Assembly: GCA_025526915.1 (NCBI GenBank)
Contig: JAHLKH010000048.1
Span: 62,001 to 126,000, forward strand
Origin: Entophlyctis helioformis
Taxonomy: Eukaryota > Chytridiomycota > Chytridiomycetes > Chytridiales > Chytriomycetaceae
Length of the DNA stretch: 64,000 bases
Direction of reading: 5' to 3'
Each line of letters begins with the position of its first letter. The stretch's first letter is position 1. The notes under the pieces are model-generated. The model saw only the letters and a program-made list of their open reading frames with translations. It was not told the origin of the DNA and ran no database searches. Position numbers and translations under genes: made by a program. Of the stretch, positions 1-64,000 are shown piece after piece.

Positions 1-1456
1 ATGGATGCGATATCCAGACCGCTTGATTTGGCGGTCTCGGCGTCCAATATATGTCAAGTGCCCAGAGACAGGATCGTGGCGCACAAGATCGCCTGTCCCT
101 CGCATCCTGCACGCATGGCTTGTTAACTGCTTGTCTGGCATCGCACTCGTGCCATGCGCCGCTCACAATACCGGCTCAGTCTCGTCTCCAATGAAGCAAA
201 CGCGCTGTGATCCGCCAATCCACAGCTCGCCTTCAGTCGTCGCGTTTGCTTCGCTGCCCAACCAAGCAGCCGAGCCAGAGTCTGCATCCACCACAATCCT
301 CATCTCCGTGTGTGCGAGCATGTGATGGATCGAGGCTGGCTTGTCTCGGATACTCGGATCAACGCGTGTCAGTGACGCCCACACACTGCACTCGGTCGTT
401 CCATAAATGTTCCATGCCTCAATACGGCCGGTTCCGGCAGACCCATCACAGCCGGCCATGTCCAACAGCGCAGTCGGAAACGGCTCGCCGCCCAGCACCA
501 GATGCCGAACGCCCGTCGCACCTGTCAATAGACTGCGACGATGAGATTCGTCAAAGCGCATCAAGAGCGACGGAGTGGTCATGAGATGCGTGACGTTTGC
601 TTGCACCAGGCTTGCAAACAGACGCTGCGGTGTCTTGATGACTGGCTCTTGGACAACCAGCAGAGCATTTCCGGTTGACAGTGGAAGCAGCATCTCAATG
701 AGCGATGGATCGAATGTCGGTGCCGATGCAAGTACAAACACGGCTGATCCGGCTGTCGGCACGTCCAGACGGTCTCTGCTAGGTCATGTTGTTAGGACCA
801 CGAGCCTCTTGGCGAATGCCACTGCAGCACAGGTAGGCAGATGCCATGGCTGGGACGCACCGTATCTCGGCGACGTTGGTGGCGATGGACGATCGTGGCA
901 CACGAACCAGCAGTCCGCACCCATCTGGCCGTGTTGTGCCGGACGTGCGGATGATGTATGCCAGGTCGTGGTGTGCATAGGCCGGCTCATGATCGAACCC
1001 AGCTTTGCACAGCACCACAGCAGGATGCGATCCGTGCACTCTGGGCAGCCGAGTGATCGAGGACGGCTGCGATGCTGCTGCTGCCTTGGGTTGGCCAGCA
1101 TCGTCAACGACAACGCATGCCAGGTATGGAACTGATGCGAGTGCTTGCTGCAGGGCGGTGGTGCTGCTGCTCTCATCGATGCTGCCGAGCGGAATGTAGA
1201 CAGCGCCGATACGCCAGAGTGCGAGCGCAACGACGACGAGACCCACAGAGCGGCCGAGTGCGACGCCTACGTATGAATGCCGCCCAACGCCTGCTTCTGC
1301 CAATGCTTGCTGCGTCGCCTCGACGATGCTGCTCAGCTGGCTGTAGGAGAGGGTCTGCAGCGCTGGCTCGTCTGCAGCGTATCGGACGGCAGGCAGGTCT
1401 GGCGACCATGGAAACTGCCGTGCAAGGCCGATCTGGTCCAGCGTCTCGCTGCTCAT
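1..1456 (-). CDS. AASDH: AASDH-like (ACSF4/U26) adenylate-forming enzyme, 5' part, continues past window start
   Basis: Acyl/aminoacyl-adenylating enzyme of the beta-alanine-activating (AASDH, ACSF4) family. Exons read as 1456-861, 778-167 and 106-1; the two introns join in phase 2 (donors GTGCGT and GTGAGC, acceptors TAG and CAG). Visible family signatures in order: the nucleotide-loop region TSGTT, then FDPSLIEMLLPLSTG, LVLGGEPFP, the A5-type motif NIYGTTE, GGSQRVCFIGDE, and finally TGDLV...YIGRRDRQIKRSG. These run collinear with human AASDH as I recall it. I chose the ATG at 1456 because the frame upstream is low-complexity and unlike the family N-terminus. The loop is odd: after TSGTT it reads RPDGCG rather than the usual GxPK. 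The carrier and PQQ-like beta-propeller domains of the family would lie left of position 1, so they cannot be checked here. Confidence 0.85.
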
Positions 1457-1627
1457 CTGCTGTCGTTGCCAGAGACGTTCGGACGTTCGGACGTGACGGA
1501 TGGATGGATCGATCGATGGATGAATTGGAATCGTCACACTTGCTTTATGGCTGACAGGCAGCTCCCGAATGCCAGGGGCTGGCATCACGTCGTATAGACG
1601 CACACTTTGCGTCTCTGATTGGAGCAT

Positions 1628-3069
1628 TCAGGTCAGCGTATGCGTCGACGCCTTGACATTGCCAGGCTTGCCTCCCTCGAGATCGTTCACATCGCCTGGA
1701 GCATCAATCGCCGCGGACGACTGCACAACAATCCTGCAAGAAGCGTCGCTTGGCTTGGGAGGACTGCCGATCTTGGGTGCTGGCTTTTCGCGCCGGTACT
1801 TGACAATGTAATTGAGGATGAGCAAGAAGCCTGCCGTTGTTGGGCTTGCCGTCAGTTATTGCCGTTTGAAGCAGCCCAGCCATGAACCATTTGCACTCAC
1901 ACGCCAGCCCAGTGATGAGCATGTTCCAGAAGAAGCCGGCGACATCGGCAGTGCATCCGATGGGCGGAGCGCCAGGCTGCGAGTTTCGCAGCGCTGGCAG
2001 CGCAAACAGCAAAGCGGTCGCAACGGCCATGGTGGGCGGCTCGACCTTGCGATCACGGATCCAGAGTGTGACGGCCAATGTGAAAACAGACAGTGACAGC
2101 ACCCACAGCAGCAGCAGAACAAGCTACAAAAAGAGCCGCGGTTGTCAGTTTGGCTTCTGAGGGATTTAGCTCGTCCGGCGTCAGACCGACGAGTGGCTCA
2201 CCATGGAAAAGAACTTTGTGGTCTCGGCGCGCGATATGACGACGGTGAACAGCACAATGCCGTACTCGTTCTGGTAGTCAAACGCAACCATGTCAACGGA
2301 CCATCCCAGGATGCCGCCAGACAGAGAGATGGCCATTGGCACTGTGTCGCTGCCACATTTGCATGTGCCACCAGAAGAGTCGCGTCGTGCCGAGTTTCGT
2401 CGCGTCGCGTCGCGTCAAGGTTGTTGGCATGGAACGGTCAGGGCCTAACAGCCAACAGCCCACCAACACACACGGCAGGCACCTACACCAAAGAATCGCC
2501 ATTGTATGTGCTCATGGCTATAAGGCTCGAGTACTTGTCGAACGGGTAGGCAAACGGACTGCTGTCGGTGAACGGCACGACCTTGTCAAAAATCGGAATG
2601 GTCTGGCCAGCAGCAAACGTGCGGTTGTCGTTGTTGAGCAGAAACTGGAGCCGCTTGTTAAGGCGGATGTAGGCAGACGTCTCGTTGAACGTGGTCGCCA
2701 AGTCGCCGTACGGCTGAGCTTGAAAGCGAACCTGCCAGTGTACGTTTCAATGAGTCTGGCTCTGCGTCTGCCGCCAAGCTCAGTTGCATGAGCAGCGATT
2801 ACCTTGAACGTCAGATCAGCCTGGTTGACATCGACGACGTTACCAGCAAGCAGCAGACCAGAGAATTCGGGGTCGGCGTCGTCGTTGACGATGGCAATGG
2901 GGTCCAGACGTGTTGTTGCGCGGTGGTCGGCCTTGTTCTTGCTAGCTTTGCTGTTGACGTCTGCAAAGATGGGCACAAGGATGACTAGCACGACCAGCAC
3001 GGCCGAGAGAATGCCAATCTGGACCAGATGGCCTCGCTTGAGTTGACGGATAAACGTTGGGGCCCGCAT
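1628..3069 (-). CDS. DUF4436 membrane protein, copy 1
   Basis: Five exons (3069-2803, 2731-2487, 2349-2202, 2123-1901, 1830-1628) give 361 residues with intron phases 0, 2, 0, 1. An N-terminal signal anchor follows MRAPTFIRQLKRGH (hydrophobic run ILSAVLVVLVILVPIF). A soluble domain contains FAYPFDKYSSLIAM. Then come several membrane segments around LVLLLLWVLSLSVFTLAVTLW and the stretch RDRKVEPPTMAVATALLFAL, ALRNSQPGAPPIGC and ADVAGFFWN. That last block (LRN..PGAPPIG..AD...FFW) is the hallmark of the DUF4436 family of fungi and bacteria. The function is unknown in the family as far as I know. The closest relative is the next gene upstream, with identical intron phases, so this is a tandem duplicate. 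The cytoplasmic tail is short and Ser/Pro rich. I am confident of the family, less so of the exact exon 2/3 junction. Confidence 0.85.
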
Positions 3070-3235
3070 GGCTCTGTTTCAGTGGGTATCTTGTTTGGTG
3101 GTGGTTGTTTGCTCTTGGTCAAAGACGCGTTTGCAACGCGAACATGATGAATGTTGGGATGGTGATGCATTTGAACATGATGATGATGGTGGTGGTGGTA
3201 AATTTGTCACAAGAATGGGTAGGTCACAAGGATGG

Positions 3236-4959
3236 TTACTGGGGACGGGAGGGTGATGGATGGGCTGCCAAAAACGCAGAGGAGTCAGAATCATATCCTG
3301 CAGCATCCGATCGGCCAGCGTCTGGACGGGCGTAGAGGGTTTCGCGCGAGAGGGAAGGGCTTGCTCCAAAACGATGGATCGACGCGTCAAAGCCGACGGT
3401 GGTGGAGTCCTTGGGGAGTGTGGCGTGGGACATGTGAGGCGAGATCTTTTGGGAGGACGGAAGCAGCTGGTCACTTTCTCCGGGCTTGTGCTCTTCCTTG
3501 TACTTGGCCACATAGTTGATCATGAGCAGGAACGCTGTCGCCAAGCCATGAATGTGTAAGCAGGTGAGAAGATGGCTGGATCAAGCAGCAGAGGCCACGC
3601 AACCGACTCACCAGATGTAGCCACGATGGCAACACACCAAAAGAAGCCAGCGACATCTGCTGTGCAGCCAATAACAGGAGCACCGGGCTGCGAGTTACGG
3701 AGTGCAGGCAAAGCAAAGAGCAGCGACGACGTGACACCGATTGTGGGCGGCTCGACCTTGCGGTCGCGGATCCAGACGGACATGGCGAGCGAAAACACCG
3801 TGATGCTGAGAATCCACATCATGATAAACACAAACTAGCGATGGATTCCGAGTGTCAGCAGCAATCGACGCTGAGCTGGTGTGCACAACCGCAAGCGCCC
3901 TTACCATGGAGAAGAACATGGTCGTAAACGAGCGCTTGGCTGTGATCTGCACGGCAAGAAGGCCGACATCGCTGCCCGAATCGTCAAAGTTGACTGTCCA
4001 CGCCTGGATGCTGCCACTGACCGACATGGCAACAGGCACCGGGCGACTGTCATACAAAAAGAGCACACATCGCGTCAGTCATCCAGATGGGTCGTTGGAC
4101 ACACGGCATGCCACGAGGTAGGTGCATACGTGGAGTTGGCAGCCGTGACAGAGACGACGAGCCTGTGCTCGTACTTGTCGAACGGGTAGTTGTTTGGGTC
4201 ACCGGCGATGAAGTTGAAGGAAAAGTCCTTTGGCTGGCCAGGCTGGTTTGCGGCAATGTTGAAGGTGATGCCGTTGACGATGATCTCGAGAGGCGTGGCA
4301 AAGCGGCGGAACAGCCCTGTGCCCGTGGCCATGGAGCCGATCGGGACGACTTCAAAGTGGGTCTGTCGGCATGGGGCAGGTGTGAGCCGCTGGACGCCAA
4401 TGCAGGGTGCTCGTCTGAGCGTGCAAGGCTCGAGTGGGCCGAGTGGCCGCCATGGCAGCGAACAAACAAACAAGCAGGCGGCCGGCATCAAGGGCGGGGT
4501 GCCCGGTCCAGCAGAACGAATCGCGAAACAGCAGCGAAACAGCAGCGGCGACGGCGGAGGACCGACCTTGTAGGACAGGGTGGAGGGGTCGATGGACGTC
4601 ACATTGCACAGGAGCAGGACGCCGTTGACGGGGCTGCCGCTGACGTCGCGCACGCCGATGCCGGCCACGGACACGGCCTGGGCGGCAGCGGCATTACCAC
4701 CACCACCACCACCGCCACCAGTAGCAGCTGAAGCCTTTGTCGAGGCCTCTGCGACAATGGCGAGGCCGTCGGGGAAAACGGACGTTTCCCGCTTCTCGAT
4801 GGACGCCACGACGTTGATGTAGGCGACGGCGGGCACGAGCACAAAGAGCACGAGCATGATGCCCAGCAGCAGGCGGCTGGTGCGCTTGTGCGTGAGGCGG
4901 GTCCACAGCGACAGCGGGGCGGCGAGCAGCGACGGCGCGGGCTTTGCGAGCGATGCCAT
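3236..4959 (-). CDS. DUF4436 membrane protein, copy 2
   Basis: Five exons (4959-4567, 4362-4130, 4046-3905, 3834-3612, 3534-3236) encode 429 residues with intron phases 0, 2, 0, 1, the same pattern as the neighbour at 1628-3069. The start MASLAKPAPSLL precedes a hydrophobic anchor (LLLGIMLVLFVLVPAVAYI), then an Ala/Gly linker with eight consecutive Gly. The extracytoplasmic domain carries NNYPFDKYEHRLVVSV, and the C-terminal membrane block carries DRKVEPPTIGVTSSLLFAL, NSQPGAPVIGC and ADVAGFFWC. Compared with copy 1 it has a longer Gly-rich insert near residue 80 and a longer Ser-rich C-terminal tail. Only 166 bp separate it from copy 1. The role is unknown; surface or endomembrane location is inferred from the anchor and terminal helices. 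Confidence 0.86.
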
Positions 4960-5169
4960 TGCGATGGATGAATGTGTGAGTGAGTCGGTGAGTGAGTGAG
5001 TGAGTGACAGCGATAGTGATGAATGAGCGGCTGTCGATGGCGGAGGGTGCCACACACGCCCAGACAGCGCCACCTGCCATTCCGGCACTCGGATCGCTCG
5101 GATCAATGCAGCAATGGCTGATGGACACACACAGCCACACACATCGACACACACAGCCACGCTCTTCAT
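4960..5169. other. Intergenic spacer with GTGA and CA simple repeats
   Basis: This spacer separates the DUF4436 copy 2 start from the 3' end of the guanylate kinase. It holds a run of (gtga) units near 4976-5008 and cacaca-type repeats near 5128-5160. I see no gene in it; it should contain the promoter of DUF4436 copy 2. Confidence 0.5.
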
Positions 5170-6651
5170 TCACTCGCCCAGAATGGCCGCACGCAGCCGC
5201 TCGTACGCCGCGTCCACATGGTCGTTGACAATCACGGCGTGCACGTGCTGGAACCCGCTCGTCTGCGCATCCGAGCCTGAGCCTGAGCCTGAGCCAGAAC
5301 TACTACCAGCGCCGCCCTTGGCCAGCCCCCACGCCATCTCGCGCCGTGCCGCCTCCAGGCGCTGCTGCAGCGACGACGCCGACTCGGTGCCGCGGCCCCG
5401 CAGCCGCTTCTCGAGCTCGTCCATCGACGGCGGCGCCAGGAACAGATACAGCGGCGCGCGCTTGAACACGGCGCCCGTGTCGATCGTGCGCGCGTCGCCC
5501 TGCTTCTCCAGCCGCTGCAGCGACTGCACGCCCTGCATGTCAATGTCGAGCACCACGTTCTTGCCCTGCTTGAGCACCGCCTCGACCGACGCAAACGACG
5601 TGCCTGCATACAGGCATGCATACAAGCCATCAGCCATCAGCCATCAGCCATCAGCTATCAGCCATCAGCCATCAGCCATCCCGCGTGCTTCTTGGCTGCG
5701 ATACAGCCTCGCGACACAACAGCACTACAGCACAACAGCACAACGGCACAACAGCACAACGCCGTCCAACCCACCGTAGATGTTGCCCGAAAACTCGGCG
5801 CTCTCGACAAACTGGCCCTTGGCAATCAGATCCTTCATCGTGTCGCGGTCGCTAAAGTGGTACGCAACGCCGTCTGCCTCGCCGGCACGCGGCTTGCGCG
5901 ACGTGTCTGTCGCGTGTTCAGCGGGCCAACACGCATCGCAGTCAGCTCCTGGCTCGCACGCGTCCAACGGATCTGTTCATACCGCCAGCATACCGCCAGC
6001 ATACCGCCAGCATGCCGCCAGCGGCAGCCACTTACGGGACACGCTGAACCCAAACTTGTCGGGAAACTCGGCAAACAGACGCTTGAGCAGCGTCGACTTG
6101 CCCGTGCCCGACGGCCCGCAGAGCACAATCAGGCGGGGCTGATCCGCGCTGGTGTTGGCAGCATCCTTGGTATGTTGTGCCTTGGCTTCAAGCGCATCCT
6201 TGGCATCCTTGGCATCCTTGGCGTGCTGCGCCTTGGCTTCAAGCGCCGATCGGCGGTCGTTGAATGCCTCTGTCCGTGTGCAACAAAGCCAACGTTAGCG
6301 AGTGCAGCACGGCAGCAGACGGGACCGCATTGGAGACTCACTGCCAGTGTAGTACAGGAAACCGGCAGCGGCTGCTGCTCCGAGTCCCAATCCGAGGTTG
6401 CCAGACGACAGCGGAGACGAACCTGACGAACCTGACGAACCTGACGAACCTGACGACGACGACGAGAATCGCTGTTGCACCACGACATGATCACGACGGC
6501 AACGAGCAGCGGCAGACGCAGCGGCCAGCGTTGGTGTGTTGCTGGTGCTGCTGGTGCGTGCGCCCAGAGCGGCCAGGGAGCGCAGAGACGACAGGACAGC
6601 AGAGCGTGGTGCTGCCATGGCGCTGACTGCGGTGCATGCTCTGGACGCCAT
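5170..6651 (-). CDS. Guanylate kinase with mitochondrial-type N-terminal extension
   Basis: Converts GMP plus ATP to GDP plus ADP. Exons 6651-6342, 6269-6036, 5906-5775 and 5603-5170 give 369 residues. The kinase domain starts near residue 145 with the P-loop GPSGTGKST, then the GMP-binding segment [32 protein letters not shown] and the lid region [20 protein letters not shown]. The first ~145 residues are not part of the usual ~200-residue enzyme: an Arg/Ser/Ala-rich, acid-poor start resembling a mitochondrial presequence, Gly-Ser repeats, a hydrophobic stretch ([16 protein letters not shown]) and Ala/Lys/Asp heptad-like repeats. I infer a membrane-tethered, possibly mitochondrial isozyme. 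A second, compact guanylate kinase lies at 58896; both have an intron at the same codon and phase (SVS/HT). A Gly-Ser repeat insert sits near the C-terminus. Confidence 0.9.
5604..5774 (-). repeat. Tandem repeats inside guanylate kinase intron
   Basis: On the plus strand this intron holds about eight 7-bp units (catcagc and variants, near 5624-5680), followed by cacaacag-type units (about 5716-5764). The neighbouring intron (5907-6035) carries four ~11-bp units of the form ataccgccagc near 5978-6023. These are simple sequence expansions confined to introns. Confidence 0.75.
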
Positions 6652-6727
6652 TGTTCCCGGTTGGGTCAACTAGAGCGTGGAAACCCACTATATATTGGCG
6701 ACTGTCCTCAGGAAAAACAGAGACCTT

Positions 6728-8808
6728 TCACAGACGACTTCTTGGGAGAGCAGGAGTGGGAGGAGTCGGCGCCGTGGTGCCAAGCGCCTTGAGCCAGTTG
6801 GCCAGCTGGTGCTGCTTGGGGGCGCCGAGCTTGACATCCACGTCCTTGACGGGCTTGGCATGCGGCTTGCCAGATCCAGCAACGCCGTCAGCCGACGCGC
6901 CAAAGTGGATGACGCTGACCGTGATGTCGTCGCGGTAGTACCGGCTGGGCCCGTTGGGGATCGACAGAATGTGGCGCAGGTGCTCTTCGTGGGGGACAAT
7001 GCGTCCACCGCCGAGGGCCGAGCGCATGAGCTGAGTGGCTGCGTTGGACCGAGCGGCCAGAGATGCAGTTCCAGCTGCAGCTCCAGCTTCTGTTCCTGTT
7101 CCTGTTGTTGCAGCACCACTGTCCATGTGCCTGCCCACCACGGCCACGCACTTTTCGTTGCTGAGCTCGTCCCACAGGCCGTCCGTCGCAAGAATCAAAA
7201 AGTCGTCACTGGAGGTGCGTGTGTAGTGCACCACTTGCGGCTTGGCAGTCACATACGGAGGCGTCCGGTAGTTTCGCGGAATACGGCGAGTGTTCTTTGG
7301 AAAGTGCTCCATGACGCCAAGCAGCGTCTCAAGAGACCACTTGTACCGAGAGTCGCCTGGGATAAATGGTCTTGTCAGTTGCAAGGAATGGATCGGGAGC
7401 GGCAAGAAGCGAGACGCATGGCAGGGACATACCAAACGCGCGAGTGGGCATCAGGCCGCCAAGCACGCGGCCGCGACTAAAGACTTCTTCGCCGGGATGC
7501 TCTTCTGCCATGCGTGCATACTCGCCCGGATTCCGTGCAGTGTGGTCCATGCTCAGCGCAGTAGGCACAAACGAGTATCCCGAGCCGTCCTTGGCGTATG
7601 GAATGCGGCGGCCCAGCACCGCGCGCGAGTCGCCCGTGGACGCCACGTAGATGTCGTCGCCGTCCAGGTAGGCTACAATGGCGCACGCACCAGCCAGTGC
7701 CGTGCGCAGACTGGCGAGCGCGGCGGATCGCGTCGGGCCAGTCAGGCCAAACAGCCAGCTGGCCACGGATCCGGACGTGGACGAGACGACGGCGGCAGGG
7801 CCGACCGAGCCGTCTGTGGCGTGGGTCGGCAAGGTGGTGAAGGAGGCGTTGACAATGTCGGCGTCCATCTGCACGAATCCGGCCGTGATGGCGTCTTCGA
7901 TGGCCTTGCTGCGTGCCGGGCCGGCTTCCTTGGGGATGGACGCCGCCGTGATGGCTCTGGCGACGTAGGGCAGCAGGAACGTCGAGAGCACCTTGCCACA
8001 GTCGGGGCCGGCATGGCCGTCGATGATGCTGCAGCAGTGGGTCAGTCGGGCACGTCAAGGCACGGCACGGCACGGCACGAGTTGGTGGCACAGGCACTTG
8101 GCAGACGCACCCAACAAGCAGGCCCGAGCCGAGCATGGCCTCTGCGTGGTAGTCCTCGCACGGAGCGTTGCTGGCCACGGAGTTGATGTCGATGCGCACG
8201 GGCCGCTTGCCACTGCCACTGCCACTGCTACTGCTGCTGCTACTGGCTGCCGTGGCCGCAGCGTCTGCCGCCGCCTTGGCGCTAGGCTTTGGGACCAGCA
8301 GCGCCTCGTTGGCCGTCAGGACGTGGCGAATCTCTGCGTCGGAGAGCAGCCGGGGCACGGGCGGCAGCTTGGGCAGCGGCAGGTCCTCGAGGCCGTCTGC
8401 AGCCAGCATGCCAGCCTCGCCCGCTGCGGCCGCCGCCTGCTTGGCCGCGCTGTCGTTGCTTGTGCTGCTGCTGCTGCTTGTGCTGTACAGGTAGTAGGCG
8501 GCGCCGCCCGTGGCCAGCGCACCCGCAGTCAGCATGGGCAGCGAGTTGTTCTTCTTGGTGGTGAGCGGCTCAGAGGATGAGCCTGTGGAGAACGCCCTGC
8601 GGCCGGGACCGGGCCGTGCGGCGCTGCCCGCGGCCGACACGCCTGCGAGCCGTGCTGCGCTGCCCGTGGCCGCCATCAGCGACAGCCAGCGGCCGCGCAC
8701 CAGCGCCTGCGCGCCCGTCTGCATGCCCGTCTGCGTCTGCATGCCCGTCTGCGCTCGCACCTGCGCGCAAGCAACCGCCCGCGCCGTCATCGCCATCGCG
8801 CGCCGCAT
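6728..8808 (-). CDS. Mitochondrial PP2C-family phosphatase (pyruvate dehydrogenase phosphatase-like, Ptc5 type)
   Basis: Mg/Mn-dependent Ser/Thr phosphatase. Three exons (8808-8111, 8028-7433, 7356-6728) give 640 residues. The N-terminus MRRAMAMTARAVACAQVR is basic and acid-poor, and a hydrophobic segment (LPMLTAGALATGGAAYYLYS) lies near residue 80, together suggesting import to and anchoring in mitochondria. PP2C motifs in order: EDYHAEAML, GIIDGHAG (metal-binding Asp), STGDSRAVLG, the family-typical LGGLMPTRAFGDSRYKW, ATDGLWDELS and RDDITVSVIHFG. The LMPTRAFGD..YKW block is characteristic of pyruvate dehydrogenase phosphatases and yeast Ptc5/Ptc6, so dephosphorylation of PDH E1-alpha is the likely role. 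The ATG at 8808 is favoured over an upstream in-frame extension. Low-complexity Ala/Ser runs separate anchor and catalytic core. Confidence 0.88.
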
Positions 8809-8915
8809 GTCGATCCAGATCAGGCAAAGTTCATTCGACCATCCTGCATCTTGCGGACCGCATCTGCTTGCCGACCGCAGCCTTCCTGTCGCATGCTGCA
8901 CAGATCCGGCCACGC

Positions 8916-9958
8916 TCACTGCTCAGAGACGGTGGCGGCCGCAGAGACGTCTGGGTACAGGTCAAACCGGCGCTGCACCGTGACCGGAATCGCCTGCCGC
9001 GCCTCGTCCATCTTGTCCAGCTCCACCAGCCCGTGCACAATCGACTCCTTCTCGTCCGTCGTCGCCACCACGGCACCCATCGCATCCACAATCGTCGAGT
9101 GTCCCCACGCAACGTACGACGCCGTCTCATCCCGCGCCGGCGAGCACGCCGCCACATACATCTGGTTGTCCAGCGCGCGTGCGCGCTGCAGCAGCTCCCA
9201 GTGCAGCGGCCCCGTCGTCGTGTTGAACGCGCCTGGATAGATCATGGCCACGCAGCCGCGCCGTGCGGCCGCCATGGCCATCTCGGGGAACCGCATGTCG
9301 TAGCAGATGCCGATGCCCAGCTTGCCGTACTCGGTGTCGACGTGCGTCAGGTGCGAGCCGGGCGACAGGATCTTGGACTCTTGGAACGTGATCTTGCCTG
9401 GCACGTCAATGTCAAACAGGTGCACCTGTCCAGCACGGGCCGCCAGCCGATCGTCAGCCTGTCTGGCCACCGGCCGCGCTCTGGGCGGGCCGTGCGTTCC
9501 CGTCGGCAGGTGCACGCCGCGCTGCGTGGACTCGGACTCACCTTGCGGTGCGTCTGGATGAGGTCGCCCGCCTTGTTCCAGACGGTGCAGGTGTTAAAGT
9601 ACTTGAACTGCGGCTCGGACGGCTGCGCAGAGGCCGCCGCCGCCACAGACACCCGCTCCGGGAACGAGCCGCCGACCAGGTACACGCCTGCCTCCTTGGC
9701 CATGCCCGACAGGGCCGTGGGCGTCTCGCTCAGCTGGGCCGTCTTGGCCGCCACCGCCGCTGGCGTGGGCACCGCATCCTCGGCGTACTCGGCAAAGTAC
9801 TGCGTGCCGTACGGCGAGTTGAAGCACTCGGGCAGCACCACCACGTTGGCCCCCTCCTTGGCCGCCTGCAACACCAGCTGGCGGGCACGGGCCAGGTTGG
9901 TCTGCTTATTGGCCGTCACGCTGAGCTGCACAAGAGCGAGTCGGAACGATCGAGACAT
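8916..9958 (-). CDS. NIT2: Omega-amidase NIT2 (nitrilase superfamily)
   Basis: Hydrolyses alpha-ketoglutaramate and alpha-ketosuccinamate, clearing products of glutamine and asparagine transamination. Two exons (9958-9542 and 9425-8916) give 308 residues, close to the family's usual 275-310. The nitrilase triad is visible: Glu in [12 protein letters not shown], Lys in [15 protein letters not shown] (the intron falls after THRK) and Cys in [13 protein letters not shown]. The block [16 protein letters not shown] is typical of NIT2/Nit3 rather than other branches. No targeting signal is evident at [14 protein letters not shown]. The last ~15 residues ([11 protein letters not shown]) are a free tail. 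Confidence 0.93.
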
Positions 9959-10053
9959 GCGTTGTATTCAGATGGACAAGCAAATGGACAAACAAACGGA
10001 TGCAACACAACATGGACTGGCCAGTGGCTGGCCAGCGGTGGATCAGCGGTGGA

Positions 10054-13000
10054 TCAGCGGTAGGCATGCGGTGCGCTGCCGCCCAGCGTTTTGGACACAA
10101 AGTCCGGATGCTCCTCGTCCAGCGATCGCAGAAACTCGGCCAGTAGCATCGTGTGGCTCTGGATCTGGATCTTGGGCAGCAGCTGTGGCTTACTCGAGGC
10201 AGTGGCGTCGGAAGCATCCGGTACTGGCTCCAGCGGCAGCAGATCCAGTCCGCGGCCACTTGGCGGATGCAGAGGGCGGAAGCCGCGACGTGCTTGTTGC
10301 GATGAGGTGCTGCGCTGTGCATCGGGTGCATCCATGGATGGGCCAGAGAGGGCCACCGGCTCGGTTGCTGCAAGCCCCACGGGCGGTTGCTGCAAGCGTC
10401 CGGCCTCGCCAGTTTCAGATATCATGCTGCCAACAGATGGTTTGCGCCGGCTGTACTGCTGCTGCTGCTCCGCTGACGTGATCGTGTCGGTCATATTGAC
10501 ATTCCGAAGATCTGCGCTGGCGGATGGACGGCGGAGGCTGATTGCTGGCACAATGGGAAGCGTTGCGCTGTTGTCACGGCTGTGTGTCGGTCGGCTTGGA
10601 TTTCGGCTGTGCGATGGAGTTTGTGTCGGATTGCGCCGTTGAATGCTCAGAGTGTTGCCAAGCCGACTCTCGTCCGTGTTTGTCCTGCTGCGGCCCGCGT
10701 CGTTGCTGCTGCTGTTGTTGTTGGCAGCTTGCCCGTCATGGCTCTCGCAATGGCGTTCACGGTGATGATCGTCGCCATCGTGCTCGCCGTCGTCGCCAAA
10801 CTCGAACATCTCAAGCTCGTCCAAGAGATGCTGGATCTGGCGTCGTGCAAGGCTCAAGTGAGACTTGTTGGTCGAAATCTGGGGTGGATACAGTCCAGTG
10901 GCTGTCACAAACCAGTATTAGCAACCATCTGGTGAAGCCTCGAGGCCACTTGGGCAACTTACCAGGCGGCACGGTCGCATCATTGGACACTGGCACAGCC
11001 GACTCGTACTCATGCGCAGGCCCATCTGCCGAATCAGCTGCTGTGGATTCCCGCGCGGCTGCATTCGCAGACTGGGACCGGGGGCGAGACTGGGATCGTG
11101 CCCGTTCTTGTGCATCCGCTGTCTTAAGGGACTGGTGCCTCGGATAAGCGTCTGCTGATGCAGTGACGCCTGTTGGTGTGGGTGTGGGTGTTGGTGTGCA
11201 TGTGCATGTGCGTCTGATGTGGACATTGAGCCGTCATTAAAAGTGCTGTACAGAGGCATGACTTGGCTCATGAGCGATATGTTGCGTGGGGGAAGCTGGA
11301 TATGGTCGCCATTGGACGTGATCGCAACACTCTGTCGCTTGGGGTTTTTACCGGCCCCAGCCATGCCGGGCTCAAGCCACGCGCCACTGCCACCAAGCTC
11401 GCCACCACTCGCGCGGCTTTGTTCGCGTGTATCTCGCCCTCCTGAGCTGCTTGTGTGGATGCTTCCGAGGCTGTTACCGCGGCGATGGCTTGCGTGATTC
11501 GGCGCAGCTAGCAGATGGTCAATGTCGATACCAAGGACAGAGTTGGCCGATCCCGAGTGAGGCAACTGCGCATCCATCACGCGGTGCCGATCGTGTTGCA
11601 GAAAAGGCTGTTGCTGTCCTCCCTTCTGCTGATGCTGCCTCTGTCGCCACATGCGGAAGGCGAGGTCGCGGCGGTTGCGAATGGATCCAGATGCAGCAGG
11701 AGGCAGGCTATCGTCTGGACGAGGCGACAGAAGAAGCGTCCGCGACCGATTCATCGTGTCGTTTGGATCATCGTATGTGATGTACGACTGCTCGGCGAGC
11801 ACGGACGGCGATGAAAGAAACGAGGACGACGACGACTGCATGCTCTGGTTTGGCAGAATGCAGTCTGCAGAAGTGCTCCGAACAAGAGCAGGACGCGTTG
11901 CCTTGGCTGGATCTGCCAGCTGGTCTTGAGAGAAAGAGGCCGCCTGTGTGATGGTGCTTGACAAGGGTCCAGTAGGGGCGGCGTAGTTGTATAAATTGCC
12001 TGCGCGTGCACTCTTGTCCAGACGCTGGACGCGCTGATGGCTAGCGCCGGCGATGGCAGCGGCGGCAGGACCCATGTCGCCTGAGACGGCCGGATTGGTG
12101 ATGATGGCGAGGGTCGGGGTGTGTTCGGACACAGACGTTGGTGCACTGGTTGGCCCAGAAGATGACGGTGCAGTGGCAGAGGTGACAGAAATGTTGGATG
12201 CGGACACTTTGCGGGCATGGGCCTGCTTGCGCTTGTCGCTCATGCGATCGACTGCATCCTTGACACGCTCGACCGAGCCACGGAAGGTGAGCTTGGAGGC
12301 AAACGAAAAGCGCGACCCGCTACTGCTGCTGCTGCCTGCGCTGGCGCCATTGGTTCCTGTAGAAGTGTTTGGATCGTTGGATGACGACGGCGACAGGATT
12401 TGCGGCGAAGTTGGTGCCGAGCCAGAGGCATCCTTGTCTGCGGCAGATGAAAACGATGAGTTGCGGTCATGGCTGCCGTCCTTTGCATCTGATCCAGTCG
12501 CACCACCAGCCCCCGAGCCCTTGACCATCTTGCTGTGCTCGGATCTGAAATGCGAGGCATGCTCGACGATGCTTGAGGACGAGACGAGCAGCGAGGCCTT
12601 TCGCTGGGCTTCGACGAGCAGCGTTCTGAAGCAAAAGGAGATGGACTGGGGAGCTCTTCCGGTCGTTTCGGCAAAGGGGATGCGCAGAATGTCTGCAAAC
12701 TGCTGGCCCATGGCGGTTGGCACTTCTCGCGGCCGCTTGTTGCCGCGTCGCACGCCGCCGAGCGAGACGTCGGACGTGACGGTGTCGACCATGCTCCCGA
12801 CGAGGAGCATGGGGATGTGCTCTGGCTTCATCCACTTTGTCTCTGCAATGAGCCTGTAGAACTTCCAGAGAGAGTGCATGGAGCGCTTGTCGCCGACATC
12901 GTAGACGAGCATAAAGGCATCTGCAGCGGCGATGGCAGAGGGCCAGAGCGAGTAGTAGAGCGGATGTCCGCCAATGTCGACCAGTGTGACGACGATGCGT

Positions 13001-13765
13001 TGAGACGTTGTTGTTTGTGCTTGCTGCTGCTGTTGTTGCTGCTGCTGCTGCTGTTGTGAATACGCAGCTGAGTTTGCGGCCGAGGTGGCTCCGACTCCGC
13101 CCGACACTCCGTGATTGTGTCCGAGACTGCCCAAAGCTCCGCTCGAAAGCAGCGAAGTCGACGACGACGACGACGACGACGACGATCCACCAGTGCCAGT
13201 GCCAGCACCAGCAGGCGTGAGCGAGTCGAGGTTCGAGTGCAGCCGAAAGTCCTTCTGGTCGGTTCAAGCTGGTCAGCCGGTGCGCCAGGCAGATAGGCAC
13301 GCAGGCAGGCGGTTGGCAATGCAGCGACAGCCGGACACCGCCGGGCACAGCCGTGGCTGCACGAGACAGCCGCAGACAGCCGCAGACAGCCGCAGACAGC
13401 CGCAGACAGCACCGGATCGATCGGATGCTTACAGCGTCAGAGGGGGCCGAGGGGCCAGAGGGCGCTGTGCCAGACGTGGGGGTTGCAGACGAGCCGGCGC
13501 CGGGCGGCAAGCCTGCCACAAACTGGAACGTCGTCGAGTCTTCGATGGACGGCGTGTACGAGTCGAGATACAGCGGACCGGCCGATGCACCGCTGCCTGC
13601 GCCTGCGCCTGCACCTGCGCCAGCGCTCGACAGCGGCACCTGCGACGACGGCGTGACGACGGCGCCCGACAGCAGCGTGCGGCACAGCGTCGTCTTTCCG
13701 ACGTGCGGCGGGCCCAGCACCAGCACCGTCAGATGTGTGACTGCTCCGGCGTCTGTCAGCAGCAT
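10054..13765 (-). CDS. Large divergent Ras-like small GTPase with ~860-residue Ser-rich tail
   Basis: Exons 13765-13433, 13254-11252, 11213-10963 and 10901-10054 give 1144 residues. The N-terminal ~280 residues form a Ras-like fold: G1 is GPPHVGKTTL, then DSYTPSIEDSTTF (effector-like, as in YxPTxED), G3 reads DIGGHPLYYSLW instead of DTAGQE, followed by AAADAFMLVYDV. The G4 position reads VGSMVD where NKxD is expected; a G5-like ETTGR is present. A Ser/Gly/Gln insert, including a 12-13 residue Gln run (near 13022-13057), sits between switch I and G3. The rest is a long disordered tail rich in Ser, Pro, Gln and His. Two features are less sure: the 38-nt intron 11214-11251, which is needed to keep frame, and whether nucleotide is bound at all. 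It resembles Ras/Rheb-type signalling proteins only in the core; no specific orthologue is recognised. Confidence 0.7.
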
Positions 13766-13864
13766 CAGATGAGGAGGCGGGCAAACGTTTGCAACAATTT
13801 TGTTAGTTTTTGGACCTCATTTGCTTGCATTTGTCTTCGTTTGCCTTCCCTCGTTGGCTGTTGA

Positions 13865-15314
13865 ATGCTCGCTCGCAGCATGTCCCAAGTCCGCAGAGCA
13901 CAGCAGCTCAGACGGCCCGCCTCGGCCTCGACCAACGCCGCGACTGTGCCCGGCGCCAGTGCCGCCCCTGCGTCTCGCCTCACGGCGGCCCAGATGGTCA
14001 CGGCCCGCCAGTTTGCCACGCTGTCCACCGCCGGTCTGTTCATGGCCATCCAACTGCCTTGCTGCCTGCCTGCCCTGCTGGCTGCCTGCCTGCCTGCCTG
14101 CCTGCCAACTGACCATCTGCCATGGACAGACTGGCTCAACCTCGACCAGCCGCACCAGCAGGCCCAGGCCCGTGGAAAGCCCCTGACGTACGGCGACGTG
14201 CTGTCGTCCATTCTGTTCTCGAGACCCGCGACGGCGGCTGCTCCCTCGGCTGGCGACTCGGTCGAGGAGCAACTGGCCGCTGCCGAAGAGACCGCCGTGC
14301 AGCGCCAGTTCAGAGAAAAGTACGAGGAGAAGCTGCAGCGCAAGGCCCAAGAGTGAGTGGTGCCGTGCGGCTGTCCCTGCTGGGCGGCTGCCCTTGCTGA
14401 CCCGAGGCTGCATGGGCGATGCCGGGCAGGGCTGGATTCGCTACCGTCGACGACATGCTTGAGCGAAAGAAGCTGCTCGACAAGAAACTGGCCGAGCACC
14501 AGCAGTCCCAAAGCAACAAGAGCAACAACAGCAACAACAGCAACGACGGCAAGGATGGCAAGAAGGATGCCAGCAAGTCCAAGGCTGCCTCTGCGCTTCC
14601 CTCGTACGCAAAGGTTCGACGTGCACTGCTTGGACCAGGCGATCGCACGCTTCCAGCATCCATGACTGTGTGCTGACAAGCCGTTGCGTTTTACAGACGC
14701 TGGACCAGATCGTCAAGGTCGAGCTGCTGGAAAAGGAGTCGCCCACCAGCATCGCAGACATCTGGAACAAGTATCACAGCGCAAAGACGGGTCTGAGTGC
14801 CTCCATTGACGCGGCCTTTTACCAGAAGCTGCACGAGCGTGGTCGCCAGTTCCCCATGGTCAGTCAGCCAGACAGTTGCCACGGCACGAGTGCGCCGATA
14901 ACGATCAGCTAACCTTGTGTATCTGGGTTCGACACGCCTCGACGACAGTTTGTCCTTCCACTGCCCCGCAACGAGGGCTACGAGCTCTTCTTTATGCAGT
15001 TCTCGGGCCACCAGACCTACTACACCCCACTGCTCGAGTACAAGACCAACGGTGCAATGGCCCGTCCCAGCCTCGTGCTGACGCACTACGTCGACATGGC
15101 CGCCTCCAAGGGCATTGTGCTCATGGTGGGCGAGCTTGGCGATCCGAGTGGCGGCAACCTCAGCATCCTCGAGGCCCAGAATCTCGTGTACCAAACCCAG
15201 CTCTTCTACTCGACGGGCACCAAGACCCAAATGGATCTTGTTGAGACGTTTTCCAACAGCCCGCAGACCTTTTCTTACGAAGAGCTCATCAAGGCGGTCG
15301 AGACGCTCGCCTAG
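13865..15314 (+). CDS. ATP11: Mitochondrial F1-ATPase assembly factor ATP11/ATPAF1
   Basis: Chaperone that binds the free F1 beta subunit in the mitochondrial matrix. Exons 13865-14033, 14130-14352, 14430-14613, 14697-14858 and 14949-15314 give 367 residues. The start MLARSMSQVRRAQQLRR is a typical matrix presequence. Family blocks: TSIADIWNKYHSAKTGLSASI, the core LPLPRNEGYELFFMQFSGHQ, then YTPLLEYKTNGAMARPSLVL and ETFSNSPQTFSYEELI. The first intron (14034-14129, 96 nt) is a multiple of three and open, so it could also be translated; its gcctgcc repeats, ctgac and CAG end make removal more likely. A second start at 13880 (MSQVRR) is possible. The gene starts only 99 bp from the divergent Ras-like GTPase. 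A short Ser/Asn/Lys linker lies around residues 160-180. Confidence 0.93.
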
Positions 15315-15545
15315 AATATTAAGCATCATAAGCGTTTGCACATCAATGCTTGGCCAATGAATCTATGCGTGTATGATCACTAGCTTGCTGGACTGTTGGT
15401 TCACAAATAGGCATCGCCTGTACTTTATTCGGTCTATTTCTCGTCAATGTCCCCCAGTCGTGTGCCACTTTGGGGCCGGCACGCACGACCAGCACCGCTT
15501 GGCTCTCCTTGAACACACACGGGCTCGTGTGGCGCAATGCATGGA
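15315..15545. other. Convergent 3' intergenic region
   Basis: It lies between the ATP11 stop and the stop of the minus-strand gene ending at 15546. An A/T-richer patch at 15314-15330 may carry the ATP11 polyadenylation signal. Nothing else is seen. Confidence 0.4.
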
Positions 15546-17681
15546 TCAACGGCCAGTCACGGCAATCTGACGCAGCTCGCCGACATAGGCATGGAGCGCA
15601 TGCTTGAGCGGAGCCACGCGCGACAAGAGCACGGCCAGAATATCGTTGCCAAACACAAACACGCCACGACGCACCATGTCCTGCACAAGCGCAAGCGTCT
15701 CTGGTGGTATCAGAGGCTCTGTCGCGGTCGCCTTGGAATCCTTTGCTGGCACAGCCGCCGACGATCCTGCTTCCAATGTCTCGAGTGCTCGCGACTGGCC
15801 AGCTGGCTCGATGCGCTTGCCGCTTGTGTCTGCAGAGCCCTGGACTGGTTTGCTGCCGCTGCCTGCCAGTATCTCGCCTAGGACTTGAATGTGGCGTGCT
15901 GTAATATGCGCTCCAGCCGCACCCGTCTCGTCTTCGGCCGAATCCGCCAGGTCCAGCATGACTTTGCACTGGTCAATGATCTGTGCGTACTGTCCATCGC
16001 GAAGGTATGCCAACCGCGCAGGCGTCGGACTGCGTGCTGCGAGCCCGTTGGCAATATCCTGGGCATCCAGAAACACCAGTCGGAGGTCTTGAATGCGCGA
16101 GCCAATGCAGCAGAATGAGTGTCACGCTGCCCTCCCATCACAGCGATGAATGCGCTGGCAAGTCCTACCTTGCATATGGAGCGCAAACTTGTGCATGTTG
16201 AAAATGTCTGCCTTGAGTCGCGACTGCAGATCCACCACAAACTCTGGAATCTCGAGGACATTCGAGTGCCCAGCCTGTCCCGGCTGCTGCTTGTGATCAG
16301 CCGCATCGCCGAGGTCAAAGTCAGTGTCCCAGTCCTCCAGGTATCGATCACGGTCCATCCGGCTGCTCGATCCAATGCCAGCGCCAGTGCCGTGCGTGTC
16401 GCCTCCAGGGCCAGGACCACCGCCAATGAGACCGCCAGCACATCCGCGACGGTGGCGGGTTTCGGCCTTGCTCTTGACGGCAGGGACGAGCCAGTCTTCA
16501 GGATGGAAGCCAGTGTCATCCAGTCCCGAATCGTCAAACTCGAGGAGATCGGGCGGGCATGCCATACCCGCCATTCCAGGTGCAGACTGGATACGGCGGG
16601 TGTGCCACATGGCTGTAGTGTGATTTTCCTGGACGGGCACGTCTGGCGTTGCTGCAGTTGCTTGTACAGACGCAAAGGCCGCGCTCGGCCCAGGCAGAGC
16701 TGATGGATGGCGCGCGCCACTCGGACCGCCCAGACCATAGGGCGTACCAGAAACACGACGATCGCACGCTGGCTGCCGACTTGCTGTGCTTAAAGCCTTG
16801 GCGTCGCTGATTGCAGACTCGAACTGGTCGCACTCGGCTGCAAATGCTGCAAAATCGTCATTGTCGTCATCGCCGTCGTTGATGTTTGATGTGGCTGGTT
16901 GCAGCGTGGCATTGCCACATAGAAGGCTCGCGTCAAATGGCACCGTCGACTTGGTTTTTAAAGTCGAGGGCTTGTTTTGACTGGACGTCGTATCAGGATG
17001 CTCTTGCTTTCCACGAACTGCGCTGTCCTTTGCGCCGTGATTCAGACCAGACGAGCCAGTTGCCGCGATAGTGTTGGCACCAACAAACGTGGCAGCCGCC
17101 TGTCTTGTGTTTGATGCCATATTGTGCGCTCGTGGCATGGCAGGAGACGGTACGGGTGATATGGACGACGAAGCCAGCGTGGACGAGGTTGACGAGGACA
17201 ACACAGACATGCTCGCGACGCGTCGAGAGGCTGCCAGGCCAGCGCTCAGGCCGAGCGGCGTGGCGCGAGACTTTTCGCCATTGGCGTGGTTGGTTCCTGC
17301 AACAGCGGTACGGACAGGGTCGAGCTTGGCACCCTTGAACGACAGAAACGAAAAATAGGACGGGCAGCCGATAGAGGCCAGTGCGCCAGATGTCAGAATG
17401 AGCTGTAGGATGTATGTGTGTCGTGTGTGTGAGGTGTGTGTACGCGGCGTGGATGGCGACGACCAGAGAGACACGGGAAGCGTCAGTGTTTGTTTGTTGT
17501 CCATGCTGGCGGCGGATGCTGGCAGCAAGAGCGGCGGGCTGTTGTTGATGCAGACAGTCTCATGGTGGCAGCGTATCTGAAAACTCACTGCGTTGATTCC
17601 CTTCTTGGCCTTGTTGGTCTTTTTCTGAAACAGCTTGCCAGGCGGCTGTGTCTGTCCAGGCGATGCGTTCCTCGCCAGCAT
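15546..17681 (-). CDS. Unassigned protein with acidic DWDTDFD motif and C-terminal helical domain
   Basis: I do not recognise this gene with certainty. Exons 17681-17589, 17402-16169 and 16087-15546 give 622 residues. The start MLARNASPGQTQPPGKL is followed by a basic patch and, after the intron, by a hydrophobic segment (LILTSGALASIGCPSYFSFL). A long Ser/Thr-rich linker contains the acidic stretch GDDDNDDFAAFAAECDQFES. Near residue 430 is LEDWDTDFDLGD, then a helical region IPEFVVDLQSRLKADIF, MHKFALHMQDLRLVFLDAQ, and an Ala-rich helical C-terminus. A WD-acid motif followed by IP..V..LQ..L helices is reminiscent of scaffold proteins of the fungal septation/mitotic-exit GAP (Byr4/Bfa1), but this is weak. 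The second intron uses an AAG acceptor. Confidence 0.6.
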
Positions 17682-18237
17682 CGAGCCCGTCTCTTGTGCG
17701 TTGCTTGATTAAGTGTATGTTGAACGCGTCGGGCCACTGAGGACCAAGGACGACTTTAGTCATGAAGAGCGCTGAGAAGCACAAGGAGGTCCTGCAAGGT
17801 GCAAGGTGGAAAAGAATGGGGGAGGCATGTGGAAGAGAGTACGGAGCAAAGAAGAGAAGAGAAGGGAGAAAGAGTGCCAAGTGATGCATGGCGCTGTTCG
17901 TCTGCGAATGGCGACTTGTCAGCAAGGTCGTCTGCAGACTGCAGCGTCTCGGACAACCTGGCGACAGACATGCATGCATGCACACACACACCGTAGCTGC
18001 CATGGACACCGACTGGAGCTGCTGAATGGAAAGACATCTATATCGTTTGCCGATGAACGACTCTTGCCATTTGAACACGGCATGATGGTGAGACGGGCGG
18101 TGTTTGGCAAGGATCCAAGCGCCAGCATTCGTGGTGTTCCAAGAGAGAAGGACGGACAAGGCGTGCATGAGGAGGCAGAGACGTGTGTATGGCAGAGGGC
18201 GAAGTCAAAGTGCGACGAGTGGCGAGCCGGCTGGGCG
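17682..18237. other. Intergenic region upstream of the unassigned gene
   Basis: It lies between the start of the minus-strand gene at 17681 and the stop of the Yippee-like gene at 18238. Minus-strand open frames here (for example one starting near 17763) show no family signature. It probably holds the promoter and 5' leader of the 17681 gene. Confidence 0.35.
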
Positions 18238-18992
18238 TCAGAGTTCTGTTATCAACTGCCGCTCGAGGATGAAGCGGCCCTCCTTGTACTTTTGCGTCTC
18301 CTCGAACGCCTTATCGTACTTCCAGCCAACGACTGTTTGGCAGTAGGTGCAGTAGATGTCGCGAACAGTGTGCAGGCCGGTGGTCATGTGGCGGTTTTCT
18401 GGTTTGCCCTCGTAGATGTTGACGCTGATTGGCGCACACCCGTCAGTCAGTCAGCCGTGCCGCTGCCGAGTCGGTGCAACGACGGCTGCGCATGGCAATG
18501 TGTTTGCACAGCAGACGACTTACACTTGGTTGAACAGGAACGCTTTGCCGTGCTGTCCTTGAAAAGCCTGTTGGAGCGCGATGGCGATCGGCGCGATGCG
18601 TGACGTATCGTGTTGGCGATGGCGTGGGGGTTGCAGACAGATCGGGGGGCGTTTGACGAGTGTGAGATGGATGCGTGCGTGCGATGGATGGATGGCGCAC
18701 AGACACCGCGTGTGAATGGGTGGGATGGGTCAGCAAATGCCAGCGATGGTGTTGTTGGGACAACGATCTGGCAGCCAGCCAGTTGGCCCCTGGAGGGATG
18801 GCAGGCGCTGCGGTGCAGCGTGGCGTACCAGCTGGATGGCTGGATGGCTGGAAGGCTGGCATGTGTGCATTGCAGAAACCTCCCCACCTTGCTGATTATT
18901 GCCTCGTGGGTCGACAGATGGGTCTTGCAGGTTGTGCAGGCAAAGACCCGCTCGCTGTTGCCGTCGAGGAACTGTCGGAAGATGCAGCCCAT
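18238..18992 (-). CDS. Yippee-like (YPEL) zinc-binding protein
   Basis: Small conserved zinc-fold protein of eukaryotes, linked to nuclear and centrosomal or mitotic structures in animals. Exons 18992-18888, 18567-18524 and 18424-18238 give 111 residues, close to the family's usual 100-125. Both zinc half-sites are present: [11 protein letters not shown] (CxxC) and [15 protein letters not shown] (CxxC), plus conserved blocks [24 protein letters not shown] and YKEGRFILE. The middle exon is only 44 nt (GCTTTT..CAAGT), flanked by a CAG acceptor and GTAAGT donor. The spacing between metal ligands matches YPEL1-4 rather than the longer YPEL5 form. First-intron DNA holds purine-rich tracts on the plus strand, that is, pyrimidine-rich in the sense direction. 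Confidence 0.93.
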
Positions 18993-19263
18993 ATGCCACC
19001 GTTATCGCTCAGGCCGTTGTCGTCGTTGTCGTCGATGTCGATGTCGTTGTCGTCGTTGTCGTTGTCGTCGATGTTGAATCTGATGGGGCATTGTGTCAGC
19101 CAGCCGTACGGCCCAGTCTCCACGATGCCAGGCCGTTCGTCTCTTTGCAAGCCAGGCCAGGCCAGGCCAGACTAGGCCAAGCAAGGCCGAGCAAGGCCAG
19201 ACAACAGCCAGGCGAGGGGGTGTCACCTTTTTGGACTTTAATGCCAAAGCCGCCAAAGCTTAA
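18993..19263. repeat. Promoter-side spacer with GTC/GTT triplet and GGCCA repeats
   Basis: Upstream of the Yippee-like start. About 19017-19076 is a run of (gtcgtt/gtcgat) triplets and 19152-19200 holds repeated ggccaggcca/ggccaagcaa units. No gene is seen. Confidence 0.6.
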
Positions 19264-20339
19264 TTACTGAATTCGGCACTGGTCCACAACAGAGTCATCA
19301 GCGTCGGGATTGCGCGATGCAAGAGTGGCCGCAGAGCCGCTGCCGCCACTGCCGCTGCCGCCCAGTCCGCGCTGGCCCACGGCCTCAAAGGTCGTGCCGC
19401 GATCCGATCCCGATCCGAGCACAACGGTCAGACAGCCCGCGTTCGGGTGGTCGTTCATGGCGCGCAGCTGGTGCTTCTGCATGAGCTCAACAATCGCCGG
19501 CTTGATCTTGGCAACGCCTCCGGGCGAGTGCAGGCCCTTGCCGACAATGATGACGAGCTCGGCCTGTCCAGCCTCGCGACACTCGACGATGCGACGGTCG
19601 GTGAGCGCGATGGCCTCCTTGACAAACTGGCCGTGGAGATCAATCTCAAGCAGTCCGCGTCCCTCGTTGTGTGCCTTGAAGAAGAGGCTGGACGCCTTGG
19701 CATTGGCGGCGTGCATGCGCTCTCCCACGGCCTTGGCCTTGTCCGACAACTCCTTGGCCTCGGCCTTGTCTGTCGGCGGAATGCATCCATCAGAACACCA
19801 GAGCGAGCAGATCATCGCCATCGTCATCGCCATCGTCATCAGCGACTCTCACCGCCACTGTTCCACGCTTGCTGTGAGGCTTCGTACAGATCGCCACGCT
19901 CGTCGCCCAAGCGCTTTGCCTCTGACCGGAAGTGCTCGGCCTGTCTGAGCAACTCTGGATCCTCGAGGTGCTCCTCATAAGGCTTGCCCGGGTGCGGTTT
20001 CTGCTGAGCTGCTGGCTTGTGTGGCGGTGAAAGTGGCGGCGCATGCGGTGCCTGTGGTCCTGCAACACTGCCGGGCTGCGTCGACACTGGCACCATCGGA
20101 ACCTGCACAACGGTTGGCTGCTGGCCTGCGTTGGGCTTGCCACCGCTTGCATCCGTTGGATTGCTGCCGCTGCCGTTGCCGTTGCCCATGAACGCCTTCA
20201 GCAGAGCGCCGACGATGGACAGCACCGACACACAACAGGCGTTCTGATCACCGCCATTGCCGTTGCCGCTGTTGCTGCCGTTGCTGCCGTTGCCGCCAGT
20301 TGGACGCTGCTGAGATGCTAGACATGGATCGGTGATCAT
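19264..20339 (-). CDS. Smr-domain protein with DUF1771-like helix
   Basis: Smr (MutS2 C-terminal type) domain proteins act as RNA or DNA endonucleases or in ribosome-associated quality control. Exons 20339-19853 and 19769-19264 give 330 residues. A low-complexity Asn/Gly and Pro/Gln-rich N-terminus is followed by the conserved helical lead-in (LRQAEHFRSEAKRLGDERG ... DKAEAKELSDKAKAV) seen upstream of Smr domains in fungal proteins (the DUF1771 region), ending in FFKAHNEGRGLLEIDLHGQF. The Smr core has LEIDLHGQ (DxH motif), LVIIVGKGLHSPGG (GxG/HS motif) and AGCLTVVLG. The C-terminus is Gly/Ser rich. Division between RNA turnover and stalled-ribosome roles cannot be made from sequence. It faces the 20680 gene across a 340-bp divergent promoter with a CACGTG doublet. 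Confidence 0.9.
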
Positions 20340-20600
20340 GGAGACGGGGCATGTTCGTAAGGGCTTGTCTGCTTGATCATCACCAACGAGGCACAGTCAG
20401 TGCACAGCGCCTTTGCTCACCCATCTTTGTGGCCAGCGTATCATATCACGACGTTAGATTCAGCAGCCAGCATGAACGACTAGTGGACAGCGCACATCTG
20501 CGAACATGCAGCCTCACCAACCTCGATTGCGCCGTCCTGTTATGTCGATGGTGAGGATCCCCATTCAATAATTGATGCCGAAATTGTTGGATGGAAGTCT

Positions 20601-20623
20601 GGTCACGTGAAACGCCACGTGAC
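20601..20623. promoter_or_regulatory. CACGTG-N6-CACGTG doublet, divergent promoter 1
   Basis: Two CACGTG cores at 20604-20609 and 20616-20621, 12 bp start to start with a 6-bp spacer (aaacgc). They lie in the 340-bp gap between the Smr gene (minus) and the unassigned gene at 20680 (plus). The flanks read gtCACGTGa and CACGTGac, which fits a bHLH (Cbf1/USF-like) site. The binding factor is inferred. Confidence 0.65.
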
Positions 20624-20679
20624 TGGATGGCAGGCCAATCGGCAGCGTAGGGTCAAAGGATCTCACCGGCGAACCCAAC

Positions 20680-23600
20680 ATGAGCTTTGACGATGAGCTC
20701 GCGGACAGCTTCAACATCGACGGCCGCTATGACCGCTTTGACCGCTACGACCGAGAGGAAGAATACGAGCGAGGAAGAGGCGCCATCAACCAGCTGGTCG
20801 GTAGCTGCGCAAGCCGCTTGCCTTGCCATGTTGAGCCTGCCAACGACGCGTTGCTTGAAGCAGCCAAGACCTGACGCTGGACGCGACGCACCAGACAACA
20901 GAAACGCTCAAGGACTTGAATGTCGACAACGCGCTAGGCAACCCTTTCCAAAAGGAGCTCGTTTACTGGTCCTTTTCTCAGGTGGGCCATGAACTCCTGT
21001 AACACGGCTTCATTCGCACTTTCGTCTGACAATACTGGCCAAACACAGCTGCTCCAAAAGTTTACAGAGAACCTTGGCCAGCATCTGGCGGAAGACGTGC
21101 CCAGTGCGCTCAACTGGCTGCTTGTCAACTTTGTCCAAAAGCCAATCCAGGCAAGTGCTTACATGGCCTCGGCGGCACGACGCATGCATGGAGTGAGGCA
21201 CCATAACCAACGAGATCAACGCCGTTTGTTTTACAGGAGCAGCGGCTGTTCTTTCTGCGCGTTCTAATCTTTTGGACAATCCGCAGGTACGCGAAACGTG
21301 TGTCTGGAGTATTTTCACGCATGTGCAAGACGGGCCGATAGACTGATGGTTTGTTCTGGTGCTGCGAGCCCAGATTGCGCCATGCACTCAATGCGATGCC
21401 TGAGAAGCCAGAAAACTTTGACGACGTATCTGCGCTCATCAAAAGCTGCCTGGAGCTTGAGCCGCTCATTGACTTTCTTCCGACGCTTATGATCAATGTG
21501 ACCGACTGGCTGGTCGCACACGACACCAAGATCATCTTTGTGGAGGATCCTTCTTCGCTGGATGCGCAAGATGCGTTCATTGCCGCATGGGAGGTGGGCG
21601 GTTGGACACGAGCCCATATATGCACATGCATTGGATGCTCACCAGTATGCCATGTCATCCATACCATGCCATTCTTGCTTGCTTGCTTGATTGCCTGCTT
21701 GCTGGATCAGGATCTGTTCGTTCGGCCGTTTGTTCCCCCCGATCCTGACGAGAACGGACGCATGCTGCGCATGATCAAAGACATTAGAACGCGCAGCGAT
21801 CTGTACGCCCATCTGATAAAGTCTATCAACGACCACGTGACGCGCATGCTTGTACTCCAGCGTCCCATCGAACGCAGCGAGACGCTGATAGTCCATCCTC
21901 AGATCAGGGCCATGAAACTCAAAGCCGAGTGGCTCATGAGGTTCATTTGCGGTATGGTTTCTGCTGTTCGAGATGGGTCTGGGCCAACCTCTGATCGTTC
22001 GCCCATGATTTGTCGCAGACAATATGCACCGCGGGGCTCCCTCGCAGCACACGCTCAAGGTCATGGCAGACATGATTGAGCAGGTGCTGCTCATCTACGA
22101 CCCTGACCCGTTTTCTGGACTTCACGATGCAGCAGACACGCTCAAAGGAGCCATGACCAAAGGCGAGTGGAGAGCATTCATTGTGATATGCTTGCCGCGC
22201 CATGGTTGCGACGATCCAGCTAATATCCGCCCCCTTTGCACCGCCATGTCTCAGCCATTGAAAAACTGGTGCGCATCTGTGACTTGACGCGGTGACTTGC
22301 ACGCGACTAACCTTGACCGCATGCATACCAGACCGTCGCAGACACTCCTCCGCTGATCAAGATGGACAAGCGGCTTAGCCCGCTGGCAACTGTAAGAGCC
22401 AGCCCTCTAATGTTGGCGGCCTTTGCCATCCGGCTGAATCCGAGTCTGTTTGCAGCTGCTTTCACAGAAACGACTCGAAGCCTACGAGCGCAAGTTTGGG
22501 TTTGATTCCGAGCCTGGCAGCAAAGCCGTCAGCCGATCACCATCCATGGCGGTGAGGGGCGGACTCCTTGCTTGCATGCCCCGTTGATGTACTCATTGGA
22601 AGCCGTCCAATGGCAGTCGTCGTTTGACGCTCGTAAAGAGCTGGCCAACAGCTACAATGGCGAAGAAGTGTTGGTCAACATGGAGGACATTTGGGTCGAA
22701 ATCGATCCCATAGTCGATCGGATCGTGATTCCAAGTCTCGAGCATGACCACCAGAACAGACGCAGACACACTGCTGCCGATGTGAGGTCGTTTGCAAAAG
22801 ATGTGTGCACACACAACTGCCGGAAGCTAACGTGCTGATGATGACAGGAAATCCTGACCAGCATTGCGCCAGGACAGCTCAAGTTTACACGCGACGAACT
22901 GCTGTGGTACGGCATTGACAAAAAGTACGCACGACAACGCACGCGCTTCCTGCCTGGTCTTCGCGAGCTGGCCGTCAGCTTTCCCATGCAAGACATTACG
23001 CGCTTCACGTTTGGCAAGCTGCCGACCGAAGAGAAGGCGCAAGGCCCCGAGTTTTTCTTGTCTGGGCAGGCCGACATCATGTCGGTGGCGCGCAACTTTA
23101 GTATGCTGCGATCCGAGGCAGACGATGTGGTTGCAGCTGCAGCCGCTGCCATGGGGTCTGGAGGCGCAGCCACGCAGTCCAAAGCCGAAGAGCATTTCAT
23201 GGCCATCTTCACAGACGAGGAGGTGTACAAGTTCTTCCCAGTCAGCGAAGAGGAAGTCACGGAACTGCGACAGCTGCTGACAACGCTGACGGGTCTCGAG
23301 CCGTTTGCCGAGTCCGAGTTTGTCAAGGATGTGCTTGTGAGTGTTGTGGCTTGTCGCGAGCCAATTGGCAACAGCCAGTGGCACAGCAGGCATGTGCTGA
23401 CACGGCGGCACGTTTGGCAACAGTCGCAAAAGCTGTCCCTGAGCCGCCACGAAGTACTCAAGGCGCTGCTCCAGGAAGAGAGCCCGTGGATCGAGGAATC
23501 AGGCGATCTCGGTCAACTCATTGCGGCGCTTACGGCCGAGTATCAGCCACAGCAGATTGTCGATATGGAGCGGCTGTTTCACTCGTGCAGGATCGAGCCT

Positions 23601-24119
23601 GAAGTGACCAAGGAAGCCATCTTGCTATTGCGTGTATGTTGGCCGCAGCATGGATGCGGCAACGATCAATTGTGGGCCCTGGCACTGACATGGACAACCA
23701 ACATGGACGCAGAGGATCTGGATCGACTCGCCATCCGAAGGCACCAAGATCAAGATACTGGCTCTTGTGGATCGGCTGCTCGACAAGGTGGTGATGCAAA
23801 AGAGCGATCCGATCTTTGCCGTTGTTCACAAGTGGCTGCGTAGTCTGGAACAGACCATCTCGCCATATCGCAGGTAGGCAAGAGCTCCGCGGCAATCGAA
23901 CGCGATTGGGATCGCAGCGACTAACTGTGGTGGCCAACGGCCCATGGCAGCCCGACAGCGCTGGCACTCGTCTCGAGCCTGGTGCGACGATGCAAGGCCA
24001 TGCTGCTTGAGCCTCTCACGCCGATCGTGCGGTCGCACGCCAAGTCCATCTTCACCAACTGGGACGACTACAACTTTTGGCTGCATCTGTACAACGTCCC
24101 CACCCACGATCTCTCCTGA
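20680..24119 (+). CDS. Large unrecognised, mostly helical protein
   Basis: I do not recognise the family. The reading begins MSFDDELADSFNIDGRYD and ends FWLHLYNVPTHDLS. At least 14 exons are needed; supported ones include 20680-20800, 20869-20981, 21049-21150, 21237-21286, 21374-21593, 21711-21951 and 22019-22204. Between 22205 and 22400 the splicing is ambiguous (a 14-nt microexon or a longer intron). The product is about 850 residues, acidic-basic and helical, without transmembrane segments. Conserved-looking stretches are ELVYWSFSQ, NWLLVNFVQKPIQ, FVRPFVPPDPDENGRM, MEDIWVEIDPIVDR, PGQLKFTRDELLWYGIDKKY and ITRFTFGKL. The intron 21151-21236 starts with GCAAGT (GC-AG), since only that donor keeps phase 0. 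Confidence 0.65.
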
Positions 24120-24250
24120 GGAGCTGTCAAAGAGCGACTTGAATGACGGTTTTATAACTGAAAGAGAAGAGTGTGGGCAAGAGAGACTCTAAGAACCAAG
24201 AGTGGAAGAGAAAAAGCACACAAAAAGAAGGGGAAATGGAGAAACGAGAC
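24120..24250. other. Convergent 3' intergenic region
   Basis: A purine-rich plus strand lies between the stop of the unassigned gene and the desaturase stop. No gene is seen. Confidence 0.4.
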
Positions 24251-25899
24251 CTAGTTGGCGGCGGCAGTGCTCGAGGTGGCATCGTTGTTGTCCTCCCAGT
24301 GCTTGGCCTCGTCCGAAATGACCTTGGCGACAACCATCTTGCGGCCACGCTTGTGGTCGTCGTAGCTGCGGCCGAGACGCGACTGCGGGCCCATGGTGCG
24401 GTCAAAGATAAAGTCCCAGTGGACCTTCATCCAGGACTGGTGCGACGCGAGCGAGTCATAGAACTCGGGGGCGGCGTTCTTGAGGGCGGGAAGGTTGGTC
24501 CAGGGGATCTTGGTGAAGTCGTGGTGCTCGTTGTGGTAGCCAATGTTCATGAAAATCGCATTGAGGCCGCCGTAGTACGAGTAGGTCTCCTGACCGTCGT
24601 CAAAGGTGAAGTGCTCCTGGATGAAGTGGGCAGCGGCGGGGTGGATACCGTAGCCAAACCAGAGCGAGAGGAAGAGGTACAGGAAGCCGCGAGGGCCGCA
24701 AAGGTGCCAGAGGAACGCATCCGACGAGAGGGTGACGATCCAGTTGACGTACTCCCAGCCAGAGGGAGCCTTTTGCATGGCGAGGCCGCGGACGACGTAC
24801 ATGAGCGGGTAGAAGAAGAGGAAGAGGAACTTCATGAAGGGGTTGCCCTGAGGTGCGGTGCATGGTGCGGTGAGATTGGGACGATGCCAGGCAGGCGACG
24901 CGTTGTGGAGGATCGGATGTACAGGACGGATGGAGATTCGAGTTCGAGCGAGCGAGCGAGCGAGTGTGCGATCCAATGTTTCAAATGCGTGTCAGGATGA
25001 TGCGGATGCGACAACAAATTTGTCAGCAAGGGAAAACAGAGCGGGCGGCATGCGGGCGGCATGCGGGAGTCCAAGGAGGCGCAAGCGGCCAGCACTTGTG
25101 GCCAGCGTGCATGCGTGTGTGCCTGTGTACGGCATCCACGCCGTGGCATCAGGGCACAGAGTGCGCCGCCAGTGCAGGCCCCGAAACAGCAACGAGAGCA
25201 GCAGCAGCAGAAGCAACACAGCAGAAGCAACACAAGCAGCAGGCGCACCTTGATCAAGTAAATCTCAATGTCCAGCGGCAGGTCCGGGTCACGGCCGACG
25301 ACGCCCTGGTAGGCGTGGTGCTCGAGGTGGTAGCGGCGGAACGAGGCGGCAATGGGGAACGGGATGACGATGTTGGCGACGAGGCCGGCAATGCGGTTGA
25401 GCAGCGTGCTCTTGAAGATGAGGCCGTGGCAGGCCTCGTGGATGATGCTGCCAATGACCTGCGTGAACGTGCCGCCGACGACAAACGACGCAGCGATGAG
25501 CGCCGCCGTCGACTCGGTCCACACGTGGCCAAACAGGTACGCCATGCCGACCTGGCAGACGAGCACGGCCACGATGATGTACTTGGTCGAGTGCGCAATG
25601 CCAAACAGGTTCTTGACCTCGGGGTGCTTCTCGAGGATGGCGTGGCGGCGCTTGATGTGCGGCTCGTCAATGTCGTCCATGGCAATGTCGTCGTCCTCGC
25701 CCGGGATCGAGCGCTTCCACAGGCCCAGGTACGACGGGTGGCGGACGTCGAAGCCGTCCTTGGCGCCGCCGTTGGTGGCGTCCGTCTTGGGCAGCGTGCG
25801 GCGGCTGCGCAGCGTGCTGCCGTCCGCAGCCGCAACAGCGGCCGCCGCCTTCTTGGCCTTGACAATGCGGGGGTTCGTGGCGTTGGCCGAGGCGGTCAT
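24251..25899 (-). CDS. Sphingolipid delta(4)-desaturase (DEGS/DES1)
   Basis: Introduces the 4,5-trans double bond into dihydroceramide at the ER membrane, needed for ceramide and glucosylceramide synthesis. Exons 25899-25249 and 24847-24251 give 415 residues. Three histidine boxes of the membrane desaturase di-iron centre are present: HEACH, YHLEHHAYQG and YHNEHHDFTKIPW. The N-terminal lipid-desaturase region (FDVRHPSYLGLWKRSIPGE ... RRHAILEKHPEVKNLFG) and GLNAIFMNIGYHNEHHDF are typical of DES1 rather than acyl-CoA desaturases. I use the ATG giving MTASANATNP; an upstream in-frame ATG exists but adds unrelated residues. The single intron is long for this region (401 nt). The N-terminal 40 residues are Ala/Lys rich and probably disordered. 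Confidence 0.93.
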
Positions 25900-26057
25900 T
25901 GTTGGATGAACGGCAAAGCTGTGAAACAGCAACGTTTGCACTGAAACAGACATGGAGCCCAATCACAAAATTGTTTGTAATTGCCAAAGCTTGCCTTGGA
26001 AATGTCAAGAGCTTCTCTCGGATCTTCTCAGGCGGCCCGTCCAAATCCGCACACATC

Positions 26058-26666
26058 ATGTCGCCCATCCAAAAGTCTGACGAAGAGGTAGCAGCCGTGC
26101 TCTTCCCTGTCTGCGTCGCCTGTCTGTGTCGCCTGTCTGTGTCGCCTGTCTGCGTCGCCTGTCTGTGTCGCTTGCCGGCTGACAGCATCGCAGTGGCGAG
26201 CCATCCTGTCGCCTGCACAATTCCGCGTTCTGCGGAACAAAGGCACCGAGGCTCCCAACACCGGCGAGTACAACAAGCACACGGAGACTGGTGTCTACAA
26301 CTGCGCAGGCTGCAACACGCCGCTCTACACCTCGTCCACCAAGTTCGACTCGCACTGCGGCTGGCCAGCCTTCTTTGGTGAGTCGACCCTTGCCCAATTG
26401 CCCGCCTTTGCGGATAAACATACGGAACAACTGCTGGTCAGATCGAGTGCGACTGACCCTTGCATTGCGCTGGGGTGACGGCAGATGCCATCCCAGGCGC
26501 CGTCTCGCGCCACGAAGACACCTCCCACGGCATGACACGCATCGAGATCACCTGCACAGCATGCGGCGGCCATCTCGGCCACGTTTTCAAGGGCGAGGGT
26601 TTTGCCACGCCGACCGACGAGCGCCACTGCGTCAACTCTGTGTCTCTCAAGTTTGCCAAGGAGTAG
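26058..26666 (+). CDS. msrB: Peptide-methionine (R)-S-oxide reductase MsrB
   Basis: Reduces methionine-R-sulfoxide in oxidised proteins. Exons 26058-26087, 26194-26377 and 26485-26666 give 131 residues. Hallmarks in order: [32 protein letters not shown] (first zinc CxxC), [24 protein letters not shown] (second zinc CxxC) and the catalytic [11 protein letters not shown]. No signal peptide is visible, so a cytosolic form is likely. Intron 1 contains a 14-16-bp minisatellite (ctgtctgtgtcgcctg and variants, 26107-26170). It is divergent from the desaturase across 158 bp, which lack a CACGTG site. Confidence 0.96.
26107..26170 (+). repeat. Minisatellite in MsrB intron 1
   Basis: About four copies of a 14-16-bp unit of the form ctgtctgtgtcgc with cgtc/tgtc variation, pyrimidine-rich on the sense strand of the gene. 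Confidence 0.8.
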
Positions 26667-26856
26667 AGCCACGATGCCGCCTCGTGTCCGTTGCATGCCT
26701 GTCTGCCAGTCTGTCTGCCTGTCTGCCAGTCTGCCTGTCTGCCGGCTCGTCTGTCTGTCTGCTTGTCTGTCCATCAATCACAATACAACCCCTCATTGTT
26801 TCTCTCGTTCTGACCACATCAAGCAAACAGGCGACGCTGGCCTGCACTGACGCAAC

Positions 26857-28956
26857 ATGATCAGCCGTCGATTGGCAACTGCTCACGCAGCTCCCCTGCA
26901 CCGCAATGCACCTTGGCCAGTGGCTCTACCGTCAGTTGGCGGCCGGCAATTCTCTGTGGCGTCGACTGTGAATGCCGCATGGATTGCAAAGACGGACATG
27001 TGCAGACGCACCAACAGCACAAGCAGCATGGCAGCCAGTGCTGCTCGGGTCTCTGCTGTGCAGCCATGCCGCATGGTCACACCAATGCATCTCTTTCCTG
27101 GCCATCTGCATGCATCGCCACTGGTGCACCGGCAGCAGAGAATGCAGTCGTCCAGCTCGACTGCTGTGCAGGTAGGATGCGTCTGTTGCTGTGATTGCAC
27201 GTGCGGCTCGTCTCTGATGCGGCTGACCGAGTCTGGCATCCGGCAACCTTCCAGCCGACCGTGCGTGTGGACGACAAGGACGGCATGGTCCATGTCGGTT
27301 TCCCTGACGGCAAGGCCGCAGCCTTGTCAGTGTTGTCTTGCCGTGGCCTCGCAATGGAGAATGTGCTTACGCTCCTGCGACTAATCCGTCGTGATGGGCA
27401 TGCAGCCATGGCATCTGGCTGCGTGATCATTGCCGCTGCTCTGAATGCTTCCATGAGATCACAAAGCAGCGGCTCGTGGACACAAGCAGCATTCCGCTTG
27501 ACATTCGCCCCTCGTCTGCCAGCATTGCAGCTGGCAGCAGCCTTGTCGTCCAATGTAAATAGTCTATCCGCTCGCCTCTTGTCTTGACTGCCTATACCAT
27601 GAGTTGCACAACTCACTCACACCGTGACCCTTGGCAAGGGTCTGGTCCATCCCACACGAGCGTGTTTCCACTTGCATGGCTTCACGATCACGCCTATGCA
27701 CCCAAGCTTGCATCACACGACGTGTCCCTCAGGTGAGGGCACTGTGTATTGTCCCGCATGCATAGCATCGGTCTGCTGGAGCTTATCTCGTGTTTCGTGC
27801 TGGACAGGCGCGATTACAAGCTGTGGGGTGCGGATCTGGCCGGCCGTCTGCCCACCACTCCGTATGACGAGGTAATCGCCGACAAAGAGAGGCCAGCATA
27901 TCGCTTGTGCTTCAGCAAAAATCTGACCAGCAGTTTATGGCTTGCAGATTATGGCTGGCGACGCAGGTCTGGCCAAGTGGCTCAACAACATTGACGAGTA
28001 TGGCGTCGGGTTCGTGTCTGGTGTTCCTGCCAATCCAAAGGTGCCTTGGAGTTGATCAGTGGCTTGCAAAGAACTTGGGACCTGACGGCGCTTGTCATGT
28101 TGACAGGACACCGAGGCCCTTGCGCGCAGGGTTTCCTTTATCCGCGAGACACATTACGGTAAGCGAGCCAGCCGGCCTGCCTCTGTTGGGAAGCGAGCCT
28201 GCCTCCACATCCACTCACACTCTCGACAATGACTGCTTTCACCACCAGGCGGGTTCTGGGATTTTTCGCCCAACCTTGAGCATGGCGACACGGCCTACAC
28301 GAGCATAGCACTTCCAGCCCACACAGACACGACCTACTTTACCGACCCGATTGGGTATGTGAACCGTCTGCACGGCACTGGCCGTGATGAACACTAGCCG
28401 TCATTCTTTGGCTAAACTGTGGCGATCCAGCTTGCAAATGTTCCATCTGCTCGAGCATCGCGGCGAGGGCGGCGAGTCTCTCTATGTGGACGGATTTCGT
28501 GTGGCATCGCAGCTGAAAGAGCGCTCGCGATGGGCATACGATGCGCTCACGCAGATCAAGATATCTGCACACTCTGCCGGCGACAAGAACACGCTGATGC
28601 AGCCGACGCCATTCTACTTTTCGGTCATCAACCTCGACCCAGCCGATGGCAACCCGCTGCAGATCCGATTCAACAACGACGACCGATCAGTGCTCGACCA
28701 TCTGAGCGCCGGAGACGTGCGCACGTTTTATGCAGCACTGCGAGAGTGGACGCTCCTGCTGCGCGCCAAGGACAATGAGCTGTGGGTGCGTCTGCAGCCT
28801 GGCACGGTTGCCATGGTGGACAACTGGCGCGTGCTGCACGGACGAGCTGCATTCACTGGGTTCCGCCGCCTCATTGGCAGCTACCACGGCTGGGACGACT
28901 TCCGCAGCCGCGTCAAGATGGTGTGCCACAACGGACGCGACAAGGACCGCATCTAG
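26857..28956 (+). CDS. TMLHE: Trimethyllysine dioxygenase (carnitine biosynthesis)
   Basis: Fe(II)/2-oxoglutarate dioxygenase that converts 6-N-trimethyllysine to 3-hydroxy-trimethyllysine, the first step of carnitine synthesis, in mitochondria. The N-terminus MISRRLATAHAAPLHRNAPW resembles a presequence. The N-terminal zinc domain is visible as WLRDHCRCSECFHE, followed by KQRLVDTSSIPLDIRPS. Catalytic domain: RRVSFIRETHYG, LEHGDTAYTSIALPAHTDTT (HTD of the metal triad), GGESLYVDGF, and near the end VDNWRVLHGRAAFTGFRR with the distal His and the Arg that binds 2-oxoglutarate. The HGDTAYT.LAL..HTDTTYF block distinguishes it from gamma-butyrobetaine dioxygenase. About nine exons; introns are 60-100 nt. 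I have not fixed every junction between 27300 and 28160. Confidence 0.9.
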
Positions 28957-29204
28957 AGGTTGTGCACCATCGCCCATGCCCGGCAGCGAGCGTGACGGGA
29001 TCGAATAAACTGGGTTGCTTTGCAGCACGCTGTGTTGAGCAAAGTGAATGGGATATCCGGTAGAGTAGTGAGAGAAAAGACCATCAAGCTTTGTTGGCTA
29101 AAAGTGAAAGAGATATCGTACAGTCAGCAGCACATCTGCATGCGACATGCCGGGAGCTTCCAGATAAAGCCAACGCCGCCCGATAAAGATCCGCCATGGC
29201 CAGT
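28957..29204. other. Convergent 3' intergenic region
   Basis: It lies between the TMLH stop (28956) and the eL43 stop (29205). It is A-rich around 29060-29120. No gene is seen. Confidence 0.4.
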
Positions 29205-30031
29205 TTACGCCTCAGTGAGCTCACGGACTGTGTTGCCGTGTGGTTGCAATTGAGATGATCCAGACAAGCCAGAGCCAGTTGCAGCGGGTGGGTTGGTTGC
29301 GGTGGCACAGGCAGCCGTGGTCCAGTCCATCGATCGATGCATGTCAGACGATACAGTCAGCAACCGAGACTGAAGGTGCAGGCAGAAGCAATCAGGCATC
29401 AACAACGTACGACGACGGATGGTGGAGCGGACAGTGGCAGCAGCGGTGGTGCCGACAGTCCATGCACCGCCGGCAAGAACCTTGCGGCAGCCCTTGCACT
29501 CCCAGATACCGACCGACTGGCGCTTGACAGAGTCCTAGAGCAACAACAGCAGCAGCAGCAGCCAGAGTCAGTCCTGCAACTCTGCACAGCCCATCCTTGG
29601 CAAGCGCAGTTGAACGAACCTTGCCGCAGAAGGTGCAGGTGTACTTGGCGTGCTGGGTGATTTCCATCTTCTTGACCTGCTTACGAAGCGAAGCACCGTA
29701 ACGGGTACCGTACTTGCCGGTAACGCCGACCTTCTTAGTTCTCTTCTGTATAATGTGCAGCGGCGGCAGTCCAAGCGGTGTTAGTGCCAAGCCATAGAGA
29801 ATCGCAAATCGTCTGTCGACCCGACCGGCTGCAAAGGCCGTCGTCATCCATCCCATCCCATCCCCATCCCTGGCCCGTCCAGGTGAAGCAGCCACGCCGA
29901 GGTTGTCCTGGAGCCTGCGACGGACAGACGGACGGATTGCCGCCATGGACGGGACAGGCTGGGAGGGATGGATGGCGGGCGGGCGGCTGTCCAGGAGGTG
30001 TCGACCCGACACGCGGCGTACTCACGGCCAT
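29205..30031 (-). CDS. RPL43: 60S ribosomal protein eL43 (L37a)
   Basis: Zinc-ribbon protein of the large ribosomal subunit. Four exons (30031-30026, 29745-29620, 29534-29411, 29227-29205) give 92 residues, exactly the family length. The sequence starts [19 protein letters not shown], with zinc ligands in YTCTFCGK and WECKGCRK and the conserved [16 protein letters not shown]; it ends IRRLRELTEA. The first exon is only 6 nt (Met-Ala), followed by a 280-nt intron, a layout common for ribosomal protein genes where the first intron can carry regulatory elements. The last exon holds 23 coding nt. Divergent from the coiled-coil gene at 30269 over a 237-bp promoter with a perfect GGTCACGTGACC. Confidence 0.96.
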
Positions 30032-30114
30032 TGATGTGAATTTGAGTGGGTGGAGAAAGCAAGGCCGCGCAGCATCGCGACCAAGTTCAAACCGACGGGC
30101 GGAAAGCGAAACAT

Positions 30115-30126
30115 GGTCACGTGACC
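30115..30126. promoter_or_regulatory. GGTCACGTGACC palindrome, divergent promoter 2
   Basis: A perfect 12-bp palindrome in the gap between eL43 (minus) and the Uds1-type gene (plus), 84 bp from the eL43 ATG and 143 bp from the plus-strand ATG at 30269. A single site; no second CACGTG lies at 12 bp. Confidence 0.65.
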
Positions 30127-30268
30127 AGCGTGGCGTGGGCAGCGAGAATGAACGGGCCGCCCCGTGCTGCGTGTCCGCGTCGGTCCGCGTTCATTCTCGA
30201 CGACCGTTGGCTGTTTGACGGCGGCTTGACCAACGGGCGACTGCCGCGAGCGAGCAGCAGCGCAAGCA

Positions 30269-33200
30269 ATGAGCAGCTCTGGCGGCAGCGGGCGAGACCG
30301 CGGCGAGCGAGAGCGTGACCGAGACCGCGACCGAGACCGCGACAGAGACCGCGACCGCGAGCGCGAGCGTGAGCGTGACAGAGACAGAGACAGAGACCGG
30401 GGCGGCCGCGACAGGGACCGCGAGCGCCAGAGGGGAGCGCTGCCCGGCTCTGGACGCGACGCGGACCAAGCAGAGCGAAGCGACACCCGCGAGCGGGACG
30501 ACCGCGACGCAGCGTCAAACGCCAGCAGGCGGCCGCGACTACGGGCAGCGACCGCGGGTGCCCGCGAGCGACCGGACCGCGAGCGGCTGGAGCGCGACTA
30601 TGCAGGCGGGATCGATGGCACGCACGCAGGGGCTGGCGGGGTGAGTTGTGCGACGGGACATGCCTATTGCAGGAATCGTCTGGCTGCAATCGCATCTGGC
30701 TGCAATCGCAATCGCAATCGCATGTGCCGGCACACACGCTGGCCGTCGAGTCGTGCAGCCCGATCGCAGTGGCAGCTGGTGGCAGGCACCGCCAAGCCGC
30801 GCAATGCGTGCGTCTGTGCGTGCGTCTGTGCCTGCGACTTCATATGTGCCTCTGCCTGCGCCGTCTGCCTGTGCCGGCCTGCTGACCAAGCGTCGAATTT
30901 GCCCGCCGAACACAATCCTGCCTTGCGATGATGGCGTCGGCGTCTGCCCGCCCACGGCCCGCTATGCCTGCGTCTCTGTCTGCGGCCTCGGACGGTCGGC
31001 GGCCCCAACCGCCGCTGCACCCGCAACCGCCGCCGCACCCGCAATCCCCGTCGCACCAACGCCAGCGGGCCCGTCCGCTGTCGTCCCTCTTGAACCAGCT
31101 GGCCGACTTTGACTTGGACGGCGAGCAAGATGTGGGCGGCTCGCCCGCCTCGGCCAAGGGGGCCGCTGCTGCCTCTGGCCGCGCCGGCGCCGCTGGTGCA
31201 CCGGCCGGCCGCGAGCAGCCCATGCCGCCGTCCAGAGCCGCCAATCGCCCGTCCCCGCCGTCGTCTGCCCTGCCTGGAGCTGGCGCAGGTGCCGGTGCTG
31301 CTGCCGGTGCTGCTGGATCAGCCTCGGCGTCGGCCTCTCCTGCTGGCAGCGGCCCACTGCCGCCACGTCGCCTTGCGGGTCTGGCCGAGCGAGACCGCGG
31401 CGCTGCACAGCAGCAGCAGCAGCCGTCGCCCGACCAGCCGCCGCGCAGCCTGCGGGATCGGGACAGAGCAGCGCCGGCCGGCGACCGCGAGCGGGACCAC
31501 GCCGACCGTGCACCAGCCTCGCGCTCAGAGCGGCTGCGGAACGCCGACGCCAGTGCGTCTGCTGCTGCTGCCGGCGGCCGCGGCGTCGACAGGCTGGCGG
31601 CTCCCGACGCCGACGACTGGCTGGTCGGCGACCCAGACGGCGCCGGCGCTCTCGCAGACCTGCTCAGCAAGTCCCGTGCCCGCCCGCGCAACGGATCCGC
31701 CAGCGGCCGGTCTGGCGCTCCGTCTGAACGCTCCACTGCCCGTGGCACTGTAAGTCTCCTTGCCGCTCCTCCTGGCCTCGCAGGATTGTGGCTGAGGACG
31801 CCGACGCGCACCAACTGACGCAACAACGCCTGCCGACAGAGACCCGGCGAGCCGCGGACGAGCCCGGCCGGATCGCCCACGTCTGTCCCGTCGCCCTCGA
31901 GCGGCGCGGCCAGCAGGTCGGCTGCCGCCCGAAGCGAGTCGTCTCGCATGCGCGGCGATCCCCTGTCGCCACCGTCCATCGTGCCGCCGTCAGTCGCGCA
32001 GCTGCAGCAGTCCGCGTCGTCGTCGTCGTCTGGCGGCGGCGGCGGCTTTGGAAGCAGCGGCGCCGGTGGCAGTGGCAGTGGCGCCAAGTCGCCGCTCAGC
32101 CCGCAGTCCCCGCTACCCCGTGGCCAGATGTTGGGCCGCGGTGCAAACAACGGCCCCTCGGCTGCCGCCGCTGCGTCCAACGGCATCCTCAGCCCCGTCT
32201 CGTTTATCCAGTCGATCGCATCGTACAGGATTGGATCGCCCTTTGTCGACCGTCCCCCGCCTGGAACCATGGCCGACGTCAGCCTCTTCCGCCGCAACAG
32301 CCACCTCACATCGTCAAGTGGCGCGTCCATCGCTATTGAGCTCTCGGATCCGTCCATCATGCGCCAGCTTGTCAACGAGGCCATGGCAGACTGCGAGGGC
32401 TTCCAAGTCATGCCCATTGACAAGCTCGACGAGAAGCGCCGCCAGATCATCACCATGGCGTCCCAGGTCGCTTCGTTGCAAAACAAGCTCTCTCTTGAAT
32501 CGCGTATCCGAGAGGCTGCAGAGTCTCTTGTCCGAAGCAACGCCGCCGATCCCGGCCAGCTCAACAACGCGCGCCAGCAGCTCGCCGACACAACCCGCAA
32601 AATCGACGGCATTGCCATGGACATTTGGAAGTCTCTTGGCGGTCTCATCGACGCCGAGCGGACCGTGTTCATGCACATGGCCAGCGCGCTAAAGTGGCAG
32701 GTCAACGAGAACCAGAAGGATCTGGGCTCGGCTCCGTCGTCACGGCCCGGCCGCGGTGGTGCTGGAGCTGCAGACGACCTTGTGTCCAAAAAGAAACTCG
32801 CCTCGGCCGAGAGTCGTGTCCGAGAGCTGGAGCAGCACGTCGATGTTCTCAAGAGCACCGTCGCCCGCCTCGAGTCGGAGCAAGAACCAATCCGCCGCCT
32901 TGCCGGTGATGCACAGCGCGAAGCCCGCCGCGCCAGAGAAGACCGCACGATGCTCGAGTCGTCGTCGCGCAACGCGGATGGTGGCCAGCCCAGCCAGCTC
33001 GAGATCAACCGCATGAAGCTCGATCTGGCCACGTCGAACGCGGAAATGACAGACATGCGCGAGGAGCTCGCGTCCAAGAAGGACGCCCTGGCTGGATTGC
33101 AGCTTCAGCTCGAGCAGGACCAGTCGCTAATCGAGTCCAAGGACCGCATGATCTCCAACCTGCTTGGCGAGCTGGAAGAGGCCACCAACCAACTCGAAAT

Positions 33201-35815
33201 GGTTCGCGCTGGGGGCCGTCTATCCGAGGTTGACTTTACCCGCCGCAACCGCAACAGCGCCATGCTTCGTGACCAGTTTGGCTCGCAGCTGTCCAAGGAG
33301 ACCGGAAACATGAATGCCGCACTGAGTGGGCAGCTCAAGGACGCCGTGATGGAACGCGAGAAGCTTAAGCTTAAGCTTGAACAGGAGCGCGACCGTGTTG
33401 CCGAGCTCGAGAGCCAGCTGCGGAACCGCCGCCCATCTGCCGCTGCGGGACGTCTTCGCGGCCGCGGTGGAAACGGTTCGTCGACCGCCGGCCCACAGTC
33501 CGAGTCTGACACTGAGCCAGAAGCAGACGATGGCGGAAGCCGCTACAGTCGTCGCCGTGCTGGTGGCGCAGCGAGTGCACGCGGAGTGACCTCGCCCAGA
33601 TCTGCGGCTGTCAACGATGCAGAGCTGCGTGAGTTGACGCGCAAGGTCCAGGAGCAAGAGGCCCTGATCAAGTCGCTCGAGGGTCGCGCCAACCGCTTGA
33701 CCGATGGTGACGAAAAGTTGCTGCGCGATGTCAATAACGAGCTCGAGGCATGGGTTGGCTTATCGTCGCCACGCTCTGTCACGCCGTCTCGTCCAACGAC
33801 ACCGCCAAGCGGCAAGCCAGGCATTGCTCCAGTGCTGCCTAGTGTATCCATGTTCGCCACGCGCATTCGCGACGCCCTTGAAGACAATCGCAAGGTGACG
33901 CAGAAGCTCAAGGACCTGCAGACGCAAAAGGATGTTTTGGACCGCAACCTGCAAGGCGCACAGGACATGCTCCGCACCCGCAACGCAGAGTTTGAAAACA
34001 AGCTGTCCGACATGCGCCGCGACTACGCCAAGCTTCAAGACGAGCTCTCCGAGACCAAGACGCGACTCCGCGAGGCCGAGCGCACAGGTGTGCAGACACA
34101 AGATCTCGAGAGCAAGATGCAGGACCAAGAGCGCAAGCTCCGAGCACTCGACACTGAAAAGAGCCGCGCAGAGGCCGACTTTCGTGCACGGCTGGCGACT
34201 GCAGAGCGCGATCTCAACGACGAGCGGCAGAGGCTCCAAGACAAGTTTGAACGCGAGCGTGAGCGGATCAAGGCCGATCATCTCCGCGAGCTCGAGGACA
34301 TGCAAAGAGATCTGCTGCGCGAGAGTGAAGAGGCGACTCGCAAGTTGCAGCGCGAGCTTGACAATGTCAAGGCGTCCGCCGATCAGCGACTGCAGGATGC
34401 CATCGAGGTCGAGATGAGCAGCGTCAAACGTCGCCACCAGGCCGAGATCGAGGACCTCAAGCGAGATGCGGAAGAGTCACGAGCCAAGATGCAGCGCAAC
34501 CAGACGGATGAGATTGAGGAGATCCGTCGGCGACTCGAGAGCTCTGAAGCCGCCTTGGTGGCATCCAAGCAGCAGTTCTTTGTGGAGCGCGAGCGGCTGC
34601 AAGAGACAATCGACGAGGTTCAAGAAGAGGTGCGCACCATGCGTGCTGTGGCGACCGAACGAGGCAACGAGTGGATTGCCAAGAAGCGCGAGTACGAAGA
34701 GAAGATGGACAAACTGCTGGATGAGAACGAGAAAGCGCAAGGCACGATTGACAAGACGCAGCGAGAGCTCGATTCCAAGTCGCGCGAGCTGGCCGACACC
34801 ACTGAGCGGTACAAGTCGGAGCTGGAGACGCTACGCAGCGACTACGACGCACGCATTGCGGAAATGCAGGGCAAACTGGACGAGTACCAGTCGCTGCAAA
34901 GTGACCTCGAGACGCTCGAGAAGGACTATGTCGAGCAGCTCAAGCAAAAGGATGCAGAGGTGGCCGAGATGCGCAAAGACCTCGACGCGGAGCGCAGCCG
35001 TGCATCGAATGCAGTGTCTTCGTCGCAAGAGGCGCAGGCAGAGGCGTCTGATCAGCTGCATCGTATTGAGCGGCTGCTGCGCGAGGCAGAGCGCGACATT
35101 GATCGGTACCGCCGACTTGCAGACGAAAAGGACAACGAGGTGCTCACGCTCAAGAAGACGCTCCGCCAAAAGGACAAGGAGCTGCTCGAGAATGTCTCCA
35201 ACGCAGCAGCAGGCGGCGGCGGCGGCGACAACTCGTCGATGCGGCGCTTGCTTGACCAGAAGGATCGCGAGATTGAGGCTGCTCGTGCAGAGACGCGTGC
35301 AGCAGTGGCTGACATTGCCGCCCTCAAGCGAAAGGTGGAGCTCAAGGACCGCGAGATCGAGGACGCCAAGTCCGAGATGCGCCGCCGTGCCAAGGCTAGC
35401 GGAGACAAGGATGGTGCGATTGAAGAGGTGGACCGGTTGCAGATCATGCTCATGGAGCTCAAGACGTCGCGGGTCCAGCTCCTTGAGGATCTGGACAACG
35501 CGCAGCACACGGAGCAGGTGCTCAAGGCAGAAGTGACGACCCTCAAGGGCGAGGTTGCGGCACTGAAAGAGGTTGGTTGGATGGCAGACCAGAGGCGTGA
35601 GCGGCATTGCTTGTTGGAGCTGAATGTGCTAACTCGGGATTGTGCCCTTCTTGTCCGCGTCTGTCTGTCCGCCGTCTGCCTCCACTTTGGATGACAACCT
35701 GCCGCGACATGAGCAAAGGGTTCCAAAGCCAAGTAGCACAGAGGCCGCCAATCCGCCGTCCTTGAAAGCTGCCAAATCCACGTTCAAGTCGTCGATTCTA
35801 GCATGGCCTAGATAG
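30269..35815 (+). CDS. Uds1-type coiled-coil protein (up-regulated during septation family)
   Basis: Large cytoskeletal-type coiled-coil protein. The main exons are 30928-31749 and 31840-35571. The first ~270 residues are disordered (Pro/Ala/Ser rich) with two similar acidic motifs (LADFDLDGEQ, DADDWLVGDPDG). Around the middle lies a domain (PIDKLDEKRRQIITMASQV, LQNKLSLESRIREAAESL) that matches the pattern of fungal Uds1 domains, followed by ~800 residues of nearly continuous coiled coil rich in Glu/Lys/Arg/Leu heptads. The exon starting at 30269 (MSSSGGSGRDRGERERDRDR) encodes an Arg-Asp/Arg-Glu repeat of ~60 residues; I assign it here because it shares the divergent promoter, but the phase of its junction to 30928 is not resolved. 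The terminal exon is also open: either GSKAK ending at 35735 or a longer end at 35815. Confidence 0.7.
30310..30430 (+). repeat. RD/RE dipeptide-encoding repeat
   Basis: Repeats of gaccgc/gagcgc hexamers encode alternating Arg-Asp and Arg-Glu. This kind of tract is found in splicing-related or nuclear low-complexity proteins. Confidence 0.75.
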
Positions 35816-36080
35816 CTGCTGATTGTGTTTTCTCGGTGGCTCATTTTTGAACACGCCCCCCCAATCCTCCTCGCGCCCGTCGACGCGCGCCTTTTGTCCT
35901 CCCAGACCCGTTCCCACTGTATCACCCCCCACACACGCCATATCCCCCTTTCCCAGCCATGTTATCCAATCCCACTCCCCGCCGTTTGTGGCTGGTCGGT
36001 TTCCCACTGCTACTTTTCAAAGCCAACCATCATGAAGCATACAATACATCTGCACGTGTCGAAAAGGGAATGCGGGCATG
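35816..36080. other. Convergent 3' intergenic region
   Basis: It lies between the Uds1-type gene and the RPB8 stop. It is rich in C on the plus strand (cccccc tracts at 35857-35955). No gene is seen. Confidence 0.4.
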
Positions 36081-37121
36081 TTATTTCCGCATGAGCAAAT
36101 AGAGGTATTGTCCGACAGTCAGGGCTTGCAACTGGCGGTAGTCGCCCACGAGACACATGAGCAAGCCTCCAAACGATGTGTACACAGACCTGCGATGTGC
36201 AAGATTGTCAGCGGCTCAGGGCACAGCGGCAGCCAGCCACAGACGCGTCCGATCACTTACACCTTGGAGCCGCCGGTGTCGTCGTACTTGTACACCTTTC
36301 CATACATGACATATTCGTAGTCGTCGGCGAGCGTCTTTTGGTTGCTGTAGTCTCTCCAAGGCTCCTTCTTGGACGCGTCGACGGGTGCGCCGTCCAACGC
36401 AAGTGACGTGGCCAGCGCCAGTGTGAACTTTTCGGCTGCCCGCAGCGGGTAGATCTCCGTGTTGACGTCGAGCGTCACCTCCATGTCGACATTCTCACTG
36501 GTTGCGATGATGCGCGAGACTGGCATTGCAAGTCCAGCAGAGATATCCAGGAGCGAGCCAAGCCAGACCATGAACGGGTGTCAGCGGGAGAGCGAGCCAT
36601 GCAGCGACAAGACTCGCAGCACCCTGCTGTGCGAGCGGTGCTGCCACAGACCAAGCGAACATGAGCAGCAACGCCCACACCTCTGTCGAACTTTTTGCCG
36701 TGAGGGTCGACGTCCGTGATCTCGAAAATGTCTTGGAAGAGCTGGTTCTGTTGCGAGTGTGCGGGTTGCAAACGGACAGGCAGGAAGGCAGACAGGCAGG
36801 AAGGCAGACAGGCGCAGACACATTCGCAGGCACGCAGAGAAGGAGACGTGCGTCGAGTGTCGAGTGTCGAGGGCAGCCACCAGCCAGAGTCCGAATGCCA
36901 GAGAAGGGCGGCCAGCGGCGGTGGTTGGGCCAGGATGTTGGCGTTGAGCAGACGACGGCGGCCACGGCATTCACGCACGGCAGAGCACGAGTGTCAGTGG
37001 CGAGCCTGCATGTGTGCTTGGCGGGAGGGCAGACCGCCGCGGCAGCTGCGCATCTGCGAAGCGGCATGAACGGCCCTGCCATGCCGTCGGTGCCGTGGCG
37101 AGCAGGACGGACCTTTGCCAT
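36081..37121 (-). CDS. RPB8: RNA polymerase I/II/III shared subunit RPB8 (RPABC3)
   Basis: OB-fold subunit common to the three nuclear RNA polymerases. Four exons (37121-37113, 36747-36681, 36519-36261, 36189-36081) give 147 residues, the normal length. Signatures: LFQDIFEITDVDPHGKKFDR, VSRIIATSENVDMEV, LDVNTEIYPL, EYVMYGKVYKYDD and the C-terminal YTSFGGLLMCLVGDYRQL ... YLYLLMRK. The first exon is just 9 nt (Met-Ala-Lys) and is followed by a 365-nt intron with purine tracts on the plus strand (ggcaggaaggcagacagg). That first exon is the least certain part. Divergent from BCD1 across 240 bp with a CACGTG doublet. Confidence 0.95.
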
Positions 37122-37188
37122 TTTCGACGACGGGGCAAGCCGCGCATTTGTCGACCGTTGAGAGTGTGCCGCTGATTGGCGCGCCATC

Positions 37189-37211
37189 AGTCACGTGACA
37201 TGCCACGTGAC
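37189..37211. promoter_or_regulatory. CACGTG-N6-CACGTG doublet, divergent promoter 3
   Basis: CACGTG cores at 37192-37197 and 37204-37209 with a 6-bp spacer (acatgc), 12 bp start to start. They lie between RPB8 (minus, ATG at 37121) and BCD1 (plus, ATG at 37362). Confidence 0.7.
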
Positions 37212-37361
37212 ACAAGTTCCATCCAACAATTTCAGCGTCGATTTACTGCATCGATCGACCCAACATCAGAGTCGCATACTGGTGGGTGGCATGCCTGCAA
37301 ACATGCGCTGCCTGCTGGTGGTGCATACTGGCTGCTGATTCTTGTGGCATGGCGTGATAGG

Positions 37362-38706
37362 ATGGCCAAAGTTGCAATGCAATGCGTTTGCCAAGTCTGC
37401 AGCCAGACAGAGTCCAAGGTCGGGCCAGCGTGCGGCTGCGAGTGCCGGGGCATGCCTGCGTGAACGGATGTGTTGATCGGCGTGCGTGGCGTGCGTGGCT
37501 GACGCCAGCTACGGACGGATGGACAGTACAAGTGCCCTAGGTGCTCGCTGCGGACATGCTCGCTGGCATGCGCCAAGAAGCACAAAGTCGATGCCGGCTG
37601 CACAGGCATCCGTGACAAGACTGCGTTTGTGCCCAAAGAGCAGTACGGCATGTCCAACCTTATGAGCGGTGGGTTTGAGAGGCCCGTCTGCCGTCTCGCC
37701 TCTGGCCGGCTGCCATGTGCCGCATGGCTGATCTTTCCATTGTCGATCGCACGCCGGCCATCCACAGACTACTGCTTCCTTGAAGACGCCTATCGGATCG
37801 CTGACAATGCCGCTCGAGACAACAGCGACGAGCCAGCATCTGCAGCAGCATCTGTATCGGCAGGCGTTGGCTCTCGCGTGCGTCTGTCTGTCAAGCAGTC
37901 GTTGCTGCAGCGAGAGTGCAGGCATCGCCGGATCAATCTGAGGTTCATGCCTGCGGGCATGAAGCGGCACGAGTCTAACCAAAGCATCTATTCAAAGGCG
38001 TGAGTGGGGCGGCGGTCATGGTGTGGTTGCTTGCCGCGTGCCGCCAGCGTGCTGATATGTATCGCGCGGCTTGAAGTGATCGGCGCATCTACTGGACAGT
38101 CGAGTGGATCTTTGCCATGCCGCCGTCGCCGAGATCGGATTTGGGAGTGCCCGTGTCTTTGTTACAATCGCTATCGGATGGATTCAGCGTGCTGGACACG
38201 CGGTATGTCTGTCGTCGCCTGCCTGCCATTAGTGGATGCCGTGCAGTATTGCTGATCATGCATCGAATGGCAGCGTGGACGAATCCACAACGGTTGTTGA
38301 TGCACTGCGCACGCTTCTCAAAGATCGCCCAGGAAACAGCGCTTTGCGGCACCAACTATCAGCGTTTTGTGCGGTGGATCCGTCCGAGCTCAGCGTGCGA
38401 TTGCGTCTTGAAGGCGTTTCTGTAAGTAAGCCATGCGTGCTGCAGCCTATGCCAATGCTGATCGGCCTGCTTTAGGCAATCGATCAATCGCAGCAGCAAT
38501 CGCAGCATCCGCCGCAGCAACAGGATCTGCTTGGCGCAGTTGATACAGCACAACCACTGAGAGACGTTCTTCGAGATGCGACCGTTTTTGAGTTTCCCAG
38601 ACTGGTCGTTTCCCTGCCTTGCAGCGATCCCTTGGCGGCTGAAACTCCGTTGTCTGGCGTCCCCCTGCCGTCTGTGGCGTTGCCCACAACATCCGTTGAA
38701 ACATAA
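37362..38706 (+). CDS. BCD1: Box C/D snoRNP assembly factor BCD1 (ZNHIT6), HIT zinc finger
   Basis: Essential factor for box C/D snoRNA accumulation in the nucleus. Six exons (37362-37418, 37527-37668, 37768-37999, 38077-38202, 38274-38421, 38476-38706) give 311 residues. The HIT finger reads CVCQVCSQTESKYKCPRC, then TCSLACAKKHKVDAGC, so all eight ligands are there. It is followed by the BCD1-specific GIRDKTAFVPKEQYGMSNLM and DYCFLEDAYRIAD. Later blocks: RRINLRFMPAGMKRHESN, DRRIYWTVEWIFAMP and the C-terminal LRDVLRDATVFEFPRLVVSL, matching the end of ZNHIT6. The ATG at 37377 is a possible alternative. One intron ends with an AAG acceptor (38077). A Gln-rich stretch lies in the last exon. Confidence 0.93.
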
Positions 38707-38744
38707 AACGGGCTTTCCCCATTCAGGCAGCAACGAATCCAACC

Positions 38745-39602
38745 ATGTCTGAGCTGCGACTTGCCAAGCTTAAAGGTGTGCACTGCATGCATGGATCGAC
38801 GGCCCCTCAGGCTAGATGCCTTGCTACTCTTGTGTGCGTTCTCTGTTCTCCAACCACCTCACGGCGGCGGTACGACAGTCAGCGTATCGCTGGAACGTTG
38901 CCTGTGCACGACCAGAGTCTTGAAACACAGGCGGCCCCGTTGGTTGGACGGCAGGCCCAGCAGCGGCAAGCAGCGGCAAGCAGGACGCTTGAGGGCAGCA
39001 CTGGGCCAGCAGCTGTGCTTGCCCCCCGCAGCCTTGCAGTGGCCGCTGCTGCCCGTGCGTCCATGTGTCCGTGTGTTGTCAGACAGCCACACTCACTCTG
39101 CCTGCAAGCACGCCACAAGCACTGACTGACGCTCCTGCTGTGTGTGCACCAACGCACGGCTTCGATCGGCCACAGCCTACGTGGAGCGTCTGCGCTTCTC
39201 CGAGGGCCTGCCCAGGATCAGCGTATCCCAGTCATCCATGTCGTAAGTCTTGCTTGTCCGCACGGCACGGCACTGCACGGCAGGGCCATGGCCAGCTCAC
39301 CACAGCACGACTCCAACTGGCGTGAATGCGAACACGCTGCGCACTTGGGACATCATGGACGGATGGCCTGATCCAACGGACGGACGGACGGACGGGATGG
39401 ATGTGACTGGATCGTCTCGACTGACTGGATCGACTGGACTGGCGGACTCGGCCGTCCATGGCACGCCTGCATCAGTCTCGTCAAGTTTGTTGTCAGCACG
39501 CCAGATCCGCTCACGCCGCAAACGGTCCACTCGCGGGCACCCAACACGGACAACCCGTTCTTGCAGAGCCCTAACCGCGGCTCCTCGTGCACGCTGCTGT
39601 AA
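38745..39602 (+). CDS. Heterotrimeric G-protein gamma subunit (Ste18-like)
   Basis: Membrane-anchored partner of G-beta in receptor signalling. Three exons (38745-38775, 39176-39242, 39476-39602) give 74 residues. The GGL-type helix reads SELRLAKLKAYVERLRF, followed by GLPRISVSQSSMSLVKFV, the conserved STPDPLTPQ, NPFLQ and the C-terminal CaaX box CTLL (prenylation; Leu at X predicts geranylgeranylation). The phases fit exactly (1, 2). Intron 1 is 400 nt, unusual for such a small gene, and intron 2 is 233 nt. It starts 38 bp after the BCD1 stop. The family match is to fungal gamma subunits. Confidence 0.87.
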
Positions 39603-39768
39603 CCATCCCCTCGCCCCGGCTGCCTGGCCCCAGTCCCTTATAGCCCCAATACAATCCCACCGGCATCACACACGCCGCCCAATGTGCACAAATGTCGTGC
39701 CCTTGGCAACGTTGCCGCCTCCTCGCCAATCTCAGACCCGCCTGCAGATCACGCTTCGTCCGCCCCGC

Positions 39769-40050
39769 ATGGTCCCGAGCCAGCCAGAACAGCCGCTCGA
39801 CTGGGAGGCCGACGTCTTCCGTGCGCTGCACGGCACGCTCATCCGCATCCTCACCGACCCGGCGTCGGTGACACCCACCTCGCTCAGCCAGCTGCAGACC
39901 GCCCTCAACAAGCACCAGCACTCCTTCCGCAGGCTGCTGCACGAGCCTCCCCGCGACGAGCGGCTCAAGCAGAATCTCGACAGTGGTGAGTGCTGTCCCG
40001 CCTGCGCTGGTGCGGCTGTCCAACTCTGCTCTGTCTGCGTTTCTGCTGCC

Positions 40051-40086
<36 letters not shown>

Positions 40087-43000
40087 CGCCTGCGTGTCTG
40101 CGTGTCTGCTTGCCTGCCCGCCTGTCTGCCTGCCTGTCTGTACACCGCTGCCCGTTCATCCAAGCTGACTGGTCGCTGACTGCGAAACCCTGCGTGCTCG
40201 CTCACACAGGCAACGTCACGATTCGCGGCAAGGTCCACCAGGCCAACAAGGCCTTTTGCCAAGCCGTGGGGCAGGTCGCCGACGTGCTTGACATCCACGA
40301 AGCGCGCGCTGCCGCCCTCTACAACACCGCCCTCGCCCAGCGCGCTCTCTTCGGCGATGTGTCCGACGTCGAAGCGAGCGTGCTCATCTACTATGCTGAG
40401 CGCGAGTACCTCTTGAACTGCGTCGAGGCCATGCTCGTCCAATACCACTTGTACGTCGTGAACAACGAGGCCCTCAACATCGTCTCCAAGTTCACTGCCT
40501 CTTTCATGGACGCAGTTCCCCAGAGCGGATCCGCACCCGCAGATGCGCTTCCAATGCGTTTGATCGCTCTCTTGTCCGAAACAGAGGCGCAGATCCTCAA
40601 GGCCGCCGAGTCGGTCGCCGCGGCTCGCAAAGCACCAGAAGCGTCGCAAGCCAGCGGCCTTGCAGGCTTGAACCAGCAGCAACCGCAGCAACAGTCAAAC
40701 GCGTCTGCTGCCCACCAGCGGGCCTTGGAAAGCCGTCTCAGGCACATGCTTCGGGAGCAGCACTTTATTGCAGCGTTGCTTATCCAGTGCGCTCACAAGC
40801 ATGGCCTGACGGCCACGGAGCTGTCGCGACTGATTCAACGTCTTCGGTCAATGGACGGCAGCGAGAGAACCTTCCACTATCTCCAGTGTGCTGTTCTGGC
40901 ACAGCTGGACAGTAGCAGCCCCGCCCACCAAAGCCCAAGCTCGCGATTCGTTCTCGACGATACGGCGTACCGCAATCTTCACGAAAGCATCCTTTCGGGC
41001 CCGTGGACGATCGAAGCAACAAAGGGCGCTACTTGGCTCGCCTGGCTCGCCTTTCTCGATGCCTATAGTCGGTCGGCTGCTCTGACGGACGTGAACGTGC
41101 GCGCGTACATTGCTCAGGAAATCGATGGCTCGCGTCGCACCTGGTTTGACAAGTTTGGCAAAGACCCCTCCTCGTTCAACCTGCTCCGCGAGTGTCTCCA
41201 GCCTGGCCGCTCTACGGCCGCAGCGGCTGCTTTGGACGCCGCCGGCACTCAATCTGCAAGCGGTCCAGGTGCTGGACAGCAACTGGCTGTCGCCACTCCT
41301 AGCAGCACCAGGCTCCATGATAGCGACGGCATTGCCCGCGATATCCGCAAAGATGTGACGTCGCTTGCTGTTCAGGTCGTTGAAAGTCTTGTTCGCAGCG
41401 TTGTTCTGCGCATGAAACGCAATCTCCGCCAGATGATGACCGCCGACCAGGATACCGCCGCATCGCAGGAGCAGCAGGAGCAGCAGCAGCCCCATCTTGC
41501 AGGCGGCAGCCAAGCGCCGCATAACACCCAGCTCACCTCTTGGGAGTCGCTTTTGCTGCTTCTGAAAGAGTCGTACCACGATCGTCCAGACTCGGCCGCC
41601 GACTGGCTGACACAGAACGACCTGTTTGGCATCTTGAAAATGGCCTCGGAGGCTTGGACACCGCGCTTCATCATTGCCTTTCTCGACCTTCTTGCGGCCA
41701 TTGCGTCTGGCCCAGTGTCTGCCCTCCAGACGCACAACATCCTCAACAGCGACCACGCGGCAGAGTTTGGCCCGATCCTGTGGAGCACATTTTTCAGGAC
41801 CTTGACCAGCTACATCGGCCGGCTCAACCAGCCAGTTCAGGCCGCCGAACTTCAGCCGGCCGAGATGCGGCTGATTGCCGCCTTCCTGCGTCTTCTTGCG
41901 CGCGTCGTCCGCTCTTCCTTCACTGCACGCCGCGTCCTCTGCGAAAACCAGCACTTCCGCGCTCTGCAGACGCTCTTCCAGCTGCTTGTGTGCCGCATTC
42001 AAGTGGACATGAAGGCCGAGCTGCTGCTCGCCATTGCTGCGTTCTGCCACCCATCCAAAGAAGGCGCAGAGATTGTGCAGCAGGTCTGGATGCTTCTCGA
42101 GCAGTCGCAAATCGTCCCGACGACGAGTGCCCACGATCCTGTCTTGGCTCTTGCTGGGCCTGCTGCTGGTCGCCGCGTCGCAAAACCAGGGGAGATGGCC
42201 CCGTCGAACAACAACGATGGCATCGCCTACGATCTGCACGAAATCGAAACGAGCATGCAGACTTACCCGGAGACGCGCGCCTTCCTGGCTTTGCTCGAGG
42301 CACTCTTGTCCAATCCGCAGAGCACAATGCTGACCTCGGTCTATGAAAACCTCGGCGCGCCTGAGCGTCTTGGTGGTGTCCGGCCGTACATTCGCTTTGT
42401 CATGGACGACGTTCTGTTGCGCACTGCAGACAGGCCCTTTGCCAATCCTGACGAGCGCTGGAAAGTGACTGGCTCCTGCCTGAAGATCCTTGAACTCGCT
42501 GTCCAGCTCTTTGACATGTCGGAACTGCAGCTGTCGCGCGACTCGGATCTAGCTGCGGGGCCAGGCAAGGTGCAGTCAAGCATGCCGATTTCTGGATCAG
42601 CAGCATCGGCGGCCTCGACTCGCATGGGCTCTGTTCAGGCTGCTGGCCCTCAAGCATCGATAGCGCTTGTTCCCGCTCGCGCACCCGCCCGCGCCTTGGC
42701 CCTTCATCCCGGATTTGAGGTCCTCTCGCGCGTGTTGGAAGGCTCGCGTTTCTCGGTCGGGCTCTTCCACATTTTGAGTTTGTGCATTGCCCATCTGGAT
42801 GCCATGGACGACGCAAGCACGGCATCGCTGCTCAACTGGTGCATTGCGTCGGCGCTGCGCATTTTTCATGGCATCCTGTCCAACCAGCGCGCATTCCTCG
42901 AGCTTCTTGCCCCTGCCCTGGTCGACTTGCGCGATAATGCCCTCCTTGGCCTCCCCATCTCCATGGTCGGCCTCGATCAGCTGCTCGCCTACAACAAGCG

Positions 43001-46000
43001 CACCATTGTCGAGATTGCGCTCCTGGTCAGCAATCCTGATGCAAGCATCTGCCGCGCGTCCATTGACATCCTGGCTATCCTGTCAACGTCTTCCGTGTTT
43101 ACGGCTGTCGATGGGGCTCCTGGAAGTGCCCATGGCAGACCCAACCGTCTTGTAAGTATCCTGGAGGCATCCGAGGAAAGCAATGTGATCCTTCAAGGGT
43201 ACGTCGATCTCCTGGACATTGAGGTCGACGAGGAAGAGGACCTTGCGGACGGCGATATGGTGGAGCTACCGGACAGCAGCCTGGAAATGCCTGGAAATCG
43301 TCAAACGGCGCCAAGAAAGTCCATCCGCTGCGCTATTCTCGACATGCTGATCTCCAACCTGACACACCAGGCCACTCCGAACCTGGCGCATTTCTTGCTG
43401 GGCTTTGACTGCCACCAGGACATTGCAACCACCGAGCTGAGAGATCCTGCTGCGCCAGATGCTCGTAGAAACTGTCTGCATGCCATCCTGTCTCTTCTCT
43501 CGCGCGATGTTCCTCGCATCTCACACTCACAAGGAGATCAGCAGCACCACGACGGCTATCAGATGGACGACGACCTCGATTCACCAGCCGACTCTGACGC
43601 GCTCGATAGGGATTCACGTCCTCTGTCAGTGACGCATCCGCTGCTCAGCGAAAAGTGCTTCCGTCTCATCTTCCTTCTCTGCTCGGATCGCACGACCGGC
43701 ACGCCAACCATGCGCTACCTGCGCACTCGTGAAGACTTTTTCCTCCGCCAGATCGTTGCGCTGAACCCTGCTGCTGCTCGTTCGTCTGGAGACCGCCTAC
43801 CCAGCCCGCCCGTTCTTGTTGCGAGGCTGCACCAGCAGGCGTGGCTCATGAGGACCATCACGCTCGAGCTACACATGACTGCGATTTCAGGCCAGCGCAC
43901 TCACAATCTCCGCCTCATGAATCACCTGATGGGCCTTAACGACGGCATGGATGGGGCCACGCATTCGCGCAGCACGGGTGGCCAGCAGTTTGGAATGGAG
44001 ATGGGACTGGACATGGCGGCATACAACCAGCATGTCGAGTACGAGCAATCCTTAGCCAAGGCGATGGACCTTCTCAAGATGATGGACTTTTCCGAGCCGG
44101 CCCGTCAAGACCAGGGCTCCAGCCAGCTGATGCAAGCATTTGCATTGCACGAGTTTGTGCGTGTGGATGAGCGCGGAGTGGACCAGTACGACGTGCGTGC
44201 CATCTACCTGGGCCTGATTGCACAGGTGCATCACGCGGAGCGGCAGATGGGCCGTGGCCGTGGCGGTGGATCATCAAACGGACTTGCAGGCATGGGCGGT
44301 AGCAGTGGCGCTGTCATGGACCGCGACATGGTCAACAGACTCACGGAGACGCTCTTTTCGCTCAACGAGGTGCACCGTCTTGCGTCTGCGCGCTTTGAGA
44401 TTGCCATGGCATGGGGACAGCTGATTCGCACGGCGGTTATTGAGTGCTTCGACACCGCCCTTCACGAGCTACGCCAGCTGCGGTTGTTTGAGCTTCTGGA
44501 CAGCCTCTTACAGAAGCTTTCCAAGGGAGATGCATCCATGCCAATCGGAAAGGCCTTGTCGGAAGTGGTCACGGGCCTAATGGCGCGCATCCAGCAGGAC
44601 AGTCGCACACAGACCATTTTTGAGCAGACGGCCCTGTCGATCGATCGCAGCAAGCTGGACTCTTGGCAGCAGGCGATTCTGCGTGGCTTGCTGGATGGCA
44701 TGCTTGTGCCTGGCACGTCCCTGGCCATGCGTGGCAACTACTACGCGGCACTCATCACGTACATCCAGTACATTTGCCCGCAGCGCAACCTCAAGGATGG
44801 CAGCAGCAGGACGGCAGCAGACGACGGAGCTCTGGGAGCCAGTGATGGCCGCAGCGATGCAATCAATCGCATCAACGGCCTGTTGGCATCCATGACCATC
44901 ATCCACACTTATGGAGATCGACTGATTGAGGTCATTTGCCGCGATGCTTCCGACGGCGAGCTTGTTTGGCAGACGGTCGCTTTTTCGACGCTTGCAAGTC
45001 TTTGCGGGCTCTGCAACCTTGAGTCGTCAGTGCGCGGCACAAGATCCAACCACATTATCGACTTTCTTGTTCGCCGCAACTTCCTCGGCCACTTTGTTCA
45101 GACACTGAAAACTGTTGATGATGTCAATCTGCGGTCGCTTCTGACATCCACGGGTAAGTGGCATGGTGTAAGGGCAGCTTGCTGGGATGCGTTGAATGCT
45201 GACGGTGTATTTATTGCTGTTGCGCAGACTCGTCAAACACCAAGTATGTTTACGACCTGAAGATGGCCCTGCTGCTCAAGATTGCCGAGACCAAGATGGG
45301 CGCCGATCGTCTGCTGAGCATTGGACTACTTGAGACGCTCACCGACTGCCAGTTTGTCAACGAACGGCCAGACTACGGTGGCTATGATGTTGGTACGTGG
45401 CTCTTGCCTGCAGGGATTGGAACACGTATGGTGTCAACTCACTCGCAACTCGATCCGTGATAATCTTATACATGGACGCGTTGGCGCGTGCAGCCACAGA
45501 GCAGGAGTGGTACCATGATATGATTGTGCCAGTCCTTGAGCTCATTGTGTCCATTCAGCGCCATCATCAAACTTCAAACACTGCTGTTCGTGCCAAGGTC
45601 TGTGCTCCTCTCGGGCGAGCTGTGCATCTGATGTGCATGCCACTGACCGATTTAAATGGCAGGTGTCGCACTTTATCGAGGGGCACCAGGAAGTGTTTGC
45701 GGCAATTCTGCGCGACCGAGTCCACAAGATCACGCTGTCATCGCTGACGCAGGTTCGACTTTGCACGTCAATTCTTGGGTGGATGCGTGGCGATCACGCT
45801 TTGCTGTCGAAGCGGGTACGTCGGTTGTTGCACTGGCGGCCGTAAGGTTATACGGTCATGCGCCTTGCCTGGCAATGCGATGGCTTACTTGTCTTGCGTT
45901 TTGCAGATCCCCGGCCCTGGCCAGAGCTCCTTTGACGACCTCATGCTTCAACTGTTCCAAAAGTATGTCCTGGCGCGAGAATGGCGCTCACAGACTGTTG

Positions 46001-47047
46001 CTGTCAGCGAGCTGGAGCAGGAGAAAGCGCGAACGGTTCCACCAAAAGGTACAAGATGCTTCGACAGGGTCTGGATGGTTGCTGTTGCGCTGCAGTAGTG
46101 ACTAAGAACATTCCCTGGATACGAATAGTGTTTGCATCTGCCACTGCATCGTCGTTGTTCGCCATGGAAGTGGAGGTGATGGGCGAAAAGATTGCGGTGA
46201 ACTTGCTGACGTATCTTATCGAGAAGAGTCTTCCAGGTATGCTGCCAGGCTGGATTGCGTCCTTGTTGTGTGTGTATCGTATTGACGAGTCATCTTCGCA
46301 CAATGGCTGCTTGTCTGCGATAGGAGAAACCTTGGCTGATCGCGGTGCGCAGCCAGTTTCGCTGCTCAAGCTATTGCAGGATCGCTGTAAGCCTGCTTGA
46401 CTGACGCACATGGCTTGACACCCGGCACTCTAACAACATGGTCGATTGAAAACAGCCGCAGGTGGTGATGCGATCCTTGGCAAGACGCTTGGTCTTATCC
46501 AGACACTTGGCAACCGTCTCGTGCAGGCGTCGACTCGTCGCAAGAACATCCAGATGAAAATTGCCGACATCTCGCAAGTGCCAGTGGACGAGATCAACGA
46601 GGTGGGGGGTCACTCCATGTGGCACGGTGCCTCGTAAAGGACGTCACTAACCCTGCCAATTCGCGAGTTTAGATTGCCAGATCCTTCAACCGGTCTGCCT
46701 TTGAGGAGCTCTCTCCGTCGCAGCGCAGAACGGTCGCAGGTCGCGATCTGTGCGACGCAGACAGTCTCGTTGCCAAGGAAATCCAGCGACTTCAAGGTAA
46801 GGCTGACACTCCACACTGATGCTCGCGCATGTTTAGCCGAGTGCACCATACTCATCGAGTGTCCGCCTGTTGTGGTGCAGCCTTGGTTGAGATGGCTGCG
46901 TTCCTGTTCCTGCAACTGGCTCGTGGCTTGCCTCGCGAGAAGAAGGCTGCCGCTATCATGGAACTTGAGCAGCTGGCAGTTGGCGGCGCTGACCGAGACG
47001 GCGAGTTTATTAAGCTGTGCGTCAGGAGCCTCCTTCAGATCGAGTGA
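39769..47047 (+). CDS. NUP205: Nuclear pore inner-ring scaffold NUP205/NUP192
   Basis: Large alpha-solenoid nucleoporin of the inner pore ring. The N-terminal exon 39769-39985 (MVPSQPEQPLDWEADVFRAL) joins in phase 1 to a 4944-nt exon (40210-45153), followed by about eight short exons to the stop at 47047; the product is about 2,100 residues. Conserved stretches near the start are NQANKAFCQ-like (VHQANKAFCQAVGQVADVLD), VSDVEASVLIYYAEREYLLN and EAMLVQYHL; near the end ETLADRGAQPVSLLKLLQD and FLQLARGLPREKK. The fold and size fit Nup192/Nup205 rather than Nup188. The ATG choice is supported by the lack of similarity upstream. Intron 1 has a (ctgt)n microsatellite. The stop lies 16 nt before the VPS18 start. 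Confidence 0.88.
40050..40142 (+). repeat. (CTGT)n microsatellite and CTGCC variants in NUP205 intron 1
   Basis: About eight consecutive ctgt units, then imperfect ctgc/ctgt copies, filling much of the 224-nt intron and pyrimidine-rich in the sense direction. Confidence 0.85.
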
Positions 47048-47063
47048 TTCGAGGTCGTTTGGA

Positions 47064-50000
47064 ATGAACCTTCGCCTTCACCTCGAAATGTCCTTGCTCG
47101 ACCACGTTGAGGATCCGTCCTATGCTGGCCAGATGGCGCAGGGCGGCGGGACATATGCGCCAGCAACTTCGTCTCTGCTGGTGAGGGCCGGCCGAACAGA
47201 GCAGCTGGCCGTGCCATGACTGACATGGGCGGGGAATGGTGCTGTGCCTAGGAACTCTCCGACCCTGGTGCAGGCGGTTGGTTTGGACAAGCCCGCGACG
47301 ATGACGGCGAGCCTCGCATCTTTGCCCTGGACAGGGTCCAGTTCTCGTTTCCGGACGAGCTACTTGCCGTCGCTGTTTCCAATAACATGCTCTGTGTTGC
47401 TCTGCGCACACACACTCCGCCAAAGGAGCTGGCAAAGCTGCGTCTGCTGCGTATCGACCTGGACAAGCCAGATGCAGTTGAAGGTGTGTGCTTGCCTGTG
47501 TTTCAGCCACCAAACATGCCGACGGCTTGGATGGATCTGACAGATGATGCCACAACAGACATTGTGTTCACCAGCAAGCAGCGGGCCGACAGCATCCAAC
47601 GCATCTTCTACAGCCCGAGTGCACACCATCTCCTGATCTCTTGTCAGTCGGGAGAGAACTACTACCTGCACGCACGATGGACCAAGCCGCGCCTGCTTTC
47701 AAAGATCAAGGTTGGGCTCGGCAGCATGTGCTGGATACGGTCAGCCGTTGCCAAGAACACAAACTCATACATCATGCTGTTGAACAGGGCGTGCGACTTC
47801 GGTCTGTTGCCTGGGGGCCGGAAGATGGAGCCGACACAACGGGCCCGCTTCTTTTGGGATCGTCGCAGGGCCACGTCTTTGAAACGGAGCTGCTGCCTAT
47901 TGACAACTTCTTCCAAAAAGAGGAGCGCTACTTTAGCCAGGTGTTCTCGCTGCACCACGACGCTCCGGTGATTGGCCTCCACTACGCGCCTGTTTCATCT
48001 GGACGCAACCGATACGCAGTGATCATGACGACTCCAACACGTATCTACCAAATGGTTGGCGATGTCAAGCCAACGGACACGGCTTTCTTTGCTACCCTCT
48101 TTGGGCGCTACGATGGCAATGCGGGTATGTTCTGTTCATTTCTATCAAGGCGATGACCACTGCGTGCTGTAGCAACTAATCCAGCGGCGATTGGAATGCA
48201 TGGATGGACGAGTAGAGTTCCAAGAGGTTCCAAGCAGTGTTGCTCGGCCTGCCATGCGAGTATTGCAATCGCAAGACGCCAATGGACATCCCAACACCTT
48301 GTTTGGATGGCTGACGGGTATGTCATACCACTTTCGGCCTGTGCAAGATTTTTACAATGGTATGCACCTGTTAACATGGCACTCTTGGTCGATTGATTGC
48401 CCCCCGGTCAACCAACCGCCGGTAGGGCCTGGACTGTTCTTTGGAAAAGTGACGCTCAATGGAAAATCCTTTGGCGACTCGCTTGTGGACAGCCCGCAGA
48501 TCCTTCCGTAAGCATAAATGTTTGCATGCCATATGCTGGAATGAAAGAAGAGAGCTGCTAACGATAAGACAATACAACAGATACGCGACTCCCAGCAACG
48601 ATGCGCAGATTGACTACCCGGCCTCCATCGTTTCGTTTGTTCTCACAGACTATCACTTTGTCGTCGTCCTCAACGGTGAAATGGTTGTCATTTCAACCAT
48701 CAGCCACCAGATTGTCTGGCATGAGCCGTTTATGCTTGTAAGTGGGCCTTGGAATCATCCATTACATCACATTAGTGCTCACAATTGGAACCACTTGCAG
48801 TCTCCAAACGAGACAATCATTGGTATGGCAGCAGATCCGATCCGCAAGACGTACTGGGCATACACAAACATGAACCTCTACGAAGTGATTATTACGGATG
48901 AGGATCGCGACATTTGGAAAGTTTATCTGGACAAGAGGCAATTCGATCAAGCCACTGCATATGCCAAAGTAAGCATGCATGTACTTTTGGTGCTGGATGT
49001 CCACGTGGCCAGACTGCAACTTGATGGCTCACCCATTACTGTTGTCCGGGCAGACGGATGTGCAACGCAAGCTTATCTTTGAGAAGCAGGCAGACGCCTG
49101 TTTTGCACAAAAGCAGTTCGCTCGTGCTGCAGAGTTGTACGCGTTGACAGACGTTTCGTTTGAGGAGATTTGCCTGCGCTTCATTGGTCTCAGCGACGAA
49201 GCTGCATTGACAGTCTACCTACGAAAGAAACTCTCGAGCTTCAAGAAGCAGGATCTCACACAGACGACTCTGATTGGGACTTGGCTCATGGAGCTGCTTG
49301 CGAGCAAGCTGTGCGCAGCCGAACAACAGCACGATGCGCTGCGAAACCAAGCGCAGATGAATGGAGGCGACGCTGTCTCTGACGCCAAGTTGCGTGATGC
49401 CAAACAGCAGTATACGGTCCTCACCTCGGAGCTGCGCACGCTTCTGAAAGACTACAAGGTGAGACGGCTTGTGCTGTTCGTTCGATGGTACATCAAAGCA
49501 GTACTTACTATGAGCCGCTGCTATCTCAGGATCGACTTCACCATCCAACAGTGTACAGTCTACTGGGCTCGCATGGACGTTCTGCAGAAGTCGTGTATTT
49601 TGCAGAGCTTATCGGCGACTGGGAGAAACTCGTCACGTTTTACACTGAGCGTCGCGAATGGCACAAGGCGCTTGATATCGTCAGCCGCCAGGTTAGCCGA
49701 CGTACGCATGTTGTGCTGAATCCGAACAACACCTTGATCTGATGCATGGCAAACGCATCATGTTAAAGGACTCGGTCGATTTTTACTACAAGCATTCCGC
49801 AACGTTGATTCAGCACATTCCGCGCGAAGTCATTGGACTTTGGATCAAGGTTCCAAGTCTCAACCCGCGATTCCTCATGCCGTCAATCTTGAATGTGCAC
49901 AATGATGTTTCCACAGGAATGCCGCACGTGAGTGAGCTTGGCGAACGTGTTACTAACTCGCAACAGGCTGACAGTCTCCAATCTTGCAGGCGAGTCTGGT

Positions 50001-51324
50001 CAACTACCTTGAGCATTTGGTTGCGTCAGGAAACCGTGATCGAGTTGTGCACAACTACCTTTTCCGTTTGTATGCGTCTCAATCTACCCATAACGACGAA
50101 GCACCAGTGCTCGCATTCCTCAACACCCAGGTATGTTATCAGTAGCCTTTTCAACGCGATCCAGCTGCCGCTACACTCAAGCTCAACTTCTTGCTTGCTG
50201 TCGATAGCGTGAATCGCCAGCATTTGATCTGCCCTACGCAGTCAGGGTCTGTATTGAACGCCGCTTGGTTCAAAGCAGCGTGCAGCTGTATGCGCTCATG
50301 GGCCTGTACGACGAGGCCATTCATCTAGCGCTGGATGTAAGTCTCCTACCCTCCGCTATTGAAAGCACACACCAAGCAACGCAACTCATGCAACAGTCGT
50401 CTGAAAAAGCGGAACGATCTTGAGCTGGCTAGAATCATCGCCGAGAAACCAGACGACCATGAAGACACGCGCAAGAGGCTTTGGCTTCGGATTGCTCAGC
50501 ACGTTATCCGCAACGCCAGTGATGTCAAGAGGTACAGCATCCCGCCAGTCCTGTAATGACAAATTGTAGCTGAGTGAACTCTGCTCTCTGGCAGTGCCCT
50601 GGACTATCTCAAAGTTGGGAACCTCAAGATCGAAGAGATTCTGCCGTTCTTTCCCGACTTTGTCTTTATTGACGACTTCAAGGATGAGCTGTGCAGCGCG
50701 CTCGAAGACTACAACGAGTACATTCATCTGCTCAAGTCTGATCTGGACGAAACCACCAAGGCCTCTGAGAGCATCCGTCTTGATATCCGAGAGCTGAAGA
50801 ACAGGTGATCAGTAAAACGTTGGGCACGTCGAATGTTGTCACGCCTTAACTAACTTCTTGCAAACGCTAGATACATCATCGTACCAGTGGCCGAAAAGTG
50901 CCACCATTGCGATCGACCGCTCTTGACTCGGCAGTTCTATGCATTCCCGTGCCACCACACATTCCATGCCGACTGTCTTATGGACTCGGTGAGTGGTCAT
51001 GATACCGCATCTGTTTGTCTGTGTGGTACTGATGGCTGCCATCAGATTGTTCGTGATTCGATTCGTGGAAAGAAAGTTCTGATGCTTCGTTCGGAGCTGG
51101 AAAAGGACTCCAAGGACCAGTTGTCAACTCTTCTTCCTGCGGCAAAATTGCGACTCAAGGTGAGAATGACCGAGGTTGCTGAACACGTTAATCGTGCAAC
51201 CTGCTGACTTTATTGTGCACAGGATGAACTCGATGATCTTGTTTCCCAAGAGTGCGTTCTCTGTGGTGAAGCGATGATCAAAAGCATTGACACTCCTTTC
51301 ATGGCTGCTGGCGAGACGCTATGA
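47064..51324 (+). CDS. VPS18: HOPS/CORVET tethering subunit VPS18
   Basis: Core subunit of the vacuolar/endosomal tethering complexes. Multi-exon gene of ~14 exons encoding about 1,000 residues. The N-terminal part is a Pep3/Vps18-type beta-propeller (DRVQFSFPDELLAVAV, LLISCQSGENYYLHARW, GPLLLGSSQGHVFETELL, VIGLHYAP). A clathrin-heavy-chain-repeat solenoid follows (LDKRQFDQATAYAK, FARAAELYALTDVSFEEICL, LAFLNTQ, VQLYALMGLYDEAIHLALD, RLWLRIAQHV). The C-terminus is a RING-H2 with CHHCDRPL, FPCHHTFHADC and CVLCGEAM, the signature that sets VPS18 apart from other tether subunits. The start ATG is 16 nt after the NUP205 stop, so its promoter must lie in the NUP205 3' end. Its own stop is 15 nt from the stop of the convergent channel gene. 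Confidence 0.92.
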
Positions 51325-51339
51325 TATTGCTCCCTGCGC

Positions 51340-52875
51340 TCAAAGCTCTTGCTTGGAAAGTAGCCGCTTATCCACTTCAACAGCATTCCCGATTAGCACA
51401 CATTCAATGAAACTGCCGACAATTCGCTTCTTACCATACTCCGCAAGTGCGTGCGCCATAGCAAAATGGCTTTGCTGACAACGGAACATTGTGTTTTCAT
51501 GATAGTGCAGCGTGACAACGAACGTCTCAAGCCATGTGAGGTTCAAGGACAAATGGCGAGTTGGGATGATTTCGTCATGGCGAAGAGCTCCGACCATATC
51601 CTTGACGATGTCTTGAAAGTCAGAGTCGCGCTTCGTTTTCTGTTTATGGAAAGTGTTAGTATTCTTTCGTGCAACACTCTCTCATTCCATTACCTGTGCC
51701 ACAAGTTGGAACATGTCACGACGCTGTTTTCGCAGAAACAGCTCTCGCTTGGCTATCTTGGCTTCTCGTCGTTGCTGAGCTTGCCGTTGTCGTTCGGCTC
51801 TTGCCGCTTCGTCAACATTCTGTTTAACAGAGTATGAATGGTTAGCGCAAACCTGATATGATTCCACAATTGACTTGGAACGCACGCACCTGGCAAATGA
51901 CTCCAATGAACAAGTTTGCAATGATAAAGTTGCCTACGAAAATGTATGCAATGGTGACCAACTCCGAGGCGACATAACCGTCTCGCACAAGGTTGTCTTG
52001 ATATGTTGTCCATCCATCGGCACAGACGTAGATCCACAATGTGAGAAATGCCTCGGGGAGCTCCCAGTTGTGCTTTGAGTAGCCTTCGTACGACGACGTC
52101 CCAAACAGGAAATGCCCTATGATGCCAGCTACGAAGATGAAGAGGCTTAAAAGGATCATAATGTCGACGACGTTGGTTCTGAGAGTTCCGAGGAGCGCGT
52201 CAACGACAACCTGGAGGCCGCGAATAAAGGGAATGATTCGGAAAATTCGAATGATTCGCAATGCTGCCAATTACAGCATACATCAACCGTTAGATTCGAT
52301 GAACACTTGGCCTTATACAGCTGCCACATCATGCCTGGGCTAACCTCTCAGCAGACGCAGGGCTGTATCATTGACGTATGTCGGAAGGGTCAATGTCACA
52401 ACCCAGTGGACCAGGTAGATGATGACGCACGTTAGATCGACCATGTTGTAGACGTTGCGCCAGAACCTGTATCTGTCGCAATAGATGCGTGCCACAATGT
52501 CGACCACGTAGATGCTCATGAACACAATTGACAGCACAGACATGACTTGGAACTGGCTGGTTGATGCGTTGCTCTCTGATGCTGCAAGTAGGTCTGCTTC
52601 GAATGCTATCCTTGCCACGTCGACACAAACGATGCAGAACATGGCAAGCTCGTATTTGGACGACTGTCACCAGAGCGTGTCAGGACAGTTGTTGTCTCAT
52701 TTGACAAGCCAGATGAAGCATCCATCCAACCTTGAGCAATGTCCTCAAATACGACGAGAATGTTAATGGATGGTGGGGCTGTGTATGCAATGCTGTTTGG
52801 CCATGGTAACTGTGTTGTCAAGTCGTACTGTCTTGAAAGCATCTCCAACCACCTGTTACCTTTCTCTCGAGCCAT
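51340..52875 (-). CDS. Single-domain six-TM voltage-gated cation channel, CatSper-like
   Basis: One-domain channel, as in CatSper subunits. S1 begins SSKYELAMFCIVCVDVARIA; S2 is MSVLSIVFMSIYVVDIVARIY; S4 has regularly spaced arginines (LRALRIIRIFRIIPFIRG, created across an intron). The pore region reads FLTLWIYVCADGWTTYQDNL, an acidic (Asp) filter as in Ca-permeable CatSper or Cav pores. S6 is TIAYIFVGNFIIANLFIGVI, followed by a coiled, basic/acidic tail (AERQRQAQQRREAKIAKRE). The last exon ends ALAEYGKKRIVGSFIECV ... LSKQEL. The first exon (52875, MAREKGNRWLEMLSRQ) is tentative; a donor GTATTT keeps phase 0 to S1. Chytrids are known to carry CatSper homologues, so zoospore motility is a plausible role. 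The CatSper subtype is not assigned. Confidence 0.75.
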
Positions 52876-53570
52876 GTTTCTTTCAGATTTTTGGGAAAGC
52901 TGAGGCCGGGAGACCGAGAGACATTAAAGAGACAGTGAGACAGCTTGACCGAGAGACAGCAAGACAGTGAGACCGGGACAAAGAGAGAGTGAGAGACAGA
53001 CGAGCATGGTCAGTATTCCTGCTCGAAGGCACAGGGAATTGCTTATTGACTGCGGCACAGACGAGAGGAGGAAGATCCGTCAAGAGACAATGTCTGCAAC
53101 AGGCAATGAATAGATACGTATTGGAGCACTCGTGATATGCAGACACTTTGTGATGCGAGTCCAGCAACGGCAGTGGTGCAGGCAGCAGCGCCTGCTGTCT
53201 CACAGTCGGAAGCGGAACGAAGCGAGCAACAGAAGGCGGAGGTTTACGTCATTCTCGTTTCCGCTCCCGCTCTCATTATCGCTGCCAGCACCACAAACAA
53301 TCGCGGTGTGTCCCGCTCTTGTCGCGCAACCCAAAAGCTTGTTTGACGAGGTTGGACGCAACACATCGCCACGCCTGCTTCTGCTCCTATATCTCCAGCA
53401 TTGTACCCCCTGCAGCTGTACTCACCGTGCATGAACCCAACAGACTGACAACCCCAACGCATTCACATCCGACTCTCTGCTTGCCAACCCCGCTCACTGC
53501 AAGATACAGCCAACCGAGAAGCCACAAAGCAACACCTGTCCATCGAACATCATCCTAACGGCGACACCCA
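52876..53570. other. Divergent intergenic region with GAGACAG repeats
   Basis: Shared 5' region of the channel (minus) and the gene at 53571 (plus). On the plus strand it has imperfect gagacag/gagagac repeats at about 52900-53000. Short open frames show no family pattern and there is no CACGTG site. It could also hide an upstream channel exon. Confidence 0.4.
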
Positions 53571-55467
53571 ATGTTCTACGTTGACACAGTCGTCGTTGGG
53601 CTGTTCGGTTCCCAGATAGCGTTCCTCGTGGCCGTCCTCTACCCGAACGAGCCGTATATCAGCCAACTACAGCGCGAACCTTTGGCCTCACTGGTCACCG
53701 CCGTGGTCTCTGCCTCGTTTATTGTTGCCTTTGTTGTCGTCGACCATGCCCTCGTCTCCTCCCTTATGCAGGTGCGTTGCTCTTGCCCTTCATGCTCTTC
53801 TCCGGCTTGCATTGCATGAACTGCCTGCTGTTGTTGCACCGTCCTGCCCCCCATGGCCCCTCCGCCAAGAAGTCAGCCAGCCAGCACAGCCCTCTTGAAT
53901 CCGCTGTCGGATGCTGCTGTGCCGCCAGCAACCATATGTGGCTGACGCGACAAACCTCCGCCCCAACTCCGCCACAACTCCGCGCAATCAGGACGCACAC
54001 GAGGAGGCTCGTCGAGTGCAGCAAAAAAGACAGCAGGAGCAAGAGAGACAGCAGGAGCAGGAGCAGACAGAGGCTCCGCCCCCAACAGCAAACATGCCCG
54101 CATCCGTGAGTGTTTCTGATTGCGAGCCGTTGATGCATCATTCCACTTGACAACCCGTGCCCATTCGACGCATCACTGACATTGCACTGCTCTCATCCCG
54201 CCGCACTTGCTGTCCGTTCGTCGCTTCTGTTCACAAGACCAATTCACCCCGCCACCCCATCCCCAGCCGCACGATTCCCAGCTGCCCGATCAAGGCCGTC
54301 AAGCACAAGGAATCGAAATGGCTTGGCGGTATCAAGTGCCGTGAGCCGGTCCGCGGCTTGCTTCCACATGCTGATCCCCTTGTGTCGACCTTTGAGATTG
54401 TTTGTGCATATGAGGAGCACACCTTGGTTGAGAAGCACCGGGACAAGACCAAAGAGATCGTCTCTGTGGATGCGAATGCCTTCAAGGCTGTGCTTTGCAA
54501 GGACTTGAAGGTGGAGCGCACCGCGGCTAAGGAGAACCAGAACAAGACGGAAGAGATCATCAATATTGATCCGAATGCCTGCAAGGCCGTGCTTTGCAAG
54601 GATGTGAAGGTGGAGCGCACCGCGGCCAAGGAGAACCAGAACAAGACGGAAGAGATCATCAATATTGATCCGAATGCCTGCAAGGCCGTGCTTTGCAAGG
54701 ACGCGAAGACGAACTGCCAGCTTTATACCGATATGCTGCTCACCAACATCGGACCAGCGCGTGTCCTTCTGCCAGCCAACCAATTCGTTTGGCAACCAAT
54801 GTCTCCTGCACAGACCGACTTAAAACCAAGGAAGCGAGCGAAACTCGAGGGTGGCAAATATGTGCAAGCGGAGTTGGACGATGACTCCGACAGAAGACCC
54901 GCGTCAAGCACACAGACCAACGCTTTGCAAGACGCAAACACGCCCCGCAAGCTTGCCAAGGCTGTCTCGCGAAAAAGGGCAGTCGCGGCCATCAGCCAAG
55001 AAGCACCAGGATGCGAGGCCCGGAACCGGCGCCACACCAGGTATTTGCCAACCCACCGCCAGAGCCCGCCACCAGCCATAGCCGATTGATGATTGGCCTT
55101 GACCGAGCCATTGGACGACAACCCTGCCGCTATTCCTGTCCAACACCAACCTGGCCATGTTAGCGAAGGCTCGCCGTCCTGCTCGGTTTCGCCCGTTGTT
55201 GGCACGGCCCGCAAGCTTGCGAAGGCTTTCTCGCGAAAAAGAGCGCCGAAAGACGCCGGCCAGCCAGTCGCGCCCCTTGAACCACAGGCGACGGAATCTG
55301 GGTCGAGCAGCGATTCACTCTCAGGAATCGATCAGCTTGCAGCCATTGCTGCTGCTGAGCTTGGCAACGCTTCTGCTGGTGGCAATGCGGTGATTGGGTC
55401 TCCACCTCGTGACGACGATGATTTGTATGAGGTGGACTATGGATATTCGGATGACGATTATGCTTGA
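53571..55467 (+). CDS. Unassigned membrane-anchored protein with 33-residue tandem repeats (tentative structure)
   Basis: I do not recognise the family. Exon 1 (53571-53771) codes for two membrane segments (VVVGLFGSQIAFLVAVLY and SLVTAVVSASFIVAFVVVDH). Exon 2 (53929-54105) is a Gln/Glu/Arg coil (QQKRQQEQERQQEQEQTEA). Exon 3 (54238-55040, AAG acceptor) contains three 99-bp repeats, 54442-54540, 54541-54639 and 54640-54732, each encoding about NKTEEIINIDPNACKAVLC plus a KVERTAAKENQ tail; the last copy is degenerate. The rest is basic and Ser rich, ending in acidic DDDDLYEVDYGYSDDDYA. The motif RKLAKAxSRKRA occurs twice (54947, 55210). The junction near 55041-55093 is not resolved, so the last part may be a separate frame. 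Confidence 0.45.
54442..54732 (+). repeat. Three tandem 99-bp coding repeats
   Basis: Copies start at 54442, 54541 and 54640, exactly 99 bp apart. Copies 2 and 3 are nearly identical over their first ~65 bp; copy 1 has diverged (KTKEIVSVDANAFKAVL against KTEEIINIDPNACKAVL). Confidence 0.9.
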
Positions 55468-55882
55468 CTGGTGTGTTTTGGTTGATAGTGTCAGCATACA
55501 CTGTTAGGTTGAGGGCTGAGGTTCGAATGAAGTCTGCCATCGCGCGTCAATCTATGTTGTGGCTTTTCAGGCATTGCATTGCGTTTGCAATACGGTTTCT
55601 TGACCAACATGACCGGTTTGGTGGCCATACTTACGAAAATGACTGGCCCGCGACTTGAACGCGACTGGACGCAGCATGATCTGGTCCATGAGCACATGTG
55701 ACTGAAAGCGGAGATCTCGGCACGATCCTGGATGATGATGCTTGTGTCCAAGTACTCTGGCTGGCTGTATCGTCGCTGTCTGACGAGTGCGTCAAGTAGA
55801 GCGACCGGTGCCCATAGAGCAGATGCCACACTCCAATGTTTATGGCAAGCCATAGCAAAACTAAAGAATCATACATTATCGT
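55468..55882. other. Convergent 3' intergenic region
   Basis: It lies between the repeat-bearing gene and the NOG2 stop. Minus-strand frames of 80-120 codons exist but lack any family signature or clear start context. I see no supported gene. Confidence 0.35.
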
Positions 55883-58756
55883 TCATTCAACGGTCCACTT
55901 GGACGAGCCACTGCCACCGCTTTGCTTTTTCCGTCCGTGCTGCGACTTTGTATCCTTTGCAACCTTGGGCGTCTTGCGATCACGATTACGGTTCTTGACG
56001 TTGGCAGTCTCATAGTAGTGGACACCAACCTTCTTCTTGTTCGTCTTCATGCGCGGCTCCTTGATACGCTTGCTGCTTCCTCATCCGAGTCTGGCTCAGC
56101 GGCACGCTTGGCGGTGGTACGAGGCGGAGACGCCTCAGCCTCAGATGAAGACGCGCTACTCTCCTGGACATGCTCCTCCTCGTCCTCGTCGTCCTCGTCC
56201 GAATCATCGCGCCAGTTGCTTGCACTGGCAGGAACAGAAGCAGTATCGTCGTCCTCTCCATCATCAGCGTCCTCCTCCTCGTGATCCTCGTCGTCCACCT
56301 CGTTATCGTCGCCAAGGCCAAAGGCAGCTTCTGCAGCCCGCTTCTCTGCCTCGAGTTGCTCCTTGGTTACGCCAGCAAGCTCCATCTCGTTGGGCAAAAA
56401 GTCTGCAATGACACGCAGGTTTTTGATCTGCTGCTCTACACGCGCCACTGTGTTCACCGCAGGCGCTTCGCCGTCGGCTGGTGTGCCCGCCTTCTCCTTT
56501 GGAAGCGTGTAGAACGGAATCTTGCCACGAATCCAGTCGTTGAGTACCATCTTGGCAACTGACGAAACGTCCGCATCACCACCCTGTAGGCATGATATTG
56601 TGTTTGGGAGAAAGAAGTGTGAGCCATTGGCACTATAGCAACACATGCATGTTCATGAAGCAGCACGCGTTCCTCGTACCTTGAGCAATCTACCAGACTT
56701 GAGTGCAAGTTGCGACAAAAAGTCCAAGTGATCGGTCCATGTCTTGATGCCATATGTCCGCGACAAATAAACGGGGCGGCATCGTTCGAGGATGGCGGTG
56801 ACGTGCTCCTCGGGCTGTTGAATGTTCTCGACACGGACAACACCCTTGAGGACGATGTCGGTTTCTGTGTCCTCGGACGAGCCATAAACCACACCAGGAC
56901 AGTCGATCAGGTATATCCGTTTCATGAGCGTAATGTACTGCCACACCTGTGCAAGAGGAATAAAGAGACATGTGAGATGCGCAACAAGACAATGGCAGCA
57001 ACGGAGTGGCAGAGAGGGCCGTGCACAACAAACGTACCTTGGTTTCGCCAGGAATAGGTGCGACGTTGCAAACCTTTTTACTCTTGAGAGTGTTGATGAT
57101 GGAACTTTTTCCAGTGTTGGGGTAGCCGACCAGGCCGACCGAGATTTGCTTCTTGTCTGCGTGCAACTTGCTAAACTGGCGAAGAAGGTTGATCAGCGCC
57201 GACTTGCCAAACGAGTTGTTGATGTTTGCGTGGAATGCGACGGTCGGGTACTCTGCCTCAAGGGTGCGCTTCCACTTTTCCTACAGATGCAAACATTGGC
57301 AGATGGAGGGAGCAAAAGCGAAATCGAGTCAGCGACCAGCAGGAGGGAACACGATGCCTGGTTTGGCAGAGAATGAGAGGAGGAGGAGGAGGAGGGAATG
57401 TGTGTTCAACTGACTAAAAGGGAGATGGTGGCACAGCCACAAGGACGGTGTGATCTCGCTTAACTCTCGTGAACGTCCGTGCCAGGTCAAAGTCTCAGAA
57501 CGAGACCGGGCGACCAAGACGGCTGCTCTTCCAATGCTGTAACTGACGAGTCCCACGGAGCGGCGGAGACTGGCAAAGCCAGTCAAGGCCAGGGAAACAT
57601 CCTGACTACGCAGTGGTACACAAGGTGCAAGGTGCAAGGTGCAATGTGATGGAGCCAACGGTTGCAGACTTACAGCAACCCAGCTGGGCACGAGATCGCA
57701 CTTGTTGAGAACAAAGATCATCTGCTTGTGGCGGGCTTCTTTCTTGAGGTGGCGCTCGACATTGATGCATCTCGTTCCGATCGGGTCACGGGCGTCGAGG
57801 ACGTGCATGACAATGTCTGAGCTGTCAATGACCTTGTAAAGCTCGCCCCAAATGCGCTTGGACTGTCCCTTTTTGAACACGGGGTTGCGCATCTCGGGAA
57901 TGGTGCCGTCCTCGTTGACCTTGAGCACCTCGTCCTTGTCGACATCGTAGTTGTCAATGAGGCCGTCGGCACGAGCAACGAGATCCTCCATGGAGGAGGC
58001 GTTCATCTTGGGGCGCTTGCGCTGGGCCTTGGGGCCAAAGGTATCGCCAAACTTTTCAGTGTCGAGCAAGTGCATGCGGGATTGCTGCGCGAGAGACAGG
58101 GGAACACCGGGGGGGTTAGACAACGAGGCTTGGCAATGCAGAGTCCAATTCCACGCAGTTGACAGACACAAGACGAGGCAGGCACACCTTTTGGTATTCA
58201 GAGACAAGACCCAGAGGCAGCTGCTTGGTACGAAGCACAAAGCTGTAGGGATCGTTGAGCTTGGCGTCCAAGGCTTCGCGGAACGCACCGAGCTCCTTCT
58301 GCCCGACAACACGAGTGTTTTCTGTGCACATTTTTTTTTTTTTGGCATGGTGTGGATGGCGGCGAGGCGAGGCGGTCAGCACAGTGCTGGGCCGAGCCGG
58401 CAGGCAGAGAGAGCGGCATTCGAGAGTCGAGCGACAGAACGGACAGACGGATGGACTGGCAAACAGACAGACGAGCGCAGACAGACAGCAGCGCAATGCT
58501 TACCGAACCAACGGCGGTCAGGAAGGACACGTGCCTGTGTGCCTGGAGCCAGCCGGGACTGGAACACGGCGGCCTTGATGATCTTGCCGTCCGAGTTGCG
58601 GGTGGGCTTGCCGCCCTTGAGCATGTTGAGATGGCGCACCTTCTTGACATCGCGGTAGAAGTTGACGCCCTTGACCTTGGTGACGTTGGAGAGCGAGTGG
58701 GAGTTGGTCGACGGCGCAGCCTTTGCGCTGTTGCGCTCCTTCTTTGCGGTGCCCAT
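55883..58756 (-). CDS. NOG2: Nucleolar GTPase NOG2/GNL2 (60S biogenesis)
   Basis: Circularly permuted GTPase that checks late nuclear pre-60S maturation. Seven exons (58756-58504, 58321-58188, 58084-57674, 57280-57038, 56946-56680, 56583-56121, 56079-55883) give 655 residues. N-terminal NGP1NT-type block: [30 protein letters not shown]. Permuted G motifs: G5 DARDPIGT, G4 LNKCDLVP, G1 [10 protein letters not shown]3 DCPGVV. Also [30 protein letters not shown] and [18 protein letters not shown]. An acidic Asp/Glu linker precedes a Lys/Arg-rich tail ([19 protein letters not shown]). A 41-nt intron (56080-56120) is needed to keep frame before KRIKEPRM; an indel is the alternative. Divergent from guanylate kinase over 139 bp. 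Confidence 0.94.
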
Positions 58757-58824
58757 TGGTGTGGATGTGTGTGCAAACGTGCGAACAGGCAACTTTTTTT
58801 GTTCGTTTGTGGAATGTCGCATCT

Positions 58825-58835
58825 GGTCACGTGAC
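58825..58835. promoter_or_regulatory. GGTCACGTGAC site, divergent promoter 4
   Basis: CACGTG core at 58828-58833 in the 139-bp gap between NOG2 (ATG at 58756) and guanylate kinase (ATG at 58896). A related CATGTG lies at 58835-58840. It is 72 bp and 68 bp from the two starts, almost central. Confidence 0.65.
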
Positions 58836-58895
58836 ATGTGCGATCTGGTGTGTGAGTGGCATCGTGCGTGAAATGGCTGACTCGACAAAGTGCAG

Positions 58896-59706
58896 ATGGC
58901 CGCGCCGATGGTCATTTCGGGCCCGTCAGGGTCGGGCAAGAGCACTCTCCTGGAGAAGCTGTTTGCCAAGTATCCCAACGCCTTTGGGTTCAGCGTTTCT
59001 CGTGAGCTGCGTTGGCTTGCTCGCTGTTTGGTGCTATGCAACCGCCAAGCGCCTGACTGACCGGCCGGCAACAGACACGACACGCCAGCCCCGTCCGGGA
59101 GAGACGCCTGGCAAGTCGTACCACTACATCACTCGCGACGAGTTCGAGGCCATGGTGGCCGACAACAAGTTTATAGAGCATGCAGAGTTTTCGGGCAAGT
59201 CACGCCAGGAATCCTCCGGTTGACTGGCTGCGGCAGCTCTGACCCTGCTCGTGTCCTCAGGCAACCGATACGGAACAAGCATCGCGGCCATCGACTCGGT
59301 CAAGCAGTCTGGCAAGGTCTGCGTGCTGGATCTTGAGATCCGTGGTGTCCAGAGCATCAAGACCATGAATCTTGGGGCCAAGTTTGTGTGAGTGGCCTCG
59401 GCCCGGTGATGCCTTGCTGCTTTCTGACATTGGGCTGCTGTCAGCTTCGTGCAGCCACCGTCGGTCGAAGAGCTCGAAAAGCGGCTGCGCAGTCGCGGCA
59501 CAGAGACCGAAGAGAGCCTGGCCCGCCGCTTGCAGACCGCCCAAGAGGCGCTCGACTATGCGGCGCAGCCAGGCACATACGACACGGTCATTGTCAACGA
59601 CGACCAGGATCTGGCCTATGCAAAGCTGGAGGAGTTTGTTCTGGCGACATGGCCGTCTGTGGCCCAGTCGAGCAAGAAGGCCTCCAAGGTTTGCTCGATT
59701 GTGTGA
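58896..59706 (+). CDS. GUK1: Guanylate kinase (cytosolic type)
   Basis: GMP to GDP phosphotransferase. Exons 58896-59001, 59075-59194, 59261-59387 and 59445-59706 give 204 residues, normal length. Motifs: [53 protein letters not shown] and [18 protein letters not shown], then [16 protein letters not shown]. The second intron begins GCAAGT (GC-AG), the only donor that restores GNRYG. The C-terminus as read is KVCSIV, a CaaX-like box that typical guanylate kinases lack. Alternatively a 41-nt intron (GTTTGC...CGACAAG) would replace it with the downstream IQ-motif frame. No targeting signal, unlike the paralogue at 5170-6651. Confidence 0.93.
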
Positions 59707-59711
59707 CAACA

Positions 59712-60149
59712 ATGAACGACCTCGACAAGGCTGCCGTTGACATTCAGAGGGTTTGGAGAGGGCGGCGCACGAGGAAGCTCGTGCAGAGTGTGCTCGCCCA
59801 CTGCCACACCGAGTACGCAGCACACTTGGCCTACACAGCTGCCACTGCACCAACAAGACCTGACAACCAGCTGCCACCGCCGACACTGCCAAGCATGCAG
59901 CAAGTGGGCACCACCTCGGGCTCAATCACCAAACGAACACGGTTGGCGTTCCTGGTCGGACAACGCGCAGCGCTTGAAAGCCGACTGGTGCATTTGATGG
60001 CGTGCATGGACGGCCTTGCGACAAGCGCATCTCTGGATAAATATAGAAAGCATGCACATTATTGCCATTTACTGAGCGCTCTTTTCTGGCTGGGCCGACG
60101 ATGGGCTTTCTGCGACTGCCGGCGTTGTCTTTGTCTGTGCCTGGTCTAG
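59712..60149 (+). CDS. IQ-motif ORF, separate gene or C-terminal extension of guanylate kinase
   Basis: The open frame starts 5 nt after the guanylate kinase stop with MNDLDKAAVDIQRVWRGRRTRK, a clear IQ (calmodulin-binding) motif IQxxWRGxxxRK. The next ~60 residues are Ala/Thr/Pro rich, then a short helix (FLVGQRAALESRLVHLMACM). The last ~30 residues (from about 60050) look non-coding, and the frame overlaps the 3' end of the antisense NDUFAF1 gene (from 60069). An AAG acceptor at 59733 would join it in phase to the kinase. Function unknown; Ca/calmodulin binding is inferred from the motif. Confidence 0.4.
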   Translation: MNDLDKAAVDIQRVWRGRRTRKLVQSVLAHCHTEYAAHLAYTAATAPTRPDNQLPPPTLPSMQQVGTTSGSITKRTRLAFLVGQRAALESRLVHLMACMDGLATSASLDKYRKHAHYCHLLSALFWLGRRWAFCDCRRCLCLCLV

Positions 60150-61177
60150 TGCCTGCTTGTGAGGCACGAGATCCAGGTCGCCGATAGTTTGGGGTGTGTT
60201 CATCGCCTTGATCCAGTCAAGCTCAAGCGAAAAGTCGCCCGGCTGCCGCATGATCGAGAATCCAACGGTCTTGATCCTTGTGCGGTCCATGGCCATTTGC
60301 CGCTGCTGCACATATCCGTGGCTTGTGAGCACAAAGTCGCGCAGGGGTATCTGCCAACGGAGGGGGCGATGTTCAGCGTCATTCAGCATGCTTTGTCGAC
60401 ACAGCTGCCATTACAACAGCGAGTCCATTTACCATGACAGTCTCCCATTCTCCAGGCCTCTGAAAGTGCAATCGGTGCTGCCACACGTACGACGGGTAGA
60501 TGGAATCTGTGCGCAGGTTGACGTACCACTGGCTGCTGTCGCCCTTGGCACGCACAGCCAGGTACCGGTACATGGACGTGTCGATTCTCGGGTGGTGGAA
60601 GAGCGTAAAAGGTTTCTCTTTGGACCGGATTCCTGCGTATCCACTGCGCTCAAAGTTGGCATTGGGCGGCACTTCGGTAGACAGAGTGCCCCAAAACAGG
60701 GCTGTTACATCACGGCTGGCTGTCAGTACCATATGCTGATGCGTGCCAAGCCCCGATCCATTGCCGCCAGATCTGCCGGCTATCCATGAAAGGTGCGAGC
60801 CCCCCTACCTGTCTTTTGTGGAGTCTGGCCCCAGTATGCTTCAGAGAGACCGCCAATGTCGGCATCGCATCCAACGATCCATTGCTCAAGCGACTGGAGC
60901 TCCTTGAAATCGAACAGTGGCTTCTCGAGTTTCCAGGTGTGATCAAACTTGAGGGCTGTTCAAGGGCCGTTGTTCAGGGCAGACTGCGGTGAGTGCGGTG
61001 CGGTGTGGTGCGGTATGCCGCTGCGCAGAGCCGAGCATGGCTGCGTCTTGGAACACAGGCCAGCGGGGCTGTGTGGTGCTCACCAGTCACTGTCTCCTCT
61101 CGCAGAAACGACAGCGAGCGGCGCACGTAGCCGGCAGCGAGCCGCAACCCCTCCTTGAGAACACCAGTTTCGACCAT
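60069..61177 (-). CDS. NDUFAF1: Complex I intermediate-associated protein 30 (NDUFAF1/CIA30)
   Basis: Assembly factor for the membrane arm of mitochondrial NADH dehydrogenase. Exons 61177-61084, 60955-60809, 60719-60433 and 60350-60069 give 269 residues. The start MVETGVLKEGLRLAAGYVRR could act as a targeting helix. CIA30 domain signatures: SLEQWIVGCDADIGGLSEAY, ALFWGTLSTEV, RSGYAGIRS, YRYLAVRAKGDSSQWYVNLR and RIKTVGFSIM, FSLELDWIKA near the end. Its presence implies a proton-pumping complex I, which some fungi (for example budding yeast) lack. The 3' end overlaps the IQ ORF on the other strand. The last 40 residues are disordered. Confidence 0.92.
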
Positions 61178-61387
61178 TGTGGTGAAAATGCGTTGATTGG
61201 TCAAGCTTCAGATTGGCCAGTCCTGGTGGGATCGCGCTGATTGGCCCGCTTCAGGAGCCAGAAGTGAGCACGCCTTGCAACAAGACGAGCATGAGGACAC
61301 TGCCGACACTCTCTGATGGTCCAGGTGGCTCCATGAGATGCGCGACGTTCAGTGGCCGAGCCACGGTTGAGTATCTTGCGGCCATCT

Positions 61388-61410
61388 AGTCACGTGCACT
61401 CTCACGTGAT
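61388..61410. promoter_or_regulatory. CACGTG-N6-CACGTG doublet, divergent promoter 5
   Basis: CACGTG at 61391-61396 and 61403-61408 with a 6-bp spacer (cactct). It lies in the 437-bp gap between NDUFAF1 (minus, ATG 61177) and the AIR-like gene (plus, ATG about 61615). Confidence 0.7.
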
Positions 61411-61614
61411 CCGTCTGCCATCCGGCCACTTCCCGCATCGATTTGTCGATCCTCGGCTTGCCCAACGCATCATACAACAATCAAGGTCTGCGAGGCTGCG
61501 CTCGCTGATGTGCATATGTGCCTGTTGTCCATGCAGGCTGCTGACTCCCAAGGGTCGTGCCATGACAACAAAGCATGAATGGCAGAGCACTTGCAGAGCG
61601 GATAGAGCTGCCTG

Positions 61615-62883
61615 ATGCTTCGGACAGCGACCATAAGGCTGCAGGCAAGCAAGGCCGCATGTGAGTACGGCCATACGAGCTTACTCACGCTGCAGGCATA
61701 CGTCTGGCAGGCCAACAGCCGGCTGGAGTCGCAGAGATGGAGCCAGGCTTGCATAGGGTGAGCAACCTGCAGGGCCATACAGAGCATGGATCAGCAGGCG
61801 CTGATTGCAGACACTGCTTGCACAGGGCGGTGGAGGAGCCTCTCGCTATTTCATGGAGGGCAAGTCGAGCATCGTGTGCCGCTTCTGTCGGCAAGAGGGC
61901 CACATCTTCCGTCAATGCAAGGAAAAGGTTTGGACAATGCCATGCGACTCGGGGACAGCTGGCATGAGCGGCGCATAGACTCAGCAGCCTTGTTGCATGG
62001 ACGCCATTCAGGAAACACGCTGCCACCTGTGTCGCCAAGACCACGATCCACTTCGGTGTCCGCTCGCCGAGATCTGCTATGCATGCTTCAATCGTGGCCA
62101 CCAGCGCACCGTATGTCTAGTGGCACATCCATGAATGCCCTTGAATGACGCTCATGCCCAATCGGCTCTATGCCATCTCCTTTTGCAGAACTGTCCCGAT
62201 CGATCAGTGCGCAAGTATTGTGTTCACTGCGATTCTCAGGGCCATTCAACAATGGTATGCTGCGTGTGTCCATGCATGCTGCTGGGATATCGGCTGACAT
62301 TGAGCGAACTGCATTGCAGGAGTGCGGACGGGTCTGGCGCCAGTACCGATTGTCTCGGTCTTCAAGGGCAAGGGCTCGCCATCATTCCAGCATGTTTGCA
62401 TGCACACTTTTGACTTACCTTGCATTCTCTCCAGACGTCTTCGTCAGGCCGGCATGCGATGGATGTTTACTGCTATCTGTGTGCTGGAAAGGTACATCCT
62501 CGATCAGTCCGCACCGCATACATGCCCGTCTAACTGTGAGGACCACACCATAGGACCACTTTGGCGACAACTGCACACATTCACGCACAGAATTCCAGGT
62601 CACTGCCTTCTCCAAGAGCCCCAGCGCAGACGGTACTCTCCTGCACCGCCCACTTACCATCGACCGTCCAGCACAACACCCTCGCGATCCAGACCGTGGT
62701 CCAGCGGCTAGTCGATCTGGCCACCCTTTGCCGATCCTCGGCTTCGTGCCAATAAATCGCATCCACGTCTGGTCTCAACCCCTGCCACCAGATCGTGTTG
62801 CCGTGAACAACCAACGCGAATCGTTGTTGACACGCTTCGCCACAAAGCCAACATCGTGCTGCCAGACATTCACAACAGTCAGC
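61615..62883 (+). CDS. AIR1/2-ZCCHC7-like zinc-knuckle protein (TRAMP type), 3' end unresolved
   Basis: Multiple CCHC knuckles of the kind that guide the TRAMP polyadenylation complex in nuclear RNA decay. Exons read 61615-61660, 61696-61757, 61811-61927, 62012-62110, 62189-62254, 62320-62367, 62435-62491, then 62554 onward; all later exons are whole codons. Knuckles: CRFCRQEGHIFRQC, CHLCRQDHDPLRC (a Cys-x2-Cys-x4-His variant), CYACFNRGHQRTNC, CVHCDSQGHSTMEC and, after GRVWRQYRL, CYLCAGKDHFGDNC. The linker ECGRVWRQYRL is typical of Air proteins. The intron 62368-62434 begins GCAAGG. The last exon stays open, in frame with DYNLT2B downstream, so the true stop is not located; I set the end at the base before the DYNLT2B ATG. 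The start is also tentative: ATG 61575 is an alternative in another frame. Confidence 0.75.
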
Positions 62884-63553
62884 ATGTCAGAGGACCAGGC
62901 AGGCTACCTTATTCGACCCAACTTTAAGCAAAAGTATGCATGTAGTGTTGTGTGGCTGCCAGCAGCACAATGCAGCTGCTGAGTGTTTGTCTGGCGTTGC
63001 ATCATCAAACAGGTTCCGCCCTGCTGTTGTCAGCAAAACCATCCACCAGATCCTGGCCGACCGTCTGACTGGCGCAACATACCACCCAGACACTTGCTCG
63101 CAGTGGACACGGGAGATTGCTGATGAGATAAAGAACAAACTCAAAGGTGCCTGTCTACCCTTGGCTATTGCTGCATGCCACGGCGTGACGTCGCAACTGA
63201 CCGCTGGCATGCTCATCCGCATCTGCCAGAGCTCGACTTGCCGCGGTACAAGTATGTTGTGCATGTCTCCATGGGCGAGATGCGCGGCGAGGGGGTCCGG
63301 TAAGCACGCTGCCGTTCAACCCTCAAGAAGCATGCCGACGCAGTGTCGCTGACACGTTCAATGCCAACAAGGATTGGTGCGCGCTGTTTCTGGGACGCAG
63401 ACACAGACAACATTGCCCAGGATGCCTTTATGAATGCAAGTTGGCACTGCTGCCTGCCGTTCGTGCTGGCTGGCTGCCTACCGCTGACTTAGATCCCTGC
63501 AACAGGACTCACTCTTCTGTGTCGCAGTCGCGTACGGCATCTACTACTACTGA
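62884..63553 (+). CDS. DYNLT2B: Tctex-type dynein light chain DYNLT2B (TCTEX1D2)
   Basis: Light chain of cytoplasmic dynein-2, the retrograde motor of intraflagellar transport. Five exons (62884-62933, 63013-63146, 63230-63299, 63372-63435, 63506-63553) give 121 residues. Signatures: GYLIRPNFKQKFRPAVV, DLPRYKYVVHVSMGE, GEGVRIGARCFWDADTDN and the C-terminal AFMNDSLFCVAVAYGIYYY, which fits the DYNLT2B subgroup (RCFWDADTDN...FMNDSLFC). Two unusual junctions: an AAG acceptor at 63372 and a GCAAGT donor at 63436, each the only one in phase. It implies the organism builds motile or sensory cilia. No upstream in-frame stop separates it from the AIR-like exon. Confidence 0.93.
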
Positions 63554-63571
63554 TCTTGCCATTTTTGTGGT

Positions 63572-64000
63572 TCATTGGAAGCGGAACGTAAACCCACCAC
63601 CGCCACCGCCAAACTGGAAGCCGCCTCCTGGGAAGCCGCCACCACCGCCCTGGAAGAACTGAGCGCCGCCGAATGGATTGCCCCCTTCTCTGCCCTGGTG
63701 TGGATCCTACAAGCCATGCAAATAAACGCCAAAGACTCAGCCACAGCACGCAGCTGCAACATGCATCTACAAATGGCCAAGTTCAGCCTTACGTTTGGGT
63801 CGTCGCCGTTATCATATCTTGCACGCAGCTCTGCAGCACAACGGCAGTCAGCCAAACCGTGCCCATTCCACACAAAAAGGGAGACATCCAAGAGGCACCA
63901 ACCTTCGTTGCTCAGCACCTCGTACGCCTGGTTGATCTCGCTCATCTTCTTCTGGACCTGCTCGGGAGTGAGGTCGCCAGAGTACTTGTCTGGGTGCCAC
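63572..64000 (-). CDS. DnaJ (Hsp40) protein, DNAJC3/P58-like, 3' end only
   Basis: Partial; the 5' part lies beyond the window. Exons visible are 64000-63903, 63830-63793 and 63706-63572. The J-domain end shows the HPD motif (WHPDKYSGDLTPEQVQKKM), then INQAYEVLSNEELRARYDNG and GDDPNDPHQGREGG, followed by a Gly/Phe tail (NPFGGAQFF, GGGFQFGGG) ending FTFRFQ. A C-terminal J domain followed by (D/N)GDDP and a G/F tail is typical of DNAJC3 (ER p58) and its relatives, which would carry TPR repeats upstream. The TPR region and any signal peptide cannot be seen here. It converges with DYNLT2B, with 18 nt between the stops. Confidence 0.88.

Follow-up and report, generated by a model that had tools for sequence, protein, structure and literature searches.

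E-box doublets in the window

Within a 64-kb stretch of DNA from the chytrid Entophlyctis helioformis (hereafter the window), the palindrome CACGTG (E-box) occurs in pairs with a fixed spacing, and the question that this locus raises is whether the two bHLH sites of such a doublet stand on their own in divergent promoters, as the first-pass annotation had proposed, or belong to something larger. A recount of the window agrees with the coordinates that had been claimed for the doublets, 20604/20616, 37192/37204 and 61391/61403, and the single CACGTG at 30118 and at 58828 are also present. The six-base spacers (k = 6) of the three doublets read AAACGC, ACATGC and CACTCT, respectively. The three doublets hold up and greatly exceed what chance would give: dinucleotide shuffles gave a mean of 0.00, with at least three doublets in 0 of 100 shuffles, and CACGTG as such is rarer than expected, with a total of 16 in the window vs a shuffle mean of 32.

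The naming of the flanking genes was checked with Pfam on 10 fragments, seven of which obtained a name, including one LTR fragment at locus L014. Smr with DUF1771 lies to the left of 20604, Rpb8 and BCD1/zf-HIT flank 37192, and CIA30 (NDUFAF1) lies to the left of 61391, in line with the names given earlier, but no family was found for the two fragments to the right of 20604. The zinc-knuckle (AIR-like) exon to the right of 61391 was recognised by eye in a translation.

Judged from the sequence, the doublet is the core of an oriented module of ~70 bp, CCATCNAGT - CACGTG - (YCNNNT - CACGTG) - AYMCGNNTTCCATCCRGCCATTTCC, then CATCAAT, and all three doublets of the window are members of it. The features are as follows; scores of the doublets are leave-one-out module scores, with that of the opposite orientation in parentheses.

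20604..20621, minus strand: module A, E-box doublet with k = 6, on this strand CACGTG-GCGTTT-CACGTG; 37.0 (−20.3)
20622..20632, minus strand: module A, left arm TGCCATCCAGT
20560..20603, minus strand: module A, right arm beginning ACCAGACTTCCATCCAACAATTTCGGCATCAATT, towards the Smr/DUF1771 gene; right-arm score 32.4
20635..20639, minus strand: module A, ATTGG (CCAAT box), starting at −18 from the left E-box
37192..37209, plus strand: module B, E-box doublet with k = 6, spacer ACATGC; 26.1 (−18.9)
37183..37191, plus strand: module B, left arm GCCATCAGT, one base shorter than the consensus
37210..37253, plus strand: module B, right arm beginning ACACAAGTTCCATCCAACAATTTCAGCGTCGATTT, towards the BCD1 gene; right-arm score 30.2
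37158..37179, plus strand: module B, upstream element TTGAGAGTG...CTGATTGG (extended CCAAT box), with similar strings 5' of other modules
61391..61408, plus strand: module C, E-box doublet with k = 6, spacer CACTCT; 41.8 (−18.8)
61380..61390, plus strand: module C, left arm GGCCATCTAGT
61409..61452, plus strand: module C, right arm beginning ATCCGTCTGCCATCCGGCCACTTCCCGCATCGATTT, towards the zinc-knuckle (AIR-like) gene; right-arm score 37.8
30118..30123, plus strand: single TCACGTGAC site outside the module class; right-arm scores −22.2 and −18.4
58828..58833, plus strand: single TCACGTGAC site with a weak left arm (7.0) and without a right arm (−20.2)

The right-arm score of module A was equalled or exceeded by a share of 0.0000 of 50,000 random positions, with a model that included the window sites.

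Spacing across the genome

The 29.57-Mb genome was scanned for doublets of several spacings, each pattern read backwards serving as control. Duplicate loci are still part of the totals given below; in a sample of 46 k = 6 loci, 7 were excluded as copies. At k = 6 there are 167 doublets vs 34 in the control, so that the enrichment test suggested in the first-pass annotation comes out positive. The counts drop sharply above this spacing, with 21 vs 158 for k = 7–11 pooled, but the expectation of an excess only at k = 6 did not hold, since k = 5 (61 vs 37) and k = 4 (49 vs 17) are raised as well. The pooled total for k = 0–30 is 709 vs 626. Nor is the spacing invariant, as had been stated, k = 4 and k = 5 being found within the same module type as k = 6, and the spacer is not a free one of unrelated sequence: it is biased to NCNNNT, which occurs at 94 places (93 distinct) among the 167 k = 6 sites, where ~20 are expected from base composition.

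Ten of the 21 doublets with k = 7–11 were sampled (L119–L128), and none of these ten is module-like, the combined right-arm and E-box score being at most 8.3 in each, where perfect E-box letters alone give ~10. Among the first 100 of 807 matches to GT/AY-flanked sites, spacings of k = 7 or more were seen, by eye, only within k = 6 triplets or within an LTR-like repeat. This 9-bp tandem repeat accounts for the doublets at k = 3, 12 and 21, which would speak for chance clustering or low-complexity sequence. For k = 6 that explanation is excluded, since the shuffles yield 0, k = 7–11 averages 4.2 per spacing, and the k = 6 places listed do not derive from the LTR-like repeat.

Architecture of the module

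The conserved arms on both sides of the E-boxes, missed in the first-pass annotation, together outweigh the two E-boxes in information content (added up by hand, as are the following values). The sequence common to the modules amounts to ~40 bits in the arms; the right arm has ~24 over +1..+25 and the left arm ~10. Membership was scored by leave-one-out at 46 k = 6 loci chosen without regard to their flanks from the first 50 of the 167 places, with a model trained on the loci that it scored, near-copies being present; 38 of them reach a score of 7 or more, where 99.9% of 20,000 random positions lie below 1.6. The other eight (L050, L003, L111, L047, L044, L007, L028 and L112) fall below 7, and some k = 6 doublets thus exist without arms. 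Orientation had also been assigned by the spacer, which misplaced several doublets, that at 37192 among them, and was corrected by means of the flanks.

Between the fixed arms there are one, two or three E-boxes with spacers of 3–6. A second perfect E-box is present in 69 of 83 modules (L105 and L109 are counted once per strand in this set, and the copy pair L090/L102 may remain in it), and 14 have one perfect E-box only, so that a module can do without the pair. When two mismatches at most are allowed, the right-half pattern occurs at 99 places genome-wide vs 0 in the reversed control; in contigs C1–C35, 26 of 30 such places are accompanied by another perfect CACGTG at k = 3–6, 18 of them at k = 6 (counted by hand). 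Only 3 of 133 mismatches fall inside the E-box, vs ~42 expected by a hand calculation if they were spread evenly over 19 positions, and the E-box adjoining the right arm is therefore nearly invariant. The right-half pattern in its exact form (18 fixed bases) was found outside this genome in 10 stretches of genome_contigs and one of viral_contigs, where chance would give ~7 in 257 billion bases.

An ATTGG (CCAAT box) lies within −42..−8 in 22 of 81 modules, exactly at −18 in 11 of these, and was not found in this interval in the other 59; CCAAT occurs there in 2 of 81 modules and the reversed words in 0 of 81.

The length of the shared arms, long for a regulatory site, would also suit what is left of a short element, mobile or duplicated, that inserted close to gene starts, in which case the spacing would be inherited rather than selected. 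Some copies are indeed plain duplicates: L033/L043 are alike over 3 kb and L001/L002 over 218 bases. These two pairs were checked by BLAST and the others judged by eye, the seven copies set aside being L002, L043, L114 and L118 and all three members of one family (L110, L113 and L117). However, beyond about −10..+44 the sequences are hardly more conserved than background, and variable columns are interspersed among the conserved ones. The number of E-boxes and the spacer differ between modules within fixed arms, and the genes named beside the doublets span many families. The module is thus neither a uniform block of similarity nor, as described below, indifferent to orientation, and we consider such an origin unlikely.

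Direction and gene context

Gene direction was taken from a codon-usage score rather than from annotation, and most of the loci with sufficient flank came from the search for NCNNNT spacers. Of the 25 module loci scored in this way, 16 are divergent, 7 tandem and 2 unclear. The right arm faces the downstream gene in all 7 tandem loci, and the reverse arrangement occurs in 0 of 25. Since the right arm faces the gene start in tandem and divergent promoters alike, the module is a directional promoter element and not a device of head-to-head pairs, and divergent promoters, which had been taken as its defining context, are not. The neighbours are of household type, in support of the first-pass annotation.

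The k = 6 excess, the majority of divergent loci and the eight k = 6 loci without convincing arms would all fit a pair of bHLH sites that stands by itself, with any sequence as spacer and nothing else attached. At most loci this is contradicted by the arms, present at 38 of 46, by the spacer bias and by the directionality, which makes such a pair very improbable as a general explanation.

Candidate binding proteins and proposed mechanism

A search of the genome for HLH domains gave seven matches, corresponding to five distinct proteins, one of them USF/MITF-like and one MAX-like. The basic regions of all five show the H-E-R pattern; H, E and R at the base-reading positions mark binders of CACGTG (class B), so both the core and the bHLH proteins of a class B site are found here. 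NF-YA is also encoded.

The architecture, the fixed spacings and the direction relative to the predicted genes are direct observations. Together with the encoded proteins, they make it probable that bHLH proteins bind at the doublet, in the centre of a promoter module of ~70 bp with a stereotyped layout and a single direction. One E-box is anchored to the right arm (AYMCGNNTTCCATCCRGCCATTTCC, then CATCAAT) pointing at the gene start; in most modules a second and sometimes a third CACGTG follows upstream, 9–12 bp from centre to centre, and the left arm (CCATCNAGT) abuts the outermost one. One to three bHLH dimers could then occupy neighbouring sites roughly one helical turn from each other and stabilise one another, the arms being read by other proteins and the optional CCAAT box by NF-Y. 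Lying next to the core promoter, as is likely, the module may thereby recruit the transcription machinery just downstream and give steady expression of mixed housekeeping genes. Two bHLH dimers per doublet, as first suggested, remain the natural reading, but their placement on one face of the helix is not supported in the strict sense, as 12 bp is ~51 degrees beyond a full turn; the k = 6 optimum differs from the helical one (10–11 bp centre distance).

It is conceivable, though we rate it clearly lower, that recognition centres on the long right arm, which would be read by one multi-finger zinc protein, in the manner of ZNF143-like proteins, with the E-boxes as accessories. The larger share of information in the right arm and the single-E-box modules speak for this, while the near invariance of the adjoining E-box, the frequent second perfect E-box and the k = 6 doublets without a right arm speak against it. 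This possibility overlaps with the bHLH-centred module, and the likelihoods attached to the explanations therefore do not sum to one.

Comparison with known systems

The closest known parallel appears to be the CLOCK:BMAL1 tandem E-box (E1-E2) of mammals. For that element a spacer of 6 or 7 nt is described, with two dimers binding cooperatively and longer spacers being weaker, and it was present at 13% of BMAL1 sites; in the reporter a spacer of 4 gave significantly less activity than one of 7, activity returned at 16–17, and no additional co-factor sequence was reported in the region examined (PMC3043000). The likeness lies in two tandem E-boxes whose spacer is limited, to ranges that overlap without being the same. 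The chytrid module differs in preferring 6 and tolerating 4 and 5, with 7–11 not raised, in its long fixed arms and gene-facing orientation, and in its location at household genes of mixed kinds, not at clock genes.

Sites of the USF/MITF/TFE, Cbf1 and MAX class share the core CACGTG flanked by T and A but mostly occur singly and lack arms and a phased partner. Promoters combining NF-Y (CCAAT) with an E-box may resemble the module in the preferred distance of ATTGG from the E-box and in the NF-YA encoded here; the CCAAT box is optional in the module, and we know of no counterpart of its arms among them. The HomolD/HomolE promoters of fission yeast and the Rap1 promoters of budding yeast are stereotyped multi-site modules of fixed order before household genes, and CAGTCACG is also the HomolD word. 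However, these centre on ribosomal protein genes and are not known to contain the repeated CACGTG palindrome, and the genes named beside the chytrid module are mixed.

Significance

In the open-licence literature, as covered by titles and abstract openings of the 10–15 top-ranked among 101 to 3,399 matches, no account of a promoter element of this kind in chytrid fungi was found, and a literature search found nothing on the ploidy of Entophlyctis helioformis. The module stands as an independent case beside the animal clock element. Its length, strict spacing and directionality make it well suited to testing how bHLH dimers, two or three at a time, cooperate on DNA, and a single genome supplies natural variation in spacer (3–6) and box number (1–3). 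More tentatively, it might represent an alternative core promoter of chytrids, in which phased bHLH dimers and arm factors would position the machinery and set the direction, and in which the number of E-boxes (1, 2 or 3) would tune the strength and change stepwise between gene copies.

Spacing of the E-Boxes

The three CACGTG-N6-CACGTG doublets of the window lie exactly where the first-pass annotation had placed them:

20604/20616, minus strand, doublet of module A
37192/37204, plus strand, doublet of module B
61391/61403, plus strand, doublet of module C

Three doublets appeared in none of 100 shuffles of the window, which excludes chance, and the E-box (CACGTG) is in fact rarer there than expected (16 versus 32). 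The gene names proposed at the doublets, Smr/DUF1771, Rpb8, BCD1/zf-HIT, and CIA30, are supported by Pfam matches of stop-free fragments, and at 61.9 kb a zinc-knuckle exon was identified by eye.

The 29.57 Mb genome was then scanned for doublets with spacer length k, the control being the pattern read backwards. Because the reversed word has a baseline frequency of its own, counts are better compared among k values than with the control.

Doublets in the genome by spacer length
Spacer, forward, control
k=6, 167, 34
k=5, 61, 37
k=4, 49, 17
k=7-11 together, 21, 158
k=7-30, 301, 504
k=19-30, 100, 209
k=0-30, 709, 626 (total only slightly above control)

The predicted genome-wide excess at k=6 is found (167 versus 34), but it is not restricted to this value: the excess belongs to short spacers, with 4 and 5 also raised and 6 the strongest. 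Two sources inflate the larger-k classes: triplets with k=6 (distance 18) and a 9-bp tandem repeat, CACGTGGGTCACGTGGATCACGTG, which also fills k=3, 12, and 21. Other E-box arrays of regular spacing (k=9, 8, or 4), which do not score as modules, lie at C20:47555, C184:19888, and C105:19388 of the genome (G000). Stretches of 3 kb are duplicated on different contigs with 97-98% identity (L018/L019, L021/L022, L033/L043), as if two haplotypes had been assembled separately, and site counts are inflated because these stretches occur twice.

E-box center distances of 9-12 bp keep the two sites within ~51 degrees of one helical turn, either way. A distance of 13 bp is ~86 degrees off, which fits the drop above k=6. 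The helix geometry leaves the preference for 6 over 4 and 5 unexplained, and flank contacts or protein shape must therefore add to it.

A Module around the Doublet

Conserved arms emerge when the doublets are aligned with their flanks. The left arm, CCATCNAGT, directly adjoins the first E-box, and the last is followed by the right arm, AYMCGNNTTCCATCCRGCCATTTCC, and then by NNCATCAAT; conserved positions lie between roughly -10 and +44 of the E-box run. For 38 doublets the fitted flank score is 982, versus 187-213 in six random-position sets. In a sample chosen without NCNNNT bias (the first 50 of the 167 k=6 places, i.e., 46 loci on contigs C1 to C35), the leave-one-out module score is at least 7 at 38 loci, which contradicts, for most loci, a bare pair without further element; those below 7 are L050, L003, L111, L047, L044, L007, L028, and L112. 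The score exceeds 1.6 at 39 of the 46 loci and at 0.1% of 20,000 random positions from the same loci, whose maximum of 33.1 is probably a module. With seven copies removed, 30 of 39 loci remain above 7 under the same model, fitted with the copies. All three window doublets are module members, and a right-arm scan of the window matches these three only. At L001/L002 (G000 C1:207474 and 210705), a module-bearing block of 218 bases recurs 3.2 kb apart with 99.5% identity, a promoter stretch that has been copied locally.

A right-arm pattern, CACGTGAYCCGNNTTCCATCC, that does not specify a second E-box was matched with up to two mismatches at 99 places in the genome, versus 0 in the reversed control. 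Only 3 of the 133 mismatches fall in the E-box, which makes up 6 of the 19 fixed positions (counted by hand). Of the 30 places on C1-C35, also inspected by hand, 18 have a second perfect CACGTG at k=6, 5 at k=5, 2 at k=4, and 1 at k=3, whereas 4 have none; among these 4, one combines an altered arm-side box with a perfect one 4 bp ahead of it, and another has CATGTG as its partner.

A collection of 83 modules, partly picked by right arm and spacer and hence no census, contains one perfect E-box in 14 cases, two in 64, and three in 5. The gaps are 6 (n=51), 5 (n=14), 4 (n=8), and 3 (n=1), with none above 6 in these modules even though gaps up to 9 were permitted; the arm positions stay fixed while the E-box run varies. 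Four of the 14 single-E-box modules (L094, L103, L100, L052) have a CACGTG-like neighbor with 5/6 letters 10-12 bp before, that of L058 matches at 4/6, and L103 has an additional perfect E-box further upstream. L060 (k=6) and L069 (k=5) are likely sister copies with different spacing, and L063, L067, and L103 likely sister copies differing by whole units.

The spacer, previously described as free, is constrained: NCNNNT occurs at 94 places (50 forward, 44 reverse), that is, 93 distinct sites of 167, where ~20 would be expected of a free spacer, and this pattern read backwards gives 0 and 4 places. At L105 (G000 C3:187403-187562) a right arm stands on either side of the doublet, scoring 28.9 and 23.1, which makes this a bidirectional form of the module; a similar arrangement occurs at L109 (18.6 and 14.8).

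Direction Relative to Genes

Gene direction on both sides was assigned at 25 module loci (22 fetched and 3 from the window) from codon usage, the score being trained on 18 long ORFs of the window. The divergent context emphasized in the first-pass annotation is frequent (16/25) but not required, since 7/25 are tandem; at L023 and L038 both sides scored towards the module. L013, slightly below the module cut, is also divergent. The right arm points towards the drivable gene in all seven tandem cases (chance either way ~1 in 64), and a right arm at a gene tail with the left arm at a gene head was found at 0 of the 25 loci; direction thus appears to be inherent in the module itself. At the Med31 locus (L049), 62 bases separate the last E-box from a plausible start codon downstream; if this ATG is correct, transcription would begin within the right arm or just past it.

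Related E-Box Arrangements

The mammalian CLOCK:BMAL1 E1-E2 element is reported to have spacers of 6 or 7 nt and to be bound cooperatively, its reporter activity being lost at spacer 10 and regained at 16-17 (PMC3043000). The likeness to the chytrid element is the E-box pair, whereas arms, direction, and spacer range differ.

The CACGTGGGTCACGTGGATCACGTG arrays (locus L014; G000 C2:179300 and 185693, C3:172065 and 178516, and others) are paired on C2 and C3, ~6.4 kb apart, and adjoin a chromodomain/Tf2-1-like fragment. The array appears to be a Ty3/Gypsy chromovirus LTR that carries host-type E-boxes.

Upstream Elements, Candidate Readers, and Neighboring Genes

A string like TTGAGAGTGCGCYGCTGATTGGC lies upstream of modules at 37158-37179 of the window and at L009, L040, L059, L077, L078, and L107, and appears to be an additional element beyond the CCAAT pentamer. 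Within -42..-8, TGAGAGT is present in 9/81 modules and CTGATTGG in 19/81. The genome has an NF-YA gene (L142, G000 C89:12850-14300), with a CCAAT box, a left arm, and a k=6 doublet ~575 bases upstream of the conserved exon (arm scores 15.2 left and a poor -8.6 right); self-regulation of NF-YA is possible.

The seven HLH matches in the genome come down to five distinct proteins, since two pairs share 97-98% identity over 3 kb; these five are candidate E-box readers. One bHLH protein matches BC831DRAFT_238960 of Entophlyctis helioformis at 100% identity. The closest PDB entries are MITF/TFEB/USF for the bHLH at L016 and MAX for that at L018, while that at L021 weakly resembles MYC.

Pfam families were assigned to 28 of 50 fragments from both sides of doublet loci, some of them non-module loci. 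They include cwf21, Rtf2, DJ-1, Med31, Erv1, PPR, DCP1, TCF25, DEAD helicase, UPF0004, zf-UBP, F-box, mitochondrial carrier, RPAP1, IFT52, IFT140, DUF3455, and Trm112, which looks like a household mix rather than a single pathway. E. helioformis is a chytrid (taxid 281842), and the IFT52, IFT140, and dynein heavy chain fragments fit a flagellated fungus.
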